From: Stentor roeselii
Taxonomy: Eukaryota > Ciliophora > Heterotrichea > Heterotrichida > Stentoridae
Assembly (NCBI GenBank): GCA_006503475.1
Contig: RSEH01000117.1
Location: forward strand, 79,849 to 143,848
DNA: 64,000 nucleotides
Direction: 5' to 3'
Shown here: positions 1 through 64,000 of the stretch, in pieces
Layout of the letters: each line of letters opens with the position of its first letter
Numbering within the stretch: position 1 is the first letter of the stretch
Notes under the pieces: model-generated
Database searches by the model: none
Seen by the model: only the letters and a program-made list of their open reading frames with translations
Told to the model about the DNA's origin: nothing
Program-made: the position numbers and the translations under genes

Positions 1-625
1 GACCGATCTCGAAGAAAAGTCGAACACCCGGTGCAGGGGCCATCAAATCATTAAGCAAAAAAACCAGTCCTTTCAAAAACTCGACACTGACGATGCAGTT
101 ATTCCAGAACCCTTCAAAAGAATGTAAAGAACTGTAAAAGTTTTTTAAGATCTTTCTGAATAAATCGATTTCTTTTGAACTGGTTTTCAAGCAAAATACG
201 ATTTCAGTGAAAAATTCGAGTTCTTTTTCTTCTGGTCCTTCCACTGCATTACTCACGAAATCCATAAAACCTGGAAGGTTTCTTCGTTCTTTTGTCAGTT
301 CGAGTATTGTTGGAGAGATCTTCTCGAAGAGTCTTAAACAGTGGAAGTATTCTGTTTTACCTGAAGAGTCTGTCAAGGAATTTGAGTAAAAAACTGGAAA
401 CTTTGGAGATTTTAACAGTTTTAACTCGAATGGGTGGAAAATCGCGTTTAGGATGTGGTTTGAGAGATTTGATGAAACTGGCAACTGAGCGATTATCTCT
501 GGCTTGCCGGTTAGAATGTCGTCTAGAAACATGTTTCTGAGGGTTTTAGGTGAGAGACCCATGATGAAAACAGTTTGAACTAAAGGATTTCCCTTAATCA
601 AAAATTGTTCTGCATTGAATTCCAT
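1..625 (-). CDS. DENN-domain protein, N-terminal part (cut by window edge)
   Basis: Reading the minus strand from an ATG at 623-625 gives 208 codons without a stop, running off the left edge, so the gene is partial at its 3' end. The order of motifs resembles a uDENN to cDENN region: a hydrophobic FIMGLSPKT strand, a P-x-I-I-x-x-L-P stretch, then HPFELK, FPVFYSNSLTD, and Y-F-H-C-L-R-L-F-E. DENN proteins are exchange factors for Rab GTPases in membrane traffic. A shared 62-bp spacer separates its start from the divergent gene at 688. The family call rests on pattern similarity over about 110 residues; the subfamily cannot be told. Confidence 0.55.
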   Translation of the reverse strand, partial: MEFNAEQFLIKGNPLVQTVFIMGLSPKTLRNMFLDDILTGKPEIIAQLPVSSNLSNHILNAIFHPFELKLLKSPKFPVFYSNSLTDSSGKTEYFHCLRLFEKISPTILELTKERRNLPGFMDFVSNAVEGPEEKELEFFTEIVFCLKTSSKEIDLFRKILKNFYSSLHSFEGFWNNCIVSVEFLKGLVFLLNDLMAPAPGVRLFFEIG

Positions 626-687
626 TTACTAGGAAAATTTTCATACTCTGGTCAACCATTAATGCTCTTATTATACATTATTCATAC

Positions 688-2745
688 ATGTTCCGCTCAG
701 ATTGGCTTCTAGACGACCCGGTAGAAGTGATGTCAGACTTCCAAAAGAAACTTGTGAGCTCAGATGAAATCAATTCATTAAGTACAAACGAGAACATCTC
801 TGAAATAGACAAGGCGCTTTTTTTGATTGAAAAAGGCCAGATACCCCAAAAACTATGGGTGGCCAGAAGTTTTCATTCTTGCATGAAACAAAGCGGCTTC
901 GAGGCTCTAATAGCAGAAGTTCTTGATCGTCTCCCTTATTGGAACGAGCAAGCACAAGACGAAGCTGGCAAATCATTTAGGAAAATCCTAGAAAACAACT
1001 GTTTTCCTGTAAAATACTATGAAAATTTGTTACTCCTCATTTTGCACATCATCGAAACTGAAACCTGGGCTTTTCATGACACCTGGGGTGAAGTTTTCGC
1101 TGAACTTGCGAAAAGGTACCCGAAACGATGCCTGGCCGAAGCCTTGCCACTCACTGCTTTTAGTCAAATTGATGGAAATCGACTAATTGGAGGGTATGTC
1201 TTGTCTGCTGTGGTCTTTGCTCAGAATGGAGAAAATTGCGAGGATTTACTTAAGAAAATTTTTGCTATGGCTCAGGACCCTGCTAGTGTTGTTAGGAAAA
1301 ATATGTGTAAGGCGTTTAGAACACTTGCTTTAATTCTGCAGAAGAAGAAAATTGAAAGTTTGGTTGTTCCTGAAGTGTTGAAACTTGTTGATGATGACTC
1401 GGATGAGGTACTTGAAAGTGCCTTGCCTTTGTTTTGTGAGTTTATGGACTTTTGTTCTTATCAGTATAAGGAGGAAGTTGTGGAAATACTCAAAACGTCG
1501 TTTTTTACATCGCAGGTTAATAAACTTGGACCGGTCAAGTTAAAATACCTCGGCCGTATACTCGTGAGTTTGCGACTCTGCATCGACGAAGAATTTCGAA
1601 GTACATGCGTGAGATGGTTCGAAGGTTTCCAAGAGACAAAAGAAGAAGAAATCCAGTTGCTAATGGTTTACAATTTTCCAGCTCTGCTGTACATCGTCGG
1701 TTCAATGACCGACCAGCTATTCTCAACATTCAAATACTTAGAATCCATCCAAAGTCCTCAAATCCGAAAGTCTCTATCAGAGCGTTTAGGGGAAATCTGC
1801 CAATTTTCCAACACCAAAGAATTCGAGTTATTCAAATCAGTGAAATCTTTTATCGAGGACTCAAAAACCACATCAGTCCTTCTGAGTCAATTTTTTATCC
1901 TAGGCAAAAGTGTGAAAAACTCAGACTTTTTCATAGAAATCCTTATTTCGCGACTTTCTCTCACATCAAGTGACTGGCGAAGTCAAGTGACGATTTTGAC
2001 TGAACTAAGCAGCTTTATCAACAACTTCGACTGTTCCCGTTACTTAGACCACTTGTTTTCATCTGTGGTCGACATGGTCCGGTTGAGTGTGCAGCCAGTC
2101 CAGTCAAGCATCTGCAAGTTAATATCAGAGATTTTTTCTAAAACTCTTTCAAAACACGAAGAAAACTCATCAAGACTCATCCAAATATTCGGCAGGTCTT
2201 TATCTTCACGTCAAAGAATAATTTTTTTAAAGATTTGCAGTTTTCTCTCAACCCTTGTCTCACATTTTTACTTCCACAAGACATTCTTCGCGACTTTAAT
2301 GCAACTTTCAAGGGACCCAGTGAAAGAAGTAGTTTATGAATTTGGAAGTCACTTCTTGAAATTCAGACTCGCCGTGCCTTTTAACGACCTTGACTCTCCA
2401 AGTGAATATCGCAAGTTGTTAAATTTTTACCTAGAAACTGGAGACCCACATTTAGCAGAAGTTTCATTCGAAGTCGACGGAAAGATCGACAAACTAGTAA
2501 GAGAACATTACAACTCAGCAGGAGAAGCTCGAGAAACATTAAAAATAAAGCAAGAAACCGAGTCAATGGCGCGAGAAATCGTCGAATCTCGTCCAGTGAT
2601 CAAAGCGAAGCCACGAAAAAGCACATTAGTCCCAAGAGGCAGTTCTCACAACCCAGTGAAAAGATTTTCTTTAGTGGAGATCGACAAAGCCGAGCTAAGC
2701 AGAGTGATCCAAAGAACAAGCACCAAGAAAAAAGGTGTCAAGTGA
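688..2745 (+). CDS. HEAT-repeat protein, PPP4R4-like phosphatase 4 regulatory subunit
   Basis: The 685-residue protein is almost wholly alpha-helical HEAT-type repeats. Near residues 30-50 the stretch LSTNENISEIDKALFLIEKG parallels the start of the human PP4 regulatory subunit 4, and the segment around DPVKEVVYEFGSHFLKF parallels its last HEAT repeats. In animals such subunits bind the PP4 catalytic subunit and set its location and substrates. The last 60 residues are basic and Ser/Lys-rich, as expected of a disordered tail. It ends in TGA, and a second in-frame stop TAG follows shortly after. The convergent PABP gene ends 26 bp downstream. It could also be a related PP2A/PP4 HEAT subunit. 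Confidence 0.68.
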   Translation: MFRSDWLLDDPVEVMSDFQKKLVSSDEINSLSTNENISEIDKALFLIEKGQIPQKLWVARSFHSCMKQSGFEALIAEVLDRLPYWNEQAQDEAGKSFRKILENNCFPVKYYENLLLLILHIIETETWAFHDTWGEVFAELAKRYPKRCLAEALPLTAFSQIDGNRLIGGYVLSAVVFAQNGENCEDLLKKIFAMAQDPASVVRKNMCKAFRTLALILQKKKIESLVVPEVLKLVDDDSDEVLESALPLFCEFMDFCSYQYKEEVVEILKTSFFTSQVNKLGPVKLKYLGRILVSLRLCIDEEFRSTCVRWFEGFQETKEEEIQLLMVYNFPALLYIVGSMTDQLFSTFKYLESIQSPQIRKSLSERLGEICQFSNTKEFELFKSVKSFIEDSKTTSVLLSQFFILGKSVKNSDFFIEILISRLSLTSSDWRSQVTILTELSSFINNFDCSRYLDHLFSSVVDMVRLSVQPVQSSICKLISEIFSKTLSKHEENSSRLIQIFGRSLSSRQRIIFLKICSFLSTLVSHFYFHKTFFATLMQLSRDPVKEVVYEFGSHFLKFRLAVPFNDLDSPSEYRKLLNFYLETGDPHLAEVSFEVDGKIDKLVREHYNSAGEARETLKIKQETESMAREIVESRPVIKAKPRKSTLVPRGSSHNPVKRFSLVEIDKAELSRVIQRTSTKKKGVK

Positions 2746-2771
2746 AGAAAAATAGACGAATAGCTAAAGGT

Positions 2772-4403
2772 CTAACTAGCTTTAGGGAGTAGGTCAAGGT
2801 TCTGCTGGTTCCCTGCCCAGGCACGTCGAAGTACTTCAATCGCTTCGTGAATCTTGATTGAAAGTTCGCCGGGGTTTTGGATTAGTTTGATCAAATCACT
2901 TGCTTCAATTTCTAAAAGCATGCCAGTGATTTTCCCTGCTATTTTCTCGTTTGTGCTCCGTAAGACCACTGGGTACAGCTGTTCTCCTAACATTCGACGC
3001 TTCGTCTCTGCTGGTGCAGAACTAAACGCTGCCCAGTCAAATGAAGATCGACTTGCTGCAGGTGCTGGATGCGCGGGAGGACTCGGGTGGGCCTCGACTG
3101 GTCTCTGCATCATTCTTGGCATCATCTGGGGAATCATCTGAGGCATCTGCGGCATTACCTGCGGAGCCCGTCCTCTTGGAAGTCTCATCTGCTGGCCGAA
3201 CATCGGGTTGAAAGCTCCGAATTCCATCATTTGTTTGTTGAACATTTTGAATCTTTTTGCGTTGAAATTCTTTAGAAGCTCTTCACGAGGCTTCCACATG
3301 GCGACGTAGATGATTTTATTGTCGATCATTTTGTTTCGTAAGCTGATGTAGGCCTTTTTAGCGCTTTCTTCTGAGACGAAACAAACAAAACCGCTGCCTT
3401 TTGAAACCATTACTGGGACTTTTACGTCGCCTTGGTAAGTTATGTTCTCGGTCATGTGGATTTTTACTGATTCGATTGGTCCGTACTCTTCGCAGAGCTG
3501 TTTAAGCATCGACTCGCTCATGCTTGAAGGAAGGTTTTTTATGAACAGGTCTCGACGCTTCCAGCTTTCTTGCTTTTCTCGGTATTCGGCTTCGAGTTTT
3601 TTTCGACGAAGTTCTCGTCTTAAGTGAGATGTCACGTACCAGGTTTGGCCTTCTATGGTTTTACCGTTTAGACCATCGATTGCTGATAAAGCCATTTGTG
3701 GAGTTTTGAAACAGACAAAGCCGAAGTTACGGTTACCACCTCCTCGCACAACGTCTTTCATTATTACGTGGGATGATACCTCGCCGAACTGCGAAAAAAG
3801 TGAAAACATTTGCTCGGCTGTGAAATCTGAGGAAAAACCTCGAACGTAAAGGTTCGGGTTGTGGTTAGGATCCATCCTATTTTCAAGTGGTACAAACTCC
3901 GATACCTGAATCTTCGTGGCAGCATAAATAGGTTCCTTGCTGCTCAAAGCTTTCTGAGCCTGTTCCATAAGAGCGAACTGAACATATCCATACTTATTAG
4001 ACACATTGTTCGGGTCATAAGAAACCTTAGCAGAGACAATAGTTCCAAAGTTGCTGAAAATATGTTCAAGATCTTTAGCCATGAACTCAGCAGGAAGGTT
4101 ATTCACGAAGATATTCGCGTTGGAAGAGCGATTTTTACAGTAAAGGGTGACATTAATGTGCTTGCCTTTAAACAACACGCCATTCAACTCCGCCCTGGCC
4201 CTCTGTGCCGAGCTTTCTTCTCTGAAAGTCACGAAAGCAAGACCCAAAGGCTCTTTTGTTGAGATGTGCCGCAGGATCCGGATGTAGACCACGTGGCCGA
4301 ATTGGGAGGTGAGGGAGTATAAGTCAGCTTCTACCACAGATTGATGGAGACAACCTATAAAAATCTGGCAGGCAGGGTTGAGATTTCTTACTTGATGGCT
4401 CAT
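2772..4403 (-). CDS. PABPC1: Cytoplasmic poly(A)-binding protein, four RRMs plus MLLE domain
   Basis: The 543-residue protein has the full PABP architecture. Four RNA-recognition motifs lie at about residues 12-90, 96-170, 183-262 and 285-373. A Met/Pro/Gln-rich linker follows (residues about 395-430), then a C-terminal MLLE (PABC) domain at about 450-535 containing KITGMLLEIE. It binds mRNA poly(A) tails, and through MLLE it binds PAM2-bearing translation and decay factors. RRM1 has a divergent RNP1 (GLAFVTF) while RRM2-4 are closer to consensus. It is shorter than the human protein (636 aa), mainly because of a short linker. It stops with TAG. The 5' side is a GT-rich divergent spacer shared with the papain-family gene. 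Confidence 0.95.
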   Translation of the reverse strand: MSHQVRNLNPACQIFIGCLHQSVVEADLYSLTSQFGHVVYIRILRHISTKEPLGLAFVTFREESSAQRARAELNGVLFKGKHINVTLYCKNRSSNANIFVNNLPAEFMAKDLEHIFSNFGTIVSAKVSYDPNNVSNKYGYVQFALMEQAQKALSSKEPIYAATKIQVSEFVPLENRMDPNHNPNLYVRGFSSDFTAEQMFSLFSQFGEVSSHVIMKDVVRGGGNRNFGFVCFKTPQMALSAIDGLNGKTIEGQTWYVTSHLRRELRRKKLEAEYREKQESWKRRDLFIKNLPSSMSESMLKQLCEEYGPIESVKIHMTENITYQGDVKVPVMVSKGSGFVCFVSEESAKKAYISLRNKMIDNKIIYVAMWKPREELLKNFNAKRFKMFNKQMMEFGAFNPMFGQQMRLPRGRAPQVMPQMPQMIPQMMPRMMQRPVEAHPSPPAHPAPAASRSSFDWAAFSSAPAETKRRMLGEQLYPVVLRSTNEKIAGKITGMLLEIEASDLIKLIQNPGELSIKIHEAIEVLRRAWAGNQQNLDLLPKAS

Positions 4404-4892
4404 TATCTATGGTTTAATATAGGCCTCCATTATCTTGGACTTTAAAGAAGAAGGTGGGGAATGGGAAAGATTTTATCATTTTGATTGGTTTAATTTGAAG
4501 ATGTTGGTTTGGAAAGGAGGATGGTTTATAGGGATTTGGGGTTAAAGGGTTTTGATTTGGGGATTTTGAGTTTTGCTGATGGGAAGAAATTCTGGATTTG
4601 TTGTTAAACTTATGGGTATATTGGGTTGGGGTTTTACTTGATTTTTTTCTGGATTTTTTTTTGTTATTTGTTTGGCATTTTTTGATGAGAATAGTCACTG
4701 TAAACAAGTAAATCTAAATCCTTCAAATAATAAAGTACATCATTAAAAACACTGAAATCCAATAAGCATTCTAGACAAATGGATCAAACAATCCCCATTA
4801 ACCCGAACCTAAATTATTTCTCTCCAATCCTCATCATTAAAACCAAACAATCTGATCCAAGCTGGTCCTCTTCCACTCTGTTGAATAAATAA
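4404..4892. other. Divergent intergenic spacer with opposite base skews
   Basis: This 489-bp region lies between the starts of the PABP gene (minus) and the papain-family gene (plus). Its left half is extremely G+T-rich on the plus strand: positions 4501-4560 contain 24 G, 23 T and no C. Its right half is A+C-rich: positions 4741-4800 contain 28 A and 14 C. The switch lies near 4700. A 97-codon open frame on the minus strand is low-complexity and is not taken as a gene. No RNA gene was seen. Confidence 0.7.
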
Positions 4893-5951
4893 ATGGAAGG
4901 CTTAATAGGTCAATCATTCCAAAGCTCTCTTTCCACAAGAAAAAAGCTTTCAATATCCCTGTTGGGGATTCTCCTAATAAGTGCGTTGCTTCTTTCAACC
5001 TTCTCTTCATCCTCCCCTCAATTCCTCTCAACTATCGACGCTGAAGAGCAGGAGTTCCAAAGATACCTGTCCTTATTCAGCAAGTCCTACCCTTCATCCG
5101 AACTGAGTTTCCGCCGATCAGTCTTCCAGTCAAACTGCGCGAAGATCCGGGAACACAACTCAGAAAACGGCGACGTGATCCTGGCAGTCAACAAGTTCGC
5201 AGACTTGACACACGAAGAGTTCAAAGCGATGTACACCTCGCCTCACCCTGCCCCGTCCTCCAACTTTGCGACTCAAGAAGAGACTTTAAACCAGACCCCT
5301 GTTCCTTCAGTTGACTGGAGAGACAAGGGCGCAGTGACTGACGTCTCTGATCAGAAAAATTGCACTGCGGGCTGGGCTTTCGCTGCCGCTGGAGCCGTTG
5401 AAGCGGCCTGGCAAATTGCTGGAAACCCTTTAGAAGATTTAAGTGTTCAGGAGTTACTTGATTGTGTCTCGTCATTTAAGAGTAATGGCTGCAAAGGAGG
5501 ACTGGTTTCAGACGCTTTGACTTTTGTGCAGTTGAATAACTTGACAAGTGACTTGATTTACCCGTTTATTGCTTATGATATGGAATGCATTCCGAAGAAT
5601 GAACTGCTTTGGGTCAGCAAAATCAAAAGTTACACCCAAGTCACTCCGAATAACACCCAGGCTCTGATTTCCGCGGTTGAGGCTTCGCCAGTCGCAGCGG
5701 CAGTGGAAGCTGATCAGTATGTTTGGCAGTTTTATAATAGTGGAGTTATTTATAAGTTCTGTGGAACTCAAACTAACCACAATGTGTTGGTTGTTGGGTA
5801 CGACTTAAATAACTCGTTCTTGATTGCTAAGAACTCTTGGGGACAGGACTGGGGCGAAAGTGGGTATGTTAGAATCGGCATTGGTGGGGCAAGTGCTGGA
5901 GTCTGTGGAATCAACACCAACGCTTTCTGGGCGAATTCGACTGGAGTTTAA
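4893..5951 (+). CDS. Papain-family (cathepsin L-like) protein lacking the catalytic cysteine
   Basis: The 352-residue protein has a hydrophobic anchor or signal at residues 19-42, an I29 inhibitor-type prodomain at about 50-115 (EFQRYL, AVNKFADLTHEEF) and a C1A peptidase domain from about 137. The oxyanion Gln (Q154), catalytic His (H296, in TNHNVLVVGY) and Asn (N314, in IAKNSWG) are present. Where the family has CGSCW, this protein reads CTAGW: the nucleophile Cys is replaced by Gly160 (GGC, 5370-5372). It is therefore predicted to be proteolytically inactive, perhaps a binding or regulatory pseudopeptidase. Disulfide cysteines such as those in NGCKGG remain. The start has the favoured ATAAATGG context and the gene ends in TAA. 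Confidence 0.92.
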   Translation: MEGLIGQSFQSSLSTRKKLSISLLGILLISALLLSTFSSSSPQFLSTIDAEEQEFQRYLSLFSKSYPSSELSFRRSVFQSNCAKIREHNSENGDVILAVNKFADLTHEEFKAMYTSPHPAPSSNFATQEETLNQTPVPSVDWRDKGAVTDVSDQKNCTAGWAFAAAGAVEAAWQIAGNPLEDLSVQELLDCVSSFKSNGCKGGLVSDALTFVQLNNLTSDLIYPFIAYDMECIPKNELLWVSKIKSYTQVTPNNTQALISAVEASPVAAAVEADQYVWQFYNSGVIYKFCGTQTNHNVLVVGYDLNNSFLIAKNSWGQDWGESGYVRIGIGGASAGVCGINTNAFWANSTGV

Positions 5952-5973
5952 TGAATAGTTAGAAAATTTATAA

Positions 5974-6717
5974 ATGGATCAAGAGAATAATACATGCTCT
6001 GATTGCGGGTCAGTTAAAGGCAAGCTTTTTCGTTTCAACTGTCCTCATAAGTTTTGTGTTGAATGCACTTTAATATACGCCTATGCCCGACTTTCAGCAT
6101 TTTACCAGGCACTTGAAACGAATGTAGACTATTTCAATAATAAGGCTTCTTTTTTAGGATGCAAGCATTTGTGTGACCAGGCTAAACTCTCGCTTAGTTT
6201 GAGATACCTGCTGAAGTTTGTTGATAGTTCCCAAGCTTTAAGTCCTCAACAGAAAACTGAATTCAAAAAGTTCTCAGAAGTCGGGATTTCTTTCTTTTCA
6301 GGACTCAAGTCATGCTTCAGTCGATGCAAAATTTGCAATCAAATTTGTTCGAATTTAAATGAAAAACTTCTGATATGCCGAGCATGTATCACTAATCAAT
6401 GTTTAGAATATGGACTACCAGCGCCTAAAGGAATTTACTTCGAATGGCAATGTGAAGAAAGTGAATATATAGAAAAAGAATCGATGTTTAAAAGTTTCTT
6501 TTTAGTACAGTCTGAAGAAAATTCTTATAAAGGCGCTGCTATTGTAGGAAATCAATTGAAAATAAGAATTTTTAAACCGACTGAGCTCCAAGATCAAACA
6601 AAGCTAATAATCATGAGGGCAGTAGTAGAAGACCATGAAAATCGCAGAGAGTACTTCGACATGGTCGACAACGAGGTTCTTCAGCAAATAATAGCAATTG
6701 TTGTGTTAATTAGATAG
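5974..6717 (+). CDS. RING-like cysteine-rich protein
   Basis: The 247-residue protein begins with a spaced Cys/His set C8-C11-C23-H25-C28-C31-C63-C67. It fits a RING-type pattern (C-x2-C-x11-C-x-H-x2-C-x2-C-x31-C-x3-C), although the gap before the last pair is long. A second Cys cluster (C-x3-C-x2-C-x3-C, then C-x2-C) lies near residues 112-140. The rest is unrecognised. RING domains usually recruit E2 enzymes for ubiquitin transfer. A UEV gene starts 9 bp downstream on the same strand, so a link to ubiquitin signalling is possible but inferred. The last 15 nt (6703-6717) resemble an intron; splicing it would merely move the stop to 6723. It may equally be a ciliate-specific zinc protein. Confidence 0.7.
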   Translation: MDQENNTCSDCGSVKGKLFRFNCPHKFCVECTLIYAYARLSAFYQALETNVDYFNNKASFLGCKHLCDQAKLSLSLRYLLKFVDSSQALSPQQKTEFKKFSEVGISFFSGLKSCFSRCKICNQICSNLNEKLLICRACITNQCLEYGLPAPKGIYFEWQCEESEYIEKESMFKSFFLVQSEENSYKGAAIVGNQLKIRIFKPTELQDQTKLIIMRAVVEDHENRREYFDMVDNEVLQQIIAIVVLIR

Positions 6718-6726
6718 AATTAATAA

Positions 6727-7161
6727 ATGCAGTCTCAAGGTATTCACTAAATAGTCCCCAGAAATTTCAGATTACTTGATGAACTCGAAAAAGGAGAAAA
6801 AGGCCTCGGAGACCCCAACGTCAGCTACGGACTTGAAAGGGGAGATGACAACACTCTTACTAACTGGACTGGAATGATTCAGGGACCTCCTGGCGGCAGT
6901 CATGAAAACAGGCTCTACTCGATTAGCATCATTTGTGGACCCAATTATCCTAATGAAGCACCCAGGGTCAGGTTCTTGACTAGGATCAACATGGGATGTG
7001 TCAATCAGGCTAATGGAAATGTTGACCCTCACTCGTTCAGAGTGCTTGGCAATTGGAATAACTCCTTTTCTATGGAAACTATTCTTGTGGAACTTAGGAA
7101 AGAAATGAACTCGGCTGCTAATAAAAGACTTCCCCAGCCACAGGAAGGGTCGAGTTATTAG
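6727..7161 (+). CDS. UBE2V: Ubiquitin-conjugating E2 variant (UEV, UBE2V/MMS2)
   Basis: The coding sequence is 6727-6739 joined to 6755-7161, giving 139 residues. Removing the 15-nt intron restores the family N-terminus [17 protein letters not shown], followed by [29 protein letters not shown] and the C-terminal [10 protein letters not shown], all diagnostic of UBE2V1/MMS2. The protein has a UBC fold but no active-site Cys. In other eukaryotes it pairs with UBC13 to build K63-linked ubiquitin chains in DNA damage tolerance and signalling. The start ATG is in the context TTAATAAATG. Only 9 bp separate it from the upstream RING-like gene, an unusually short tandem gap. The length matches the family (about 140-145 aa). 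Confidence 0.96.
6740..6754 (+). other. 15-nt intron in the UEV gene
   Basis: The sequence GTATTCACTAAATAG interrupts codon 5 of the UEV gene after its first base. Unspliced, it would bring TAA and TAG stops and a wrong N-terminus; spliced, the conserved [10 protein letters not shown] start is formed. It has the GTA start, A at position 10 and TAG end also seen in the two other introns found in this window. Confidence 0.95.
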
Positions 7162-7230
7162 ATAAGTAGGTTGAATGAAGTAGATGAGATGAGTGGTCGT
7201 GGATTTATCTGAAATATTGTATTAAATTTC

Positions 7231-7872
7231 CTAAACACAACACGACTCTTCCTTAGTCACAACATGATTCGCCTGTTCAGGTGCAAGTAATTTGCGACTA
7301 GGTCCAACATTAATACCTCCTTTGCCACTAAGAACATGCCGAATAGTGAGTTTATAAATTTCATTCAAAACATATTCAAAAGCCTTATCAACGCCAGTGC
7401 CTTCAAGTGCAGAGGTTTCCATGAACCCGATTTGATATTTCTGTGAAAAAGCCAGTGCCTCTTCAGCTTTAATGGCCCTGAGATGTTTCAAGTCAGCTTT
7501 ATTCCCAGTCAACAAGACAACAGTCTGCGAGTCAGCATGGTCTTTCAGTTCTTTCAGCCACTTCTCAACATTTTCAAAAGAGTTGGCTTTACAAACATCA
7601 TAAACTAGAAGGGCTCCAACTGCACCTCGATAATATGCAGAGGTTATCGCGCGGTAACGCTCTTGACCTGCTGTGTCCCAGATCTGAGCTTTCACCAGTT
7701 TTCCTTCAATCGTGACTGTTTTTTGAGCGAATTCCACACCGATCGTCGTTTTTGATTCTAAGTTGAACTCGTTTCGAGTGAATCGAGAAAGAATGTTGGA
7801 TTTGCCTACACCTGAGTCCCCGATTAGAACGATTTTAAAGAGATAGTCGTAGTCTTGATCGCTTTGGTACAT
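7231..7872 (-). CDS. RAB11: Rab11-family small GTPase
   Basis: The 213-residue protein carries the P-loop GDSGVGKS, switch I TTIGVEF, switch [23 protein letters not shown]4 NKAD and G5 ETSAL. The [20 protein letters not shown] stretch and the N-terminal [18 protein letters not shown] favour Rab11. The C-terminus ESCCV supplies two cysteines for prenylation. Rab11 directs recycling-endosome and post-Golgi traffic and, in ciliates, related Rabs serve the oral and contractile-vacuole systems. All nucleotide-binding residues are intact, so it should be active. It lies convergent to the UEV gene (69 bp between stops), and its start codon is only 24 bp from the divergent carrier gene. Confidence 0.96.
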
Positions 7873-7896
7873 AAATATTAATGAATAAATATTGGA
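7873..7896. promoter_or_regulatory. 24-bp bidirectional start region, Rab11 / PIN-like carrier
   Basis: Only 24 bp lie between the two divergent ATG codons. Both core promoters and both 5' leaders must either fit here or extend into the opposite coding sequence. The spacer is purely AT-rich, with TAATGAATAAATATT and no longer motif. Confidence 0.6.
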
Positions 7897-8970
7897 ATGG
7901 ACCCGGTTGTTCTTCTCAGAAGTACTTTTGCAGGTCTATGGCCTTTGATCTCGACGACTATGATAGGAATGATACTAACTTACCTCAAAGTGTTCGACAA
8001 ATCAGTTAACCACTCAATAGCCAAAGCATATACGAACTTTTTCAACCCAGTATTCGTCTTTTTTTATATCTGCAAATCAATCCATCCAGATCAATTCGTT
8101 TTAGTGTGGCCGTTATTTTTTACTCCAGCCTTGAACTTCTGCCTGGGTTGGTTAATTTCTGGTTTATTTAGCATGTTTTTCAAACTTGACAAAAGTTTTT
8201 CTTATACCGTTAAATGTGCGATTTGCTTTGGAAACCTGGGAAACTTGATGATTGTTTTGTTGAAAGGAGCCTGCTCTTCATATGGTCCACTTTCAGGACA
8301 ACCTGAATGCGAAGAAGCGATCTCTTATATATCAATTCAGCTGCTAACTTATAACCCTTTAGCCTGGAGTATCGGCACATCCTATCTGTTAACTGGTAAA
8401 AAACATTACAATAGACTTATAGAAGATAATATAAGTGATTACCAAGTCCCTCTCTGGAAAATTGCTGTTAAAAATCTACTACTTCCCGCACCTATTGCTT
8501 GTTTTGTGGGATTTTTAGCTGCTCTGGTTCCAGGTTTCCAAGACTTTTTGTTTTCGAAAAATTCTGGATTGTATTGCTTTAGTCTAATTGGACTTGAGGT
8601 CGGACTTGCAGGGGTTGTTTTGGGTCAGACTTCTCTGGGTTCCAACTTGGTTTTGCTTGGTGTTTCTGAAATTTCATTGTGTAAACGATTGATTTTTTGG
8701 GTAGTTCTATTCAAATGTATGTTGATGCCTTTAATAGCTCTTGCGTTGGTTTATTTTGTGTGGATCATAGGTATTTTTGGGAATAATATTGTGATGACTT
8801 ATATAATTTATATTAGTTTTTGCACCCCGACTGCAATTAGTATATTGATTATTAGTGAAAACTTAAGTCATGGTTTAAAAGATTTGACTTGGCTACTCTT
8901 AGGAATTTATACTGCGAGTCTTCCTAGCATTGTGGTATTTTCATATGTTTTTTTCTTGATAATTCATTAG
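7897..8970 (+). CDS. Auxin-efflux-carrier family (PIN-like/PILS) membrane transporter
   Basis: The 357-residue protein has about ten hydrophobic segments in two groups separated by a hydrophilic loop (about residues 165-190). The pattern fits the membrane transport protein family of PIN-like carriers. Supporting stretches are [12 protein letters not shown] in the N-terminal half, [17 protein letters not shown] with the conserved GNxGNL, and a following [13 protein letters not shown] segment resembling PILS proteins. Members sit in the ER or plasma membrane and move organic anions; the substrate here is unknown. The gene is intron-free and ends in TAG. A 757-bp spacer without genes follows. 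Confidence 0.85.
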
Positions 8971-9727
8971 ATAACTTCAACTTAGTGAGAAATTTCGATG
9001 AATAGAAAAATATTGAGAATATTTGATATATTCAAAGTTTGGAATTTGAAATGCTTTAATTTAAATATTTGATATGTGATATATATTCTAGATTTTATAT
9101 AATTACAATAATATTTTAAACAAGATTTTATCAATGTCGATGCATGAATAGATTTAGATACAACGAAAAATAATTTATACAACCTTCAAATGTATCCATA
9201 CTTTAAAAAAACATACTAAAACTCAATATAAAGAAGTTTGAAATACTTACTGTAGAGAAACTTAATAAAATCGTCTATTTACCAACGAGAAAGCAGGTTA
9301 AAGGAGAAGGTCACAAAGCATTGATTACTAAAAAAAATAATATCTTTGATGCAACTCAAACCGCTTATATGAAATGAAGGTATTTTTAAAATAATTTTAC
9401 AAAAATCAACATTTATTTAATGGCTAAAAACAAGTTTCTCACAAGACCAGGATTAAGGTTTTTATTGTGGTAATATAAATTGAGAAATCCCTTCCTTCAA
9501 AACTTATAAAAAAGTAACAAGATATAATAATATAACATAATAACCTTAATCAATTTCGCAAATTTTGAGTTGATCATCTAAGATATTATTGGATGATTTT
9601 CCAAAAACATATATAATATTATTCACAAAGGTTTATAAATCTCTAAGTTTCAAAATGATTTTTTCATCCACTTAATCGAGTTAATTTCATAAACCTTCTA
9701 AATTCCATCATTTTTAAATAATCCATA
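8971..9727. other. Intergenic region, no gene recognised
   Basis: This 757-bp region is very AT-rich, with many short TA-rich runs. It separates the PIN-like carrier from the WD40-channel gene, both on the plus strand. One 66-codon minus-strand frame is low-complexity and unconvincing. No tRNA-like cloverleaf, repeat array or open frame with family features was seen. Confidence 0.6.
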
Positions 9728-12700
9728 ATGTTGGTTGGCGACACTCTATACAGACCCACTTTATCTGATTTCGAAGTCTATAAGTCGCACTCTCCTGAAA
9801 ACTTTCAAGAAGCACTGGCAGAAATCTCCTTATTTTGTCACAAGCAGCTTCCAAAAGTGATGAACATGGTCTTTACACCTACTTGTTTTGATATAACTCA
9901 AAATGAAGAGTTTGCAGTTCTAGGTGGTGAGCACGGAAACATAGCGAACTTGAACCTATCGACAAATAGAGTCTTACGAGATGAAGAGATCTGCTACGAG
10001 GTTCAAGTGGAAAGTGTGACTCTTGTATTGAATGATACTCAAGTAGTGATAACAAACTCAATCTTAGAAGTCTTTTTGCTTGACTATCCTTCTTTTGAAA
10101 TACTTTACAAGTTCCCAGTGACGCATGGTCCAATTTCAGTAATATTTAGCAGAATAAACAACAATCTTTACCTTTCAAACTCGACGTCTGAGCTTAGGAA
10201 AATTCAGATGAGCGTCCAAGACGATTTTTACACGAATTCCTTCTCAATAAACTTCATCCAAAACTCAAGGAAAATCTACTGTTTATCCAAAGCAAAAGAA
10301 GGAAAAGAACTCTTAATCGGCTTCGAAGACGGAAAAGTAGGTTTCTTCTGTGTGCATTCAAACAACCTTATCTGTGAAACTTCAGAAAATTCAAGTCCTC
10401 CAATTCTCATCACAGTGAGTGAGGACGATCAACTAATGGCAGTCGCTTTTGAAGACAACTTAATTCGTGTCTGGGACTTGACTGAAGGAATGACCTTAAA
10501 GCATGAAGCCCGTAACCACCCAGAGAGAATAACAGGTCTAGCCTTCGTAAGAGAAAACACTTATTTAATATCTTCCTGCCTCGACAAGTTAATCCGAGTC
10601 TGGAACACAAAAATAGAAAGCTTGCCATACGACATGAACCTGGAAGACTTAAAAGTCGTGATGATGAAGCCAGGCAAGTCAAGTAAAGCAGTTTATTACA
10701 TTCACGACACAAATGAACTCCTCATTTGGAGAGTTCCTGTCCTACCAATCAACGCCCGTTATCGACACGTCGAAGGAAAGATCATAAAAGTACTTTTCCT
10801 TCAGAACTACTACGAATTGATGACTGTTTATGAAGATGGCCAAGTCGCTATTTGGGACTTTCGCAATCATTGCTTGTCAAGTACTTTTAAAATACCCGGG
10901 CCGATCATTGACGCGAAGTTGATCTACGACGGCCAAGCAGTGCTTCTTTCATCATCAATCCCTTGCATGCACATCTGGGACTTGGCGAGTTCCCAAGTCG
11001 AGACTTTCGAGTTGTCCTTCACTCCAATAGCTTTCGAAGTGTCTAAAAACGAAGCCTTGATCGCGATTTCAGATCAGTTCAGTCGAGTGCTTCTCCATGA
11101 CTTTGACGTGATGATTCGAAAACTTTACATTAAAGGACACTTGCAGCCAGTGACTTGCTGTATTTTTATTGAAGATGATACTTTTTTACTGACAGCTTCA
11201 AGAGATTCCACCTTGTCAAAGTGGAATGTGAATGACGGGAAAAGACTGGCGACGATGACAGGTCACCAGTCAGCAGTTCTTCATATGTTAGTGAGCGAGC
11301 AAGGTTATATCTTGTCGTCTTCGGAAGATGGAAGTGTGATCATCTGGTCAATTGACTGCTACTTTCTTTATATTTTAGTTCCGCCTGAGAAAGAACCGAG
11401 CATGGGGATTTACCTGTCTTCGACCCATGACTACCTCATCACACTTCAACCTACTAAGGTCAACTACTGGCAATTGCAAAACTTGAGTCTTGTCTTTCAG
11501 ACTGAAACTTTTTACCCTGCTAATAGCATCGCACTCAATGCTGATGAAAAGTTTGTCGCTGTCGCAGAGGGAGGTACGGTTTATATTGAAGAAAACTCTA
11601 TTGAATGTAGCTCTTTGAGAATTGTTGGAAAAACTTTAGGATCTAGACATAGGTTCATGAAGTTTATTGTTGATTGTCAGGTTGATAGCTCTAAAGCGCA
11701 GTATGATATGATTCATAATCATTGGATTGTTGCTCCTTATTTGTTGGGACCGGCTCATATTTTGTCGTATTTTAATAGGTTTGGAGACCTTGATAAAGCT
11801 TTGATTTTTAACTCGAATCGAGCGAATTTCTTCTCGTCGAGGAAAAATGAGAATCCTTTGACTATCTGTGTGGAAATGGAGTTCAAGAATTGTATTGATA
11901 TTTGTCTTAAGTATATGAAAATTGAAAGTCAGGACAGGGACGGGAAACCGCGTAACCCGCGGGTCTTTGTGCCTTTAGAGAGTTGTTTAACGAAGTTAAA
12001 CACAATCGACTACCCATACATAATGAAACTCTACGACAGTCTATTCATCGAAAACACCGAAGCTTACCTTCCAAGGTTCTGCCTAATAGAAGCTGAGCTT
12101 CCATCGACATACCTATCAGAAAGATTCACTCTTCACCCAGAAAACCTATCACAAAAAGAAATGTACAGCAACACAGGTCGTCCAGTAGTATTTTCACAAA
12201 GCGCCTTTCCACTAGACCTAGACCTAGGAACTTACGGCAGCATCAAATTTTTGCAAAGTCTTCTCGACTGCAACGACAGCCGAATCTTCCGAAGCAACAT
12301 CGTGAAAGAGTACCTTGACTGCAAATGGAGTAAAATAAAGCCAGCAAGTTACATCCTAGGGTCGATTTACATCTGCTACCTCGTAATGCTCGCACTTCAT
12401 ATCGTCGTTTTGCTGGAAAGCAAAACTTTTCTCGCGATGATGATTTTCGTGCATGTGATTCTTGTTTTTTATGAAATTCTGCAGGTTGCCACTGACTTCG
12501 GGGATTACTGGAAAAGTGCTTGGAATATTTTAGATCAATTGAGAAGTATTAGTTTTAGTTTCTACGCGATTATGGCCTGGGAAAATCATTATAATACTGA
12601 TATTCTTCTGGCAGTGCTGATTTTTTCATGGACTCGAGGAATTTCTTGTTTTAGGATGTTTGATGAAACGCGGTATATGGTTCGTTTGATTATTCAGGTC

Positions 12701-13330
12701 ATTGTTGACATCACTTACTTCTTTTTCATTTTGTTTTACGCGACTTTGGCTTTCGCGTTTATTTATTATATAAGAAATCCGGATAAAAGCTTCGCCATGT
12801 ACTTGACTGTCGCTTATCGCCTGGACTTGGGAGACTTTGAGACTAACCTTTCGACTTATTTTGACTGGGGACTTTTCTTTGTGGCGACTATGATCAACCC
12901 GCTTATTATGCTTAACTTGCTCATTGCTATCATGTCTGATACTGCAACTGCTGTTGATGAAATTGATGATATTTGTGGAAGGAGGGAACTCACTGAAATG
13001 ATCATTGATATTGAAAAGGTCATGTTTTGGAAAAAACACTTGAAACATAAACATTATTTGCATAAACTTGATTTTTTTCAGGTTAATGATGAGGAAACTG
13101 ATAAAACTATGGAAAAAATCAGGTTTATTAAAAAACAGGTACAACATTTGAGTGTTTCTGTTAAAAAAATTAAATATACTGCTGCTAATCTTGTGAAACT
13201 TAATATTGGAGAGAGTTTAAAGGAGATCAATGAAAAACATGATCTTATCAAGGGAGAGGTCAAGAATGGTGTATTGAAAAGTGAAGAACTTATTAACGGG
13301 ATTCGAAAACAACTCAGGATTAAGAAGTAA
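9728..13330 (+). CDS. WD40-repeat / TRP-like ion channel fusion protein
   Basis: The 1200-residue protein has two halves. Residues about 40-640 form two sets of WD40 repeats, with repeated blades such as NLIRVWDLTEG, DKLIRVWNTK, GQVAIWDFRNH, STLSKWNVNDG and GSVIIWSID. Residues about 870-1090 are a six-helix ion-transport domain. It ends with a pore region and the S6 sequence MLNLLIAIMSDT, close to TRP/voltage-gated channel S6. A basic coiled-coil tail follows. S4 has few charges, so voltage sensing is uncertain. Fused WD40-channel genes are known from other ciliates; the role is probably a sensory or ciliary cation conductance, which is an inference. No frame break is seen. Base skew switches sharply near 11990 inside the coding sequence. 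Confidence 0.88.
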   Translation: MLVGDTLYRPTLSDFEVYKSHSPENFQEALAEISLFCHKQLPKVMNMVFTPTCFDITQNEEFAVLGGEHGNIANLNLSTNRVLRDEEICYEVQVESVTLVLNDTQVVITNSILEVFLLDYPSFEILYKFPVTHGPISVIFSRINNNLYLSNSTSELRKIQMSVQDDFYTNSFSINFIQNSRKIYCLSKAKEGKELLIGFEDGKVGFFCVHSNNLICETSENSSPPILITVSEDDQLMAVAFEDNLIRVWDLTEGMTLKHEARNHPERITGLAFVRENTYLISSCLDKLIRVWNTKIESLPYDMNLEDLKVVMMKPGKSSKAVYYIHDTNELLIWRVPVLPINARYRHVEGKIIKVLFLQNYYELMTVYEDGQVAIWDFRNHCLSSTFKIPGPIIDAKLIYDGQAVLLSSSIPCMHIWDLASSQVETFELSFTPIAFEVSKNEALIAISDQFSRVLLHDFDVMIRKLYIKGHLQPVTCCIFIEDDTFLLTASRDSTLSKWNVNDGKRLATMTGHQSAVLHMLVSEQGYILSSSEDGSVIIWSIDCYFLYILVPPEKEPSMGIYLSSTHDYLITLQPTKVNYWQLQNLSLVFQTETFYPANSIALNADEKFVAVAEGGTVYIEENSIECSSLRIVGKTLGSRHRFMKFIVDCQVDSSKAQYDMIHNHWIVAPYLLGPAHILSYFNRFGDLDKALIFNSNRANFFSSRKNENPLTICVEMEFKNCIDICLKYMKIESQDRDGKPRNPRVFVPLESCLTKLNTIDYPYIMKLYDSLFIENTEAYLPRFCLIEAELPSTYLSERFTLHPENLSQKEMYSNTGRPVVFSQSAFPLDLDLGTYGSIKFLQSLLDCNDSRIFRSNIVKEYLDCKWSKIKPASYILGSIYICYLVMLALHIVVLLESKTFLAMMIFVHVILVFYEILQVATDFGDYWKSAWNILDQLRSISFSFYAIMAWENHYNTDILLAVLIFSWTRGISCFRMFDETRYMVRLIIQVIVDITYFFFILFYATLAFAFIYYIRNPDKSFAMYLTVAYRLDLGDFETNLSTYFDWGLFFVATMINPLIMLNLLIAIMSDTATAVDEIDDICGRRELTEMIIDIEKVMFWKKHLKHKHYLHKLDFFQVNDEETDKTMEKIRFIKKQVQHLSVSVKKIKYTAANLVKLNIGESLKEINEKHDLIKGEVKNGVLKSEELINGIRKQLRIKK

Positions 13331-13985
13331 GTTATTTTAAGTAAGGCTTAAAAAACAAATCTATAGATTGGGTTGGCTTTGAGGATTTTAATTTTATGTT
13401 GTATTATTTGTCTGGTAATTTGAATTTCATTGTTTAGAAAAATATCTAAGTCTTGATTGAGAATAATTAAATAACACTCTTAATTTTTGATTATTTAACA
13501 TATTCAGGTTTATGTATAGTGCTAATGAATCCAAGATTATCCTAAGTTAATCTTGGTAACTTTAAGATATATATCTTTAATTATTATCTTGGTTCGAAAT
13601 ACACTATTTACTCTATAATCAAACAGTTAAGATAACTGATCTTTCGAGTTCAACATCCGATCATAAATAAACATAAATAGCATGGAAAACTATTAATTGG
13701 TAACCAGAAATCCAAAGTAACACAAGTCACATTCGATTATTTAATAAATTTTTCCACTTCTGGAAAGTGCAACTTATGCCATTTTTCAAAGATAAGAGTG
13801 CCTTCTTCAAGTAAAACATTATCATTCCTCATCAATAAAAACTTGAAAATACCTCAATTATTAATTAAACTCATCAAAAATCAATCCAAGATCAATCTAA
13901 AATATTTTCATCATATTAAATAAATCTTTAAAGTTTTCCCATAAAAGATTCCTGAAATCCATAATTCTTATTATTTGCTAAACTC
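13331..13985. other. Intergenic region with a small inverted repeat
   Basis: This 655-bp region holds no convincing gene. It contains a 9-bp perfect inverted repeat with an 8-nt loop (13531-13556), an AT palindrome AAGATATATATCTT just after it, and an 18-bp motif partly shared with the spacer near 34.17 kb. The 300 bp before the next gene are A+C-rich, as in other upstream flanks here. Confidence 0.6.
13531..13556. repeat. Inverted repeat, 9-bp arms
   Basis: CCAAGATTA (13531-13539) and TAATCTTGG (13548-13556) are perfect inverted copies around an 8-nt loop. The setting is a plus-to-plus intergenic region 200 bp after the WD40-channel gene. It could form a transcript 3' hairpin or be chance in AT-rich DNA. 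Confidence 0.7.
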
Positions 13986-14723
13986 ATGTCAAAACCTTGG
14001 GAAACTCCAGAAAATCGTGAAAAACGCAGAGCAATCCTCAGAAAAGCAGAGTTCGAAGTGAACCTGGCCGAACGAGAACTAAAAGAATGGAAAAGTCACA
14101 AAAGAGACTCTCCATCAATCACAGACACTTCATATCGCACAAACCTGACTGAAAACACTTGCAAAACTCCTACAAAAACAACTGATTCTGATATCGGCGA
14201 CTCTTCTCCAACTACTTTAAAAACAATTGAAAAAAGACTAAAGGACTTGGAAGAAGTCCGCCAGACTGAAAACGAAAAACATCGAAAGGAAATCGAAAGA
14301 CTTGAAAATATGATCGACAAACTTCAAGAGTCAAGGAAAATCGAACCAAAATTCGAGGTCTTGCAAAGAGCTTACCTGGAAAAAAACAATGAAGTTGAAA
14401 GAAAAAACAGGGAAATATTAGAATTGAATAACAGGCTCAAATATCTGGAAAAAAAAAGATCTGGAAGAAGCTTGAATCGAGAACATTCTTATTCTGGAAG
14501 ACCTTTCAAACCTGAAGACATCAAACTCGCTGAAAGAGCAGGAAAAGGTCAGAATATTGAAGAAGGTCATTGGAGGGGCAAGGCCATGGAACTATCCACT
14601 AAATATTTCGTGGCTCTCACAGGAATGCGAGAAGAAATCAACAACCTGAGAAAAAACTGCGAACTTGAAATCAAGCAGTTAAAAACAGCATACATCTCAG
14701 CAATAAAACTAAATAAAAAGTAA
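13986..14723 (+). CDS. Coiled-coil protein of unknown function
   Basis: The 245-residue protein begins MSKPWETPENREKRR and is rich in Glu, Lys and Arg. Heptad-like coiled coil runs at about residues 10-40 and 75-160 (for example KRLKDLEEVRQTENEKHRKE), and a third shorter helix lies near the C-terminus. Residues 40-75 are Ser/Thr-rich and probably disordered. No catalytic or binding motif was recognised. Such proteins are common among ciliate basal-body and cortical cytoskeleton components, but that role is only a guess. The gene ends in TAA, with 156 bp to the next plus-strand gene. Confidence 0.75.
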   Translation: MSKPWETPENREKRRAILRKAEFEVNLAERELKEWKSHKRDSPSITDTSYRTNLTENTCKTPTKTTDSDIGDSSPTTLKTIEKRLKDLEEVRQTENEKHRKEIERLENMIDKLQESRKIEPKFEVLQRAYLEKNNEVERKNREILELNNRLKYLEKKRSGRSLNREHSYSGRPFKPEDIKLAERAGKGQNIEEGHWRGKAMELSTKYFVALTGMREEINNLRKNCELEIKQLKTAYISAIKLNKK

Positions 14724-14879
14724 TTTTCCTTCCATTCAAGAAAACCATCAAACCATTTCCCAATCCCTGCAACTTTGATCCTGATAAAAATCAACCCATT
14801 GATTCCCTTCATTAAACTGGAAAGTATTTATTTTCCACTATTGTTGCACATTGAAAAATCATTAGAATACAGCCAATAA

Positions 14880-15560
14880 ATGAGAAAAGCCAACGAAGAG
14901 TCTTCAGACTCTCCATTCATAAAGAACGGTTTCGCCCGTCCAATGAAAAGCACCCGGGTGTTAAAGCAAAAACTCTGCGGAGGAATATCAGAGTCCTCCC
15001 CAAGTTACTTCCACCTAAACCACGTCAACGTCCTGGACGAGAAAAACCGAACCCAAGAGCTCTTCAAAGGATACAAATTATCAGAAGGAAATGACTTGAA
15101 ACTAGTCTCTCACCCTGACCTGGTACCTCAGGAAAAGCGCTTATTCGACTATGAAGACTTCAAAATGAATTCAGGCTCGAAAGTTTTCGACTATTCTTCA
15201 ATGAAGCCCAGCAACTTAATCGACTTAATGGCCGACAAGCGGCCATTATTTAAAAGTTCTTCGAATTATTACTTGAAGTACAATCAAGAACTGAAAAAGA
15301 ATGGATTTAGAAGAACTCGAGGAATTTTTACAATTGAAAGTAATCAAAGACATAAGTTCGGCTCGACTCTTACCACTCGATTCTTGAGTCAGGTTGAGGA
15401 AGGGACTAAAGAAAATGTTTTACTTAAAAAAGTTCCAGAGAAAGTGAAAGTCACTCAAGAAATCATCAAACAATATGCGAACTTCCAGCTTCCTGTCGCG
15501 ATTCGATCAGGAAAAAAGAACATGACTCGCTTTTTGGATAGAAAAGTTAGTTACGGTTAG
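14880..15560 (+). CDS. Unknown protein, basic and hydrophilic
   Basis: The 226-residue product is not recognised. It is hydrophilic with no membrane segment or signal peptide. It has several short aromatic patches, for example YFHLNHVNVLDEKNRTQELF near residue 44 and LFDYEDFKMNSGSKVFDYSS near 88-107, and a basic C-terminal third. The start ATG follows CCAATAA. Coding is supported by consistent codon usage, an intact frame and placement. Its stop lies only 7 bp from the stop of the convergent nucleoporin-like gene, so the two 3' ends almost certainly overlap as transcripts. Confidence 0.7.
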   Translation: MRKANEESSDSPFIKNGFARPMKSTRVLKQKLCGGISESSPSYFHLNHVNVLDEKNRTQELFKGYKLSEGNDLKLVSHPDLVPQEKRLFDYEDFKMNSGSKVFDYSSMKPSNLIDLMADKRPLFKSSSNYYLKYNQELKKNGFRRTRGIFTIESNQRHKFGSTLTTRFLSQVEEGTKENVLLKKVPEKVKVTQEIIKQYANFQLPVAIRSGKKNMTRFLDRKVSYG

Positions 15561-15567
15561 CTAGTCC

Positions 15568-18500
15568 TTAATTTTTACAATCAATCTGGGAGTACATCGC
15601 GTCTAAAGACTGAAATTTTTTTTCGAGTTCATCAAGTGCCACGATTTTCATTATTTCATAAATCGTTCCGTCTTTTTTCTGATGGTTCTTGTCGAATACC
15701 CTGATAAAACAACGGGAAAGGTTAGTGTCAATGTTCCGCATTGCCAGCAAGGTGAGAAGAAGGTTGTTTTCAAAAAGTTCTAATATAAAAACTTTTTCAC
15801 TTCTTGAAAGGTTTTCTGAGATTTTCAAGAAGTCCTCGATTTCCTTCGTCAACTTGTAACTCGCTTCTGCTGCTAATGAAAACTGACCCTGCCGCATTGA
15901 AAACGAGTAAAGCGAATACGACCAAGTATTCGACACGTTTTTTCCTCTGTCAGAAGGCGACAAGATGTTGATAAACAAGTCTCTGGTATCATCAACATGG
16001 TCCTTATGCGTCAAAATCGCGAAAATATCAAAGTGCTCATCACGGCTTTTCTTAATCAAGTAATTAAAAACAAGAGTTTTATGATCAGAACTCAGCGGCA
16101 AGTTCAAAATTTTATAAAAAACTCCTAAAACCACAGCTTTTTCAATAAAAAATCGAAGAATTTTTTTCTGAATTTTTTTATTTTTCAATGACTGTAAAAT
16201 CATGTAACTTTCCTCAAAAGACTCAAGTTTGGCAAGTTTTTCCGAATACTTCTGAATCGCGTCTTCAGTGAAATCTGGAGAAAGACTGCTAAGGACAAAA
16301 TCAAACAAAAGAATCGCTTTACTTTGTTGGCAGTTTAAAGTTTTAGAGACAAGATAGTTAAACATGTTGAAGCCTTGATTGCAAAAGACTGAAGTTTTGT
16401 GTTTTTCGAGGTGGATTGGGGAATTGAGCAGGTTGTTGTAGTTGACTTGATGGTTGCCTGAGAGAAGATCAGTCACAGCTCGCGTTAAGAGTTTTTGCGC
16501 TTTTTGGTTTTTGCCTTGGCTGAGCAGCGACTGTCCTTTGAAGTACCAACAAGCGAGGGTCCTTTCGCCGAGAAGCTTCATCCAGGTCTTGATGCAGCTG
16601 GTTTGTCCGTGTTTTGCCAGGACTTCCATCAGGCAGTAGTTTTGAGGCTTCATTTCTTTTGAAAAAACGAGCAGGTCACGTGTTGCTCGTGATAAAACGT
16701 TGCAGATCCACTCGTTTAGATGCTCGATTGCGAAGATGTCGATGCTTGAGTAGAACAGGTTGCTTCGTGATATGAAAAATAGATTGCTTACAGTGAAAGG
16801 ATAAGAAAAAGACTCTAAACAGCTTTGGATTGACTTTAAAGAACTCTCTGCATCTTTTTGTACCTTTGTAGATAGGATTTTGTTTAATACGAGCAGGTAG
16901 TTCGTGATCGTTAAGGACTTGTTGATCAATGATTTGCTCATTGGCTCAAAAAGTGAATCGGCTAAACTGGTTTCGCATAATAATAAAAATAATGAAAAGT
17001 CGATGAAGTAACTCAGCAGGTCTCTTACACTCCCGTTTAAAGCACTTGCGAATAAAGATTGTGTTAAAAAAGAATCGCAATAGCTGACTTTTTCTAATTT
17101 TTTTTTTTGATTCACTGATGAAAAACTTTCGAACTCTTGGAAAATGGTTAAAATCTCGGCTTTTAGTTTTGAGGGAATTGACTTTTTTAGCAAAGATTTC
17201 AAAGATTCAGGAATGTTTGACCTGGAAACCATGTCTAAAGTGCGAGCGAGGGAGTTTTCAGAGTTGATTTCTAGGTTTTGCCTCCAAATATGAACCAATA
17301 ATAAACATTTTTCAAGTCCTGTCAATTTACATCCTTGTCTAAACAACGCCAAAGAGTCTGAAAAAGCAACTTTAGCCAGAGGGTTCCATGCAAGAGCTTC
17401 CTTCTGCAAAGTAAGACTTTTCCTTTGAACTGAGTTCAAAACAGGTCTTAAAAAACCCAGAATATTTCCTTTTCTGACAACGACAGGAGGAAAAAATCCT
17501 CTTTCTTCATTGCAACAAATTGCTTGGATTTCACTGTAATTCCAATTATCTCGTTTGACCTGATGCATGATTCTCTTGATTTTAAATACATTTAAATACT
17601 CTGCATCAAGAGCATCATGTTCAAGTCCTTCACGACTCAGGACATTATCAACTAAGCTTTTAGGAAACCTTCCAGGAATGAGAAGTCTTTGTAAAATTTT
17701 CTTAACATCTGAAGTATACTCAATATTAAAGTCTTCCAAACTGTCAATCAAGATCTGGTCACTTCTGGTAAAAACTCCAGAATCTTCAGGTTTAAAAGGG
17801 AAAAATGTTACTTTTCCTCTTTTGTCATCCACCCAGGCCGACCAGACTCCTTTCATATCAACTGCCAAGTCAACAAGCAGTCCAGTTTCAGTGAACTTCG
17901 ACAGGACCTCGACCCTGCAGTCCTGAACGACCAGGACCCAAACAGACCAGAAGCTGAAATGAGGAAGTCCGACAGTCAAATACGAAACATTCTCAAAATT
18001 TACAAACGAAAACTTGCTCTCCTCGATTTTTCCTGTTTCCAAGTCGAGTTCAGCAAGACATGTTCTTTTTTCTGAGTTGTGAAGTCGAATCACTCCGAAA
18101 GAAGATAAAGTCACCAGTTGGAAGTTTTTGATGTTTGCGATTCGAAGAGTTTTTTCGATATGCTGTCGTCGAAATACGAAGTCTTTTAGGGAATTTATCA
18201 GGTTTGACTTGATTTTTACTTCTGATGTTCTGCTTGGAAAGATGTACTCGCCTGTCAGTGCTGATGGGAATGTTGCGAAACATAAGCTGCCGTTTTCAAG
18301 ACCCATGCAAAATTCGTAATCGTTGTCTGTGATTGAGACTAGGGCAAAGCTGCAGGGTTGCATGTTTTCTAAGATATAGCCTCCTGACTCTTTGATGTTG
18401 CTGGCATCTGTGAAACCTACGTCTTGGTTAAAGGTCAACTTGTACACGAAGCCTAGCGATGTGGCTGAAAAGATGCTGAAGGAAACATCGTCCATTGAAA

Positions 18501-18783
18501 CAATCAGTGAAGGAACGATTTGGCCTTGAAGGCGTATTCGCATTCTCTTTGACTTCTCAATGCTTTGAATTGAATCCTCACAATCATCTGGATATGTGAA
18601 AAAGAGCTGGTCAAGAACTAGGCTTGAACTGAAGACTTTACAGACAAGGACTGATGACTTCAAGTAAATTATTTGACACCAGCTGAGCTCTGAACTGTCT
18701 TCAAGGGTTCCTGAAAAGTTTAGAGTTATTTCTGAGTCTGTTCCGTATGAAAGAACTTCTTCTTTGTAAGCTATTCCCGCCAT
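15568..18783 (-). CDS. Nucleoporin of the Nup160/Nup120 type (probable)
   Basis: The 1071-residue protein has a beta-rich N-terminal half (about residues 20-430) like a propeller, and an entirely helical C-terminal half. This beta-propeller plus helical-stack layout and the length suit Nup120/Nup160, a member of the Y-complex of the nuclear pore. Supporting stretches are a KILQRLLIPGRFPKSLVDNVL segment at the junction and the C-terminal YSLYSFSMRQGQFSLAAEASYKL, which resembles the Nup160 helical repeat with its AAxxxY pattern. Similarity is weak, so other propeller-solenoid proteins (coat or transport tethers) remain possible. The start is ATATATGGCG, and the divergent neighbour is V-ATPase subunit d, 136 bp away. 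Confidence 0.5.
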   Translation of the reverse strand: MAGIAYKEEVLSYGTDSEITLNFSGTLEDSSELSWCQIIYLKSSVLVCKVFSSSLVLDQLFFTYPDDCEDSIQSIEKSKRMRIRLQGQIVPSLIVSMDDVSFSIFSATSLGFVYKLTFNQDVGFTDASNIKESGGYILENMQPCSFALVSITDNDYEFCMGLENGSLCFATFPSALTGEYIFPSRTSEVKIKSNLINSLKDFVFRRQHIEKTLRIANIKNFQLVTLSSFGVIRLHNSEKRTCLAELDLETGKIEESKFSFVNFENVSYLTVGLPHFSFWSVWVLVVQDCRVEVLSKFTETGLLVDLAVDMKGVWSAWVDDKRGKVTFFPFKPEDSGVFTRSDQILIDSLEDFNIEYTSDVKKILQRLLIPGRFPKSLVDNVLSREGLEHDALDAEYLNVFKIKRIMHQVKRDNWNYSEIQAICCNEERGFFPPVVVRKGNILGFLRPVLNSVQRKSLTLQKEALAWNPLAKVAFSDSLALFRQGCKLTGLEKCLLLVHIWRQNLEINSENSLARTLDMVSRSNIPESLKSLLKKSIPSKLKAEILTIFQEFESFSSVNQKKKLEKVSYCDSFLTQSLFASALNGSVRDLLSYFIDFSLFLLLCETSLADSLFEPMSKSLINKSLTITNYLLVLNKILSTKVQKDAESSLKSIQSCLESFSYPFTVSNLFFISRSNLFYSSIDIFAIEHLNEWICNVLSRATRDLLVFSKEMKPQNYCLMEVLAKHGQTSCIKTWMKLLGERTLACWYFKGQSLLSQGKNQKAQKLLTRAVTDLLSGNHQVNYNNLLNSPIHLEKHKTSVFCNQGFNMFNYLVSKTLNCQQSKAILLFDFVLSSLSPDFTEDAIQKYSEKLAKLESFEESYMILQSLKNKKIQKKILRFFIEKAVVLGVFYKILNLPLSSDHKTLVFNYLIKKSRDEHFDIFAILTHKDHVDDTRDLFINILSPSDRGKNVSNTWSYSLYSFSMRQGQFSLAAEASYKLTKEIEDFLKISENLSRSEKVFILELFENNLLLTLLAMRNIDTNLSRCFIRVFDKNHQKKDGTIYEIMKIVALDELEKKFQSLDAMYSQIDCKN

Positions 18784-18919
18784 ATATACTTTACAAGGAT
18801 CTAAACGACTTTTGGATAAGGTTTAGTTGTTTAAATTTTTTAGGGATTTATCTTTCATCTTTCACTGAGGATTTAAACTTTTTGAGTAAAAATTCATTCG
18901 AATCCACCTCTTGACAAAT

Positions 18920-20098
18920 ATGGAGCTCTTGACCTTTAACATCGACGACGGGTTCCCTGAAGCAATAATCCGTGGATTCCGTTCATCATTCATCCGTAAA
19001 GAAGAATACGACGGTATTCGAGACTGCACAAACCTCTCAGACGTGAAGATGCTCTTAGAAGAGACTGACTACCTGGCCTTCCTTCAAAGTGAGCCATCAC
19101 CAGCACCAACAGCAGTGATCCGTAACAAAATGAAAGAAAAGCTTGCAAAAGAGTTCGATTTCATCAAGACAAGTTCAGCTCCAGAGCTTTACAACTTCTT
19201 AGAAAAGGTCTCACATCGCTACATGATCGACAACGTGGTGAACATGATCGAAGTCGTAAAAAATCGAGACGTGAAAAGGCTGAAAATCTCTGCAGACCCT
19301 TTAGGAACTTTCAGAGGAATGGACGATATTCTTAGATTCGACGGTGACGACATTGCTGAACTTTACCAAATCGTTCTTATTGACACTCCAGTTGGTGAAT
19401 ACTTCAACCGACTTTTGGAAGACCTTATCAATGCTGGAGCCTTGCAAAATAGAAGCTTAGATGATGTGCATCGACAGTTTTCTGAGATCACTCCTGAGAT
19501 TTTAAGGATTTCTTTAAGGAAAATGTGGCTTGAAGACCTGCATGACATGTGTAAGGGACTTAATGGTATGAGTGCTGAAGTTTTACTTGATTTGATTAAG
19601 TTCGAAGCTGACTGCATGACTATTCAGATCATTTATAATAGTTTGAACAACCCTGAACTTAACAAGCAAAGCGAAAGAGAAAGTGGAAGACGTGCCTTGT
19701 GTCCGAATATCGGTTATTTATACCCTGATTATGAACAGCAACTCAATAAGGTCTACGACTTGCTTACTTTAAGGCAGGCTGTTGAAAGTTTCCCTTTGTA
19801 TAAAAGCATGCTGCTCAGGGTGCCTGACCCTTCAAATGAAAAAGAGATGAAAAGTGCTGACATGAAAACCTTAGATGACATGATGTACGAAATTGGAGTC
19901 CTTAAGTATTCTCTTGCTTTTGACCAACAGTTTCACTATGGAGTCTTTTACGCTTATCTTAAACTAAAAGAACAAGAAATAAGAAACGTCGTTTGGTTAA
20001 GTGAAATGGTCAACATCGGCAAGTCAAAGGAAGATAGTGCCTGGAGGAAGTATGAAAATTTGATTCCTTTTTATTGTCTTCGCGGACAAAGTAGCTAA
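18920..20098 (+). CDS. ATP6V0D: V-type H+-ATPase subunit d (Vo sector)
   Basis: The 392-residue protein matches V-ATPase subunit d. Near the start it has FNIDDGFPEAIIRGFRSSFI, then YDGIRDCTNLSDVKMLLEETDY, the central RFMIDNV-type stretch RYMIDNVVNMIEVVKNR, and DDVHRQFSEITPEILRISLRK. Near the end it has LCPNIGYLYPDYEQQL and the final helix EQEIRNVVWLSEMV. Subunit d caps the proteolipid ring and couples it to the central rotor, driving acidification of vacuoles. The ATG at 18920 is chosen because the family homology starts at once; upstream codons lack another ATG. It is about 40 residues longer than the animal protein. The HBS1-like gene starts 13 bp after its stop. Confidence 0.95.
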   Translation: MELLTFNIDDGFPEAIIRGFRSSFIRKEEYDGIRDCTNLSDVKMLLEETDYLAFLQSEPSPAPTAVIRNKMKEKLAKEFDFIKTSSAPELYNFLEKVSHRYMIDNVVNMIEVVKNRDVKRLKISADPLGTFRGMDDILRFDGDDIAELYQIVLIDTPVGEYFNRLLEDLINAGALQNRSLDDVHRQFSEITPEILRISLRKMWLEDLHDMCKGLNGMSAEVLLDLIKFEADCMTIQIIYNSLNNPELNKQSERESGRRALCPNIGYLYPDYEQQLNKVYDLLTLRQAVESFPLYKSMLLRVPDPSNEKEMKSADMKTLDDMMYEIGVLKYSLAFDQQFHYGVFYAYLKLKEQEIRNVVWLSEMVNIGKSKEDSAWRKYENLIPFYCLRGQSS

Positions 20099-20111
20099 AA
20101 ATAGGTTAGTA

Positions 20112-21665
20112 ATGTCGAACTTTCAAGACTTTTTCATGATTGACCTGGCGACGAAAAAAACACTTCCTGCAGGTGTTGATAACTATTTCAGCCTTAACTG
20201 GATGTATCATGACTTGAAAGGCTTTCTTAAACCTTCCCCTGATCAACTTGTCGAAGAACAGAAAAGCTCAGCAAATCGTGTCCAGATCATAAAAAAAACT
20301 GGAAAAGTTTCAAATAAATTCAAAGTCATTTCTTCAGTGCCGGTGATAAAACCGAAAATCGAAACAAATCAGAAAATTTCAGAGATTTTTAAAGAAGAGT
20401 AAGAAATAAACAGAGATGCTTCAGGGTCAACCCGCAGTGTGAACATCGCGATCATCGGGCATCAACAGGGTGGAAAGTCTTCTCTTTTCGGTTGGGTGAG
20501 AAGTCGTTTTGAAGACCTGGACCTTCACAAACTAAAGACCCAAAGCCAGAAACAAGGACTAGAAAACGCTTTTTACGCCTGGACATCTTTTAGTTGCAAA
20601 ACCGAGCAAAAAACAGGGATTTCAGTTGAAACTTCTTATTTTTCAGCAAAGAGTTCTAAGGTCTTAAACTTTTTTGATACCCCTGGATCAGCAGACTTTA
20701 CATCTGAAGTGATTTCTTCTTGTTTCTTTTGTGATGTTGCAGTTTTAGTCGCTGATGGCGCTATCAGAAAGAACATCGAAAGCAAGGTGGTCCTTCCGAG
20801 TAAGTCTCAGATGTACCTGGCACGAGGCTGTGGAATAAACAACCTGATTATCTTCCTAGGAAAACTAGATAAAGCAAAAAACAGTCAAGAAACCACAGAA
20901 GAAACCCTTGTCAAGCTGGTAAATGCAGCGAAGGACTCAGGGTTCAAGCCTGAAAACATCAGAACAATTAAAGGAAGTTTAATCTCTGGAAACCTCAGTA
21001 ATGACTTGCTTTCAATCATCGACTCTTTCAACCTTCACCAGAAACCCAGTCCTGATACCTGGAAACCCGTTCGACTTGCAGTAGAAGATAAAGGAAAACT
21101 CGTTCATGGAAATTTACTCGGAAATTGGCTCGCTGGGTACTTGCTTAGTGGAGTACTTAAAACTGGAGCTATTGTTTCTTTTGCTCAGTGTGGAGTTTCT
21201 GCGAAAGTTAAGGAAATTATGAAAGCTGGTGAAAAAGTTGAAAAAGCGGTTTGTGGAGATTTTGTTGATGTTATTCTTGTTAAAATTCAAGGGGATTTTG
21301 AGAAGGTTTTGAAAGGATTTATTGCTTCTAGCTTGAATTATGATCCTGTTTTGACTTCGAGATTGAGAATTCGGGGGATTACGAATGATCCTTTTATTCC
21401 TGTACTCAAAAACCAGAATTTGATTCTTCATATTATGAACTTCAAGACTCTTGTTGTTGTCAGTCAAGTTTTGAGAAAAGTTCAAGGAAAGGAAATTGTT
21501 AATAAACCAAGATGTCTTAGAGGAAGGACCATGGGTGATATTGAAGTGACTTTCTTAGTTCCTAGACCTGTTGAAAGTTTTAAAACACTCTTGAAGCTTT
21601 CAAGATGTGTCTTAACCCATCAAAACTCAGTAGTTTTCGCTGGGATGGTGACTGATTTATTATGA
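20112..21665 (+). CDS. HBS1/eRF3-like translational GTPase with degenerate G motifs
   Basis: The coding sequence is 20112-20398 joined to 20414-21665, giving 512 residues. Splicing a 15-nt intron joins a short N-terminal region (residues 1-105) to an EF1A-type GTPase. The P-loop is GHQQGGKS (111-118) and the G3 motif is DTPG (184-187). The G2 Thr is replaced by Ser (EQKTGIS) and G4 reads GKLD (245-248) instead of NKxD. Domains II and III follow (GKLVHGNLLGNW, then PRCLRGRTMGDIEV and a final MVTDLL strand). HBS1 partners with Pelota in ribosome rescue. The lost G4 Asn predicts weak or altered guanine specificity. It may instead be a SKI7-like paralogue. It ends in TGA. Confidence 0.8.
20399..20413 (+). 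other. 15-nt intron in the HBS1-like gene
   Basis: GTAAGAAATAAACAG splits a Glu codon (GA|A). Retained, it gives an in-frame TAA at 20400-20402 and ends the protein after 96 residues. Spliced, it joins the N-terminal region to the GTPase domain, which otherwise has no ATG start. A lies at position 10 as in the other introns. Confidence 0.93.
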
Positions 21666-21849
21666 GATAAATAATCGATTATTAAGAATTAATTTTAATA
21701 AACATGTGAATCTTCAAGTAATCCTTCACTTTGAGGGTGTTAAAACAACAGCACACTTTTTCAAGATACTCCTTTACTTGAACATCCTAACAATACCTAA
21801 ATCACTTTTCTAGACAATCCTTAAACCACCCTAAAACAATTCTTTAATT

Positions 21850-22866
21850 TTAATTATTCTTTATAATCTGGCCTCTTATCTTCTTGATCCATTCTTCAGA
21901 CAAACTCGGTTTCAATCTTTGAAACAAAGGCTGAGTACTTTCCAGCTTCGCCTGAAACTCTCGAACCTCCTTATCAATCGAATTCGACTTTTCTTCCAAA
22001 GCAGTCCAGATTTTTTCCAAAGACCTCTGACGAAAAGGCGATCCAGAAGTTTCCGCAGTAGAAGCTTTACTAACCCTTCTCCTTCTATTCCCTTTCTTCC
22101 CAGGTCCTCCATTGATAAAGCTGACAATTTCATCAATAGTCTTCTCAACAGCAAAGCAATCCGAACTTGCCTTCGCTTGAGTTTTATTCTGTTTATTAAA
22201 AGTTTCAACACATTCAGCAAGGTCCTTAAGTTCTTTTTCCATATTTCTGAAGTCATTATCCAATCTCGATTCCTGAAAAGTGACTTGAACATCTCTAACA
22301 ACTCTGTCTCTAAAAGCGAGTTTTGTGATATTTTCACAAGAAATATAAGAAGGTTGATTTTCGAATATTCCACTCGTTACTTTGCTCAGTTCTCTTGAAG
22401 AGTTTTGAATTACTTGATAGGCTTCCAAAGCACAAGAAAGTTTCATTGTAGGACAAGGGATGTCTTGCAACTCGCCCGAGATCTGACTCATGAACTGGCC
22501 GACACTCTTACAGTAAGTGTAATAAATGTCGGTTAGTGAGTCGAGGTGCACCAGCTGCTTTACTTTTTGGGTCAACTCGTTACAATAGTTTTTTTCTATG
22601 ATCAGCTCCTCGGTCGGAATGGGGATCAAAGGGTCTAAAAGAGAGATTCGCAGTTCTTTTATTTGGCAGAAACGATGGAGGAACTTACTGTATATTTTTG
22701 TTATCGCGTCTTTTAACTCTTTTCTTAGGTTTCGAAGGGAATCTGGAGAGTATCTTGACTCCAGGTAACTGTCGGGATAAGTGTGGGTCAAGATCAAATC
22801 TTCGAAGTTTGTGATCGACTTTTTTCTTTCGTGATGCTTTTTACGTTGATTTGACTTGCGACCCAT
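21850..22866 (-). CDS. Unknown helical protein with basic N-terminus
   Basis: The 338-residue protein is not recognised. The first 16 residues (GRKSNQRKKHHERKK) are strongly basic, like a nuclear or nucleolar signal. Residues about 40-240 are predicted helices with heptad-like spacing. A basic linker with GPGKKGNRRRRVSK lies near residue 255, followed by a second helical segment at about 285-335 ending in IRGQIIKNN. There are no membrane segments. The start context is TAAATAATGG. Long open frames on both strands overlap this gene, but they show poor composition and are taken as shadows. It is convergent to the HBS1-like gene, with 184 bp between the stops. Confidence 0.72.
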   Translation of the reverse strand: MGRKSNQRKKHHERKKSITNFEDLILTHTYPDSYLESRYSPDSLRNLRKELKDAITKIYSKFLHRFCQIKELRISLLDPLIPIPTEELIIEKNYCNELTQKVKQLVHLDSLTDIYYTYCKSVGQFMSQISGELQDIPCPTMKLSCALEAYQVIQNSSRELSKVTSGIFENQPSYISCENITKLAFRDRVVRDVQVTFQESRLDNDFRNMEKELKDLAECVETFNKQNKTQAKASSDCFAVEKTIDEIVSFINGGPGKKGNRRRRVSKASTAETSGSPFRQRSLEKIWTALEEKSNSIDKEVREFQAKLESTQPLFQRLKPSLSEEWIKKIRGQIIKNN

Positions 22867-23434
22867 TATTTACATTTGTTTCGGATTTAGATATGATTGT
22901 ATTGAAATTAGAGGGTTTGGATATATCATGAAATTTTTGAAGAATTTTGAGATTTATGAAAAGGTTTTGATTAATGTGGTTAGTATGGTAAAACTGATGT
23001 TTCTAGGATGGTTCTATGAATGATGGCCACTTGGTTTGAGTTTGCTACATTTCTTAATTTTGAGGATTATATTTATATATACTCAAGTATTTAGAAATCA
23101 TCTTCAATTTTAATCTAACTATGGCATATCTAATCGATTAAAGCAATAAACTTAACTAACCAACTTCTTATCTTTAAATCACCTTTCTTAAACGTTTCTC
23201 TATTCCTTTTAAGACTGACTTCATTTAAAGATCACCTATATTTCCAATAACTAAAATAGATAAAAATATATTCATAAATAAAAATATCCACAAATAATCA
23301 AAACTTTTGAATATTAAGTGTTTCTTGATTATATGAAACAGAAAATCCCAGTAATAAAAAGCTACTATAAATAATCATTCAAATTCGAAAGCCTTTAAAT
23401 ACCTCAAGTAAACGATGATTACTGTTTAATATAA
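22867..23434. other. Divergent intergenic spacer, no gene recognised
   Basis: This 568-bp region lies between the starts of the unknown minus-strand gene and the giant membrane protein gene. The part next to the minus gene is G+T-rich on the plus strand and the right part is A+C/A+T-rich, the same polarity as the 4.4-4.9 kb spacer. No open frame, RNA gene or repeat was recognised. Confidence 0.6.
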
Positions 23435-26400
23435 ATGTTATCTTTAATTTGCCTAGCTCATCTTGTTCATTACTCATCAGGATCATGCGATTGGGGTTAT
23501 TATCCAAATTCACAAGGTTCATGTGATAAATGTGATAAAGCTTGTGGAGATTGCACTGCATCAGGAGCTCATAGTTGTGGGCAGTGCCACGGAGACTACT
23601 CTAAAATTCAAGGAATTTGCATGGATGATTGCCCTTTAGGCTTTAGTTCAAATTTAAATATCTGCGAAGACAAGACCTTGAACAAGATATGCTTCAACCT
23701 AAACTTCGAAACCTTCAAAAATGCAATCGAGGAGACAGTTCAAGTAGAAAAAACAATAATTTCCTTTTTCGCAGGTTCATCAGATGACTTCTACCCGGAA
23801 TACGACTCTTACGATCCTCACCCGATAGAAAAAAGAGGTTTTTACTTCGACGGGTCAGCTTACTTCAAAGGGACTGACTACCGAGTGACATTCGGGCCAG
23901 TTTTCACACTTGCCTTGTGGGTGAAGCCATTATCTAAAGATGGCTACTTCTTCGCAAAGCAAAACCAGTCATCAATAGCAATAGCTTTGAAACTATCCGA
24001 GTGGAAACCGATCTTCCAATTCAACCTGACAACGCTAAATACTTTCTCAAGTTCTACAACAATAACTCAGAACTCCTGGAGTTTCCTGATGGTTAAAATG
24101 ACTTTAGATGACTACAAAGCAAAAGTTTCGATTACTGTTAATTCGAATACAGTGACTTCTTCGGTTTTTTCTACTTTTTTCACTGATTTGTTCTCAGATT
24201 TTACCTTAACTTTTGGAGCTCAGTATTCTTCGAGTCAATACAGTGAGTTTTACAATGGGTTTATTTGGATGTTTCGCTTTGCTAACCAAGACCTGCCCAG
24301 TTCGACTTTTGTTCAGTCTTCAGGATGTTCAGGGTGTTCTCTTTGCCCAGTTGACAACTCCAATGCTTGTCTCTCAGATTGCGACTTTGACCAGTACTTA
24401 AACAATTCCAGTTGTTTTGACTGCACCGAGGACTGCAAAACCTTTGGCTGTGTGAGAGGCGATTTAAAGTGCAACTTATGTAAAGATCAGAAATGTTATG
24501 AATGTGAAAGTTTTGAAAGCATCTGCACAAGTTGCATATCTAATGCTTTTTTTAATAATTCTACAAAGCTCTGTCAGTGTAACTATAACTATATTTGGGA
24601 TGAAACAGTTGAAGTGTGTAGAAGTTGTGGAATGAACTGCAAGACCTGTGATGGAGGAGGGTACCTTGGATGCTCTGAATGTTTTGATGACTTTTTCATG
24701 CATTGGGGGCTTTGTTTGTCGACTTGTCCCACAGGTTATGAGAAGTCAGGAAGCCAATGTGTGTTGAAAGATAGTAAAAGGATTCTGGATATGAAATTCA
24801 ATAAAATTGAAGGAGTTGTTTATGATTCGAATAATAGCATCCCTGCTGTTACAGGGACCAGCTCTGTATTTTACCCTGATTATGAAACTGATGATCCTAT
24901 TGCAGCTTATCGAAGAGGGTATTATTTTAATGGCACTTCTTTGATGAACTTCGCTCCGTATCTGAATTATACAAGTCCTTTCCTTATGTTTTCACCAGCT
25001 TGTTATATTGGGATTTGGGTTAAACCTGAAGAAGGAAATGGAATTTTGCTATCATCTGTGAACTCGACTTACAGTCCTCTTGTTGTTTTGTTTCTGAATA
25101 ACTCTTATCCTTCTATTTCACTTTATCTGGTGAAAGCTTCTTTGAATTATGAAAAAGTTTCTACTTATAATTGTCAAAAATCACTAACATTGAACAGTTG
25201 GAGTTATTTGGTGTTAAAGATAACACTCGATAAAAATGAAAGGACTTTTATCACTTGTTATATCAATACAGTCAGTTCTACTTCAGAGAGCATCGGACAA
25301 GGACATCTATCAGACACGAGACGTGACAATAAAATGATTGCAGGAACGAAACAAACTAGTTCAAGTACTTATGATTCTAGTTACTTTAAAGGATTTATCT
25401 ACCAAATCATCGTTGATGTTGATCTAGATAATCCCAACTCTGGATATTCCACTTCTTGTGAATCAGGATGCTCTGCTTGCCCAGTGGATAAAACTTGCCT
25501 TTCGCCTTGCAAAATTAATCAATACCCATCCGGTACTGACCTAATGAGCTGTTCCTCATGTCACCAGAACTGCCAAAAAAAAGGATGTATCAACTCAAAT
25601 GACACTTGCAATATTTGTGCAGATGAAACCTGCAAAGTTTGTAACTCATATTTGAATGACAGTTGTTTAAGTTACTTTTGCAATGAAACTCAATATAAAA
25701 AGAAAGGAATGACTGAATGCAAAAATTGTGATTCGTCTTGTGCGACTTGTGACGGTGATGGTCCGATGAACTGCACCAGTTGCAGCTCGAATTATTTTTT
25801 ACTGAATGGAGGATGTCATAGCTTTTGCCCGACTGGATACAGTTCAAGTAATAATAAATGCACTTTGAAACAATATCTCATTTTTCAACTCAATTTATTG
25901 GAAATTCGGGCAATGGTCCCTGAAAAAATATATGATTTTAGTGTAATTGCTGGAAGTGATATGATGTTTTATCCTGATTTTGATAAGAATGACCCGATTC
26001 CAGTTATTAGAAGAGGGCATTATTTTAATGGAAGCTCTTATTTGGATTTGCCTCCGAATAGTAATAGCTCGGAATTTCCGACACTTGGAAATCAGTTCAC
26101 TTTTTCTATTTGGTTCAAATCAGAATCAGATGGGATACTTTTTTCTAAGCAAGATAGCAATTTTAATACTTATATACAAATTAAAATACTTCAAAACAAT
26201 AAGGTGAAAGTAGAAGTAAAGTTGGATAGTTTAACATCTATGACCAGTTCCTCCTCAATAAGTTCAAACTGGACCTATTTAACCCTAACCATCTCCTACG
26301 AATACGATTCAAAAACGCGATCATCCCTATCCTTAAACAACAACCCAGAATTCCACACTCTAGGTTCGGGCAAATACAACGACGACCAATCAACATCCTG

Positions 26401-29400
26401 CCATCTAACAATAGGTGCAGAAAGATCCTCATCCTCATTCCTCAACAACTGGAAAGGTTTTCTCTACTCATTCAACATTTTCTCCCTAAGTAAAGACCCG
26501 AAAGAATTCTCCTCTTCCTGCAATTCCGAAACTTTTTCCTGTTCAATCTGCCCAGAAGACACCAACGAATGTCTCGACACTTGCCCTTCAACTGCCTGGT
26601 GGAACGATTCAAAGTGTCAGGACTGTCAAAAGTGTTCCTACGAGTCCTGCCGAAGAAACGACCGAAGTTGCAATCTTTGTCTTGACGTTCAATGCGAAAT
26701 TTGTCATACTTTCTGGAGTGGCAGCTGTGATCAATGCAAGGAAAATGCTGAGTTGGTTGATGGAGAATGCACCTGCAAAGATGGATTTTTTTGGAATAAT
26801 TTTGAGGAAAAGTGCTTGACTTGCTCGGGACTTGTTGTTGAGGGAAATTGTGCTCAGGCTTGTCCTACTGGGTTTAGTGTTAATGGGAAGAAGTGTGAAG
26901 GGAAAGGGGAATTGGTTTTTGAGGTACGACTTGATAAAAAGATTAGCGATAGGGTTGTTGACTCTGTTCGGGGAATTGAAATTGATGCTGGATTTACCAG
27001 TGAGTTTTACCCTTATTATGATTTTAATGACCCTTATGCGGGAAAGGATCGAGGGTATTACTTTAATGGAGTTTCTAGTTATATGGCTTTTATTGATCAA
27101 AGTGAGAATAGTAAGGAATTGATTTTTAGTCCTTCTTTTACTGTTGCTTTCTGGGTCAACCCAAGCACAGGAGGTGTGATATTCTCAAAGCGTTCCTCAG
27201 GGGCGATCTGGCTCCAATTAGACCTAACAAGCGACCTAAACCTCACTCTAACCCTAAAGCTTTCCCAATACTCTACCTTGAAATCATCCTCATCATCAAA
27301 TCCACTATTAAAGTCCACTTGGAACCACATGGGTTTTTCTCTAAAATCCGAAGACGACACCTCAACAACTCTAAACTTCTTCATAAACAAATTAAAATCT
27401 TCTAAAACCTCCTTAGGACTGACCGGTTTTATCGACATATTCAGCTCTTACACTTTTACAATAGGAGCAGCAATAAACTCTTCATACATCCTGACCGATT
27501 TCTATACAGGTTACTTGCATTCTTTCAAAGTCTGGAACTACGAATTTGACTTGCTTCAAGAAGTGAAAACCAGCTGCTCAGGGTGTTCTTTTTGCCCAAA
27601 AGACGGGGTCTGTCTCCCTTCCTGCTCCCTTCACAAGTTCCTTTCAAGTACTTGCAAAGACTGCAGAGGAGCCTGCACGAAAGGATGTGTCAGAGCCGAG
27701 GACTGCAATTTATGCCATGATCGACTTTGTGAGTTTTGTGATGATTACTCTTCAACTGGGTGCTCCAAGTGTGTCGACGGCGCTGACTTCGACTCAGGCA
27801 TCTGCAAATGTTTAAATGGGACTGAAAAGGCGAGGACTAATGGAAATCTTTACTGTCAAAGTGAATGTTCTTCGAATTGTCTTGAATGTTTTTCTCTTCA
27901 AAATGGAGACTGCAGCTTGTGTCGTGAAGGTTTTTTTCTTGATGATGGACTCTGTGTATTTAACTGTCCTTCTGGGAAAAATATTGATGGGAAAAAATGT
28001 GTTGATAAAGGGAAGACGAAAGTAGTTCATTTTGTTTTCAATAAAACTATCAATGACCCTCCTGATCTCATCAAAGGGCTCAAGGCGTTCATGGGCTCAA
28101 CTGAGAAGTACTTGAAAGAATACGATGAGAACGACCCTATTCCTGTTTACAAAAGAGGAGTCTTCTTCGACGGCAACGCGAAATACGTTCAACTTCCGAA
28201 AAACCCAGCTGAAACCACAGAGGTCTTCTTAGGAAATCTTCATTCAATAAAAATCTGGATGCGAGGTCAAAGCAAGTCATCAACAGGCTGTATTTGCAGC
28301 AAAGAGTCAGATATTCAATATTTCAGTTTGACTTTAGACTCTTCACTCAAGCCGACTGTTCTTTATAATGTGAAAAACATCTACGATAATACCATTTTTT
28401 CAACTTTTTCCTCAGCTGGGAAGACACTTTCAAATGACGTGTGGCATGAACTCGTGATTCATTTCACCAGGTCAGGCAGGTCTTCAACTTCAAAGATTTT
28501 TATCGACGGGGAAGGATTTTCCTCTTCTTATGTGTTGAGGTCCTACTTCGACGAGCCTTCAGGAATGAATTTTAAGCTGGGCTACTCGGCTTTAAAAGGC
28601 TTTTCGTTCAAAGGTTTTATTTATGAGTTCATTATTTTTAACTATTTAGTCACTCCAACTGACCCAGAGGATTATAATTGTTACTGCGAATTATGCACTC
28701 AAGAAGGGGACTGTTTGAATAACTGTCAGTTTGATGAGTTGATTTTAAATAAAAATTGTGAAAGTTGCTTGGATCAATGTCCTTTTTCTTGCCTTGATAA
28801 TGAAGACTGCAGTTTGAATCCTGACCCGCTTTGTGAGAATTACTCTGGATTTGAGGGAAAGGATTGCTTTGAATGTGTAAAACTTGCTGAAATCACTGAA
28901 AATGGATGCAAATGTGGAAAGTTTACTGTTCCTTCTAAGTATTCTTGCACTTGTATTAGTCAATATGAAGAATTGCAAAATAAATGTGTTCCTTGCTTTT
29001 ATCATTTACAGAGAACTGATATTGATGCATATTTTAGTGAAGATTACATGGGAATTGAATTTGATATGAAGGTTTCTGTTCAGAGTTCGAGTAGTTCAAG
29101 TTGTTTTGAGTTATTTGAGGAGGAATCTTTAAATAAACTTGGAAAAGGGGCTACTTGTCAATGGAAGGAAGGAATGAAAAAGTTGAAAGTTCTGCTGGGG
29201 GATCAAGCGACTGTTGTCAACGGTACTGAAATCACATTCCAGATCAATACTTTATTAACAAACATCCAGCAATGTGGTAGTAACAGAGGCCCAATATCCA
29301 AATCACTTTACTATAAATTCCCCTTGCCAAAAATAATCCCAGAATCCCTAATAGACGCTCCTTACGACTACTACATGTTCTGCGGAGATCTTCTAATCTC

Positions 29401-32400
29401 AGGCAGTAGGTCAACAGGAGGATACGGTCGTAGCCTGTCATTTTTTTGGACATTCAACTCAAACCCTTACCTGGAAGTATTAACAAACAGTTCAGACCTC
29501 TCAAAAGCAGATCTTTTATATTCAAACAAGACTCTCTCCCCATCAAAAGTTCTAATTTTCCTGACAGTGACAAACTGGTTGGGTTTCAACGATTCCTCAA
29601 GCCAAACTCTCGAAATCCACTTAGGGTTCGGCATCCAGTTGACAATGGACAAAGATATCAAATGGAAGCTGACTACTCAGTACTCCAAGTCAATCTTCGT
29701 GTCTCCTGACAGTCTTTGCAAAATCTCTGATGACGTGACTTACACCTGGTCACTTGAGAAGATGACTGGAAATGACTCGTACTTCGATGCGGATTTATTT
29801 TGGCCTTCACAAAAGACACCTTCAAAGTTATATATTCCAAAAGGGTCATTAGGTCCTGGCTGGTATTCTTTTAAACTAGAAGTGCATGATAATCAATATG
29901 ATCTTGATGGGAAAACTTTTCTTAACTTTCTTGTTTTTTACTCGGATTTAGAAGTTAATTTCAACCCTTCTTATACCACTTTTAACAAACAAAGCGATTT
30001 GGTGTTGAATGGGGATGCGGCTCGAGACCCTGATAATATTTCTGAGAATTTTGAGTACTTTTGGACATGCTTTAATGGCTCTGACTGTAGTTACTTGCTT
30101 TCAAGTCAATTTGTGAAGGACCCGCTTGTTTCTAAGGAAAATTTGAATGATTTTTCGGAGTATTTGTTTAATTTGACTGTCAGTAAAGGAGAGAGAATAG
30201 GCTTCGGCGTTTTGACAGTTTTGGTTAATTCTTCAAGTAAAGTTTCAGCTTTTTTTGAAAAGCCGCCAGTTTTTGTCAACTTTCAAGAGAATTTCGTGTT
30301 GAGACCTCAACTTGATATTGAGTGCAACTGCTCGTTTCAGTGGGAAGTGGTAGAAGGGATTAAGTTTACGATTAATGACTCAACAAGTCTGCATCTTGGA
30401 ATCGAGCCTTTTACTTTGATTGAAGGAGAGGTCTATCTTGCTCAACTTTTGGTTTTAGATGAGGCTCAGGGAATATCTGTTTTTAGAGAAAGGTTTCAGG
30501 CTGACTTGCCACCTAGAGGAGGGACTTTTGAATGTAGGGAATTTAGTGATGATGGAGAAAGAGTTATTTATAAGTTACAGGCAACTGGCTGGAACGATCC
30601 CAAGGACAGTGGTTTGCCTCTTCAATATCAATTCGGTTTCTACCACGATGGAAGAGAAAAATTTTTCAATGTAAAAAACGAGTCATCAAGTTATTTCACA
30701 GCTCTTCCACCAATAACCCCTCTGACACTATTTGTAAGAGTTTACGACATCTACGGCTGTTACTCAGAGAAGACTTTAAATACTACAGTAAAACTCTTTC
30801 CGATAACCTTTGACATCATTCTTGAGGACTTCGAGCGAGTCATAAGCCTGACCTGGTCGGACCCAGACATTCTTCCAAGTTACATGACTTATTTTTCAGT
30901 GATATTAGAAGAGCAGTTAATCAACAGCACCCAAGTCGAGATTACTTTCAACCATTCTCTTGATGCAATAGAAAAAATGATGTCCTCATTCCAAGACATC
31001 GACTTTTCTAAACTCGACATTTTACTGAACATGGCTTATCTTCTCGGAAGTTTTCCTCTAGACTCCGAAAACAAAACTTCGATTTACCCTCTGCTGAGTT
31101 CTTTCACTGAGCTGGTCTCTGAGTACTCCATCCTGATGTCATCCAAACGAGGCGAGTCCTACATTGAAATACTTCAAGTCTCATCAGATATTCAAGAGAC
31201 ACTAGTCAACAACGAGCCTTCAACTCTTCTTCAAATAAATGAAATCCTGAAAACTCTTAGCCTTGCCAGCTCAACAACAATGGGGCAGTCTCAAAGTCTG
31301 TCATTCGGAAAGACCTCAATCCAGGTTTCTCTATCTTTAATCCGAGGAGACACTTTAACGAGATCTTTTCATTTAAAAAGTTCATCATCAGTGTCGATTC
31401 CAGGAAGTTTAAACCTCGCTTTTAACTCAAGTGAAACGATTTTAATGATTTTTTTGGTTTACAACTCAGAAGCTGGTCTTTATGAAACAAGTGAAGAGTT
31501 CTCATCTGCTGTTGAATTCGCATTGGTCAAGGTGAAAGGTGAATTTGCAGAGTACATTGAGGTGGACCTGAAGCCTGAAGTGTTACTTTTAACGATTCCT
31601 GTGTGGAACTTAGACGATTCGCCCAAATGTGTCTTTTGGGATCTGGACTCATGGTCGGATAAAGGATGTCGGCTTGTCGAGGTTGATGGAAACAGCAGTC
31701 TTTGCGGATGTAGTCACACTTCTCTTTATTCTGCTGGCTCCCATTTCATTCAGGATCAAAATGATCAGAATAAAGGACCTATCGTTATTTATATTTCTTG
31801 TGTTGTTGCTTTTTTGTGGCTTGTTCTTATTGCTTTCTTCTTGGTCAAGGATAAAAAGGAAAGTGAAAGCAAAATCTTTGTTGAAAAAATTCTGGCTGGG
31901 TTACCCTTGGCTGGATTCAAAAAATCGCCGAGAGTTAGACCGAATGATGTCGCTGATCAACTTGGAAGATTTGAAAAAATTGAAGAAAAAAGGGACTCGA
32001 ATTATGTTCCTGCAGCGCGGATTGGAATCGTTGGGGCTTATTTTGATGATAAAAGTAAAATTGATGAAAAAGAACTGGAAAAAATTAAGGGGAGTGAGTT
32101 GTACTCTGAAGTGAAAAGCGGAGTTTATGAAAAAGCCGAAATCTTACCCTTCGCTAAAACTCTACCATTAGAGGAGCTGAAAGTTCAAAGTTCCCCTGAA
32201 AAAACCTTAAAACCAGTGATTCAGTCAGAGTCCGTCTCAATCCTGCCATCTCAAAACTTCGAAGAAATGCGAAAGAAAAATTCAAAGCGAATGACAGCTC
32301 TTCAAAGATTCGAAGACTACGAAAAAGACTCAATTCCAAAACCAGAGCCAATAGAAGAGCTCAACTTAGACATTAAAAATCAAAAGCACATCCAAATCAA

Positions 32401-33559
32401 CGAAAACAAAGGAGGAATCCCAAGACCACTAACTCTTCCTCCATCAAACCTAAGCCCAAAACATTTCCCAAAGCTTCCAGGATTAATCCCGATCGAAATC
32501 GACCCAGACGTCGATTCAAAGCCAGAAAAATCATCAAATTTCTCAAAGCCAAATCCGCAAGGTCCTCAAAAACCCGAAATGCCCGAATTTGAAAGAAAAT
32601 CATTTAACTACGAAGCAGCCCCGACAAGAACAAGTTCAAAAAACGCTTCATTTAAAAAGCCGCAATTTTCTCCAATCGAGATAAATCCAAATGAAGATGA
32701 AGGAATCGAGTTAGAAGATGAAGAAAGGCCGAAGTCAAAAAATGAACCGGTTTACGTCTCGAAAAAATTTGATTATGTCGTCGCTGAGGACATTGAAGAA
32801 AAACATGACTCTGGAGAAAAAGCTGCTGGGGAACCGCGACAACTTCTGCAGGTTGAAAATAAAGGACCTGAAGAGGAAAAATTTGAAAATACTGAACTTT
32901 TCACAGCGCCGAACAGTCCTCGAGGTGCGAATCAGTTCAGAAGGAAGAAGCATGAGGACCAGGAAATTCCGAATATGCTTCAGATGGAAGAGAGGAATTA
33001 TTCACCTTGGGTCGCTGATTACTTTTTTTCTGCTGTTCTTTATTATCATGAAGTTTTTTCTCGCGTTGCAAGGTGCACCCAGGGTGTTGCTTCATTTTTA
33101 ATACAGGTGTTGTTTATAGGCTTAGTTCTCTCAGGAATGGGAGACCAGTACGCGGAAGATAAAGGCAGAAGGTTCGATGTGAAAGTTGCAAATTTAGAAT
33201 TTCAAGATGTTGCTGTTGGTTTTTCCATGGTTATTTTATGCAACTTTTTTACAAGTTTGTTACTTGTTTTCATTTTTAGAAAGGTGTTGATTAGTCCTTA
33301 CACGTTTGACTCAGAGAGAAATGAATTTATCAAGAAAAATAAGAAAATTGAAATGGTTGGGCTGATGGTGTTTTCTTTGATGATCCTTGGAAGTGTTATT
33401 GGGACTGGAATTCTAGAAATGATGATGGTTCGAGACCAGTCAGTCCTCTGGGCGATTATTCTCTTTATCGCTTTTGTGATTGACTTTTTCCTTATCCAGA
33501 TCCTAAAAATCGCAGTCTATCATTACCTCACCCCAGGCCTCATCCTGCCTTCTAAGTAG
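23435..33559 (+). CDS. Giant Cys-rich / lectin-like / REJ / GPS multi-pass membrane protein
   Basis: The 3374-residue protein starts with a signal peptide. Five units follow of about 350 residues, each a furin-like Cys-rich stretch plus a concanavalin/laminin-G-like domain. The signature resembles FYPDYDxxDPxxxxRGxYFNG and occurs near nt 23782, 24865, 25965, 27000 and 28096. PKD/REJ-like beta domains occupy about residues 1930-2460 (PRGGTFECREF, YQFGFYHDGR). A GPS-like site lies at about 2731-2768 (CVFWD ... CGCSHTS), just before a membrane helix at about 2780-2805. A long charged cytoplasmic segment follows (about 2806-3190), then four more membrane helices. The layout recalls polycystin-1/REJ receptors but has fewer helices. 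A surface sensing or adhesion role is inferred. No intron or frame break was seen. Confidence 0.88.
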   Translation: MLSLICLAHLVHYSSGSCDWGYYPNSQGSCDKCDKACGDCTASGAHSCGQCHGDYSKIQGICMDDCPLGFSSNLNICEDKTLNKICFNLNFETFKNAIEETVQVEKTIISFFAGSSDDFYPEYDSYDPHPIEKRGFYFDGSAYFKGTDYRVTFGPVFTLALWVKPLSKDGYFFAKQNQSSIAIALKLSEWKPIFQFNLTTLNTFSSSTTITQNSWSFLMVKMTLDDYKAKVSITVNSNTVTSSVFSTFFTDLFSDFTLTFGAQYSSSQYSEFYNGFIWMFRFANQDLPSSTFVQSSGCSGCSLCPVDNSNACLSDCDFDQYLNNSSCFDCTEDCKTFGCVRGDLKCNLCKDQKCYECESFESICTSCISNAFFNNSTKLCQCNYNYIWDETVEVCRSCGMNCKTCDGGGYLGCSECFDDFFMHWGLCLSTCPTGYEKSGSQCVLKDSKRILDMKFNKIEGVVYDSNNSIPAVTGTSSVFYPDYETDDPIAAYRRGYYFNGTSLMNFAPYLNYTSPFLMFSPACYIGIWVKPEEGNGILLSSVNSTYSPLVVLFLNNSYPSISLYLVKASLNYEKVSTYNCQKSLTLNSWSYLVLKITLDKNERTFITCYINTVSSTSESIGQGHLSDTRRDNKMIAGTKQTSSSTYDSSYFKGFIYQIIVDVDLDNPNSGYSTSCESGCSACPVDKTCLSPCKINQYPSGTDLMSCSSCHQNCQKKGCINSNDTCNICADETCKVCNSYLNDSCLSYFCNETQYKKKGMTECKNCDSSCATCDGDGPMNCTSCSSNYFLLNGGCHSFCPTGYSSSNNKCTLKQYLIFQLNLLEIRAMVPEKIYDFSVIAGSDMMFYPDFDKNDPIPVIRRGHYFNGSSYLDLPPNSNSSEFPTLGNQFTFSIWFKSESDGILFSKQDSNFNTYIQIKILQNNKVKVEVKLDSLTSMTSSSSISSNWTYLTLTISYEYDSKTRSSLSLNNNPEFHTLGSGKYNDDQSTSCHLTIGAERSSSSFLNNWKGFLYSFNIFSLSKDPKEFSSSCNSETFSCSICPEDTNECLDTCPSTAWWNDSKCQDCQKCSYESCRRNDRSCNLCLDVQCEICHTFWSGSCDQCKENAELVDGECTCKDGFFWNNFEEKCLTCSGLVVEGNCAQACPTGFSVNGKKCEGKGELVFEVRLDKKISDRVVDSVRGIEIDAGFTSEFYPYYDFNDPYAGKDRGYYFNGVSSYMAFIDQSENSKELIFSPSFTVAFWVNPSTGGVIFSKRSSGAIWLQLDLTSDLNLTLTLKLSQYSTLKSSSSSNPLLKSTWNHMGFSLKSEDDTSTTLNFFINKLKSSKTSLGLTGFIDIFSSYTFTIGAAINSSYILTDFYTGYLHSFKVWNYEFDLLQEVKTSCSGCSFCPKDGVCLPSCSLHKFLSSTCKDCRGACTKGCVRAEDCNLCHDRLCEFCDDYSSTGCSKCVDGADFDSGICKCLNGTEKARTNGNLYCQSECSSNCLECFSLQNGDCSLCREGFFLDDGLCVFNCPSGKNIDGKKCVDKGKTKVVHFVFNKTINDPPDLIKGLKAFMGSTEKYLKEYDENDPIPVYKRGVFFDGNAKYVQLPKNPAETTEVFLGNLHSIKIWMRGQSKSSTGCICSKESDIQYFSLTLDSSLKPTVLYNVKNIYDNTIFSTFSSAGKTLSNDVWHELVIHFTRSGRSSTSKIFIDGEGFSSSYVLRSYFDEPSGMNFKLGYSALKGFSFKGFIYEFIIFNYLVTPTDPEDYNCYCELCTQEGDCLNNCQFDELILNKNCESCLDQCPFSCLDNEDCSLNPDPLCENYSGFEGKDCFECVKLAEITENGCKCGKFTVPSKYSCTCISQYEELQNKCVPCFYHLQRTDIDAYFSEDYMGIEFDMKVSVQSSSSSSCFELFEEESLNKLGKGATCQWKEGMKKLKVLLGDQATVVNGTEITFQINTLLTNIQQCGSNRGPISKSLYYKFPLPKIIPESLIDAPYDYYMFCGDLLISGSRSTGGYGRSLSFFWTFNSNPYLEVLTNSSDLSKADLLYSNKTLSPSKVLIFLTVTNWLGFNDSSSQTLEIHLGFGIQLTMDKDIKWKLTTQYSKSIFVSPDSLCKISDDVTYTWSLEKMTGNDSYFDADLFWPSQKTPSKLYIPKGSLGPGWYSFKLEVHDNQYDLDGKTFLNFLVFYSDLEVNFNPSYTTFNKQSDLVLNGDAARDPDNISENFEYFWTCFNGSDCSYLLSSQFVKDPLVSKENLNDFSEYLFNLTVSKGERIGFGVLTVLVNSSSKVSAFFEKPPVFVNFQENFVLRPQLDIECNCSFQWEVVEGIKFTINDSTSLHLGIEPFTLIEGEVYLAQLLVLDEAQGISVFRERFQADLPPRGGTFECREFSDDGERVIYKLQATGWNDPKDSGLPLQYQFGFYHDGREKFFNVKNESSSYFTALPPITPLTLFVRVYDIYGCYSEKTLNTTVKLFPITFDIILEDFERVISLTWSDPDILPSYMTYFSVILEEQLINSTQVEITFNHSLDAIEKMMSSFQDIDFSKLDILLNMAYLLGSFPLDSENKTSIYPLLSSFTELVSEYSILMSSKRGESYIEILQVSSDIQETLVNNEPSTLLQINEILKTLSLASSTTMGQSQSLSFGKTSIQVSLSLIRGDTLTRSFHLKSSSSVSIPGSLNLAFNSSETILMIFLVYNSEAGLYETSEEFSSAVEFALVKVKGEFAEYIEVDLKPEVLLLTIPVWNLDDSPKCVFWDLDSWSDKGCRLVEVDGNSSLCGCSHTSLYSAGSHFIQDQNDQNKGPIVIYISCVVAFLWLVLIAFFLVKDKKESESKIFVEKILAGLPLAGFKKSPRVRPNDVADQLGRFEKIEEKRDSNYVPAARIGIVGAYFDDKSKIDEKELEKIKGSELYSEVKSGVYEKAEILPFAKTLPLEELKVQSSPEKTLKPVIQSESVSILPSQNFEEMRKKNSKRMTALQRFEDYEKDSIPKPEPIEELNLDIKNQKHIQINENKGGIPRPLTLPPSNLSPKHFPKLPGLIPIEIDPDVDSKPEKSSNFSKPNPQGPQKPEMPEFERKSFNYEAAPTRTSSKNASFKKPQFSPIEINPNEDEGIELEDEERPKSKNEPVYVSKKFDYVVAEDIEEKHDSGEKAAGEPRQLLQVENKGPEEEKFENTELFTAPNSPRGANQFRRKKHEDQEIPNMLQMEERNYSPWVADYFFSAVLYYHEVFSRVARCTQGVASFLIQVLFIGLVLSGMGDQYAEDKGRRFDVKVANLEFQDVAVGFSMVILCNFFTSLLLVFIFRKVLISPYTFDSERNEFIKKNKKIEMVGLMVFSLMILGSVIGTGILEMMMVRDQSVLWAIILFIAFVIDFFLIQILKIAVYHYLTPGLILPSK
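23490..28700 (+). repeat. Five tandem domain repeats inside the giant protein gene
   Basis: The encoded Cys-rich plus lectin-like unit recurs five times, with signatures spaced 1083, 1100, 1035 and 1096 nt apart. The copies are old: proteins align at the signature, at the cysteines (for example SGCSxCPVD) and at a central W-x-F/Y-L strand, but nucleotide identity is low. The fifth copy is the most divergent (KYLKEYDENDP). Confidence 0.85.
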
Positions 33560-33585
33560 TAATCATTTTTCATAAATTATATAAA

Positions 33586-34014
33586 ATGATGGCTTTACTT
33601 CAGAGGTCCTTCACAAGAAAAGTTTTAATGATACCTCCTTGGAGCCAAAAAATGTACAGAGACCCTTTCGACTACCCACTTCGTAGTCTTGAAGAAGTCA
33701 AAGCGGAATTTGAAAGGTTCCCTATTGATAAATCAGCAAGAATCGAAATAGTTCAATTCAAAGATCGATTAAAAAATGATCCAAAGTATGTTGACCCTCC
33801 TAATGTGGTGGTTAAAATGTGGATTGATATGAATGGGTGGAACTTGACTCCTTTGCAGAAGGAGAGACTTGCTTTTTTACTCGGTCCGAGATATAAACAA
33901 GGAGAATCTGAGTTCAAGATTGTATCAAGACAATATCCTGAAAGGCAACAAAATATTCAGAAATGTCTTGATATCGCTTATGAGTTGTTAATGGAATGTA
34001 AGAGAGCTCCTTAA
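33586..34014 (+). CDS. Mitochondrial small-subunit ribosomal protein mS35 (MRPS28/Rsm24 type)
   Basis: The 142-residue protein fits the mS35 family. Supporting stretches are a VVVKMWIDMNGWNLTPLQKERLAFLLGPRY core (residues about 84-113), followed by a basic strand (SEFKIVSRQYPERQQN) and a helix ending LLMECKRAP. The N-terminus MMALLQRSFTRKV is Arg-containing with no acidic residue, as expected for mitochondrial import. It would be part of the mitoribosomal small-subunit head. It starts only 26 bp after the stop of the giant protein gene, in an ATATAAAATG context. Two adjacent ATGs allow a start at 33586 or 33589. Confidence 0.82.
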   Translation: MMALLQRSFTRKVLMIPPWSQKMYRDPFDYPLRSLEEVKAEFERFPIDKSARIEIVQFKDRLKNDPKYVDPPNVVVKMWIDMNGWNLTPLQKERLAFLLGPRYKQGESEFKIVSRQYPERQQNIQKCLDIAYELLMECKRAP

Positions 34015-34685
34015 AGTAGATAGTAATTTCTTTCTCAGACTACAAGAGTTTATTCGATACTTTTAGTAACAATTAAATAAAGCAAGATGCGAATTTTTTA
34101 AATAAGTACTCAGGAAATAAAATACATTATGAAAATAAACTTTAATCGTTAATGATGATTCATGATTCAATCTAATGAATCTAAGATTAAGATATTCTAT
34201 GAGAAAAAATAATAATAAATATTTCGATAATTATTTTGTTTCTCAGAATTCAATTCTGGCCATATATAGATGAAAAAACTCCGAACTCTAAATAATACTC
34301 ATAATCAATATATTTGCTTATTTATAAATAATCTTGGTTTGTCTTTCGATTCATTCGAGTTTATTATCAGATTAAACTCGAGCCCTGAATGAATATTTCT
34401 AACTCTTGACACAAATACAATAGATTCATTTCAAAACGATTCTTAAATTGCAAGATATTTAAATTTTCAACATCCTTGAAAAATCATAAACTGTTTAGAT
34501 CTTGAGTTATTTGATTAAAACTGAAATATTGATATTTAGGCTGTAATTATCAATCAAACAACGCCAAAATATAATTTTGTTAATGGGAAACATTTACGCA
34601 AATAATGTATTATTCTATTTAGCTCTGCTGTAAAGGAAGCTTTCTCAGTCAATTTGAACTTGAAATTAAGGATGGAAATTTTGAC
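34015..34685. other. Intergenic region with inverted repeats
   Basis: This 671-bp region has no convincing gene. It contains a notable imperfect hairpin (34351-34399, described separately). It also has a motif near 34172-34189 that differs by one base from one in the 13.5-kb spacer. The DNA is AT-rich with several ATT/AAT runs. Confidence 0.6.
34355..34381. repeat. Inverted repeat (TCGAGTTTA / TAAACTCGA)
   Basis: Nine-base perfect arms at 34355-34363 and 34373-34381 enclose a 9-nt loop. Outside them TTCATT (34350-34355, sharing one base) and AATGAA further right can extend the hairpin past a bulge. The arms are less AT-rich than the surrounding DNA. Confidence 0.7.
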
Positions 34686-35549
34686 ATGAATTCTTTAGAA
34701 GAAGACTCAAGTGCTCAGCACATGAATTTCGAGATTTCTAACATTAAAGAAATCACACCAATCTCTAAAATATTCGAAACTTCTTATAAAGACCAGAGTT
34801 TTGACAGGTCACGTTTACAGAAACTTGAGAAAGCAATTTATTACGCAAAAGTCCTGAGCATTACAATCCAAAACACAGACATCTTCCACAAAAAAATTAT
34901 TATAAACGCGCTCGGCTGCGAAACATCTCTTCGAGGCATAAAAGACGGTCAGACCTTTTTCGGTTCAAAGAAAAAGGACTCAAAAGGAGGAACAACAATA
35001 AACGACATAGTTCTTCCATTAGTAACACCCGAGCTCGCCGAAAGTTACAGAGGAAAGCATTTCATGATTTCCTACGACCTAAGCCGAGACTCCTACTTCA
35101 TAAAAGACCTTCGACTTGGTTTCGGAACATACTACCGACTGACCTCCTCAATCGACTTAAAAAACAACACCTTGATCCTTATCGGCGAAACTTATATCTT
35201 GACATCCTTCCTTCAAACCTACAAAGAATCCTCTAAAATCAAACTAAAAATTTACGGCAAAGGCATCGGCGACGTTTTTTTCTTCAGTGCTTCAGACTGT
35301 TCAGAAAATTGCATCACAATCGGCAGACAAGAAAATTGTGATGTGAGGCTTCAAGGTAGTCTTGTTTCAAAAGTACATTGCACTATTTTTTATACTCCGG
35401 AAAAAGGCTGGGTGTTATATGACGGAGACATCGCTAGTAACCAGTTGAGTAGAAATGGCACTTGGATTTACATAAGTGATAATATAGAAATATTTGACTC
35501 CATGGTGTTTAAATCAGGGAGAGTGCTTTTTAGGGTTGATATTTTGTAG
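34686..35549 (+). CDS. FHA-domain protein
   Basis: The 287-residue protein has a C-terminal forkhead-associated domain at about residues 195-285. It contains the GR of ITIGRQENCDVRL, the S-K-V-H core of SLVSKVHCTIFY, the strand GWVLYDGD and the conserved N of SRNGTWI. FHA domains bind phosphothreonine peptides. The N-terminal part has a second region with a KFMISYDLS-like beta pattern (about residues 115-180), which may be a degenerate second FHA fold. No kinase or other catalytic domain is attached. Many ciliates have such stand-alone FHA proteins. It ends in TAG, and the LTA4H gene starts 19 bp downstream. Confidence 0.85.
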   Translation: MNSLEEDSSAQHMNFEISNIKEITPISKIFETSYKDQSFDRSRLQKLEKAIYYAKVLSITIQNTDIFHKKIIINALGCETSLRGIKDGQTFFGSKKKDSKGGTTINDIVLPLVTPELAESYRGKHFMISYDLSRDSYFIKDLRLGFGTYYRLTSSIDLKNNTLILIGETYILTSFLQTYKESSKIKLKIYGKGIGDVFFFSASDCSENCITIGRQENCDVRLQGSLVSKVHCTIFYTPEKGWVLYDGDIASNQLSRNGTWIYISDNIEIFDSMVFKSGRVLFRVDIL

Positions 35550-35568
35550 TGATTAGGTATTAATATAA

Positions 35569-37299
35569 ATGGATCCTTGCTCGCTTTGTAATGCTGATCA
35601 AGTTAAGATTACGCATGTGGACTTGCACCTTACTTGTGATATGAGAAGCTCGGTTTTGTTTGGAAGGGCTGTTTATAGATATGAGCCGAAAAATGCGGAT
35701 AGGATGGTTTTGGATACGAATCATTTGAAAATTTTACAGTGCTCGAATTCGTTTAAGGTGCTTGATACTCATCCGGTTTATGGAACAGGGTTAGAAGTTC
35801 AACTACCTGGCACCGGAGAGAGCTTTTCTTTAGATTTCCAAACTACTGAATCTGCCACAGCGGTTCAGTATCTTAGCCCGAGCCAGACGAATTCTAAATC
35901 TCATAGTTATATATATACTCAATGTCAAGCAATCCACTGTCGGAGTCTTTTCCCTTGTCAGGACACTCCGATGGTGAAATTTACGATATCATATCAATTG
36001 ACAGTCCCACTTAATTACAATGCAGTAGCAGCAGGAATTTATCAAGGCAGACAAGAGTCAATTCCAGGGTACCAGACATTTACTTATCTCCAGGCAATCC
36101 CAATACCTTCATATCTTGTCGCATTTGCAAGCGGTAACATCAGTTCATACACCCTACCAAACCCAAAATTCACATTCTACGCGGAGCCTGAAATATTACC
36201 TTTAGCAATAACAGAATTCTCGGACATCGGGCAGTTACTATCAGCAGCCGAAGAAATAATGACTCCTTATTTCTGGGGAAAGCTTGACTTGCTGATCCTT
36301 CCAGGTTCCTTCCCCTTTGGAGGAATGGAAAACCCGAACCTAATCTACGTGACTCCAAGTATTATCTCAGGCGACAAGTCACTAATCAACGTGATTGCCC
36401 ACGAAATCGCTCATTCATGGACAGGCAACGCAGTGACTAACTCAACATGGGCGCATTTCTGGCTCAACGAGGGGTTCACCGTTTATTTCGAAAGGAAAAT
36501 AATAGCAAAAGTCTTCGGAAAGCAGCAAGCTGACATGGAACAATTGAATGGTTTAACAGTGCTGCAAAAGACTGTGAACTTATATGGAAATGACCACAAT
36601 TTCACTAGACTCAACCTTGATATCGACTCGATTGACCCGGATGATGCATTTTCCGCGATTCCCTATGAAAAAGGCTGTTGTTTTTTACTTTACTTGGAAA
36701 ACCTTGTCGGAGAAAGTCACTTTTTAGAGTTTTTAAGAGAGTATGTCTCGAATTTTCAAGGAAAAAATTGTGATAGTCAGGGTTTTAAGACTTTCTTTTT
36801 GGAGAAGTTTACTGTTGATATTGATTGGAATGAGTGGCTTCGAGGAACTGGAATGCCTCCTTGGCTACCCAATATTGAATGTCCTTTACTTCAACAGGTT
36901 CGTGATTTCAGTGAAAACTTCAGAAGTTCAGCGAAACCTCAAGGGTGGTGCACTGAACAGTTTGTTGCACTTTTGGAAGAGTTTAACAAGAAACCTTGTG
37001 AGGAATATGTTCAGGTCGCTGAAGGACTTGGAATTCATTTGACGAAAAACTCTGAAATCAGGGTGTTGTGGCTTATACTTGTTGCTAAGACTAGAACTGA
37101 AAGGTATTACTCGGATATCAGTCAGTTTTTAGCGGAGATTGGAAGATTGAAGTTTACCAGGCCATTGTTTAGAGCACTGGTCGAGTCGGATTTAAAAAAC
37201 CTTGCTCTTCAGATATTTGGGAAAAATAAGGATTTCTATCATTCTACATTGGTTGGACTTTTGCATAAAGAATTTGGATTTGGTAGTTTAGGTAATTAA
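35569..37299 (+). CDS. LTA4H: M1 metallopeptidase, leukotriene A4 hydrolase type
   Basis: The 576-residue enzyme has the M1 zinc site HEIAHSW beginning at H278, with the third ligand Glu301 in FWLNEGF. The substrate motif GGMENPN lies near residue 252. The family N-terminal beta domain is present (HVDLHLTCDM, LDTNHLKI), as is the C-terminal helical domain (residues about 445-570). The PFGGMENPNL-x-YVTPS stretch and overall order match leukotriene A4 hydrolase and related aminopeptidases. It is likely a cytosolic aminopeptidase; epoxide hydrolase activity cannot be judged. All catalytic residues appear intact. The length is close to the human enzyme (611 aa). It is convergent to CK2 beta. Confidence 0.93.
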   Translation: MDPCSLCNADQVKITHVDLHLTCDMRSSVLFGRAVYRYEPKNADRMVLDTNHLKILQCSNSFKVLDTHPVYGTGLEVQLPGTGESFSLDFQTTESATAVQYLSPSQTNSKSHSYIYTQCQAIHCRSLFPCQDTPMVKFTISYQLTVPLNYNAVAAGIYQGRQESIPGYQTFTYLQAIPIPSYLVAFASGNISSYTLPNPKFTFYAEPEILPLAITEFSDIGQLLSAAEEIMTPYFWGKLDLLILPGSFPFGGMENPNLIYVTPSIISGDKSLINVIAHEIAHSWTGNAVTNSTWAHFWLNEGFTVYFERKIIAKVFGKQQADMEQLNGLTVLQKTVNLYGNDHNFTRLNLDIDSIDPDDAFSAIPYEKGCCFLLYLENLVGESHFLEFLREYVSNFQGKNCDSQGFKTFFLEKFTVDIDWNEWLRGTGMPPWLPNIECPLLQQVRDFSENFRSSAKPQGWCTEQFVALLEEFNKKPCEEYVQVAEGLGIHLTKNSEIRVLWLILVAKTRTERYYSDISQFLAEIGRLKFTRPLFRALVESDLKNLALQIFGKNKDFYHSTLVGLLHKEFGFGSLGN

Positions 37300-37508
37300 A
37301 AAATTGATCAATAGCAGTTTTTTAAAGAATAGGATATTTTTCTGATATTTTTTCTTCAGAATCCAATTTCTAACATTTACTGAAATCACATCAAAACAAT
37401 ACCTCACAACTTCCTTCTCAACTAATTCCACTAAAATAGGTATAAACTTAACCATCACCCAACCTTCCAAACCCTAACAACTCAAATCTCCTCAAAAATA
37501 GTATATAG

Positions 37509-38195
37509 TTAAATAACCCTATACCTAGTCTCTACTTTCTCAGCATAAACTCCTCTACCTTTATTGACTTTGAATCCATGTATTTTGGGTTCATAAGGTT
37601 TATGTTCTTGCAGAGGATACAAAAACGGGAACTCCTGCAACAAAACATGAGGAAAAGAAGTTCCAAAGAAAGACCCATCAATTTCAATATTCCTGTCCTT
37701 CGGGTAGTACATATCTTGACACCTCGGACAAAAGACCTTGACCCTCGAAGTCTTCATTTCATTCGTGACTCCAACAGGCATAACGAAATGTTTATCACAC
37801 AAGACCCGAGGACAAACTCCAAACTTCCCAGCCAAATACTTTTCTCTCATAATCGTCAGTCCTGTTTGACTTTGAATGAACCTCGCATGAATTAAGCCAT
37901 AAAGATCAGTGCAAGACTGATAAAGTTCAAAGTACTTCTCATTTTGCAAGTCTTCTTCATCTGGAATGCCTCCGTTGATAATCTGAAAGTAACACTCTTC
38001 GAAATTCGGGATTTTTGAGGGTAGGTTGTAAAAGTTTGACTTGTCTTTCAGGAACTCATCAGTCACTTCAGCTAGAATGTCGTGGCCTTCTAAAGAACAG
38101 AACCATTGGACCCATTTGACCTCTGATGAAGCGCTTTCTTCTTCTTCTTGTGCTTGACTTGAGTTTTCTTCTGAGTCCGAGTTATATTCAGACAT
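37509..38195 (-). CDS. CSNK2B: Casein kinase 2 regulatory subunit beta
   Basis: The 228-residue protein has the CK2 beta features. It has an acidic Ser-rich N-terminus, the core start WVQWFCSLEGHDILAEVTDEFL, and the acidic loop region PDEEDLQNE. It keeps the dimerising zinc site with its two Cys pairs (CPRVLC and CPRC), and the C-terminal SFFGTSFPHVLLQEFP. CK2 beta forms the tetrameric holoenzyme and steers the catalytic subunit. The N-terminal tail (residues 1-24) carries extra acidic repeats. The start context is TTATAAATG. The stop is TAA and the gene is convergent to the LTA4H gene, with 209 bp between the stops. Confidence 0.96.
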   Translation of the reverse strand: MSEYNSDSEENSSQAQEEEESASSEVKWVQWFCSLEGHDILAEVTDEFLKDKSNFYNLPSKIPNFEECYFQIINGGIPDEEDLQNEKYFELYQSCTDLYGLIHARFIQSQTGLTIMREKYLAGKFGVCPRVLCDKHFVMPVGVTNEMKTSRVKVFCPRCQDMYYPKDRNIEIDGSFFGTSFPHVLLQEFPFLYPLQEHKPYEPKIHGFKVNKGRGVYAEKVETRYRVI

Positions 38196-38322
38196 TTATA
38201 ACCCGCAATGAAAGGAATTTTCGATTAGGACTTAGTTTTAAGAAGTGGTTGAACTTTAGAGAAATGAAGAACTTCTAGATTTACTTGAATTTCAATTAAT
38301 ACTATTTTTAACTTGAAGGGGG

Positions 38323-39132
38323 ATGAAAGACAAACTTTACAGTAAAGTCAACGACTCTTTTCATAGTCTTGGCGAGTGCATTATGGACAAACTTCAAGTG
38401 AATAACGGTGAAGAGATCGATGTGAAGTACTCTCGGACTTTAGGATCATTTAATATTTCAAAAAATGACCCAGAAGCGTCTTTTAAGGTCCCAATGTCTC
38501 ATTCAAACACTTGTCCCATGCATCGAGTCCAGTCAGAACTAGGAATGACTCAAGTGATTCCGAAGCAAGTTCCTGTTTTCAGTTCTTTGATCCTGAAATC
38601 AAGTGACCAGAAAGTTCTTTTGATGAGACAAACTGAAACTTTAGGCCTTGCAAGCAAAAGCTGGGGATTTTCATATCGAAAAATGCAGTTGAAAGAGTCG
38701 TTGTTCAAGGGAGGGATCAGGGCGTTGAGAGAAGATGCAGGGATCAACATAGTAGAATCCGGGAATTCAGCTTATTTTTTCGATATTCCCCTGGAAATAA
38801 AACCGCTTTGCCTTTACGAAAGCATTTTTCCTAAAATCCTTGAACATGGCCTGCCTCGGAACCAGGCGCTGATAATGTTTTCAGAAGTTTATCTTCCTTT
38901 TGAAGCCGAAGAAATTAAAGTAAAAAGAAACAATGTTGACTTTTTAGTGTGGCTTGACAAGGAAGACTTCAACGACATCCAAGAAGGAAGGAAAGTTTAT
39001 TTAAGTCCTACTGACTCTTCAGTGAAACTTGATCATAAGTGCTTCAAAGGAATTGCACCGAATAAAGTTGGGGAAGGAATCAGTGAAGGTCATTTGAATG
39101 CACTTGTCTTGGCTTTTAATAGTGAGGGTTAA
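38323..39132 (+). CDS. NUDT17-like Nudix-fold protein with degraded Nudix box
   Basis: The 269-residue protein aligns with NUDT17. Supporting stretches are LLMRQTETLGLASKSWGF, then a Nudix-box region at about residues 124-145, and C-terminally YESIFPKILEHGLPRNQ, which matches the NUDT17 WESVYP...GLP segment. The box reads RKMQLKESLFKGGIRALREDAGI. Compared with the consensus G-x5-E-x7-R-E-U-x-E-E-x-G-U, the first Gly is Arg, the RE Glu is Ala and EE is ED. Loss of these residues suggests weak or no pyrophosphohydrolase activity. The N-terminal 60 residues are unrecognised. The stop is 9 bp before the next gene. Confidence 0.78.
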   Translation: MKDKLYSKVNDSFHSLGECIMDKLQVNNGEEIDVKYSRTLGSFNISKNDPEASFKVPMSHSNTCPMHRVQSELGMTQVIPKQVPVFSSLILKSSDQKVLLMRQTETLGLASKSWGFSYRKMQLKESLFKGGIRALREDAGINIVESGNSAYFFDIPLEIKPLCLYESIFPKILEHGLPRNQALIMFSEVYLPFEAEEIKVKRNNVDFLVWLDKEDFNDIQEGRKVYLSPTDSSVKLDHKCFKGIAPNKVGEGISEGHLNALVLAFNSEG

Positions 39133-39141
39133 TTACTTTGA

Positions 39142-39951
39142 ATGGATTTTCTTTCATATTTTATGGCGGGAAGGAAAGTTTATGCTTATGAGATTGAGCA
39201 GAGAATGAAGAATTGTGTTCAGAAGGTCACTGGAGGCAACCCTTGCTATTTAAGTTATTGGAAAAAGGTTAAAATACTTGATAGGAGTTTTGAAGAGTAT
39301 TCATCGGAAAGTCTTAAAGCGCATTGGATTCTTATGAGGAAGAGAAATTACTTGGATAATGAAGAGAATCTATTATGTTGTCAGGAAAATGAAGAGGATC
39401 AGAAGGAAAGGCAGTTGAATTGTGAGGAGAATGAAGAAAATCAAAAGGTAAGACAGTTGAATTGTGAGGAGAATGAACTCAAGTGTGAAAGTCAAAACTT
39501 GAATAATGGAATTAATGAAAGAGAAGAAGTGAATCTTATCAGTCTTCACAGTGATACTCATGAAAAACTTGGAGATTTTTCAAGAAGTCCTTTCCAGAAA
39601 AATAACATTGAATCTCTACCTATTGTCAATGACAGTCCACTGTCAGATCCTCATAGTTCAGCTTTAAATGTGCAGAAAACTGAGGCGATCATTGAAAAAA
39701 GAGAAGTTCGGACTAGCCCTATTTATACCAAAATTTTATTTAAACCTGAATCCTGCTCTACTTTGAAGAAGAAAAACATGAGTGGAAATACTCCATCACT
39801 TGAAAAAATTGAAGAGATTTTCGAGAACTTAGTTGACATCTGCTCAGTTGTTGCTAAGAAAAGACTGATCGAAGCTGAAGTGATTCAAGTTCTACTGATG
39901 AAAAAAGGTCGTTTGCAAGAGGTAGTTAATTATTTCAAAACGAACCATTAA
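39142..39951 (+). CDS. Myb/RAP1-like domain protein with short internal repeats
   Basis: The 269-residue protein has at residues about 15-70 a helix-turn-helix-like pattern. NPCYLSYWKKVKILDRSFEEYSSESLKAHWILM resembles the Myb domain of telomeric RAP1 proteins, with W, then L/I..RS, then SLK..W. Residues about 82-113 contain two tandem 14-residue repeats (ENEE-Q-RQLNCE). The middle is acidic and Ser-rich. The C-terminal 70 residues form helices (SVVAKKRLIEAEVIQVLLMKKGRLQEVVNYF), which could be a RAP1 C-terminal-like interaction module. A telomere or chromatin role is a suggestion only. The start is 9 bp after the Nudix-like gene. Confidence 0.68.
   Translation: MDFLSYFMAGRKVYAYEIEQRMKNCVQKVTGGNPCYLSYWKKVKILDRSFEEYSSESLKAHWILMRKRNYLDNEENLLCCQENEEDQKERQLNCEENEENQKVRQLNCEENELKCESQNLNNGINEREEVNLISLHSDTHEKLGDFSRSPFQKNNIESLPIVNDSPLSDPHSSALNVQKTEAIIEKREVRTSPIYTKILFKPESCSTLKKKNMSGNTPSLEKIEEIFENLVDICSVVAKKRLIEAEVIQVLLMKKGRLQEVVNYFKTNH
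39385..39468 (+). repeat. Two 42-bp tandem repeats in the Myb-like gene
   Basis: Units at 39385-39426 and 39427-39468 encode ENEEDQKERQLNCE and ENEENQKVRQLNCE. A partial third unit (ENE) follows. The period of 42 keeps the frame. Confidence 0.85.
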
Positions 39952-40051
39952 TTATTACTGCAGTTGTGAATGACTGTCATTTCAATATTGAAAAATCAGT
40001 ATTTTTGTTAGTTATTCATGCGAAAATGATATAAATTCGGTTAAATAATAA

Positions 40052-41446
40052 TCAATTAAAAATCATATCTGCAACCATTTTAATCTCTAGACTTGCTTCT
40101 AAAGTAACAGAATTCTTATAAAAATTCAAACTTTGCAGTCCGAAAATCAAGAAAAATTCAAAAGAATCATCATAAATCGTAACAGTTGATCGATTCTTCG
40201 TCATTTTTAGGTACTTTTTATTTTTCAATTCAAATCCTTCAACCTTTATCAAACAATTTTTATTTCTGAACTTCAAAGAAAAAGCTTTGACCAAGTTTGT
40301 GTCAAAGGCCTGCTTCAAAAAATCTCCATCAAGAAGTCTTGAAGAATTTTCTCGCATTAAAAAAGGATGTTTTCCCCAAACGAGTCTTCCTTTATAAACA
40401 AAAAGATGTTTTTTTACTTCATCCTTTAGTTTCTTCCGAGTTTCTATGTCTAAAGTGCGGGTTTTTAGAGTAAGTTTTTCGAGAAATAAAGAAAGTTTTG
40501 TGTTTTTTATCTCAAAACAGAAATTTTCTTCGATTTCTTGTATGACTAGCGTGATTTTTCTAGAAATTCCTAAAATTTTCAGATAAAACACGACTTTGTT
40601 ATCCAAAAAACACTCATCAAAGATGAGTTTTAAGTCAGATTCCTTTGAATTCAGATACAAAAATGGAATAACTCTAGATTTTATTCCAAATTCAAACTTC
40701 TGAATATTTTCATCTGTTGTCAAAACATCTGAAATATCTTTTTCCACTTTCACTGCCAATTTCTGATCATCTGGTAAAAGACAGCTGATGGAATGATAGT
40801 AAAACATTGTCGACCTAACAGCAACCAAGCACCTAACACCAGAGACTTCAACAACACCCTTAAAATCCTGAGAAACCTGCTCATTTTTCCTTAACTTCAC
40901 AGGAAACCTTTCACTAAAGACACTTCCAACATCAGCCCTATTCCCCCTGAATTCATTTTGACAAATCATTTTAATCTCACTTGAAAGCTTATTCCTAGAA
41001 AGACTCAACTCATCACCCAATCTTAATTTTTTATAATTTTCCTCAAGTTTCACCATAAAACTTCTAAAATCCCATGATTGCAAAAAATAAAACTCATAAG
41101 TTGCCAAGTCTCTTTTCAAGTCAAGTTTATCACTTTTCGACTTGATTATCAAATGAGAAATTGTTTTAATTTCATCTAAATTCCTTGAAAATCTTTGAAG
41201 ATTTTTCTCAGTCTGGACTTTTGGAACCTGGTCAATTTTTTCATTGGCTGGACTATGTTGAAGTGTTTTTTCATTCAATTTAACGTCGCGAGTCGATTTC
41301 GTCTTTTTGCGAATTTGAAGTTTTCCATAGGCTCGGGTCACGGATTGGTTTTTTTTTGGAAATTTTGAAGGAGAGTCGAGGTCTTGTCTGCGAATTGATT
41401 GGTTTAAAGTCTTAACGGCGGACTTGCTGCGAATTTTTGTTGACAT
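40052..41446 (-). CDS. Unknown basic protein
   Basis: The 464-residue protein is not recognised. The first 75 residues are strongly basic and Ser/Thr-rich (MSTKIRSKSAVKTLNQSIRR). Two beta-rich regions follow, at about residues 165-290 (GVVEVSGVRCLVAVRSTMFYY, KVVFYLKILGISRKITLVI) and 355-460 (SLKFRNKNCLIKVEGFELKN, STVTIYDDSFEFFLIFGL). The two may be related folds, with a helix between them (about 300-335). No catalytic motif was seen. It lies 16 bp downstream of the next unknown gene on the same strand. It could be a microtubule- or membrane-associated ciliate protein; no function is assigned. Confidence 0.72.
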   Translation of the reverse strand: MSTKIRSKSAVKTLNQSIRRQDLDSPSKFPKKNQSVTRAYGKLQIRKKTKSTRDVKLNEKTLQHSPANEKIDQVPKVQTEKNLQRFSRNLDEIKTISHLIIKSKSDKLDLKRDLATYEFYFLQSWDFRSFMVKLEENYKKLRLGDELSLSRNKLSSEIKMICQNEFRGNRADVGSVFSERFPVKLRKNEQVSQDFKGVVEVSGVRCLVAVRSTMFYYHSISCLLPDDQKLAVKVEKDISDVLTTDENIQKFEFGIKSRVIPFLYLNSKESDLKLIFDECFLDNKVVFYLKILGISRKITLVIQEIEENFCFEIKNTKLSLFLEKLTLKTRTLDIETRKKLKDEVKKHLFVYKGRLVWGKHPFLMRENSSRLLDGDFLKQAFDTNLVKAFSLKFRNKNCLIKVEGFELKNKKYLKMTKNRSTVTIYDDSFEFFLIFGLQSLNFYKNSVTLEASLEIKMVADMIFN

Positions 41447-41462
41447 GAATTTTACATCATTT

Positions 41463-42947
41463 TTAAGATTTAGTTAAATTAGATAATGTTTGGAATGAGT
41501 GACGCAAAAGTCTTTCTGAGTAACTTTTGATGAAATTTAAAAAAAATGTACCTGATTTTAAGTTTGATAAGTTTTTTGCGTTTTTTTCGAGGAATTTTGA
41601 ATCGGAATAGTTTAGTTTTGATTTCCAGGTGTTGTTTATTTTTTCGAGGTTTTTCTTGTATTTGTTGTGGATGAACATGTCGAAACCTTTTTTTAATAGA
41701 AATTCTTGAAATTTTAGAAGGTCGAAAAATGACTTTCGTAATTGGGATAGGGAGAGGTTTGAGAGGAGTTTTAAGAGTTTGTGAGAAACTAGCTTTTGGT
41801 TGAACATCTTTTGGTTTAGCAAGTTAAAAACATCTAAAAGTCTAAAATGCAAAAATTTTGAAATAGTCTTTAAACATTTTTCCTTATAATTTTCCTTAGA
41901 AGTAAAATATTTCCAACTCTTTATCCTATGATATAGTTGCAATCTAATCCCCGCTGTAAGTGAATCAATCATTTTTCTCAATTTATTTTCTTTGTTTAGA
42001 TATTCATTCATTTCTTCACAACTTTTTAATAAACTTTCCTGATTTGATGCAATCAAAATATGTAAATAACAAGCTCTATTTCTCTGATTAACGATTTCTT
42101 TAAATCTCACAAGAGCATTCTTGACAATCTTATCATTTTTCTCATTCACCACCGTTAAAGTTTCATTCAACTTAATAAAAGCCTCAGACTCCTCCTTTTC
42201 AGGACAAATTGGACTGATGCAAGAATAAGAGTAGCTAAGTATAGAAAAAGCATGCCACTCCCTGAAGCATCTAACAATCCAAAATCTCCAAGAGTTTTCC
42301 ATTTTATTCACAATAAACCCAATACCTCTTTTCCTATTCTTTTCCTCAACCAAATCAACTTTAAACTTTTTTTTACAGTTTTTCAATAAATCATTAAACC
42401 TTTTTCTAATAATTTCCTTTAAAACTTGAATTCCAATTTCAATTTTTTTCCTTTTATTCCAATGAAAAAGGTCTAAAAACGTTGAATAAACAAGTCGAGC
42501 CGATGCATTCAAAACAGTAAATTTAATCAAAAACACCGATTTTAACTGTCTCTGATCAACTCTATTTTTTTCCTGAATCTGTCTCTTCAAATAGAGGGCC
42601 CAAATGCTTGTACCAGTTGTAATTTCCACTGAATCCTGCGGTCCAATATTATTTCCAGGTCTCAATTGATGAATATCAGTAACCGGTTCTAAAATATCCG
42701 GAGAAATTCTTCCAGGAAGTGACTCTTGAGTATCAAGTAATGACCTAAGAAGAGTCGAGTAAGTTTTGTAGTTCTTTGCTGAAATATTCCCTTGCATCAT
42801 ATCAAGAAGACTTCTCAGTTTGAAGAGTGTCGGCGATGGGGTATGACGTAAAAGGTTCTGAAATTTCTGCTGAGACTCATAAGATAAATGTTCTGGAGGT
42901 GTCAGCAGAATTTCTTTAAAGGTAGACCCGAGTTCATCGAGGTTCAT
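41463..42947 (-). CDS. Unknown helical protein with aromatic repeat pattern
   Basis: The 494-residue protein is almost fully alpha-helical and basic. Short motifs with aromatic pairs recur every 25-40 residues, such as FLDLFHWNKRKK, FWIVRCFREWHAFS, YHRIKSWKYFTSK and LRKSFFDLLKFQEF. This spacing resembles Sfi1-type centrin-binding repeats, common in ciliate cortical fibres, but the match is loose. The N-terminal 110 residues contain a different helical region and a Pro-rich linker. There are no membrane segments. The gene stops 16 bp before the start of the next minus-strand gene. No firm family is assigned. Confidence 0.72.
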   Translation of the reverse strand: MNLDELGSTFKEILLTPPEHLSYESQQKFQNLLRHTPSPTLFKLRSLLDMMQGNISAKNYKTYSTLLRSLLDTQESLPGRISPDILEPVTDIHQLRPGNNIGPQDSVEITTGTSIWALYLKRQIQEKNRVDQRQLKSVFLIKFTVLNASARLVYSTFLDLFHWNKRKKIEIGIQVLKEIIRKRFNDLLKNCKKKFKVDLVEEKNRKRGIGFIVNKMENSWRFWIVRCFREWHAFSILSYSYSCISPICPEKEESEAFIKLNETLTVVNEKNDKIVKNALVRFKEIVNQRNRACYLHILIASNQESLLKSCEEMNEYLNKENKLRKMIDSLTAGIRLQLYHRIKSWKYFTSKENYKEKCLKTISKFLHFRLLDVFNLLNQKMFNQKLVSHKLLKLLSNLSLSQLRKSFFDLLKFQEFLLKKGFDMFIHNKYKKNLEKINNTWKSKLNYSDSKFLEKNAKNLSNLKSGTFFLNFIKSYSERLLRHSFQTLSNLTKS

Positions 42948-43034
42948 AGATTTATTATGATAAAATTAAGTTTCAGAACCTGGTATGTGCTTTCATCGAG
43001 GAAGCCCTCAGAGTGGATTTTCATCATTTAATAT

Positions 43035-43520
43035 TCAGCCATTATTTACCTTAGACTGGTCCTGTTCATAGACAAAGTCTTGAAATTCGTGTAAGGTTTC
43101 TTGGTACTCGTCTTTCAGCTTGTTTTGAAGAGAGTCAAGGATACTGTCGAATTGTTTTTCTTGAATTACTAGCTTTTCTTTTTGTTTCAGCTGCCAAAGA
43201 GTTAACTTTTCGTAGTCTTTGTCTTGGAAATTTGAGAGAGGCTCTTTTTTTTTCTTTAGCATTAGGTAAGAGTAAATAACACCGCCCATCATTAGGATTA
43301 AAGGAAAGCCGTATATGCGCATTAACATGAATTCATCGCTGTATACTGATGTTGGGACTATACGAAGTTTTCCTTTTTCTAGCAGGGCTTGGGGGCAGTC
43401 CTTTGGAGGGGTGAATGAGGAGTCGATTTTAACGAGCCTTACGGCCATTTGGTCTTGGACCTCTGCGGATAGTTTGTAGTGATTTAAACAAGATGCTTTG
43501 ATTGTATTTGTGAGGAACAT
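43035..43520 (-). CDS. Small single-pass membrane protein, unknown
   Basis: The 161-residue protein has one clear membrane helix at about residues 69-87 (IYGFPLILMMGGVIYSYLML). A positively charged KKKK follows and then a coiled-coil tail rich in Gln, Lys and Glu (about 95-155). The N-terminal 65 residues contain two Cys and a TPPKDCPQALLEKGK segment. The topology suits an organelle membrane subunit with the coiled coil in the matrix or cytosol. No family was recognised. The start context is CTAATAAATG. It is separated by 87 bp from the unknown helical gene downstream. Confidence 0.7.
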   Translation of the reverse strand: MFLTNTIKASCLNHYKLSAEVQDQMAVRLVKIDSSFTPPKDCPQALLEKGKLRIVPTSVYSDEFMLMRIYGFPLILMMGGVIYSYLMLKKKKEPLSNFQDKDYEKLTLWQLKQKEKLVIQEKQFDSILDSLQNKLKDEYQETLHEFQDFVYEQDQSKVNNG

Positions 43521-44064
43521 TTATTAGTTTCTTGGTTATTTTTAGTTACTAGAATAGGATGAAGATTTATAGGATGAAGATTTCAGGAGAGATTTACATT
43601 AATTGTAAATATTGATTTATTAGGATAGAATTATAGTTTTTGAGAATGAAGTGCCAATAAATTATAAGTGTTTGATTTTTCATAATTCGAGTGGTTCTAA
43701 TCTTAATTAGAACTTTTATTATAAGCATTGAGATCAATAGTACTATTACTTATCAAACATTCAATAAAATTTACTCATATATTTTTTATATAAACATTTT
43801 ATAATATCATTCTTATGCTTTTATTTTTTCAATTCAAATTACAAATTTTTAAGATTAGTTTTCATAAAAAGGCAATTTTGAATAAGTGGTGTCATAATTT
43901 AAAGCAAAAACCCTACTCAAATGATGATCTAATCATTTATATAAGCCCTTTTATTCTCCAGTATTTACGTAATTGAACTGTGGAAAAACAGAAATTTTTT
44001 AGTTTCAATTCTCTGATATAAAAATTAAGCATAAGCTTAAAATTCAGATATAATCTAATAACTT
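43521..44064. other. Divergent intergenic spacer, no gene recognised
   Basis: This 544-bp AT-rich region lies between the starts of the small membrane protein gene and the potassium-channel gene. The left 100 bp are G+T-rich on the plus strand, as in other flanks upstream of minus-strand genes. No tRNA, repeat array or plausible reading frame was seen. Confidence 0.6.
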
Positions 44065-46005
44065 ATGAAAAACAAAGTGTATCCAATACAAGAAAACTTA
44101 TTCCCTATCGCTGAAATTCCGTATTTCAGTCCAAGTCAAAAGCATCAAGAAATCTGGAAACGAGTTCACATCAGAATTTTGACGAGTATCCGGATATCCA
44201 AGTTAATGAAATCTTTAAAACTAGTGAAAAACAAAGAGCTTTATCATATCAATTCAGACATAGAGATCAAAGACATAATGACCAGTCGGTATATCCCAAA
44301 TGAAGAGAGTATAAGTGAATCAAATAAAATGCCAAGATACATGTTTCACCCGAACACCGGGTTTAAGATTTACTGGAACTTCTTTATGGGAATTTGTTTA
44401 TTGTACACTGCTATTGTAACTCCTTTCTTGCTTGCTTTTGTTTATAACAGGGATTTTGATATCTGGTTCGTCATTGATATCATCTTGTCAGGAGTCTTTC
44501 TTCTTGACTTTTTATTTACTTTGAATACGGCTTTCAATGATTTTGATGGGAAATTAGTTACAAATCGCAAGGTGATTTTCTTGAATTATTTAAAAGGGTG
44601 GTTTTTTATTGACTTAGTTTCTTGCTTTCCATTAGACTTAGTGCAATATTTCGTAAATCCTAATGGACAGAGAGCAGCCTTGAACAATCTTAGCAAGCTT
44701 GCTAGACTAAAAAGTATTCCAAGACTTTTTCGTCTGTCGAAGATTTTGGTTTTGTTCAAAAACAGTAAGGCTTTTCCTTTTTTAGATAGCATTTACTTCT
44801 GGTTTAGTGTCTCGCATACTGCAGTCAAACTTTTTGGGACATTGTTCATGATTGTTATAAGTTTGCATGTGGTTTCATGTCTCTGGTACTTTATGGCAAG
44901 GTTTTATGACTTTAGTCCTGATACTTGGATAGTAAGAAAAGACCTACAAGACTCCTCCATGTTCGACGCTTACCTTTTCTCCCTTTACTGGGCTCTAACA
45001 ACGCTAAGCACAATAGGCTACGGTGACATTACACCAAAGACAACAGGAGAGATTCTTCTTTCAATGTGCTGGATGATCGTAGCAATCTACTTCCTTTCCT
45101 TCGCAATCAGCAGCATCTCATCAATGCTTTCGCAACAAGACGGTGGACGCAAACGAATCCTCGACAAAAAACTTTCTTTAATCGACATCTACGCCGAAGA
45201 GAATAAACTGCCAAGACGAGTCAAGATGAGCATGCAAAGGTTCATAAAAGAAAGCAGCGAGAAAAATCTTTTCAACTTTTCTGAGAAAGAAAACCTACTT
45301 AGTGAGTTTTCAGCTCCTTTGAGACTAGAAATCGCTCAAAATGTGCATCGAGGAGCATTTCAATTGTTTCAGATTTTCCAAGGCAGAGAGGAAAGGTTTC
45401 TTTTCACGATCATACCGCTGATGAGAACGGAAAATATTGAAAAAGGACAGTACCTCTTCATGGAAGGTGAACAGTTCAGAGATATTTTCTTCATGATCCG
45501 AGGAAAGGCTTACTTTTTCTATAAAGACGAGCTCAAGTTCAAGGTGATCAACTCAGGCGGGTACTGCGGCGACATCGAAGTCGTCAAAGGTGTCAACCGC
45601 ATCTTCAGTGTCAGGACCTCCGAGGACTCCAGTGTTTGGATCTTACAAGCTGAAGTTTTTAAGAAGTTCGCCACTGAATTTCCTTTGTTTTATAAAGAAT
45701 TCGAAGTCGAAACTGAAAAAAGACTCAGGACCTGCATCTTGGAACTTGCTGAAATGATTGCTATTCAAAATGCAAAAAAAGAAGGAATCAATACACTTGT
45801 AGTTATTCGCAAAATGATCACTGAGAACTTTGGAATGCTTATGAAAACTATTAATTTAAGCAAAGTTGAACAAAGTGATTTGTCGAGAATTGAAAAAAAA
45901 TTAGAGGCTTGTAAGGAACTTATTGGAACTAATGCAAAAATTTTAACATCTATTGAAGAGCTGATGAATACTTTTATCGAAAAAAGGCAGAAATGTTTAA
46001 CATGA
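44065..46005 (+). CDS. Cyclic-nucleotide-binding voltage-gated K+ channel (HCN/EAG-like)
   Basis: The 646-residue protein has a six-helix channel domain at about residues 105-355. The S4 segment ARLKSIPRLFRLSKILVLFK carries spaced basic residues, and the pore has the K+ filter TIGYGD (GYGD at 318-321). A C-linker follows, then a cyclic-nucleotide-binding domain at about residues 440-555. In this domain the cassette reads GYCGDIEVVKGVNRIFSV; the G-D-I-E replaces the usual G-E-I-A, so ligand affinity is uncertain. The N-terminus FHPNTGFKIYWNFFMG precedes S1, as in EAG/HCN proteins. Ciliates carry many such channels in the ciliary membrane. It ends in TGA. Confidence 0.93.
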   Translation: MKNKVYPIQENLFPIAEIPYFSPSQKHQEIWKRVHIRILTSIRISKLMKSLKLVKNKELYHINSDIEIKDIMTSRYIPNEESISESNKMPRYMFHPNTGFKIYWNFFMGICLLYTAIVTPFLLAFVYNRDFDIWFVIDIILSGVFLLDFLFTLNTAFNDFDGKLVTNRKVIFLNYLKGWFFIDLVSCFPLDLVQYFVNPNGQRAALNNLSKLARLKSIPRLFRLSKILVLFKNSKAFPFLDSIYFWFSVSHTAVKLFGTLFMIVISLHVVSCLWYFMARFYDFSPDTWIVRKDLQDSSMFDAYLFSLYWALTTLSTIGYGDITPKTTGEILLSMCWMIVAIYFLSFAISSISSMLSQQDGGRKRILDKKLSLIDIYAEENKLPRRVKMSMQRFIKESSEKNLFNFSEKENLLSEFSAPLRLEIAQNVHRGAFQLFQIFQGREERFLFTIIPLMRTENIEKGQYLFMEGEQFRDIFFMIRGKAYFFYKDELKFKVINSGGYCGDIEVVKGVNRIFSVRTSEDSSVWILQAEVFKKFATEFPLFYKEFEVETEKRLRTCILELAEMIAIQNAKKEGINTLVVIRKMITENFGMLMKTINLSKVEQSDLSRIEKKLEACKELIGTNAKILTSIEELMNTFIEKRQKCLT

Positions 46006-46238
46006 TTTTAATTAAGACATTTCTAAGTTAATAGTAAAATTCTTTCATTTACATTCAACTCTTTTTAAATTTCCATTATTAATTAATAAGAAAGCTCTTA
46101 AAAAAATCAACAATTAATAAAAAGTCTAAGCTTAATCAACCAATCAAGCCATTTCTTAAAATTTATATAAAAAACCATCAACTTTCTTATTGACCCTCCT
46201 CCATCAACCCTTAAATTAGAGAAAACATCGAATAAATA

Positions 46239-46928
46239 ATGGAACCTCGATGGAAAGTAAAAGAACTAAACGCAATCGACTTAGTCCCAGACCGCAAACT
46301 AATAAACGTCTTCCTCACATCTCCAAAGCCCCCCCAAGTAATTCAATCATACCAAAACTTCAAAGCCCACAAGTCTAAAACAAGAAGACTAATGCTCTTC
46401 AAATACGACCCTCCTCCTATAAAACCTTCAAAAGTTGTGAAATACGAAGGTCCTCGTTTTTGCAATAAACTTCCTAAAACATTTTTCAAATCTATTCGAA
46501 AGTCACAGACCAAGTCACTTTCGCCAAGCGGGCGAAACGTGCAAGCAGAGGTCCTTCTCGAAAACCTGATAAAAAACCGTCAAGAGTTAGTTTTTCCGAT
46601 TGTCCAATCAACAAAACAAGCCTATCGAAGCTTAAAAGACCGTCTTTCAAACACGAAGACCAACCTTTTCCAAAACCTTTCTTCAATCTCTCAAAGTATC
46701 TCATCCGGGTTGAAAACAAAAGAAAGTCAAGACTCGCCAAGGGTAAACTGGCATCATTCTCCTATTCGACGCTGGGAAAGGCCGAAGATTCAGAAAAGGT
46801 CGGAAAACCGAGCAAAGACCTGCTTTAAGAAGAGAGAATCTTTACCAAAGAATGAAAGAACCAGCAATGGAGACCTCATTGGAGGGATTCTAGATAACTG
46901 TGAATCTGCTATTTTAAATTGGGAATGA
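46239..46928 (+). CDS. Unknown basic protein
   Basis: The 229-residue protein is not recognised. It is basic and Ser/Pro-rich with no membrane helix. Features are KYDPPPIKPSKVVKYEGPRF near residues 54-74 and a helical stretch near residues 100-150 (VLLENLIKNRQELVFPIVQ). A Lys/Arg-rich segment (HHSPIRRWERPKIQKRSENR) lies near residue 172. The upstream 100 bp are A+C-rich, the start context is ATAAATAATGG, and the stop is TGA. The CHORD gene starts 33 bp later. Intact frame and typical codon use support coding. Confidence 0.68.
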   Translation: MEPRWKVKELNAIDLVPDRKLINVFLTSPKPPQVIQSYQNFKAHKSKTRRLMLFKYDPPPIKPSKVVKYEGPRFCNKLPKTFFKSIRKSQTKSLSPSGRNVQAEVLLENLIKNRQELVFPIVQSTKQAYRSLKDRLSNTKTNLFQNLSSISQSISSGLKTKESQDSPRVNWHHSPIRRWERPKIQKRSENRAKTCFKKRESLPKNERTSNGDLIGGILDNCESAILNWE

Positions 46929-46961
46929 ATTCAGAAGATTTCTGAATAGTTAAGTCGATAA

Positions 46962-47558
46962 ATGGTTTCTAGAAAATGCACTAATTTGGGATGTGCCAAG
47001 GATTTCGTTGAAGAAGAAAATCATGACACTGCCTGTGCTTTTCATCTGGGACCTGTTATTTTTCATGATGTGAAAAAAGGATACTCTTGTTGTAATCGAG
47101 TTGTTTATGACTGGGATGAATTCGCTGCTATTGTCGGGTGTCAGGCGGGAAGACATAGTGATTTAAAGAAAGAGTCACAGTTTTATAAGGCTTCTACTGT
47201 TGAAAACGCATTGAAAGCACTTGAAAGGCAAGGACCGAAGATTAAAACTATTGAGGAACTTGATAAGGAACTGGAAGAAAAGAGGAAAAAACAACAGGAA
47301 GAGAATAAAAATGTTCAACCTGTTATTGTGACTAATAGTGAAGGTTTTTATCAATGTGGTAACTTTGGGTGTAATAAGTATTATGACCCGAATGTGAATA
47401 CTGAAGATCTTTGCTTGTATCATCCTAGTGGACCTGGATTTCATGACTTGAGGAAGTTCTGGACTTGCTGCAATCGGCAGGCTTGGGACTGGGATGAATT
47501 CGGGAAAATCGAACCTTGCACTCGAGGGGTGCATAAACCGAAGTATAAGAAAAAGTAA
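46962..47558 (+). CDS. CHORD-domain protein (RAR1/CHP-1 type)
   Basis: The 198-residue protein consists of two CHORD zinc domains. CHORD-I, residues about 5-66, has CTNLGC, ACAFHLGPVIFHDVKKGYSCCNR and DWDEF...GCQAGRH. CHORD-II, about 130-193, has CGNFGCNKYY, CLYHPSGPGFHDLRKFWTCCNR and DWDEF..EPCTRGVH. An acidic/basic helix lies between them (about 85-110). All Cys and His ligands of the family are visible. Such proteins act as HSP90 co-chaperones. There is no C-terminal CS domain, so the layout is like plant RAR1 rather than animal CHORDC1. A 79-bp tandem duplication begins just before its stop codon. Confidence 0.95.
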   Translation: MVSRKCTNLGCAKDFVEEENHDTACAFHLGPVIFHDVKKGYSCCNRVVYDWDEFAAIVGCQAGRHSDLKKESQFYKASTVENALKALERQGPKIKTIEELDKELEEKRKKQQEENKNVQPVIVTNSEGFYQCGNFGCNKYYDPNVNTEDLCLYHPSGPGFHDLRKFWTCCNRQAWDWDEFGKIEPCTRGVHKPKYKKK

Positions 47559-47705
47559 ATAGGTTTTTTTGTGGATTAGAATTTACTAATCAGGGAATGG
47601 CTGGTCGATTGAAGAAGGAAGTTAAATTAAAAAGTAAATAGGTTTTTTTTTGGGTTAGAATTTAATAATACAGGGTGGCTAGTGGGTTGAAAAAGGAACA
47701 GGTTA
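47550..47705. repeat. 79-bp imperfect tandem duplication across the CHORD stop codon
   Basis: Copy 1 starts at 47550 with AAAAAGTAAATAGGTTTTTT, and copy 2 starts at 47629 with the same 20 bases. Both continue with a GATTAG/GGTTAG-AATTTA block, a CAGGG block and a GAAGAAGGAA/GAAAAAGGAA block. Only a few substitutions and short indels separate them. The first copy includes the last codons and TAA stop of the CHORD gene. The second lies between the convergent CHORD and ASCC1-like genes. Confidence 0.88.
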
Positions 47706-47717
47706 TTACTCTTATTG

Positions 47718-49361
47718 TTAAACTATCTTTATTGAGTGTAAAATCGGGTAACTTGAGGTTGTTGAGTTCGTGTTCAGACTCATTAAATCGATTTGAGTTG
47801 CGAAACACTTGATGTTGAACCTTTTAGAGTCAATCACTGGAGTGACATCAATTGTTTTAGCAGACCCTTTAGACTTAGCTAAAGTCAAATGAAATATTTT
47901 ATTCAATTGTTTCCCTCTAATCTCAGTACTTTGTTTCCTAAGGTCTTCCTTCATAAGAACCCCTTTTCTAATCAAATGATCGAGTACCCTCAAAGTAACC
48001 TCACTGAGTCTATTCAATTCTTTATTTCTATTCAGTCCTAAAAACAAAACATTTGCTTCAGTCGGTTTTCCAAAGAACCCAGGGCGATCAAAAGTGAGTT
48101 CAATAGGACTTCCAGCATTAAAAGCCTTCAACTCTTCCTTAACCTCATTCAAAGCATTGATAACATCATTAGTATTCTCCAATGAAAGCATCGCAAGAGT
48201 CACATGAAATCTATTCGGCAAGATTTCCATAAACGGACAAAGGCTGGGCAAAGCTGAATGTATTTCCTTTTGCGCATTGACTAATGCAAGGTTATTTTCC
48301 AGATTAACCGAGAGAAAATGGGTGAATTTTCTTTGATTCCCTTGAGGTGCCCTTGGGAGGTCCCTTTGCATTTCCCTTGGCTGAGAGTTTTTCACGTCTT
48401 TCTGTTGAAAGCCTCTTGCAGGGTCCTTCTGTTGAGGCTTGCTTGAGTCATGAGCTCGCTTTAAAGGCGGTTTCCCTTTATCCTGCTTTAAAGCAATGAA
48501 GGCCTCAATAGCCCTATCATTTTTGAGAGCTCTAATAAAACAGGCATATCCTTGTTTGACCTGTTCTTCAGTCCACCCAATGATTTCAAGAGAGCCTTCA
48601 TTACGGTTCAGTTGGTATTCCACATTTCCCTTCATTTCACTCTTCAGCTTTTTAATGATTTTTCCTTTTTCCGCAAGTAAAAACCCGACACATTCCTTTG
48701 GAAACTGGTGAATGACAGTCATGAACCCTTTCCACTGGGTGTTAAAAACTATTTCAAGTTTCGGGTACTCTTCGACCAGGTCCTCCTCAGTCTGTAAGGC
48801 TTCTTCATCGATTACTTCACTTGTCCCTTGCTCTGCCGGGACTACTGCCAGGACCTTATCACTTTTAACAATATACTCGTCAGGCTTAGAAACTCCAAAT
48901 CTTTCAATCAGGGACTTATGAGCCTTGATGATGTGCTCATGAGAATGCGCTTTGATTTCCAATGAAAAAACAGAAGGCGAGCCTTTCAAGACTACTTTGA
49001 ACTCATTTTCCAATTGCTTTTGAAGATGGGTCTTTTCTGAACTGCTACCAGGCCAGATCAGGTTGAAGTTAGAAGGGTTCAAAGGGAGGTCAAGCCAGTA
49101 AAGACCTGAGGCTGGGTTGAAGTTAATAGTCTCTGAAATTAAGACTTTTGAGTTAAAAAATAACTTTTTTTGACCTGAAGTCTCAAAATCACTGACGTCC
49201 ACGTTGATGTTTTCCTCGTCTTCACTTTCACCGTCGTCTTCAAGAAGGAGGTGGGCTTTTTCGGATTTGTATTGTTGGCATGATGGAGCGAAACTGGAAA
49301 CTGCGAATTGACGGTAACAGCGAGAACCTACTCGAACTAGAGAAGGGATTTCGCTTAACAT
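47718..49361 (-). CDS. ASCC1: ASCC1-like protein with KH and 2H phosphoesterase (AKAP7-type) domains
   Basis: The 547-residue protein has an N-terminal motif LVRVGSRCYRQFAV like ASCC1 (IRIDGRNYRKNPV), a KH-type domain at about residues 215-285 (LLAEKGKIIKK), a disordered basic linker (about 295-340), and a C-terminal AKAP7/2'-5' RNA ligase-like domain from about 345. Both HxT motifs of the 2H phosphoesterases are intact (H386-T388 in RFHVTLAML and H491-T493 in IFHLTLAKS), so it may be catalytic. ASCC1 acts with ASCC3 in alkylation repair and stalled-ribosome clearance. A second KH-like fold may lie at about 85-155. The start is 11 bp from the divergent aquaporin gene. Confidence 0.82.
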   Translation of the reverse strand: MLSEIPSLVRVGSRCYRQFAVSSFAPSCQQYKSEKAHLLLEDDGESEDEENINVDVSDFETSGQKKLFFNSKVLISETINFNPASGLYWLDLPLNPSNFNLIWPGSSSEKTHLQKQLENEFKVVLKGSPSVFSLEIKAHSHEHIIKAHKSLIERFGVSKPDEYIVKSDKVLAVVPAEQGTSEVIDEEALQTEEDLVEEYPKLEIVFNTQWKGFMTVIHQFPKECVGFLLAEKGKIIKKLKSEMKGNVEYQLNRNEGSLEIIGWTEEQVKQGYACFIRALKNDRAIEAFIALKQDKGKPPLKRAHDSSKPQQKDPARGFQQKDVKNSQPREMQRDLPRAPQGNQRKFTHFLSVNLENNLALVNAQKEIHSALPSLCPFMEILPNRFHVTLAMLSLENTNDVINALNEVKEELKAFNAGSPIELTFDRPGFFGKPTEANVLFLGLNRNKELNRLSEVTLRVLDHLIRKGVLMKEDLRKQSTEIRGKQLNKIFHLTLAKSKGSAKTIDVTPVIDSKRFNIKCFATQIDLMSLNTNSTTSSYPILHSIKIV

Positions 49362-49372
49362 CTTTTGTATAA
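49362..49372. promoter_or_regulatory. 11-bp bidirectional start region, ASCC1-like / aquaporin
   Basis: The two divergent ATG codons are separated by 11 bp (CTTTTGTATAA). The TATAA element abuts the aquaporin ATG. Both transcription starts must be at or inside the opposite gene, or the leaders must be nearly absent. Confidence 0.6.
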
Positions 49373-50095
49373 ATGGTTCTTTTTCATAAGGTTTTTGCTG
49401 AGTTTTTAGGAACTTTTTTACTTATTTTTACTGTTAGTTGCTCTGAGGGAGATCCTTTTTGTGTTGGGGGTGTTATTTGGGCTATTATGGTTTTTACTAG
49501 GTTTGTGTCTGGAGCGATTTTTAACCCTGCTATCACTTTGTCTATTGCGGTGAAGAAAATGTTAGAGAAGTCGTTTACGATGAGAGAATTTAAATTATTT
49601 GTGGTATATACTGTGGTTCAGTTTATAGGTGGAATGGCAGGTGCTTTAGTGGCTTGGAATTTAACTGACTTCGCTTTTTTCTACGACTTTGAAAATTACT
49701 CTCCATATAAAGCAGGTATCTGCGAAGCGATATACACATGCATATTATGCATAAACGCTCATATGGTTGGTAAAAGTTCAAAAGGTCTTTACATTGAAAC
49801 CTTTGTGGTAGTGATAACCGTGATAACTGGTGCAAAAACAATAGGCCACTTAACCAAAAACTGCTTAAATCCATGTCTTGGCATCAGCATGGACCTAATT
49901 TATTATTTCATCCACGGAAACCACTTAGATCACGTCTGGATTTACGTCGCAGGGCCAATGGTAGGAGGAGTCCTCGCATCATTCATCTCTTTATTCTACA
50001 GAGACCTTAGACTTCGCAACGAAAACGACATGTTTCGAAGTTCCTTGTTTTTCAGCTCATCTGTTCACGAGCTTGACTTCCTGAAAAATTCTTGA
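49373..50095 (+). CDS. Aquaporin-family (MIP) channel with NPA and NPC motifs
   Basis: The 240-residue protein has the MIP two-repeat layout with six hydrophobic segments. The first half has EFLGTFLLIF and the NPA box at 51-53 (GAIFNPAITLS). The second half has the counterpart at 166-168, which reads NPC (CLNPCLGISMD), followed by Leu169 instead of the Arg of the usual NPAR. That Arg normally lines the selectivity filter, so substrate range or conductance is probably changed. Members are water/glycerol channels; in ciliates the contractile vacuole is a candidate site. No frame break is visible. It ends in TGA with no other stop nearby in frame, which supports TGA as a true stop. Confidence 0.85.
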   Translation: MVLFHKVFAEFLGTFLLIFTVSCSEGDPFCVGGVIWAIMVFTRFVSGAIFNPAITLSIAVKKMLEKSFTMREFKLFVVYTVVQFIGGMAGALVAWNLTDFAFFYDFENYSPYKAGICEAIYTCILCINAHMVGKSSKGLYIETFVVVITVITGAKTIGHLTKNCLNPCLGISMDLIYYFIHGNHLDHVWIYVAGPMVGGVLASFISLFYRDLRLRNENDMFRSSLFFSSSVHELDFLKNS

Positions 50096-50163
50096 AAGCT
50101 CTTAACATTAAATTGTTTATAGTTATCTATTTTTAAATTTCATACTTTTCCTATTATTAGTTA

Positions 50164-51501
50164 ATGAGACCTTACTTTTATCATCGTGTCAGTAAGTCAA
50201 ATGAAATCAATATCAACTCAAGTCCACTTGAAAGCACAAAACGAATTACTCCGAAAACTGCTACTTTTCATAGAAGAATCAACTCAGAACTCACCAATAA
50301 CCGACAGTCTGAAAACACTTGCAAATACCCTACCTACAAGACAGACTATTTGAATTCAACTCTCTGGTGTCGAGAAGTCTTCGTGATCGAAGACGGTATA
50401 ATCGAAAGGTCAGACTTTTCCCGTGGTTTCAAATACAAACTAATAAACTTCGGAGGTCTAAAACGAGAAGCCCAATACTCCGAGCTTCCCCTTCTATTCA
50501 AAACAGCTGCTCAAAAATGGAAATCCCGTAAAAAGTTCATCAGCATCTTCAACGTTCAAGGCAAGCTTCTAAAGAGCATCGCTGAACTTGAACCAAAAAG
50601 CAACGTCCTAGTAGTCGGAACAAGTTACACCTTTCATGGCTTTGGAGGCCTTTTCGTGACAGAAAAAGAAATTTTAGAGGCAATTGGATGCACTTTCATT
50701 CAAAAAGACACCCAAGAATTCACAACCTGTCCAAGAAAAAAAGGCCAGCTAGTCCTCGAGCCTGAATCAAAAGAAAAAAGTTTCTTGTTAAAAATTCGAG
50801 CAAAGAGCAACTTGGCAGGAAAGGAAAAAAAAACAATGAAAATCAGCCGACTTGACAAGTACCGTTATTTTAACTCGATAAAAGAAAAATTAGGAGAAAC
50901 TTCAGTGAAACTTGATAAAAGTTTACCGAAACTTCATCATTCGACTTTAAAAAAACTTATGGAAAAATATGAACTTTCTGAATCAGACTTGCATAAAATT
51001 TACGCGCAGTATAAAACTTTGTTGATTATGTCTGTCGCCCAGCACCCGAGTCACGATTTCAAAGCAGGGATCAGAAATTCTACTCTTATTGAATGCTTGA
51101 GGAAGGGAGAGGCTAAGGAAGATGGACTTATGGAAAAATTGATATTTAATATTGATATTGATAGGAAAGGCTTTTTGACTTGGGAAGAGTTTTTAAAGGC
51201 GATGAGTGTTATTCAGTTTGGATCTTTGTCCATGCAGATTGATATGATGTTTAAAATGTATGATTCTGATCTTAGTGGAACTTTAAGCTTTCAGGAAATT
51301 AGGGAATTGTGTCAGAGACAATTGCAGACTAGTAGGGATGATAGTATTGCTGAGTATCTTGCGGAGAGCTTCGCTGGGATTATTTTTTCTTTGGCTTGTG
51401 TACCTGTCACTGAGTGTCTGGCTGCTGAAGAACTAAAAAGAATTCTCAGCGATAAAGAACAACACTCAATCATAAAAATGTTTTGCAATTTCCAAAACTA
51501 A
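50164..51501 (+). CDS. DCX-like / EF-hand protein
   Basis: The 445-residue protein has a region at about residues 110-180 resembling a doublecortin (DCX) fold: KKFISIFNVQGKLLKSIAELEPKSNVLVVGTSYTFHG, with the conserved strand, G, L and VVGT stretch. Two EF-hands follow near the C-terminus. The first (DIDRKGFLTWEE) lies at about residue 325-336 and has Lys at loop position 5. The second (DSDLSGTLSFQE) is canonical and lies at about 363-374. A DCX part would bind tubulin and the EF-hands calcium, so calcium-sensitive microtubule binding is an inference. The DCX call is moderate, the EF-hand call firm. It ends in TAA. Confidence 0.78.
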   Translation: MRPYFYHRVSKSNEININSSPLESTKRITPKTATFHRRINSELTNNRQSENTCKYPTYKTDYLNSTLWCREVFVIEDGIIERSDFSRGFKYKLINFGGLKREAQYSELPLLFKTAAQKWKSRKKFISIFNVQGKLLKSIAELEPKSNVLVVGTSYTFHGFGGLFVTEKEILEAIGCTFIQKDTQEFTTCPRKKGQLVLEPESKEKSFLLKIRAKSNLAGKEKKTMKISRLDKYRYFNSIKEKLGETSVKLDKSLPKLHHSTLKKLMEKYELSESDLHKIYAQYKTLLIMSVAQHPSHDFKAGIRNSTLIECLRKGEAKEDGLMEKLIFNIDIDRKGFLTWEEFLKAMSVIQFGSLSMQIDMMFKMYDSDLSGTLSFQEIRELCQRQLQTSRDDSIAEYLAESFAGIIFSLACVPVTECLAAEELKRILSDKEQHSIIKMFCNFQN

Positions 51502-51846
51502 GTAATTGATATAATCGATTAAATATAAAACTATGTTTTTTTGATAAATTTATATTAAAATAACGAGTTTATGATATTATTAAAAGATTAGATGATGGTG
51601 AAGATTATTAGAGGTTTAAGAGAATAATATTCTGTCTTGAGAGTAATAATACTAAGTAGTGAATATCATTGAGTTTAATAAATGTTTAGTCAGCATAAAT
51701 AAACATTACATTTGCAGATTTCACGTTCTAGTATTCACAAATCTGAGATTAGACACAGTTTTTCAATATAAATTTATATAGAATAATAATTTTGATTGAC
51801 CTACAATTCAAATATCTTATCAATATGTATATATAAATTTAGTGAT
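51502..51846. other. AT-rich intergenic region, no gene recognised
   Basis: This 345-bp region is strongly AT-rich. It precedes the first of two paralogous unknown genes. A 16-nt stretch GTATATATAAATTTAG just before the start looks intron-like, but nothing requires it. No RNA gene or repeat was recognised. Confidence 0.6.
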
Positions 51847-52455
51847 ATGAGTTTAATTTCAGAAAATAACCAAGACGATTTCAATTTTGATGCAGATCCA
51901 AACTTCTATGCCCCAACAAATGAATTTCAGTCCACAGAGTTGACCGTGCAAGACTCACTTGAACAATTTTACGAAAATTTTCAATTATCTACAAAATCAA
52001 AAAAGTCAACAAAAGCTTCTAATATAGAGAGATCAGTTGAAAAGTATTCAATAAAAGTGATTAAACTACTTCTTCAAGGCAAGGAAATCAACAATAAAAA
52101 AATTTCTTATAATATTGAAAATGAAGGATTGATTCAACTTCGAAAACAGCTAAAATCTTTTATATCTGAAAATAAGTCAGAACTATTAAAGCTTGTCACA
52201 AAATTCAAAGATATCAAAAGTCGCAAGGATCAAAAAACGTTTTTGTTTCAGTCAGAAACCTTTAAAAATGCTTATATCATGATTATTGAACTAATGTTTC
52301 ATCCTAGAAAAGCGAAAGAATTAGGAATTGATGATTTAGCCGGGCTTCATGATATCTTTAAGTTAAATTGCTGCGAAATATTCCATGATATTGGTTGTTT
52401 AGAAAAATGGAAGTGCCTAAAATTAGCTTTGATGAATAAAACCAGGAAAATTTAA
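51847..52455 (+). CDS. Unknown protein, paralogue of the gene at 54700-55431
   Basis: The 202-residue protein is read from ATG 51847; the frame is open upstream only via non-ATG codons and the ATG lies in GTGATATGAG. The N-terminal 50 residues are acidic. Then comes a basic stretch (TKSKKSTKASN) and a domain of about 140 residues. It contains KKISYNIENEGLIQLRKQLKSF and the C-terminal CCEIFHDIGCLEKWKCLKLALMN. The spacing C-C-x3-H-x3-C suggests a possible zinc site. Codon and base use are more AT-rich than in neighbouring housekeeping genes. No known family was recognised, but the paralogue shares the domain order, which supports a real gene. Confidence 0.72.
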   Translation: MSLISENNQDDFNFDADPNFYAPTNEFQSTELTVQDSLEQFYENFQLSTKSKKSTKASNIERSVEKYSIKVIKLLLQGKEINNKKISYNIENEGLIQLRKQLKSFISENKSELLKLVTKFKDIKSRKDQKTFLFQSETFKNAYIMIIELMFHPRKAKELGIDDLAGLHDIFKLNCCEIFHDIGCLEKWKCLKLALMNKTRKI

Positions 52456-52568
52456 CAGAAAAATAGTTCATTTTCTAAAGGAAATGAATAAATAGATTAT
52501 TATCGAGTTATCAAATATATAGTTTCTATTATATTTTAATAATTAACCTAAATATCATCATTCATTAT

Positions 52569-53840
52569 CTAACCAGCCAAAACACTTACTATGTTCAAAG
52601 TCTTCTCCAAGCAGTCAAATTTATAAACATTTCCTTGCCAATCAGCAAAGAAAATCATTCCCTTCCAAACAACAGCTGAAGTTGCAATATTTTCGCCATT
52701 AAGTCCTTTTTCATTAACAATTTTCCAACTTTTACATTTTTTATCTTTTTGTTGATAAATTTTATTACTAATCAAATAAGTAGTTCCTTGAAACACTCCA
52801 AGAATATTCCTAAAAGAAACTTCAATATTACTAGCAGCAGTTTCATAAGTATTCATAAAAACATCATAAAGCAACAATGTATTTTCACACCCTGCAATTA
52901 AAATTTTATCATTAATATAAACAGAAACTGTAAAATTTATTGGATTCGGTAAATTACTCAATGTTTTCCAGGAATTGAATCGAAGGTCAAGCATTTGACC
53001 TGAAATTAATTTAAAATTTTTATACCCACCAAATAGGTAAACTTTTTCTGAATGATATAAGGGCCTAGCCTGTGCTATCTCGATACCTTTATTCAAGTAA
53101 GAGTATTCTAGTGTATTTATGTTTAGGATTGTTGGAGTTGAATAATAGTTTCCAGATATATCCCAGCCTCCGTGTATGAATAACTCGTTTTTGCTTATTT
53201 GGACAAACCCTGGATTTCTTAGACCGTTTGATGATGCGATTATGTTTGAAGAAAATGTGTCGAGGTTTAGAGATAAGATGTTGCTTGAGTGGTCTTTACA
53301 TAAATATAAGTATTTATCAAAACTTTCATCAAGCATTGATTTAGAATTGATCAAAAAGCACTGCCCTTGATCAAACTGAAAATTTTTATATTTAGTTTTT
53401 TGATAGGTGTTAATCACCTGCTCAAACTCTTTAATATCCTTCCCAGTTAAACCTTTGTTCTGAAAACTAATTTTATTTAAAGGAATCGTTGCCCTGCCCT
53501 CAATTTCAATCATTTTAATAATTTCTTTAACTTTCTTACAAATTTTATTTAAATTTGAGATAATCAAGTAACCCTCTGAGTTAACATCCTTCAAAATTCT
53601 TAAAATTTCAGTTTTTTTATTGTTTGTATTCCACAAAAGTCCTTTTAAGTAGTTAATAAACTTTGACTTATCTTCAGAATTTACTATTTTCGCAGCACTT
53701 GATATTGAATGATTCTTGCCTTTGGTATCAGACAAGTGAGTACCAGAATGAGAAGAGCAGAAATAGGTTATTTCTTCTTTGCAATCACAAGCATATTCAA
53801 CTAACTGTGAGCATCCTTGAGCAAAGCATTTGACTTCCAT
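52569..53840 (-). CDS. B-box-like zinc / kelch-repeat protein
   Basis: The 423-residue protein begins with a Cys/His-rich motif (MEVKCFAQGCSQLVEY, CDCKEE, CSSHSGTH) resembling a B-box. A helical coiled coil follows (about residues 55-150), then a beta-propeller-like part from about 170 with kelch-type blades (ELFIHGGWDISGN, KVYLFGGYKNFKL, ILIAGCENTLLLYD). The ATG at 53838-53840 is preferred because it has the AATAATGG context and the domain begins at once; an ATG at 53855 adds five residues. B-box/kelch proteins often act as ubiquitin-ligase or scaffold components. There is no RING domain. It lies between the two paralogous unknown genes. Confidence 0.75.
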   Translation of the reverse strand: MEVKCFAQGCSQLVEYACDCKEEITYFCSSHSGTHLSDTKGKNHSISSAAKIVNSEDKSKFINYLKGLLWNTNNKKTEILRILKDVNSEGYLIISNLNKICKKVKEIIKMIEIEGRATIPLNKISFQNKGLTGKDIKEFEQVINTYQKTKYKNFQFDQGQCFLINSKSMLDESFDKYLYLCKDHSSNILSLNLDTFSSNIIASSNGLRNPGFVQISKNELFIHGGWDISGNYYSTPTILNINTLEYSYLNKGIEIAQARPLYHSEKVYLFGGYKNFKLISGQMLDLRFNSWKTLSNLPNPINFTVSVYINDKILIAGCENTLLLYDVFMNTYETAASNIEVSFRNILGVFQGTTYLISNKIYQQKDKKCKSWKIVNEKGLNGENIATSAVVWKGMIFFADWQGNVYKFDCLEKTLNIVSVLAG

Positions 53841-53855
53841 TATTATAGCCAGCAT

Positions 53856-54699
53856 TCATAAGCCTTTTAATCAATTATTTATAAAGATTTGTTAGTAGGT
53901 ATCACTGAATCAATTCAATATATAGTAATAAGACCTTATTTTATTATTTATACGTCTAAAAAATATTCCAACATACCATTTTAGAGTGGATTTCTGAGTT
54001 TATAATTATATGCTCTAACCCTTAAGTAATTTTAAATTGATATAAGGAATGCTAAATTATTACAGCTTTCATCAAATTTCTTTTGTGAGAAGGAAGAAAC
54101 ATAAATTATATACAACGATAATTAATCAAAGAAAAAGACTTATGAGTGTTTAATTGATTAAGTAAAATACTAATATAATTAGAATTCCAAATACATTTCA
54201 AAATGAAACTAGAATTATATGAAACAATATCCATTATAGTAAGAAATAAATCATTATAAAAGAATATTCATTATCAAAGAATATTCATTATACAGTTTGA
54301 ATCCTCAATAACAAGAAGACAAAAAACCTCTTAAAACCTTCAAGTTGTTTCAATAAAATTCGTTTTTCATTGATTGATTGTTTGAAAGAAACATTATATT
54401 TTTATTACCCAAGCAGAATACCTAAATTTGTGCATCAAATTCATATATGAAAAATTTAGTTCCCTAAAAAACTTAAAATGACTTTGTTTATTTGCGAAAA
54501 AAATGAATGTTTTTTTTAAAAAAATGTAGGAATATTAAGCAAAGATCTACAATCTCAAAAATATTAAACTCTATGCTTCAAAGTCACTTAAAAGTAATAA
54601 TATTATGTTCAAACCAATAAAAGTACTATTTCGTCAAAGACTTAGGATGTCTTCAAATCTTAAAAAATTTAAAAATAGTTAAAACTTGTGAATATAATA
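53856..54699. other. AT-rich intergenic region with a 16-bp direct repeat
   Basis: This 844-bp spacer is the longest in the window and very AT-rich. The only repeat noticed is a tandem pair, AAAGAATATTCATTAT at 54259-54274 and 54276-54291. No reading frame or RNA gene was recognised. Confidence 0.6.
54259..54291. repeat. Two-copy 17-bp tandem repeat
   Basis: AAAGAATATTCATTAT occurs twice with one base between, an exact 17-bp period. It lies in AT-rich intergenic DNA. Confidence 0.9.
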
Positions 54700-55431
54700 A
54701 TGGAAAATATCATCGAAAGTTCTTCAGAATCTATCTCAATTGAAAATATGATGGCCGACATCGAAACCTTACTAAATACATCTAATTCCGATTCAACAGA
54801 ACCAAAAGATCTAAAATCCAGTTTAAAAAAATTCAAAAATTCCAAAAAAACTTCAATAAAAGCAGAAAATTTCAAGAAGAAAATTGAAGACTTTACTTTA
54901 AAGGTAATAAGAGTGATTCTTAAACATAAGCAGATAAAAGATGGAAAAATTATCTATAATATTCAAAATGAAGGATTAATCCGATTGAGAAAGTGTCTTG
55001 AGTCAACTATTTTAATTGAAAAAGAGGTTCTAGGTAGAATAGTCAAATCATTCAAAGAAGAAAATAAGACCAACTTGAAAAGAAAATTTTTTTTCAGTGA
55101 GTCTAAAGACTTGATTCATATATTTTTTATTGTCATTGATTTGATTTTTCACTCGAATGACGTATCAGACGATAAATTAATCGTGCCTAGTGAACTGACT
55201 AAAAAACTTAATATCTTCTGCTGTGATGGTAAACATGATGACAGATGTATTGAGAAATGGAGAGATTTAAAAATTGCACTGAAAAATATCGGAAGATCTG
55301 TGGATAGAGATAGGAGACAAGATGAAACCATAAATGTAACAAGAGATGAAACTAGAGATCAAGGTATGAATCAAGGTATGGGTGAAGATAATGATGAAAT
55401 AGAATTTTTAGATTGCAACTTAGAATTATAA
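54700..55431 (+). CDS. Unknown protein, paralogue of the gene at 51847-52455
   Basis: The 243-residue protein is read from ATG 54700 (context AATATAATAATGGAA). It shares with the gene at 51847 the segments KIIYNIQNEGLIRLRKCLES and CCDGKHDDRCIEKWRDLKIALKN. The spacing of C-C-x3-H-x3-C and the EKW are conserved. The N-terminus is acidic, Ser-rich and then Lys-rich, as in its paralogue. A unique C-terminal tail follows, rich in Arg, Asp, Gln and Met (for example DETRDQGMNQGMGEDNDE). The conserved CCHC-like core is a good candidate for zinc binding, untested. No known family was recognised. The base composition is AT-rich. Confidence 0.73.
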   Translation: MENIIESSSESISIENMMADIETLLNTSNSDSTEPKDLKSSLKKFKNSKKTSIKAENFKKKIEDFTLKVIRVILKHKQIKDGKIIYNIQNEGLIRLRKCLESTILIEKEVLGRIVKSFKEENKTNLKRKFFFSESKDLIHIFFIVIDLIFHSNDVSDDKLIVPSELTKKLNIFCCDGKHDDRCIEKWRDLKIALKNIGRSVDRDRRQDETINVTRDETRDQGMNQGMGEDNDEIEFLDCNLEL

Positions 55432-55718
55432 CTTTAATTAATGAATTAGAAGATTAAATACTTGATTTAGTTCCAATTGAATTTGGATAATGATTAAAAA
55501 TATATTTTCAGTTTACTTTACTAAAATTAAAAAGCAAATGTTTATATCTCATTAGCAGTGATTTAACCCATTGACATGAAACACTCAGTGCATGATCTAC
55601 TTCAATAATTCTAAACTTACCCATAAAAAACTAATTTCAATCCAATCTCCAAAATCTAAAACCCAAAAACCCAAAACCCTAATCCAAACATTCCACAATC
55701 AAATAAACCCCACAGCTA

Positions 55719-58304
55719 TTAACTATTAGTCGAAAGTAAAAAGATGATACTCTGAATAAACAAAGGCGCAATATGTTGAAGAGTCTTACACGCGACATAA
55801 GCAGTACTAAAGTCCTTAGGAACCCTGACCTCAGTTAAAATGACTTCTCCAGTAACAACCTGACTACTAAAATAAAGAACATCTTCTCCTTCCGGGTTCT
55901 TCCTCGACGCGACAGTAAAAATATGGTTCAAATTAAGTCTTTCCTGCAAGGCCTGGGTAGTCCCAAAGCTCGAATGCAAATTTTGAATCGGATGACTAAA
56001 CTCTTGATCATCAGCAAAAGCTTTCCATTGAATTTTAAAGTCTTCCTTGTCAAGAGGTCCACAATCACTAAGCAGTACTGAAAACATGCAAGGCGAGTTA
56101 AAGTAAAACACGTCTAAACTACATCGAATAGCCATTTGAACAATAAGAGGAACCCCTGGCAAGTTAACATCTCGTTGTCCAGAGCACGAGACATTAATTT
56201 TATTATTCACACTCGCTCCAGGAAGAATCGACTCGTTCGGCATAGGTTCGATCATCGAGATTCCAAAGTAATTCACATTAAACTGCATTGCAAAGTCATT
56301 TAAAGTAGACTGTGTATTATTCGTGAGTTTATATTCAAATACCATTCCATCATCTCTCTGAAAAGCGACATCAATTTGTAATCCAGTCTGTCCACTCACC
56401 CCAGAAGTAGCGGAGCTGAGAACAGTCTGCAAAGGTATTCGAGCTTTGAGACTTTTAACTCCAGGGGATTCACCTCCAAGTAAATCCTGATCAAAACTTC
56501 CAGGATTTATTACAGTTGGTTCGATTTCTTCTTTTTCAGCTTCTTCTTTTTCTATTGCTTTGATTTTGCTCATTTTGGTCTCGTATGCTTTGTGGTAAAC
56601 GGATCCGATTGTGCCGAGTTGATCGATTAGCCGATCTAAATAACTGGCTTCGTAAACGTAACTGGTTTCGCTTATTAGGGGACGTTCACATAAGACTACT
56701 TTTTTTGTTGCTTCTGGGTCGGTGCTTAATAATCTCCAGTAAATAAAGGCACGGTCTCGTAAGTCTGGATTTGGACATTCTTCTGTTGCGACTCTTAGAA
56801 GCTCTGTTATTAAGTCTTCACCTTGATCTGGCTTTTTTAAGAAGAGCTTTACTACTGCTGTTAAAATTTGAAGTTGAACTTGTAACTGCTCATCTCGAAA
56901 ACCTTCTGCTTGCGCACGTAACTGGACTTCTGCGTCATCGATTTTTTCAGCGTATTCTCCTAAGATCCAGATAAAGGCGGATTTACTTTCTGGGTTGTCG
57001 AGAATTTCTATGTTGTTGAATAGGTCTTTGATGACCATTTCAAATCGAAAAGGGTATCTTCTAAATATATCTTTCATAACAATAATAATTTCTTGCACCG
57101 CATACTGAACTTTCATTTTAACAAGATCAACAAGTGCAGCCACACATTTATCAACAGTTTTCTCAATTTTAATCCCACATCTTCCAATAGCCTGAATAGC
57201 TTTTTTTACAAATTCAACATCAATTTCCGTAGCATAATCTTTTAACTCATGAAGTACCTGATCAATATTTTTCCCATCAGTCATCCTAACAATAATATCA
57301 AGTTTTTCCATTTTAACATAAATAGGGTCATTATACTTGCAGAAAAAAACCCTGACTTCCTTATCCAAAACATTAGGTCTCTTCTGAAGTATAAGATTAA
57401 TGCATCTAAGAGAAACATATTGAATCTCAGGTTCCGAATTCACAAGACTCACAATACTAGGAGACAACTTTTTTATCACATTCCTGACAATATCAGCAGA
57501 AGTAATCAAATCCAAAAGTTTCACCGTCACTTTAATCGCAGATAACACAACTGCAGGGTTCGCATGAGCAAATCTCGGAGTGATTCTTTCAACGATACTT
57601 TCAGCTTCTTTTGAATCAGAAGGTGTATAAGTCCCAATGAAATCTAAAATAAAAATCTGTCCCCATTCAGTAGCTTCATTTAAAGCAGCTAAAACACGAT
57701 TAATGATTTGAGGAGTAAGTTGAACAACAGGTTTTCCTCGAATTTCACTGATTTCTGAAAGGGCAGCGACGGTATTAGACAATACAAGTGCATTGCCATC
57801 AGTAAGGCCACTAGAAAGAATATTTAAAAAATCCGTGTCTTCTACTAAGTCAGGTGCAATGTCATAAAGCTTAGATACACAAATAGCAGCAGTTTTCCTG
57901 ACATAAGGATCCTCATCCTTAAGTGCATCTTTAAGCGGTTCACAAAGATACTCAGTGATTCTGTCAACCCTGATGCAACCCATGGTCCTTACAGCCAAGG
58001 CCCTTATAAGTGGACTGGCAGGGTTTTTAGCATCTTTTCTAAAAGAATTGACTGCCATGATGGCCAGATCCGGTTGGGTCTTAGCATAGTTGATGATATA
58101 AAGATAAATCAACTTCTTCAGTTCCACATTCTGGATCTCCATACATTTGACCATATGTGGAAAAAGAGCGGAAACATCTTTACCGACAGTCATGGCTGCA
58201 ATCACTTTTTTCACTGCTTCTTTCTTCTGCTCGTGTTTCACTGAATTAAGCTCTTCTTGAAGCTCAGGGATTTCACCTCTTCGATTGTTTGTGAAATAAG
58301 CCAT
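55719..58304 (-). CDS. AP1B1: AP-1/AP-2 adaptor complex beta subunit (beta adaptin)
   Basis: The 861-residue protein is a beta adaptin. An N-terminal Armadillo trunk (residues about 10-540) contains EIPELQEELNS, the KKVIAAMTVGKDVSALFPHMVKCMEI segment and LIYLYIINYAKTQPDLAIMAVN. A flexible hinge with DLLGGESP at about 600 follows, then a C-terminal appendage domain (residues about 640-861, with DVAFQRDDGMVFEYKL). It joins the AP-1 or AP-2 clathrin adaptor; AP-1 and AP-2 beta are often not separated in protists, so the symbol is a family guess. All parts are present and the frame is intact. The start lies 9 bp from the SHMT start. Confidence 0.95.
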   Translation of the reverse strand: MAYFTNNRRGEIPELQEELNSVKHEQKKEAVKKVIAAMTVGKDVSALFPHMVKCMEIQNVELKKLIYLYIINYAKTQPDLAIMAVNSFRKDAKNPASPLIRALAVRTMGCIRVDRITEYLCEPLKDALKDEDPYVRKTAAICVSKLYDIAPDLVEDTDFLNILSSGLTDGNALVLSNTVAALSEISEIRGKPVVQLTPQIINRVLAALNEATEWGQIFILDFIGTYTPSDSKEAESIVERITPRFAHANPAVVLSAIKVTVKLLDLITSADIVRNVIKKLSPSIVSLVNSEPEIQYVSLRCINLILQKRPNVLDKEVRVFFCKYNDPIYVKMEKLDIIVRMTDGKNIDQVLHELKDYATEIDVEFVKKAIQAIGRCGIKIEKTVDKCVAALVDLVKMKVQYAVQEIIIVMKDIFRRYPFRFEMVIKDLFNNIEILDNPESKSAFIWILGEYAEKIDDAEVQLRAQAEGFRDEQLQVQLQILTAVVKLFLKKPDQGEDLITELLRVATEECPNPDLRDRAFIYWRLLSTDPEATKKVVLCERPLISETSYVYEASYLDRLIDQLGTIGSVYHKAYETKMSKIKAIEKEEAEKEEIEPTVINPGSFDQDLLGGESPGVKSLKARIPLQTVLSSATSGVSGQTGLQIDVAFQRDDGMVFEYKLTNNTQSTLNDFAMQFNVNYFGISMIEPMPNESILPGASVNNKINVSCSGQRDVNLPGVPLIVQMAIRCSLDVFYFNSPCMFSVLLSDCGPLDKEDFKIQWKAFADDQEFSHPIQNLHSSFGTTQALQERLNLNHIFTVASRKNPEGEDVLYFSSQVVTGEVILTEVRVPKDFSTAYVACKTLQHIAPLFIQSIIFLLSTNS

Positions 58305-58313
58305 TTATAAGCA
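58305..58313. promoter_or_regulatory. 9-bp bidirectional start region, AP beta / SHMT
   Basis: The spacer TTATAAGCA between the two divergent ATG codons contains a single TATAA. Each gene's core promoter must lie in this spacer, in the other gene's first codons, or both. It is the shortest divergent gap in the window. Confidence 0.65.
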
Positions 58314-59717
58314 ATGGCTCTTAGAAGATGCATCTCAGTTGCTCAGCAGGCTCTCAATAAAGGACTCATTGAAACTGACCCTGAATTCGTCAGGATTTTG
58401 GAAATGGAAAAAATTAGACAAAAAGATAGTGTTGTGCTTATCGCCTCGGAAAACTTTACCTCGAAAGCAGTGCTTGAAGCACTTGGGTCTGTGATGACTA
58501 ATAAGTACTCAGAAGGATACCCTGGGGCAAGGTACTATGGAGGTAATGAGTTTATTGATATGGCGGAAAACTTGTGTCGTCAAAGAGCTTTGAAAGCTTT
58601 TAGACTTGATGATGATAAATGGGGAGTCAATGTTCAACCTTTAAGTGGGTCTCCTTGTAATTTTTATGTTTATACTGCCATTCTTGGACCGCATGAAAGA
58701 ATGATGGCACTTGATTTGCCTCATGGTGGACATTTGTCGCATGGGTTTCGCACTGATCTTCGCAAGGTCTCGGCGACTTCTATTTATTTTGAATCACTTC
58801 CTTATAGGCTGGATGAAGGAACTGGCTTGATAGACTATGAAAAATTACATGAGAATGCGAAGTTGTTTAGACCTAAGTTAATTGTTGGGGGATATAGTGC
58901 CTATTCAAGAGACTACAACTACGAAAAAATGAGACAAATCTGCGATGAAGTCGGAGCAGTTTTCATGTACGACATGGCTCACACAAGTGGTTTAGTAGCA
59001 GCAGACGTGGGTCTTGAAGACCCATTCAAATACGCCGACATCGTAACAACAACAACTCACAAAAGTCTTCGAGGCCCTCGAGGTGCGATGATTTTTTACC
59101 GAAAAGGTTTCAAAAAGGACAAAAAAGGTCAAGACGTGCCTTTAAACTACGAAAGTCGCATCGATTCAGCAGTTTTTCCAGGTCATCAAGGGGGTCCTCA
59201 CAACCACACGATTTCCGCATTGGCAGTGGCTTTAAAACTAGCGACTTTGCCTGAATTCAAAGAGTATCAACGACAGGTGCTGAAAAATGCAAAGTCTTTC
59301 AGTGAGGACTTGAAACATCTTGGATTTAATATCGTCACTGGAGGAACTGATAATCATTTAATGCTTGTTGATTTGAGGAATCAAGGAATTGATGGAGCAA
59401 GACTGGAGAAAACATTGGAAGCTGCGAATATTGCTTCTAATAAAAATACTATTCCTAGTGATAAAAGCGCACTTACTCCTAATGGAATTAGGTTTGGAAC
59501 TCCAGCTATGACTAGCAGAGGACTTATGGAAAAGGACTTTACTGATATTGCGATGTTTGTAAAGCAGGCTGCTGATATTGCTAAGGATGTCAAGGCGAAA
59601 AATCCGAATGGGAAAATTGCTGATTTTGCTAAGGATTTGAAGGAGGATATTAATATTGGAAATTTGAAGAAACAGGTGGAAAAATTTGCTTCGGCTTTTC
59701 CTACTATTGGGTGGTAG
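58314..59717 (+). CDS. SHMT: Serine hydroxymethyltransferase
   Basis: The 467-residue enzyme has the SHMT hallmarks. They include [18 protein letters not shown], the [19 protein letters not shown] stretch, the PLP-lysine site [13 protein letters not shown] (Lys250), GGPHNH, and the C-terminal [14 protein letters not shown]. It interconverts serine and glycine, loading tetrahydrofolate with a one-carbon group. The N-terminus [17 protein letters not shown] is basic and amphipathic, which suggests mitochondrial import; a cytosolic form is possible from another start. Length equals the family norm. Base skew switches at about 58885 and 59330 inside the gene. It ends in TAG, followed by a G+T-rich 100-bp flank. 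Confidence 0.97.
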
Positions 59718-60257
59718 TTTAATAGTGTTTTAGAGGGATTGAGAGAGTTTTGGGTTGTAGAGTTTTTAGGGAATTTTGGGTGGGATAAGAAAATTTTGGA
59801 AATGTTTTTTTTTTTTATGGGAATTAACTAGTTTGATAAAATTCCAGAAGTTAGATTACTGTTAAAAAACTCTTTATCGATATTTTTTTTAGTAATATAA
59901 GATTTTGTAGGAAATAGTAAGAATATCGGTAATTGGTTATAGATTTAGCTTACTGATCTAACTTTATGTTTAAATATAATCTAAAAGTTCAATAGACAGG
60001 TTAATTTAATGAACCACACAAAAAATTACTGATAATTAAATATCCATTCACTTTAAATAAGTCTCTATCCTACAGATAAATGATCTCAACTAATTCATTC
60101 TCAATCATCTGAACTCAGCCAAATTCTGATAATAAAGCCTAACTTAAAATCCATCATCTCCTCCTTAATCCAACTAAAATACTCCAATCCCTCTAAATTC
60201 CTGACCCAAGCCCTAAAAAAACCTATCATCATAATCCAACCTTAACTATTATCTACT
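59718..60257. other. Convergent intergenic region with opposite base skews
   Basis: This 540-bp spacer separates the SHMT gene from the flippase gene, whose spliced end lies at 60258. The first 100 bp are G+T-rich, the middle is AT-rich and the last 140 bp are A+C-rich on the plus strand. No gene was recognised. Confidence 0.65.
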
Positions 60258-63200
60258 TCACCCTCGATTTTCCTTAGCCATAGAAGTGCCATGAACAAAT
60301 TTATAATGCAAAGAATCAGTCAACTGAGGAGTATGTCCAGATTCCCCACTAAACGCGAAGCCGGTGTCTAAATATCACTTACTTCTTCTAATATTCCTCT
60401 GCACGACCTGAACAGGTTCTTCAATAGAAGGGTCATCAATAGTTTCAACATTAATCGCAGTGGCAAGTCCAATTTCCTGACTTTTTCCAACAAAGCTTCT
60501 ATCACGATTTCCAAAAAGTCTTTTAACAGCAATATAATAAAAAATGATCAAAGGTTGTAAAAAGAACCCAGTAAATACAAGTACCAAGAAGGCGATATAC
60601 GAGTTAGGATTCGAAAACATCATATAAGTCGCTTTATACGAGTCAAAGTTATCTAAAGTGTCACTTATCGGGAACCACTCCGTGATCAAGGCCGAGATAA
60701 AGTAATAAAAAAGAATACTGAACAAAATCAAGGAAATCGAAAGAATCGAATGCGAATAAGAAAAGAGAAAAACTTTAAGATTCACGTAAACGACAACCAT
60801 TCCAAAGACCATCACAGCCGCAACTGACATCGGGTCCATCTGTCCATAATGCTTTCTCCCAGTCGTGTAACATAAAGCAAACAAAGAAATCACTAAAATA
60901 ATCATTGCTTGGATGCAGGCCTCGAAAATCCATTGCCAGAACTTCTGAGTACTGAACAAAAGTCCCTTTAGACCTAAAATGTAATGCTTGGGGTCGCTCA
61001 TTAACTCGCTCTTGTCCATCTCTCGGTCTAGAACTGCGTAAACCACGATTGGAAGACTTGCGAAGAGAAGGTTGAATAGCTGGTAAACCCAAGTGTTGTA
61101 AAAGATTTGACCTGAAAATACGGAAAACATGCCGTAGAAAAATAATGGCATCACTAGTAATACGTTTTTGTAGAAGTTGAAACAGATTAAAGTTGAGTTT
61201 CGTCTGTAGCATTCACGACCGTGAACGAATAGAAGCTTTTTTAAGAAGGAAAACTGAGCGATTGAGTAGTCTGATGCTCGTACTGCTTGTTTACCTTCGA
61301 GTCCGGCGATTCCCACACCGACGTGGGCCATGGTGATCATATTAACATCATTCGCCCCATCTCCAATACTCAAAGTTTTCGCTTCAGGTTTGGCATCCCT
61401 AATCATTTTAACAATATCAGCCTTTTGCTGAGGAGAAACTCTACAAGCCAGAACAACTCGACATCTATCACAAGCCTGAACAAAAGTTTGTTGTAAGTTA
61501 TCCTTGATTTTAAGTAAACTTTCTCCCGACACAATCAAAGCGGCAGTTTTTTTCCCAAGATGTTTGACAGTTTCAAAAGCTTTATTGACATCATCTTCGA
61601 CATCTCTAGTTTTAATACTAGTGACATAGACCTGTTCCATTTCAGTAGTGAGTAAATTACACGAAAAGCCGATATTAACAGCAGTTTCAATTTTATCTCC
61701 AGTTAACACCCAGACCTTAATTCCAGCTTCACGAAGAAATTTGATAGTATCAGGTACCCCATCTTGAAGCCTGTCTTCAATAGCTGTAGCTCCAAGCAAA
61801 GTCATTTCCCTTTCAATAGTCTCTCCACATTCCGAGATCCTTTTATCCCTATTGACAATATCATTCATCGCATCAACAAAAGTTTGATTCCACTGTTCAT
61901 ATTGTGATTCAGTCAAATCACGACTAGCAATTAAAAGTGTCCTGAGTCCTATTTTTCCATAGTTTTCAAGGTGTTCAAAGGTAGGGTCAATGGTGGGATC
62001 AGGAACGAGTCTAGGTTGAATGATTGTATCAGCGCCTTTACAGAAGACTTTTATTCTACCGTCATGCATCCTGACGACGACAGTCATTCTTTTCCTATCC
62101 GAGTTAAATTCAATGATATTCAAAAGGGCTACCTTGACAGTCTGCCCATGGACCTTGAGTTCAATTCTCTGATCACCGTCTCTTCCAATAAACTCATATC
62201 CGAAGAACTTTGCAGCGTTGACAAGAGCGAGTTCATCAGGAGAACTTGCTTTATATTCAATGACTCCATCTTTGCACTCAGTAAGAATAGTGTGACAACA
62301 AGCCAAATGCATTAAAAAATCAGAAGCTTCTGGAGAACGAGGGTTAAATGAAGAGTCGACGAAGTCCACATAAGGAATTTTTTTGTCTGGACTGCATCTT
62401 TGGTCAGTTCCGAAAGTCTTTCCCTTTACTGTCAACTTTTTAAACTCCATCACGTTGCATGTTAATGTTCCTGTCTTGTCTGAGAATAAATAATGGATTT
62501 GCCCGAGTTCTTCATTTAAGTTTGAACTTTGAACCCCTGCAGGCATGTCTGTCTCTTCGAAGTAAATGTCCAGGTCCCAGGATATGAAAATCGCCTGGAT
62601 GAACTTCACCATCTCAAGGGTTACTAGAAGAGATATTGGAACAAAGTTGGAAAAAAGAAGCATCCATGAGAAAAAGTTTACGACGAATAAGTAGAAAGTA
62701 TCTGTGTTTGCTCGCTTTAGCTCTAGGTACGTTGCTTCGTCTATTGAACTTGCCATCCAACTCACGTTGAAAACTGCACAAAATCCACAAAGAACCAACT
62801 GTAAAAAGAAAAGATAAATAATCTGATTATTCATCTGTTTTTCATTAGAGCTCATTTTCGCTTTACTTTTACTCGAATTAAGCATAATTTTAGTTTCATG
62901 TCCGGTATAAACAACAATTCCCACAATCCAATCAGTATTCTTCAAGCTACTTCCCCTAAGCAAAAACTGTTCAGTAGACAAAGGCACAGCTCCTTTAGGA
63001 GTCCTTAAAATTCCTTGAAACTGATAAATCATAGGATTCGGATCCTCACATTTAATATCAGCAGAAAACCCATCAAACATAGAATCATCTACATAATAAG
63101 TCTGAGTGGCCTTAGCAGCCATTTTATGTTTCAAGTTAGTTTCTCCATCCAAATTCTTCGTCTCAATATAACAAATCCCTTTCTCATCACTAGTCCTCAA

Positions 63201-63692
63201 AACTACCAAATCCGCTGGAAACTTATCATCTTTTTCAACTCGACACAAGTCACCAATTTGCAGTTCTTTCCATTTTATTTCATCCCAAGACCCATTTTTC
63301 CTGATAAAAGTTTTCCTGTTGTTTTCCTCCTCGTCTGACTTTTTCCGTTTTCGGTCTTCCAGCAGGTCTTTAATGCCTGATATCGTCAGCACCAGGCCGA
63401 GAGGAAGGAGAATGTTTGGAACTCCTCCTGAGTTTGAAATGTCAGGAATTGACTGAAGTATCGCGATTATCACGAAATAAACATTTGCTAACTTTTGGAA
63501 CTGTTCGGCAAGATTTTTAGGAAGAAATGTTATCATGTTGTATTTGCTTGTGCTGATTGAGTTCTTGAGGAACAGGTTTGGACCTACTATTGGCATTTTG
63601 ATTTCACGGTTTGTGGAAACCAGTGTCGTTGAACGACGGGCTCTTTCTTCTCCTGGCTTGTCTGAAGACTCGTCTAAGAGATTTTCTTTCAT
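60258..63692 (-). CDS. ATP8A: P4-type phospholipid flippase (ATP8/Drs2-like), spliced C-terminus
   Basis: The coding sequence is 63692-60383 joined to 60367-60258, giving 1139 residues. The P-type site is DKTGT (Asp405) and the P4 membrane-4 motif is PISL (FVPISLLVT), diagnostic of aminophospholipid flippases. The hinge GDGANDVNMI is present. Ten membrane segments are expected, and the C-terminal half of the membrane domain (QIFYNTWVYQLFNLLF) is intact. Splicing the 15-nt intron replaces a premature TGA with a 36-residue tail starting TGFAFSGESG. It matches the GYAFS/GFAFS autoinhibitory motif of ATP8A/Drs2. It stops with TGA. The first 40 residues carry RRSTTLVS. It would move lipids at Golgi, endosome or plasma membrane. 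Confidence 0.93.
60368..60382 (-). other. 15-nt intron near the 3' end of the flippase gene
   Basis: On the minus strand this reads GTAAGTGATATTTAG. Left in, it adds an in-frame TGA right after codon RRSK. Removed, the protein gains the conserved GFAFSGE tail and ends at 60258. It has the same 15-nt length and A at position 10 as the introns at 6740 and 20399. Confidence 0.9.
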
Positions 63693-63748
63693 TTATTTCA
63701 ACAGGGTTGTTTTGAAGGTTTTGAATAGGAGGATTGCTGAATGGGACT

Positions 63749-63782
63749 GGAGAGGTTGGAGGATGGAGGGAGAGGTTGGAGG
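63749..63782. repeat. Short direct repeat upstream of the flippase gene
   Basis: GGAGAGGTTGGAGG occurs at 63749-63762 and 63769-63782, a 20-bp period. It lies 57-90 bp upstream of the flippase ATG, in a strongly G-rich plus-strand (C-rich coding strand) flank: 63721-63780 has 29 G and 2 C. It may be promoter-related or merely part of that skewed flank. Confidence 0.8.
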
Positions 63783-63877
63783 TATTTTTTATGATGGGGT
63801 TTTGAATGATTAGCAAAGATGGATTAGCAGATAACTATTAAACGATATCTCCTTTCAATCATTAAACCAAACTATCC

Positions 63878-64000
63878 TTATCTACTCTCGACCATCCTCT
63901 GCAAGTTTTCAAAATCATTCAAATCACAAACACAAAACTCTGCCTTTAACTTCAAACTTCTCGCCAAAAACTCACATTTTCCTCCATACTTATCCTTCCT
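63878..64000 (-). CDS. Unknown protein, C-terminal fragment (cut by window edge)
   Basis: From the right edge the minus strand stays open for 40 codons to a TAA at 63878-63880. The peptide reads KYGGKCEFLARSLKLKAEFC and ends NDFENLQRMVESR, a composition typical of a folded, helix-ending protein. The region is A+C-rich on the plus strand, as 3' parts of minus-strand genes are here. It is too short to assign. Its stop lies 186 bp upstream of the flippase start, in tandem orientation. Confidence 0.4.
   Translation of the reverse strand, partial: RKDKYGGKCEFLARSLKLKAEFCVCDLNDFENLQRMVESR

What the first reader, a model, noticed from the sequence alone, without database searches (positions are those of the whole stretch)
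26230..59330. Alternating GT-rich and AC-rich blocks inside coding sequences
Within single genes the third positions switch between keto and amino bases every 0.3-1.2 kb with sharp edges, for example near 11990, 26230, 26700, 27150, 27810, 29220, 58885 and 59330. Counts: 27061-27120 has 37 G+T (4 C), while 27241-27300 has 41 A+C (2 G). In 12121-12180 A+C is 42 of 60. Codon choice is thus set by location on the strand rather than by gene. It could reflect nucleosome-linked or strand-specific mutation, programmed RNA-structure avoidance or GU/AC pairing between blocks.
Basis: seen in the sequence. Interest (0 to 1): 0.72.

Follow-up and report, generated by a model that had tools for sequence, protein, structure and literature searches.

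The report
Kilobase-scale strand-composition sawtooth in genome
In this genome, probably that of a heterotrich ciliate, the two DNA strands trade places about every half kilobase as the GT-rich strand, in a sawtooth that cuts through genes and shifts even their amino acids, as if a strand-biased mutation process spread out from many fixed points.

Summary
In 304 kb of one 44.4-Mb genome (window, 20 contig starts, 40 kb of C20), third positions, noncoding DNA and, more weakly, codon positions 1 and 2 alternate between GT-rich and AC-rich (median block 558 bp). T-over-C and G-over-A rise and fall together beyond within-gene synonymous shuffles. Two controls, E. coli and phage G, lack the pattern.

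Sharp switches sit in most intergenic gaps above 300 bp and about half of those of 81-300 bp, whatever the gene orientations, and are rare at tiny gaps. They also recur inside long ORFs; intragenic positions are shared by only some paralogues.

This fits a DNA-level, strand-asymmetric substitution process spreading from discrete heritable points. I prefer recurrent breaks or nicks with 5'-to-3' resection; very dense replication origins with yeast-like skew are the main rival. Transcription, RNA structure and GU/AC pairing are disfavoured. Species, germline sequence and agent remain unknown.

The parts
23435..33559 (+). 3374-aa ORF (Laminin_G_3 repeats) that contains several complete sawtooth units
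   Evidence: ORF; Pfam; HMM; interior sawtooth in 28 long ORFs
26234..27150 (.). One unit: AC-rich 26234-26686, then GT-rich 26687-27150; ends at the sharp GT-to-AC drop at 27151, which is shared with the C517 paralogue
   Evidence: HMM; paralogue profile
27151..28048 (.). Next unit: AC-rich 27151-27810, GT-rich 27811-28048
28049..29218 (.). Next unit: AC-rich 28049-28482, GT-rich 28483-29218; its end drop at 29219 is not seen in the C517 paralogue
29219..30596 (.). Next unit: AC-rich 29219-29755, GT-rich 29756-30596
30597..32121 (.). Next unit: AC-rich 30597-31421, GT-rich 31422-32121
32122..33441 (.). Next unit: AC-rich 32122-32710, GT-rich 32711-33441
11988..13573 (.). Unit inside and beyond the WD40/ion-channel-like ORF: AC-rich 11988-12425, GT-rich 12426-13573; ends in the intergenic gap after that ORF
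18784..18919 (.). Divergent gap (ORF ends 18783, next ORF starts 18920) with a sharp GT-to-AC point at 18885
   Evidence: gap statistics
58901..59974 (.). Unit in the serine hydroxymethyltransferase ORF (58314-59717) and the following gap: AC-rich 58901-59257, GT-rich 59258-59974
60375..63692 (-). P4-ATPase-like ORF whose third-position profile was compared with four paralogues
   Evidence: Pfam

Best explanation
SHOWN: the sampled genome carries a reverse-complement-symmetric sawtooth of strand composition. To the left of each point the + strand is GT-rich, to the right it is AC-rich, and the mean skew fades over roughly 0.5 kb. Points lie in most intergenic gaps above 300 bp, in about half of those of 81-300 bp, and recur inside long ORFs. 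They follow the DNA between genes rather than the direction of transcription, act on synonymous, nonsynonymous and noncoding sites, and some intragenic positions are shared between paralogues. INFERRED: a strand-asymmetric substitution process (mainly C to T and A to G on one strand) starts at these points. The most likely agent is recurrent breakage or nicking at accessible or marked sites followed by 5'-to-3' resection, which leaves a single-stranded 3' tail on the top strand to the left and on the bottom strand to the right; the exposed strand loses its amino bases A and C. Where the breaks come from (meiosis, germline DNA elements, or open chromatin) is not established.
For: Sharp GT-to-AC and gradual AC-to-GT edges: step skewness -0.31 (sd 0.07) over 304 kb and positive within-block slope 0.031 (se 0.005, 373 blocks); negative in each of three subsets; confirmed with states called on T/C and read on G/A and the reverse; -0.54 (sd 0.09) inside 28 long ORFs with shuffled order at zero. 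Anchored to gaps regardless of orientation but not to gene ends as such. Effect at codon positions 1 and 2 and in noncoding DNA. Sign agrees with human meiotic hotspots, where resection exposes the forward strand left of the break and flanking mutations are C>N and A>N on the forward strand (passages of PMC7615360). Some point positions shared by paralogues, most not.
Against: No break, germline or mutation data. The simplest form, random points with an exponential tract, fits the autocorrelation poorly (chi2 105 over 31 bins against 13.8 for a damped cosine), so points are more regular or tracts not exponential. In longer intervals the skew reaches further, which leans toward origins, though intervals were defined from the skew itself. 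Coding A+T is flat across the points, so cytosine deamination alone cannot be the cause; A-to-G must balance it. No motif at the points. The window alone gives only -0.25 (sd 0.15) at w=120.
Confidence: 0.42

Rival explanations
1. Dense replication origins: each point is an efficient origin and the leading strand becomes A/C-rich, as in S. cerevisiae and K. lactis, so the skew jumps from GT to AC at each origin and drifts back between origins.
For: Leading strand enriched in adenines and cytosines in S. cerevisiae and K. lactis, and by that author's analysis in C. albicans, with intergenic origins usable for prediction (passages of PMC3459929); points prefer gaps; skew reaches further in longer intervals; spacing fairly regular, CV 0.52.
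Against: Needs an efficient origin about every 1.2-1.4 kb, including many inside exons; ordinary eukaryotic spacing is tens of kb (recalled). Single-strand exposure of the lagging template would give the opposite sign (inference), as at human origins (recalled).
Confidence: 0.25
2. Transcription-phase bias: initiation makes the coding strand C-rich at 5' ends and termination makes it G-rich at 3' ends, as proposed for unicellular fungi.
For: Gene starts are AC-rich and gene ends GT-rich on the coding strand on average, like the fungal pattern (PMC3315797, abstract and parts read).
Against: Gene ends beside gaps of 60 bp or less lack it: convergent plus divergent -0.05 (18 gaps) against +0.18 (37 gaps over 100 bp), none of 20,000 permutations as large. 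Several cycles occur inside single long ORFs. A and T shift as well as G and C, whereas fungal AT skew is flat along genes.
Confidence: 0.07
3. Segments inverted relative to each other in the germline (scrambled genes) carry a uniform germline strand bias that alternates after unscrambling.
For: Alternation with sharp edges inside genes; scrambling is known in some ciliates (recalled).
Against: Inversion gives equally sharp edges of both kinds, but they differ; it does not predict that one kind of edge collects in intergenic gaps (92 of 215 against 34 of 212).
Confidence: 0.05
4. Selection on RNA or DNA folding: GT and AC blocks avoid or promote pairing, or position nucleosomes.
For: GT-rich or AC-rich stretches are poor in self-complementarity (inference); synonymous sites are affected.
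Against: The shift is as large in noncoding DNA and reaches amino acids (valine 1.53-fold, proline 0.69-fold in GT-rich states), depends on gap length, and has a kilobase rather than nucleosomal scale. Folding itself was not computed.
Confidence: 0.05

Closest known systems
[quoted passage not shown] abstract, parts 1-2 of 4 and section 11 read)
   Same: Coding strand C-biased at 5' ends and G-biased at 3' ends, extends into flanking noncoding DNA, affects fourfold sites and amino acids.
   Different: Fungal AT skew is flat along genes and the pattern is one gradient per gene, read as transcription phases. Here A and T shift as well, several cycles occur in one ORF, and gene ends at tiny gaps lack it.
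Replication-associated skew jumps at yeast origins (PMC3459929; passages)
   Same: Same sign if points are origins (leading strand A/C-rich); intergenic.
   Different: Yeast skews were averaged over 10-kb windows around origins; here about 1.2 kb between points, many of them inside exons.
Strand-asymmetric mutation around human meiotic breaks (PMC7615360; passages)
   Same: Mirrored around a point; A and C mutated on the exposed forward strand to the left; kilobase scale.
   Different: There, new mutations at mapped break hotspots; here, near-equilibrium composition with no break map, and far denser points.
Subtelomeric base-composition bias of gene-sized ciliate chromosomes (Nyctotherus PMC2633312, Oxytricha PMC3558436; passages)
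   Same: Mirror-symmetric bias tied to DNA ends in ciliates.
   Different: A purine bias (Nyctotherus) within about 50-130 bp of telomeres; here a keto bias over about 500 bp inside long contigs.
Human replication N-domains (recalled, no call)
   Same: Sawtooth of combined G+T skew.
   Different: Opposite sign (sharp rise at origins) and about a thousand-fold larger.

Membership tests
Break-and-resection mutational signature | Mirrored strand bias with one sharp centre and fading flanks | tested here: met
Break-and-resection mutational signature | A and C lost on the + strand left of the point | tested here: met
   Composition, not new mutations: GT-rich left, AC-rich right; sign
Break-and-resection mutational signature | Flank of fixed length scale independent of spacing | tested here: inconclusive
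   Skew reaches further in longer intervals, but intervals were called from the skew
Break-and-resection mutational signature | Breaks at the points | not testable with these tools
   No break map
Replication-origin skew (yeast type) | Sharp GT-to-AC jump at an intergenic point | tested here: met
   sign
Replication-origin skew (yeast type) | Origins at plausible spacing | tested here: inconclusive
   Median 1.2 kb, mean 1.36 kb, 194 intervals; what is plausible is recalled
Replication-origin skew (yeast type) | Forks diverge from the points | not testable with these tools
   No replication data
Fungal-type transcription-phase skew | Signature at gene ends in general | tested here: not met
   Absent at gaps of 60 bp or less; with 40-bp limit
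Fungal-type transcription-phase skew | AT skew flat along genes | tested here: not met
   A and T differ between states
Scrambled-gene inversion | Both kinds of edge equally sharp | tested here: not met
Points are germline IES (MDS-junction) sites | An eliminated element in the germline at each point | not testable with these tools
   No germline sequence; in Blepharisma ca. forty thousand IESs, about 70% intragenic where genes are 77% of the assembly (passages)
Points are germline IES (MDS-junction) sites | PiggyBac-type excisase gene in the somatic genome | tested here: inconclusive
   No PF13843 match, but the 14 control genomes were silent too; other heterotrichs have homologues (passages)
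Heterotrich ciliate genome | 15-nt introns and compact genes | tested here: met
   Seven 15-nt GT-AG introns against 0 CT-AG and 1 GT-AC; that heterotrichs have such introns is recalled

The most novel reading that the evidence does not exclude
The GT-to-AC points mark where germline-limited elements (IESs) interrupt the DNA in the micronucleus, or did so in the past. Recurrent cutting at these elements in the germline, with resection and repair, has imprinted a strand bias about half a kilobase to each side. The somatic sequence would then be a readable fossil map of germline element positions, down to effects on amino-acid usage. The stronger preference for intergenic DNA than in Blepharisma, and the lack of a PiggyBac match, are not explained.
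Probability: 0.13. Interest if true: 0.88.

Novelty: new variant of a known kind. Interest (0 to 1): 0.68.

Why it matters
Strand-composition domains are used to find replication origins and to read mutation processes, usually over many kilobases or as one gradient per gene. A strong sawtooth with points about 1.2 kb apart that does not follow transcription and cuts through exons would be an unusually dense record of where the germline DNA is repeatedly broken or where forks start. It could let such events be mapped from ordinary somatic sequence, and it shows codon and amino-acid usage varying with distance to a point on the DNA. It also warns that codon-usage and selection analyses in this lineage are confounded on a 500-bp scale.

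Tried and rejected
Chance or amino-acid composition: rejected by synonymous shuffles, codon-box-corrected residuals and the two controls. Only two non-eukaryotic controls of 50 kb each were used; no other ciliate or eukaryotic genome was on hand. E. coli does show a small negative step skewness at one width (-0.099, sd 0.042 at w=120), without excess step variance.

Random telegraph (memoryless alternation): chi2 201 over 31 bins; with a constant 136; odd box kernel 300; odd exponential kernel 105; damped cosine 13.8.

Protein-repeat periodicity of the 10-kb ORF: the repeat motif recurs every 1041-1104 nt (five copies) but the nearest GT-to-AC points keep no fixed offset from it.

Motif at the points: k-mers of 2-6 around 121 coding and 88 noncoding GT-to-AC points; nothing stood out given the number of k-mers tested (no formal correction was computed).

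Position of the switch inside gaps: broad (35 gaps of 150-1000 bp with exactly one point).

Rfam on the window: nothing at gathering thresholds. tRNAs: 0 in the 20 loci scanned. Phage protein search: bacterial-type homologues only, not used. DNA searches of the own genome with 26230-27800 and 20001-40000 gave only diverged matches (at most 82% identity) besides the window's own place, hence no second, element-bearing copy. PF13843: none found, uninformative.

Context table: the T-over-C shift looks strongest before G (log odds 2.74, against 1.32-1.71 before A, C or T), but C/T and G/A entries are the same data by symmetry and states were called on the same bases, so no deaminase claim is made.

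Confounder handled: some tiny same-strand gaps may be 15-nt introns rather than gene ends, so one search also tests convergent and divergent neighbours alone. ORFs are mechanical, not annotated genes.

No earlier description of this pattern appeared in the listings of ten literature searches of the held open-access library. Most listed papers were seen as listings only; passages or parts of seven were seen. Subscription papers and preprints are not held, so this does not show that none exists.
Full report
WHAT IS THERE. The window is contig C23:79849-143848 of an unnamed 44.39-Mb, 522-contig genome. It is dense in long ORFs in the standard code (stop codons of complete ORFs in 304 kb: 86 TAA, 44 TAG, 20 TGA). 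Looking for introns that rescue an ORF's stop gave seven of exactly 15 nt with GT-AG ends, against 0 with CT-AG and 1 with GT-AC. With recalled knowledge of heterotrich introns this points to a heterotrich ciliate somatic genome. The species was not determined, because the SSU rRNA search did not complete.

SHAPE: A SAWTOOTH. Reverse complementation turns a GT-to-AC edge (read left to right) into another GT-to-AC edge, so the two kinds of edge can differ physically. They do. The skewness of local steps is negative, that is, GT-to-AC drops are sharper: -0.31 (sd 0.07) at w=120 over 304 kb (-0.03, -0.19, -0.34 and -0.19 at w=40, 80, 200 and 300). By subset at w=120: -0.25 (sd 0.15) in the window, which alone is not decisive, -0.31 (0.07) in the 20 starts, -0.44 (0.05) in C20:10-50 kb. 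Inside 28 ORFs of at least 700 codons, on codon-box-corrected third positions and without the first and last 100 codons, it is -0.54 (sd 0.09) at 40 codons, with shuffled order at -0.01 (sd 0.04) (this set includes the five paralogue loci). Because edges called from data look sharp by construction, I called states on T/C sites only and read G/A sites: the 100-bp bins on the two sides of GT-to-AC points (153) are +0.21 and -0.12, while across AC-to-GT points (157) successive bins run -0.15, -0.02, -0.05, +0.13. The reverse assignment gives +0.14 and -0.23 (118 points) against -0.17, -0.01, +0.08, +0.18 (124 points). Spacing of GT-to-AC points: median 1.2 kb, mean 1.36 kb, CV 0.52, 194 intervals.

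WHERE THE POINTS LIE. Of 215 GT-to-AC points 92 are outside ORFs; of 212 AC-to-GT points only 34 are. Gaps between ORFs of at least 450 nt (with 60 bp margins) contain a GT-to-AC point in 2 of 26 cases at 30 bp or less, 2 of 10 at 31-80, 6 of 11 at 81-150, 6 of 13 at 151-300, 19 of 21 at 301-600 and 30 of 33 above; AC-to-GT points in 5, 2, 0, 0, 2 and 16 of the same (fractions turned into counts). Longer gaps have more room, so part of the rise is expected. For gaps over 60 bp the change in G+T balance from the left to the right ORF is similar for convergent (-0.156, 21), divergent (-0.152, 18) and tandem (-0.137, 41) neighbours. A rule for mRNAs (AC-rich 5' end, GT-rich 3' end) would look the same there, so the test is the tiny gaps, where that rule should still hold. 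Convergent plus divergent gaps of 60 bp or less (18) score -0.05 against +0.18 for 37 gaps over 100 bp; no permutation in 20,000 reached the difference. Tandem gaps agree (-0.01, 16, against +0.15, 39) but may include introns. With a 40-bp limit and all orientations the result is the same. So the signature belongs to the DNA between genes, not to gene ends as such.

WHAT IT ACTS ON. With states called only from codon-box-corrected third positions, keto fraction differs between states by 0.054 at codon position 1, 0.037 at position 2 and 0.168 in nearby noncoding DNA (1,770 bases); z 7.4, 4.3 and 14 against 60 shifted tracks. Valine is 1.53-fold commoner and proline 0.69-fold in GT-rich states. 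A+T content is flat across GT-to-AC points in coding DNA (0.62-0.66); in noncoding DNA it rises toward the point, as gaps are AT-rich. C-to-T and A-to-G must therefore roughly balance.

ARE THE POINTS HERITABLE. Five P4-ATPase genes (49-57% identical, ten pairs) show drops at different places, except L038 and L039, whose profiles coincide (r 0.73, no shift as good; 0.70 using only codons whose amino acids differ). The 10-kb ORF and its C517 paralogue (49% identical, 5 kb compared) share the unit around 26700-27700, including the drop at 27151, but not the drops at 28049 and 29219 (r 0.38, no shift as good, 1.9% of shifts; on differing codons 0.26, 6.7% of shifts). The other nine of the 11 pairs are not clearly above shifts; the best, L036 with L038, has 7.4% of shifts as good (3.9% on differing codons). 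So points inside genes look like discrete sites that can persist and turn over; this rests on few pairs.

MECHANISM. A point source with mirrored strand bias is expected from a break or nick followed by 5'-to-3' resection. [quoted passage not shown] The same sign follows from replication origins if the leading strand becomes A/C-rich, as in S. cerevisiae and K. lactis (passages of PMC3459929), so sign alone does not decide. The 1.2-kb spacing argues against origins; the longer reach of skew in longer intervals argues mildly for them, with a circularity caveat; and the simple random-point exponential-tract model fits poorly. The fungal transcription-phase account (PMC3315797) predicts, as I read it, the signature at gene ends in general, one gradient per gene and flat AT skew; none holds here. 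Steps shown: pattern, sawtooth, DNA level, association with gaps, all site classes. Steps inferred: mutation rather than selection, single-strand exposure, breaks or nicks as the source.

NOVELTY. Regional strand asymmetry is a known kind. A kilobase-scale sawtooth running through exons in every sampled part of a genome is, to my knowledge and in the ten search listings named, undescribed. I file it as a new variant of a known kind; it would be more if the points prove to be germline element sites.

Noticed in passing
L019, L020, L021, L024 (and further loci sampled): Spliceosomal introns of exactly 15 nt with GT-AG ends; six sequences were printed, seven counted.
   Followed up: partly
G000:C15, C27, C150, C466, C521: Seven 5S rRNA genes scoring identically (112 bits), dispersed over five contigs, two pairs close together.
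   Followed up: no
L029:601-720: Short tandem repeat of about 31 bp between two genes, seen by eye.
   Followed up: no
window 21850-22866 and 37509-38195; G000:C197:15471-18362: Two window ORFs about 15 kb apart have 69-73% identical DNA matches within 3 kb of each other on contig C197, as if from an old duplicated or rearranged block.
   Followed up: no
window, sampled loci: CpG is mildly depleted (observed/expected 0.69 against 0.91 for GpC).
   Followed up: no
starts of contigs C1-C20: No telomere-like repeat seen by eye in the first 80 bases, so these contigs are probably not complete at that end.
   Followed up: no
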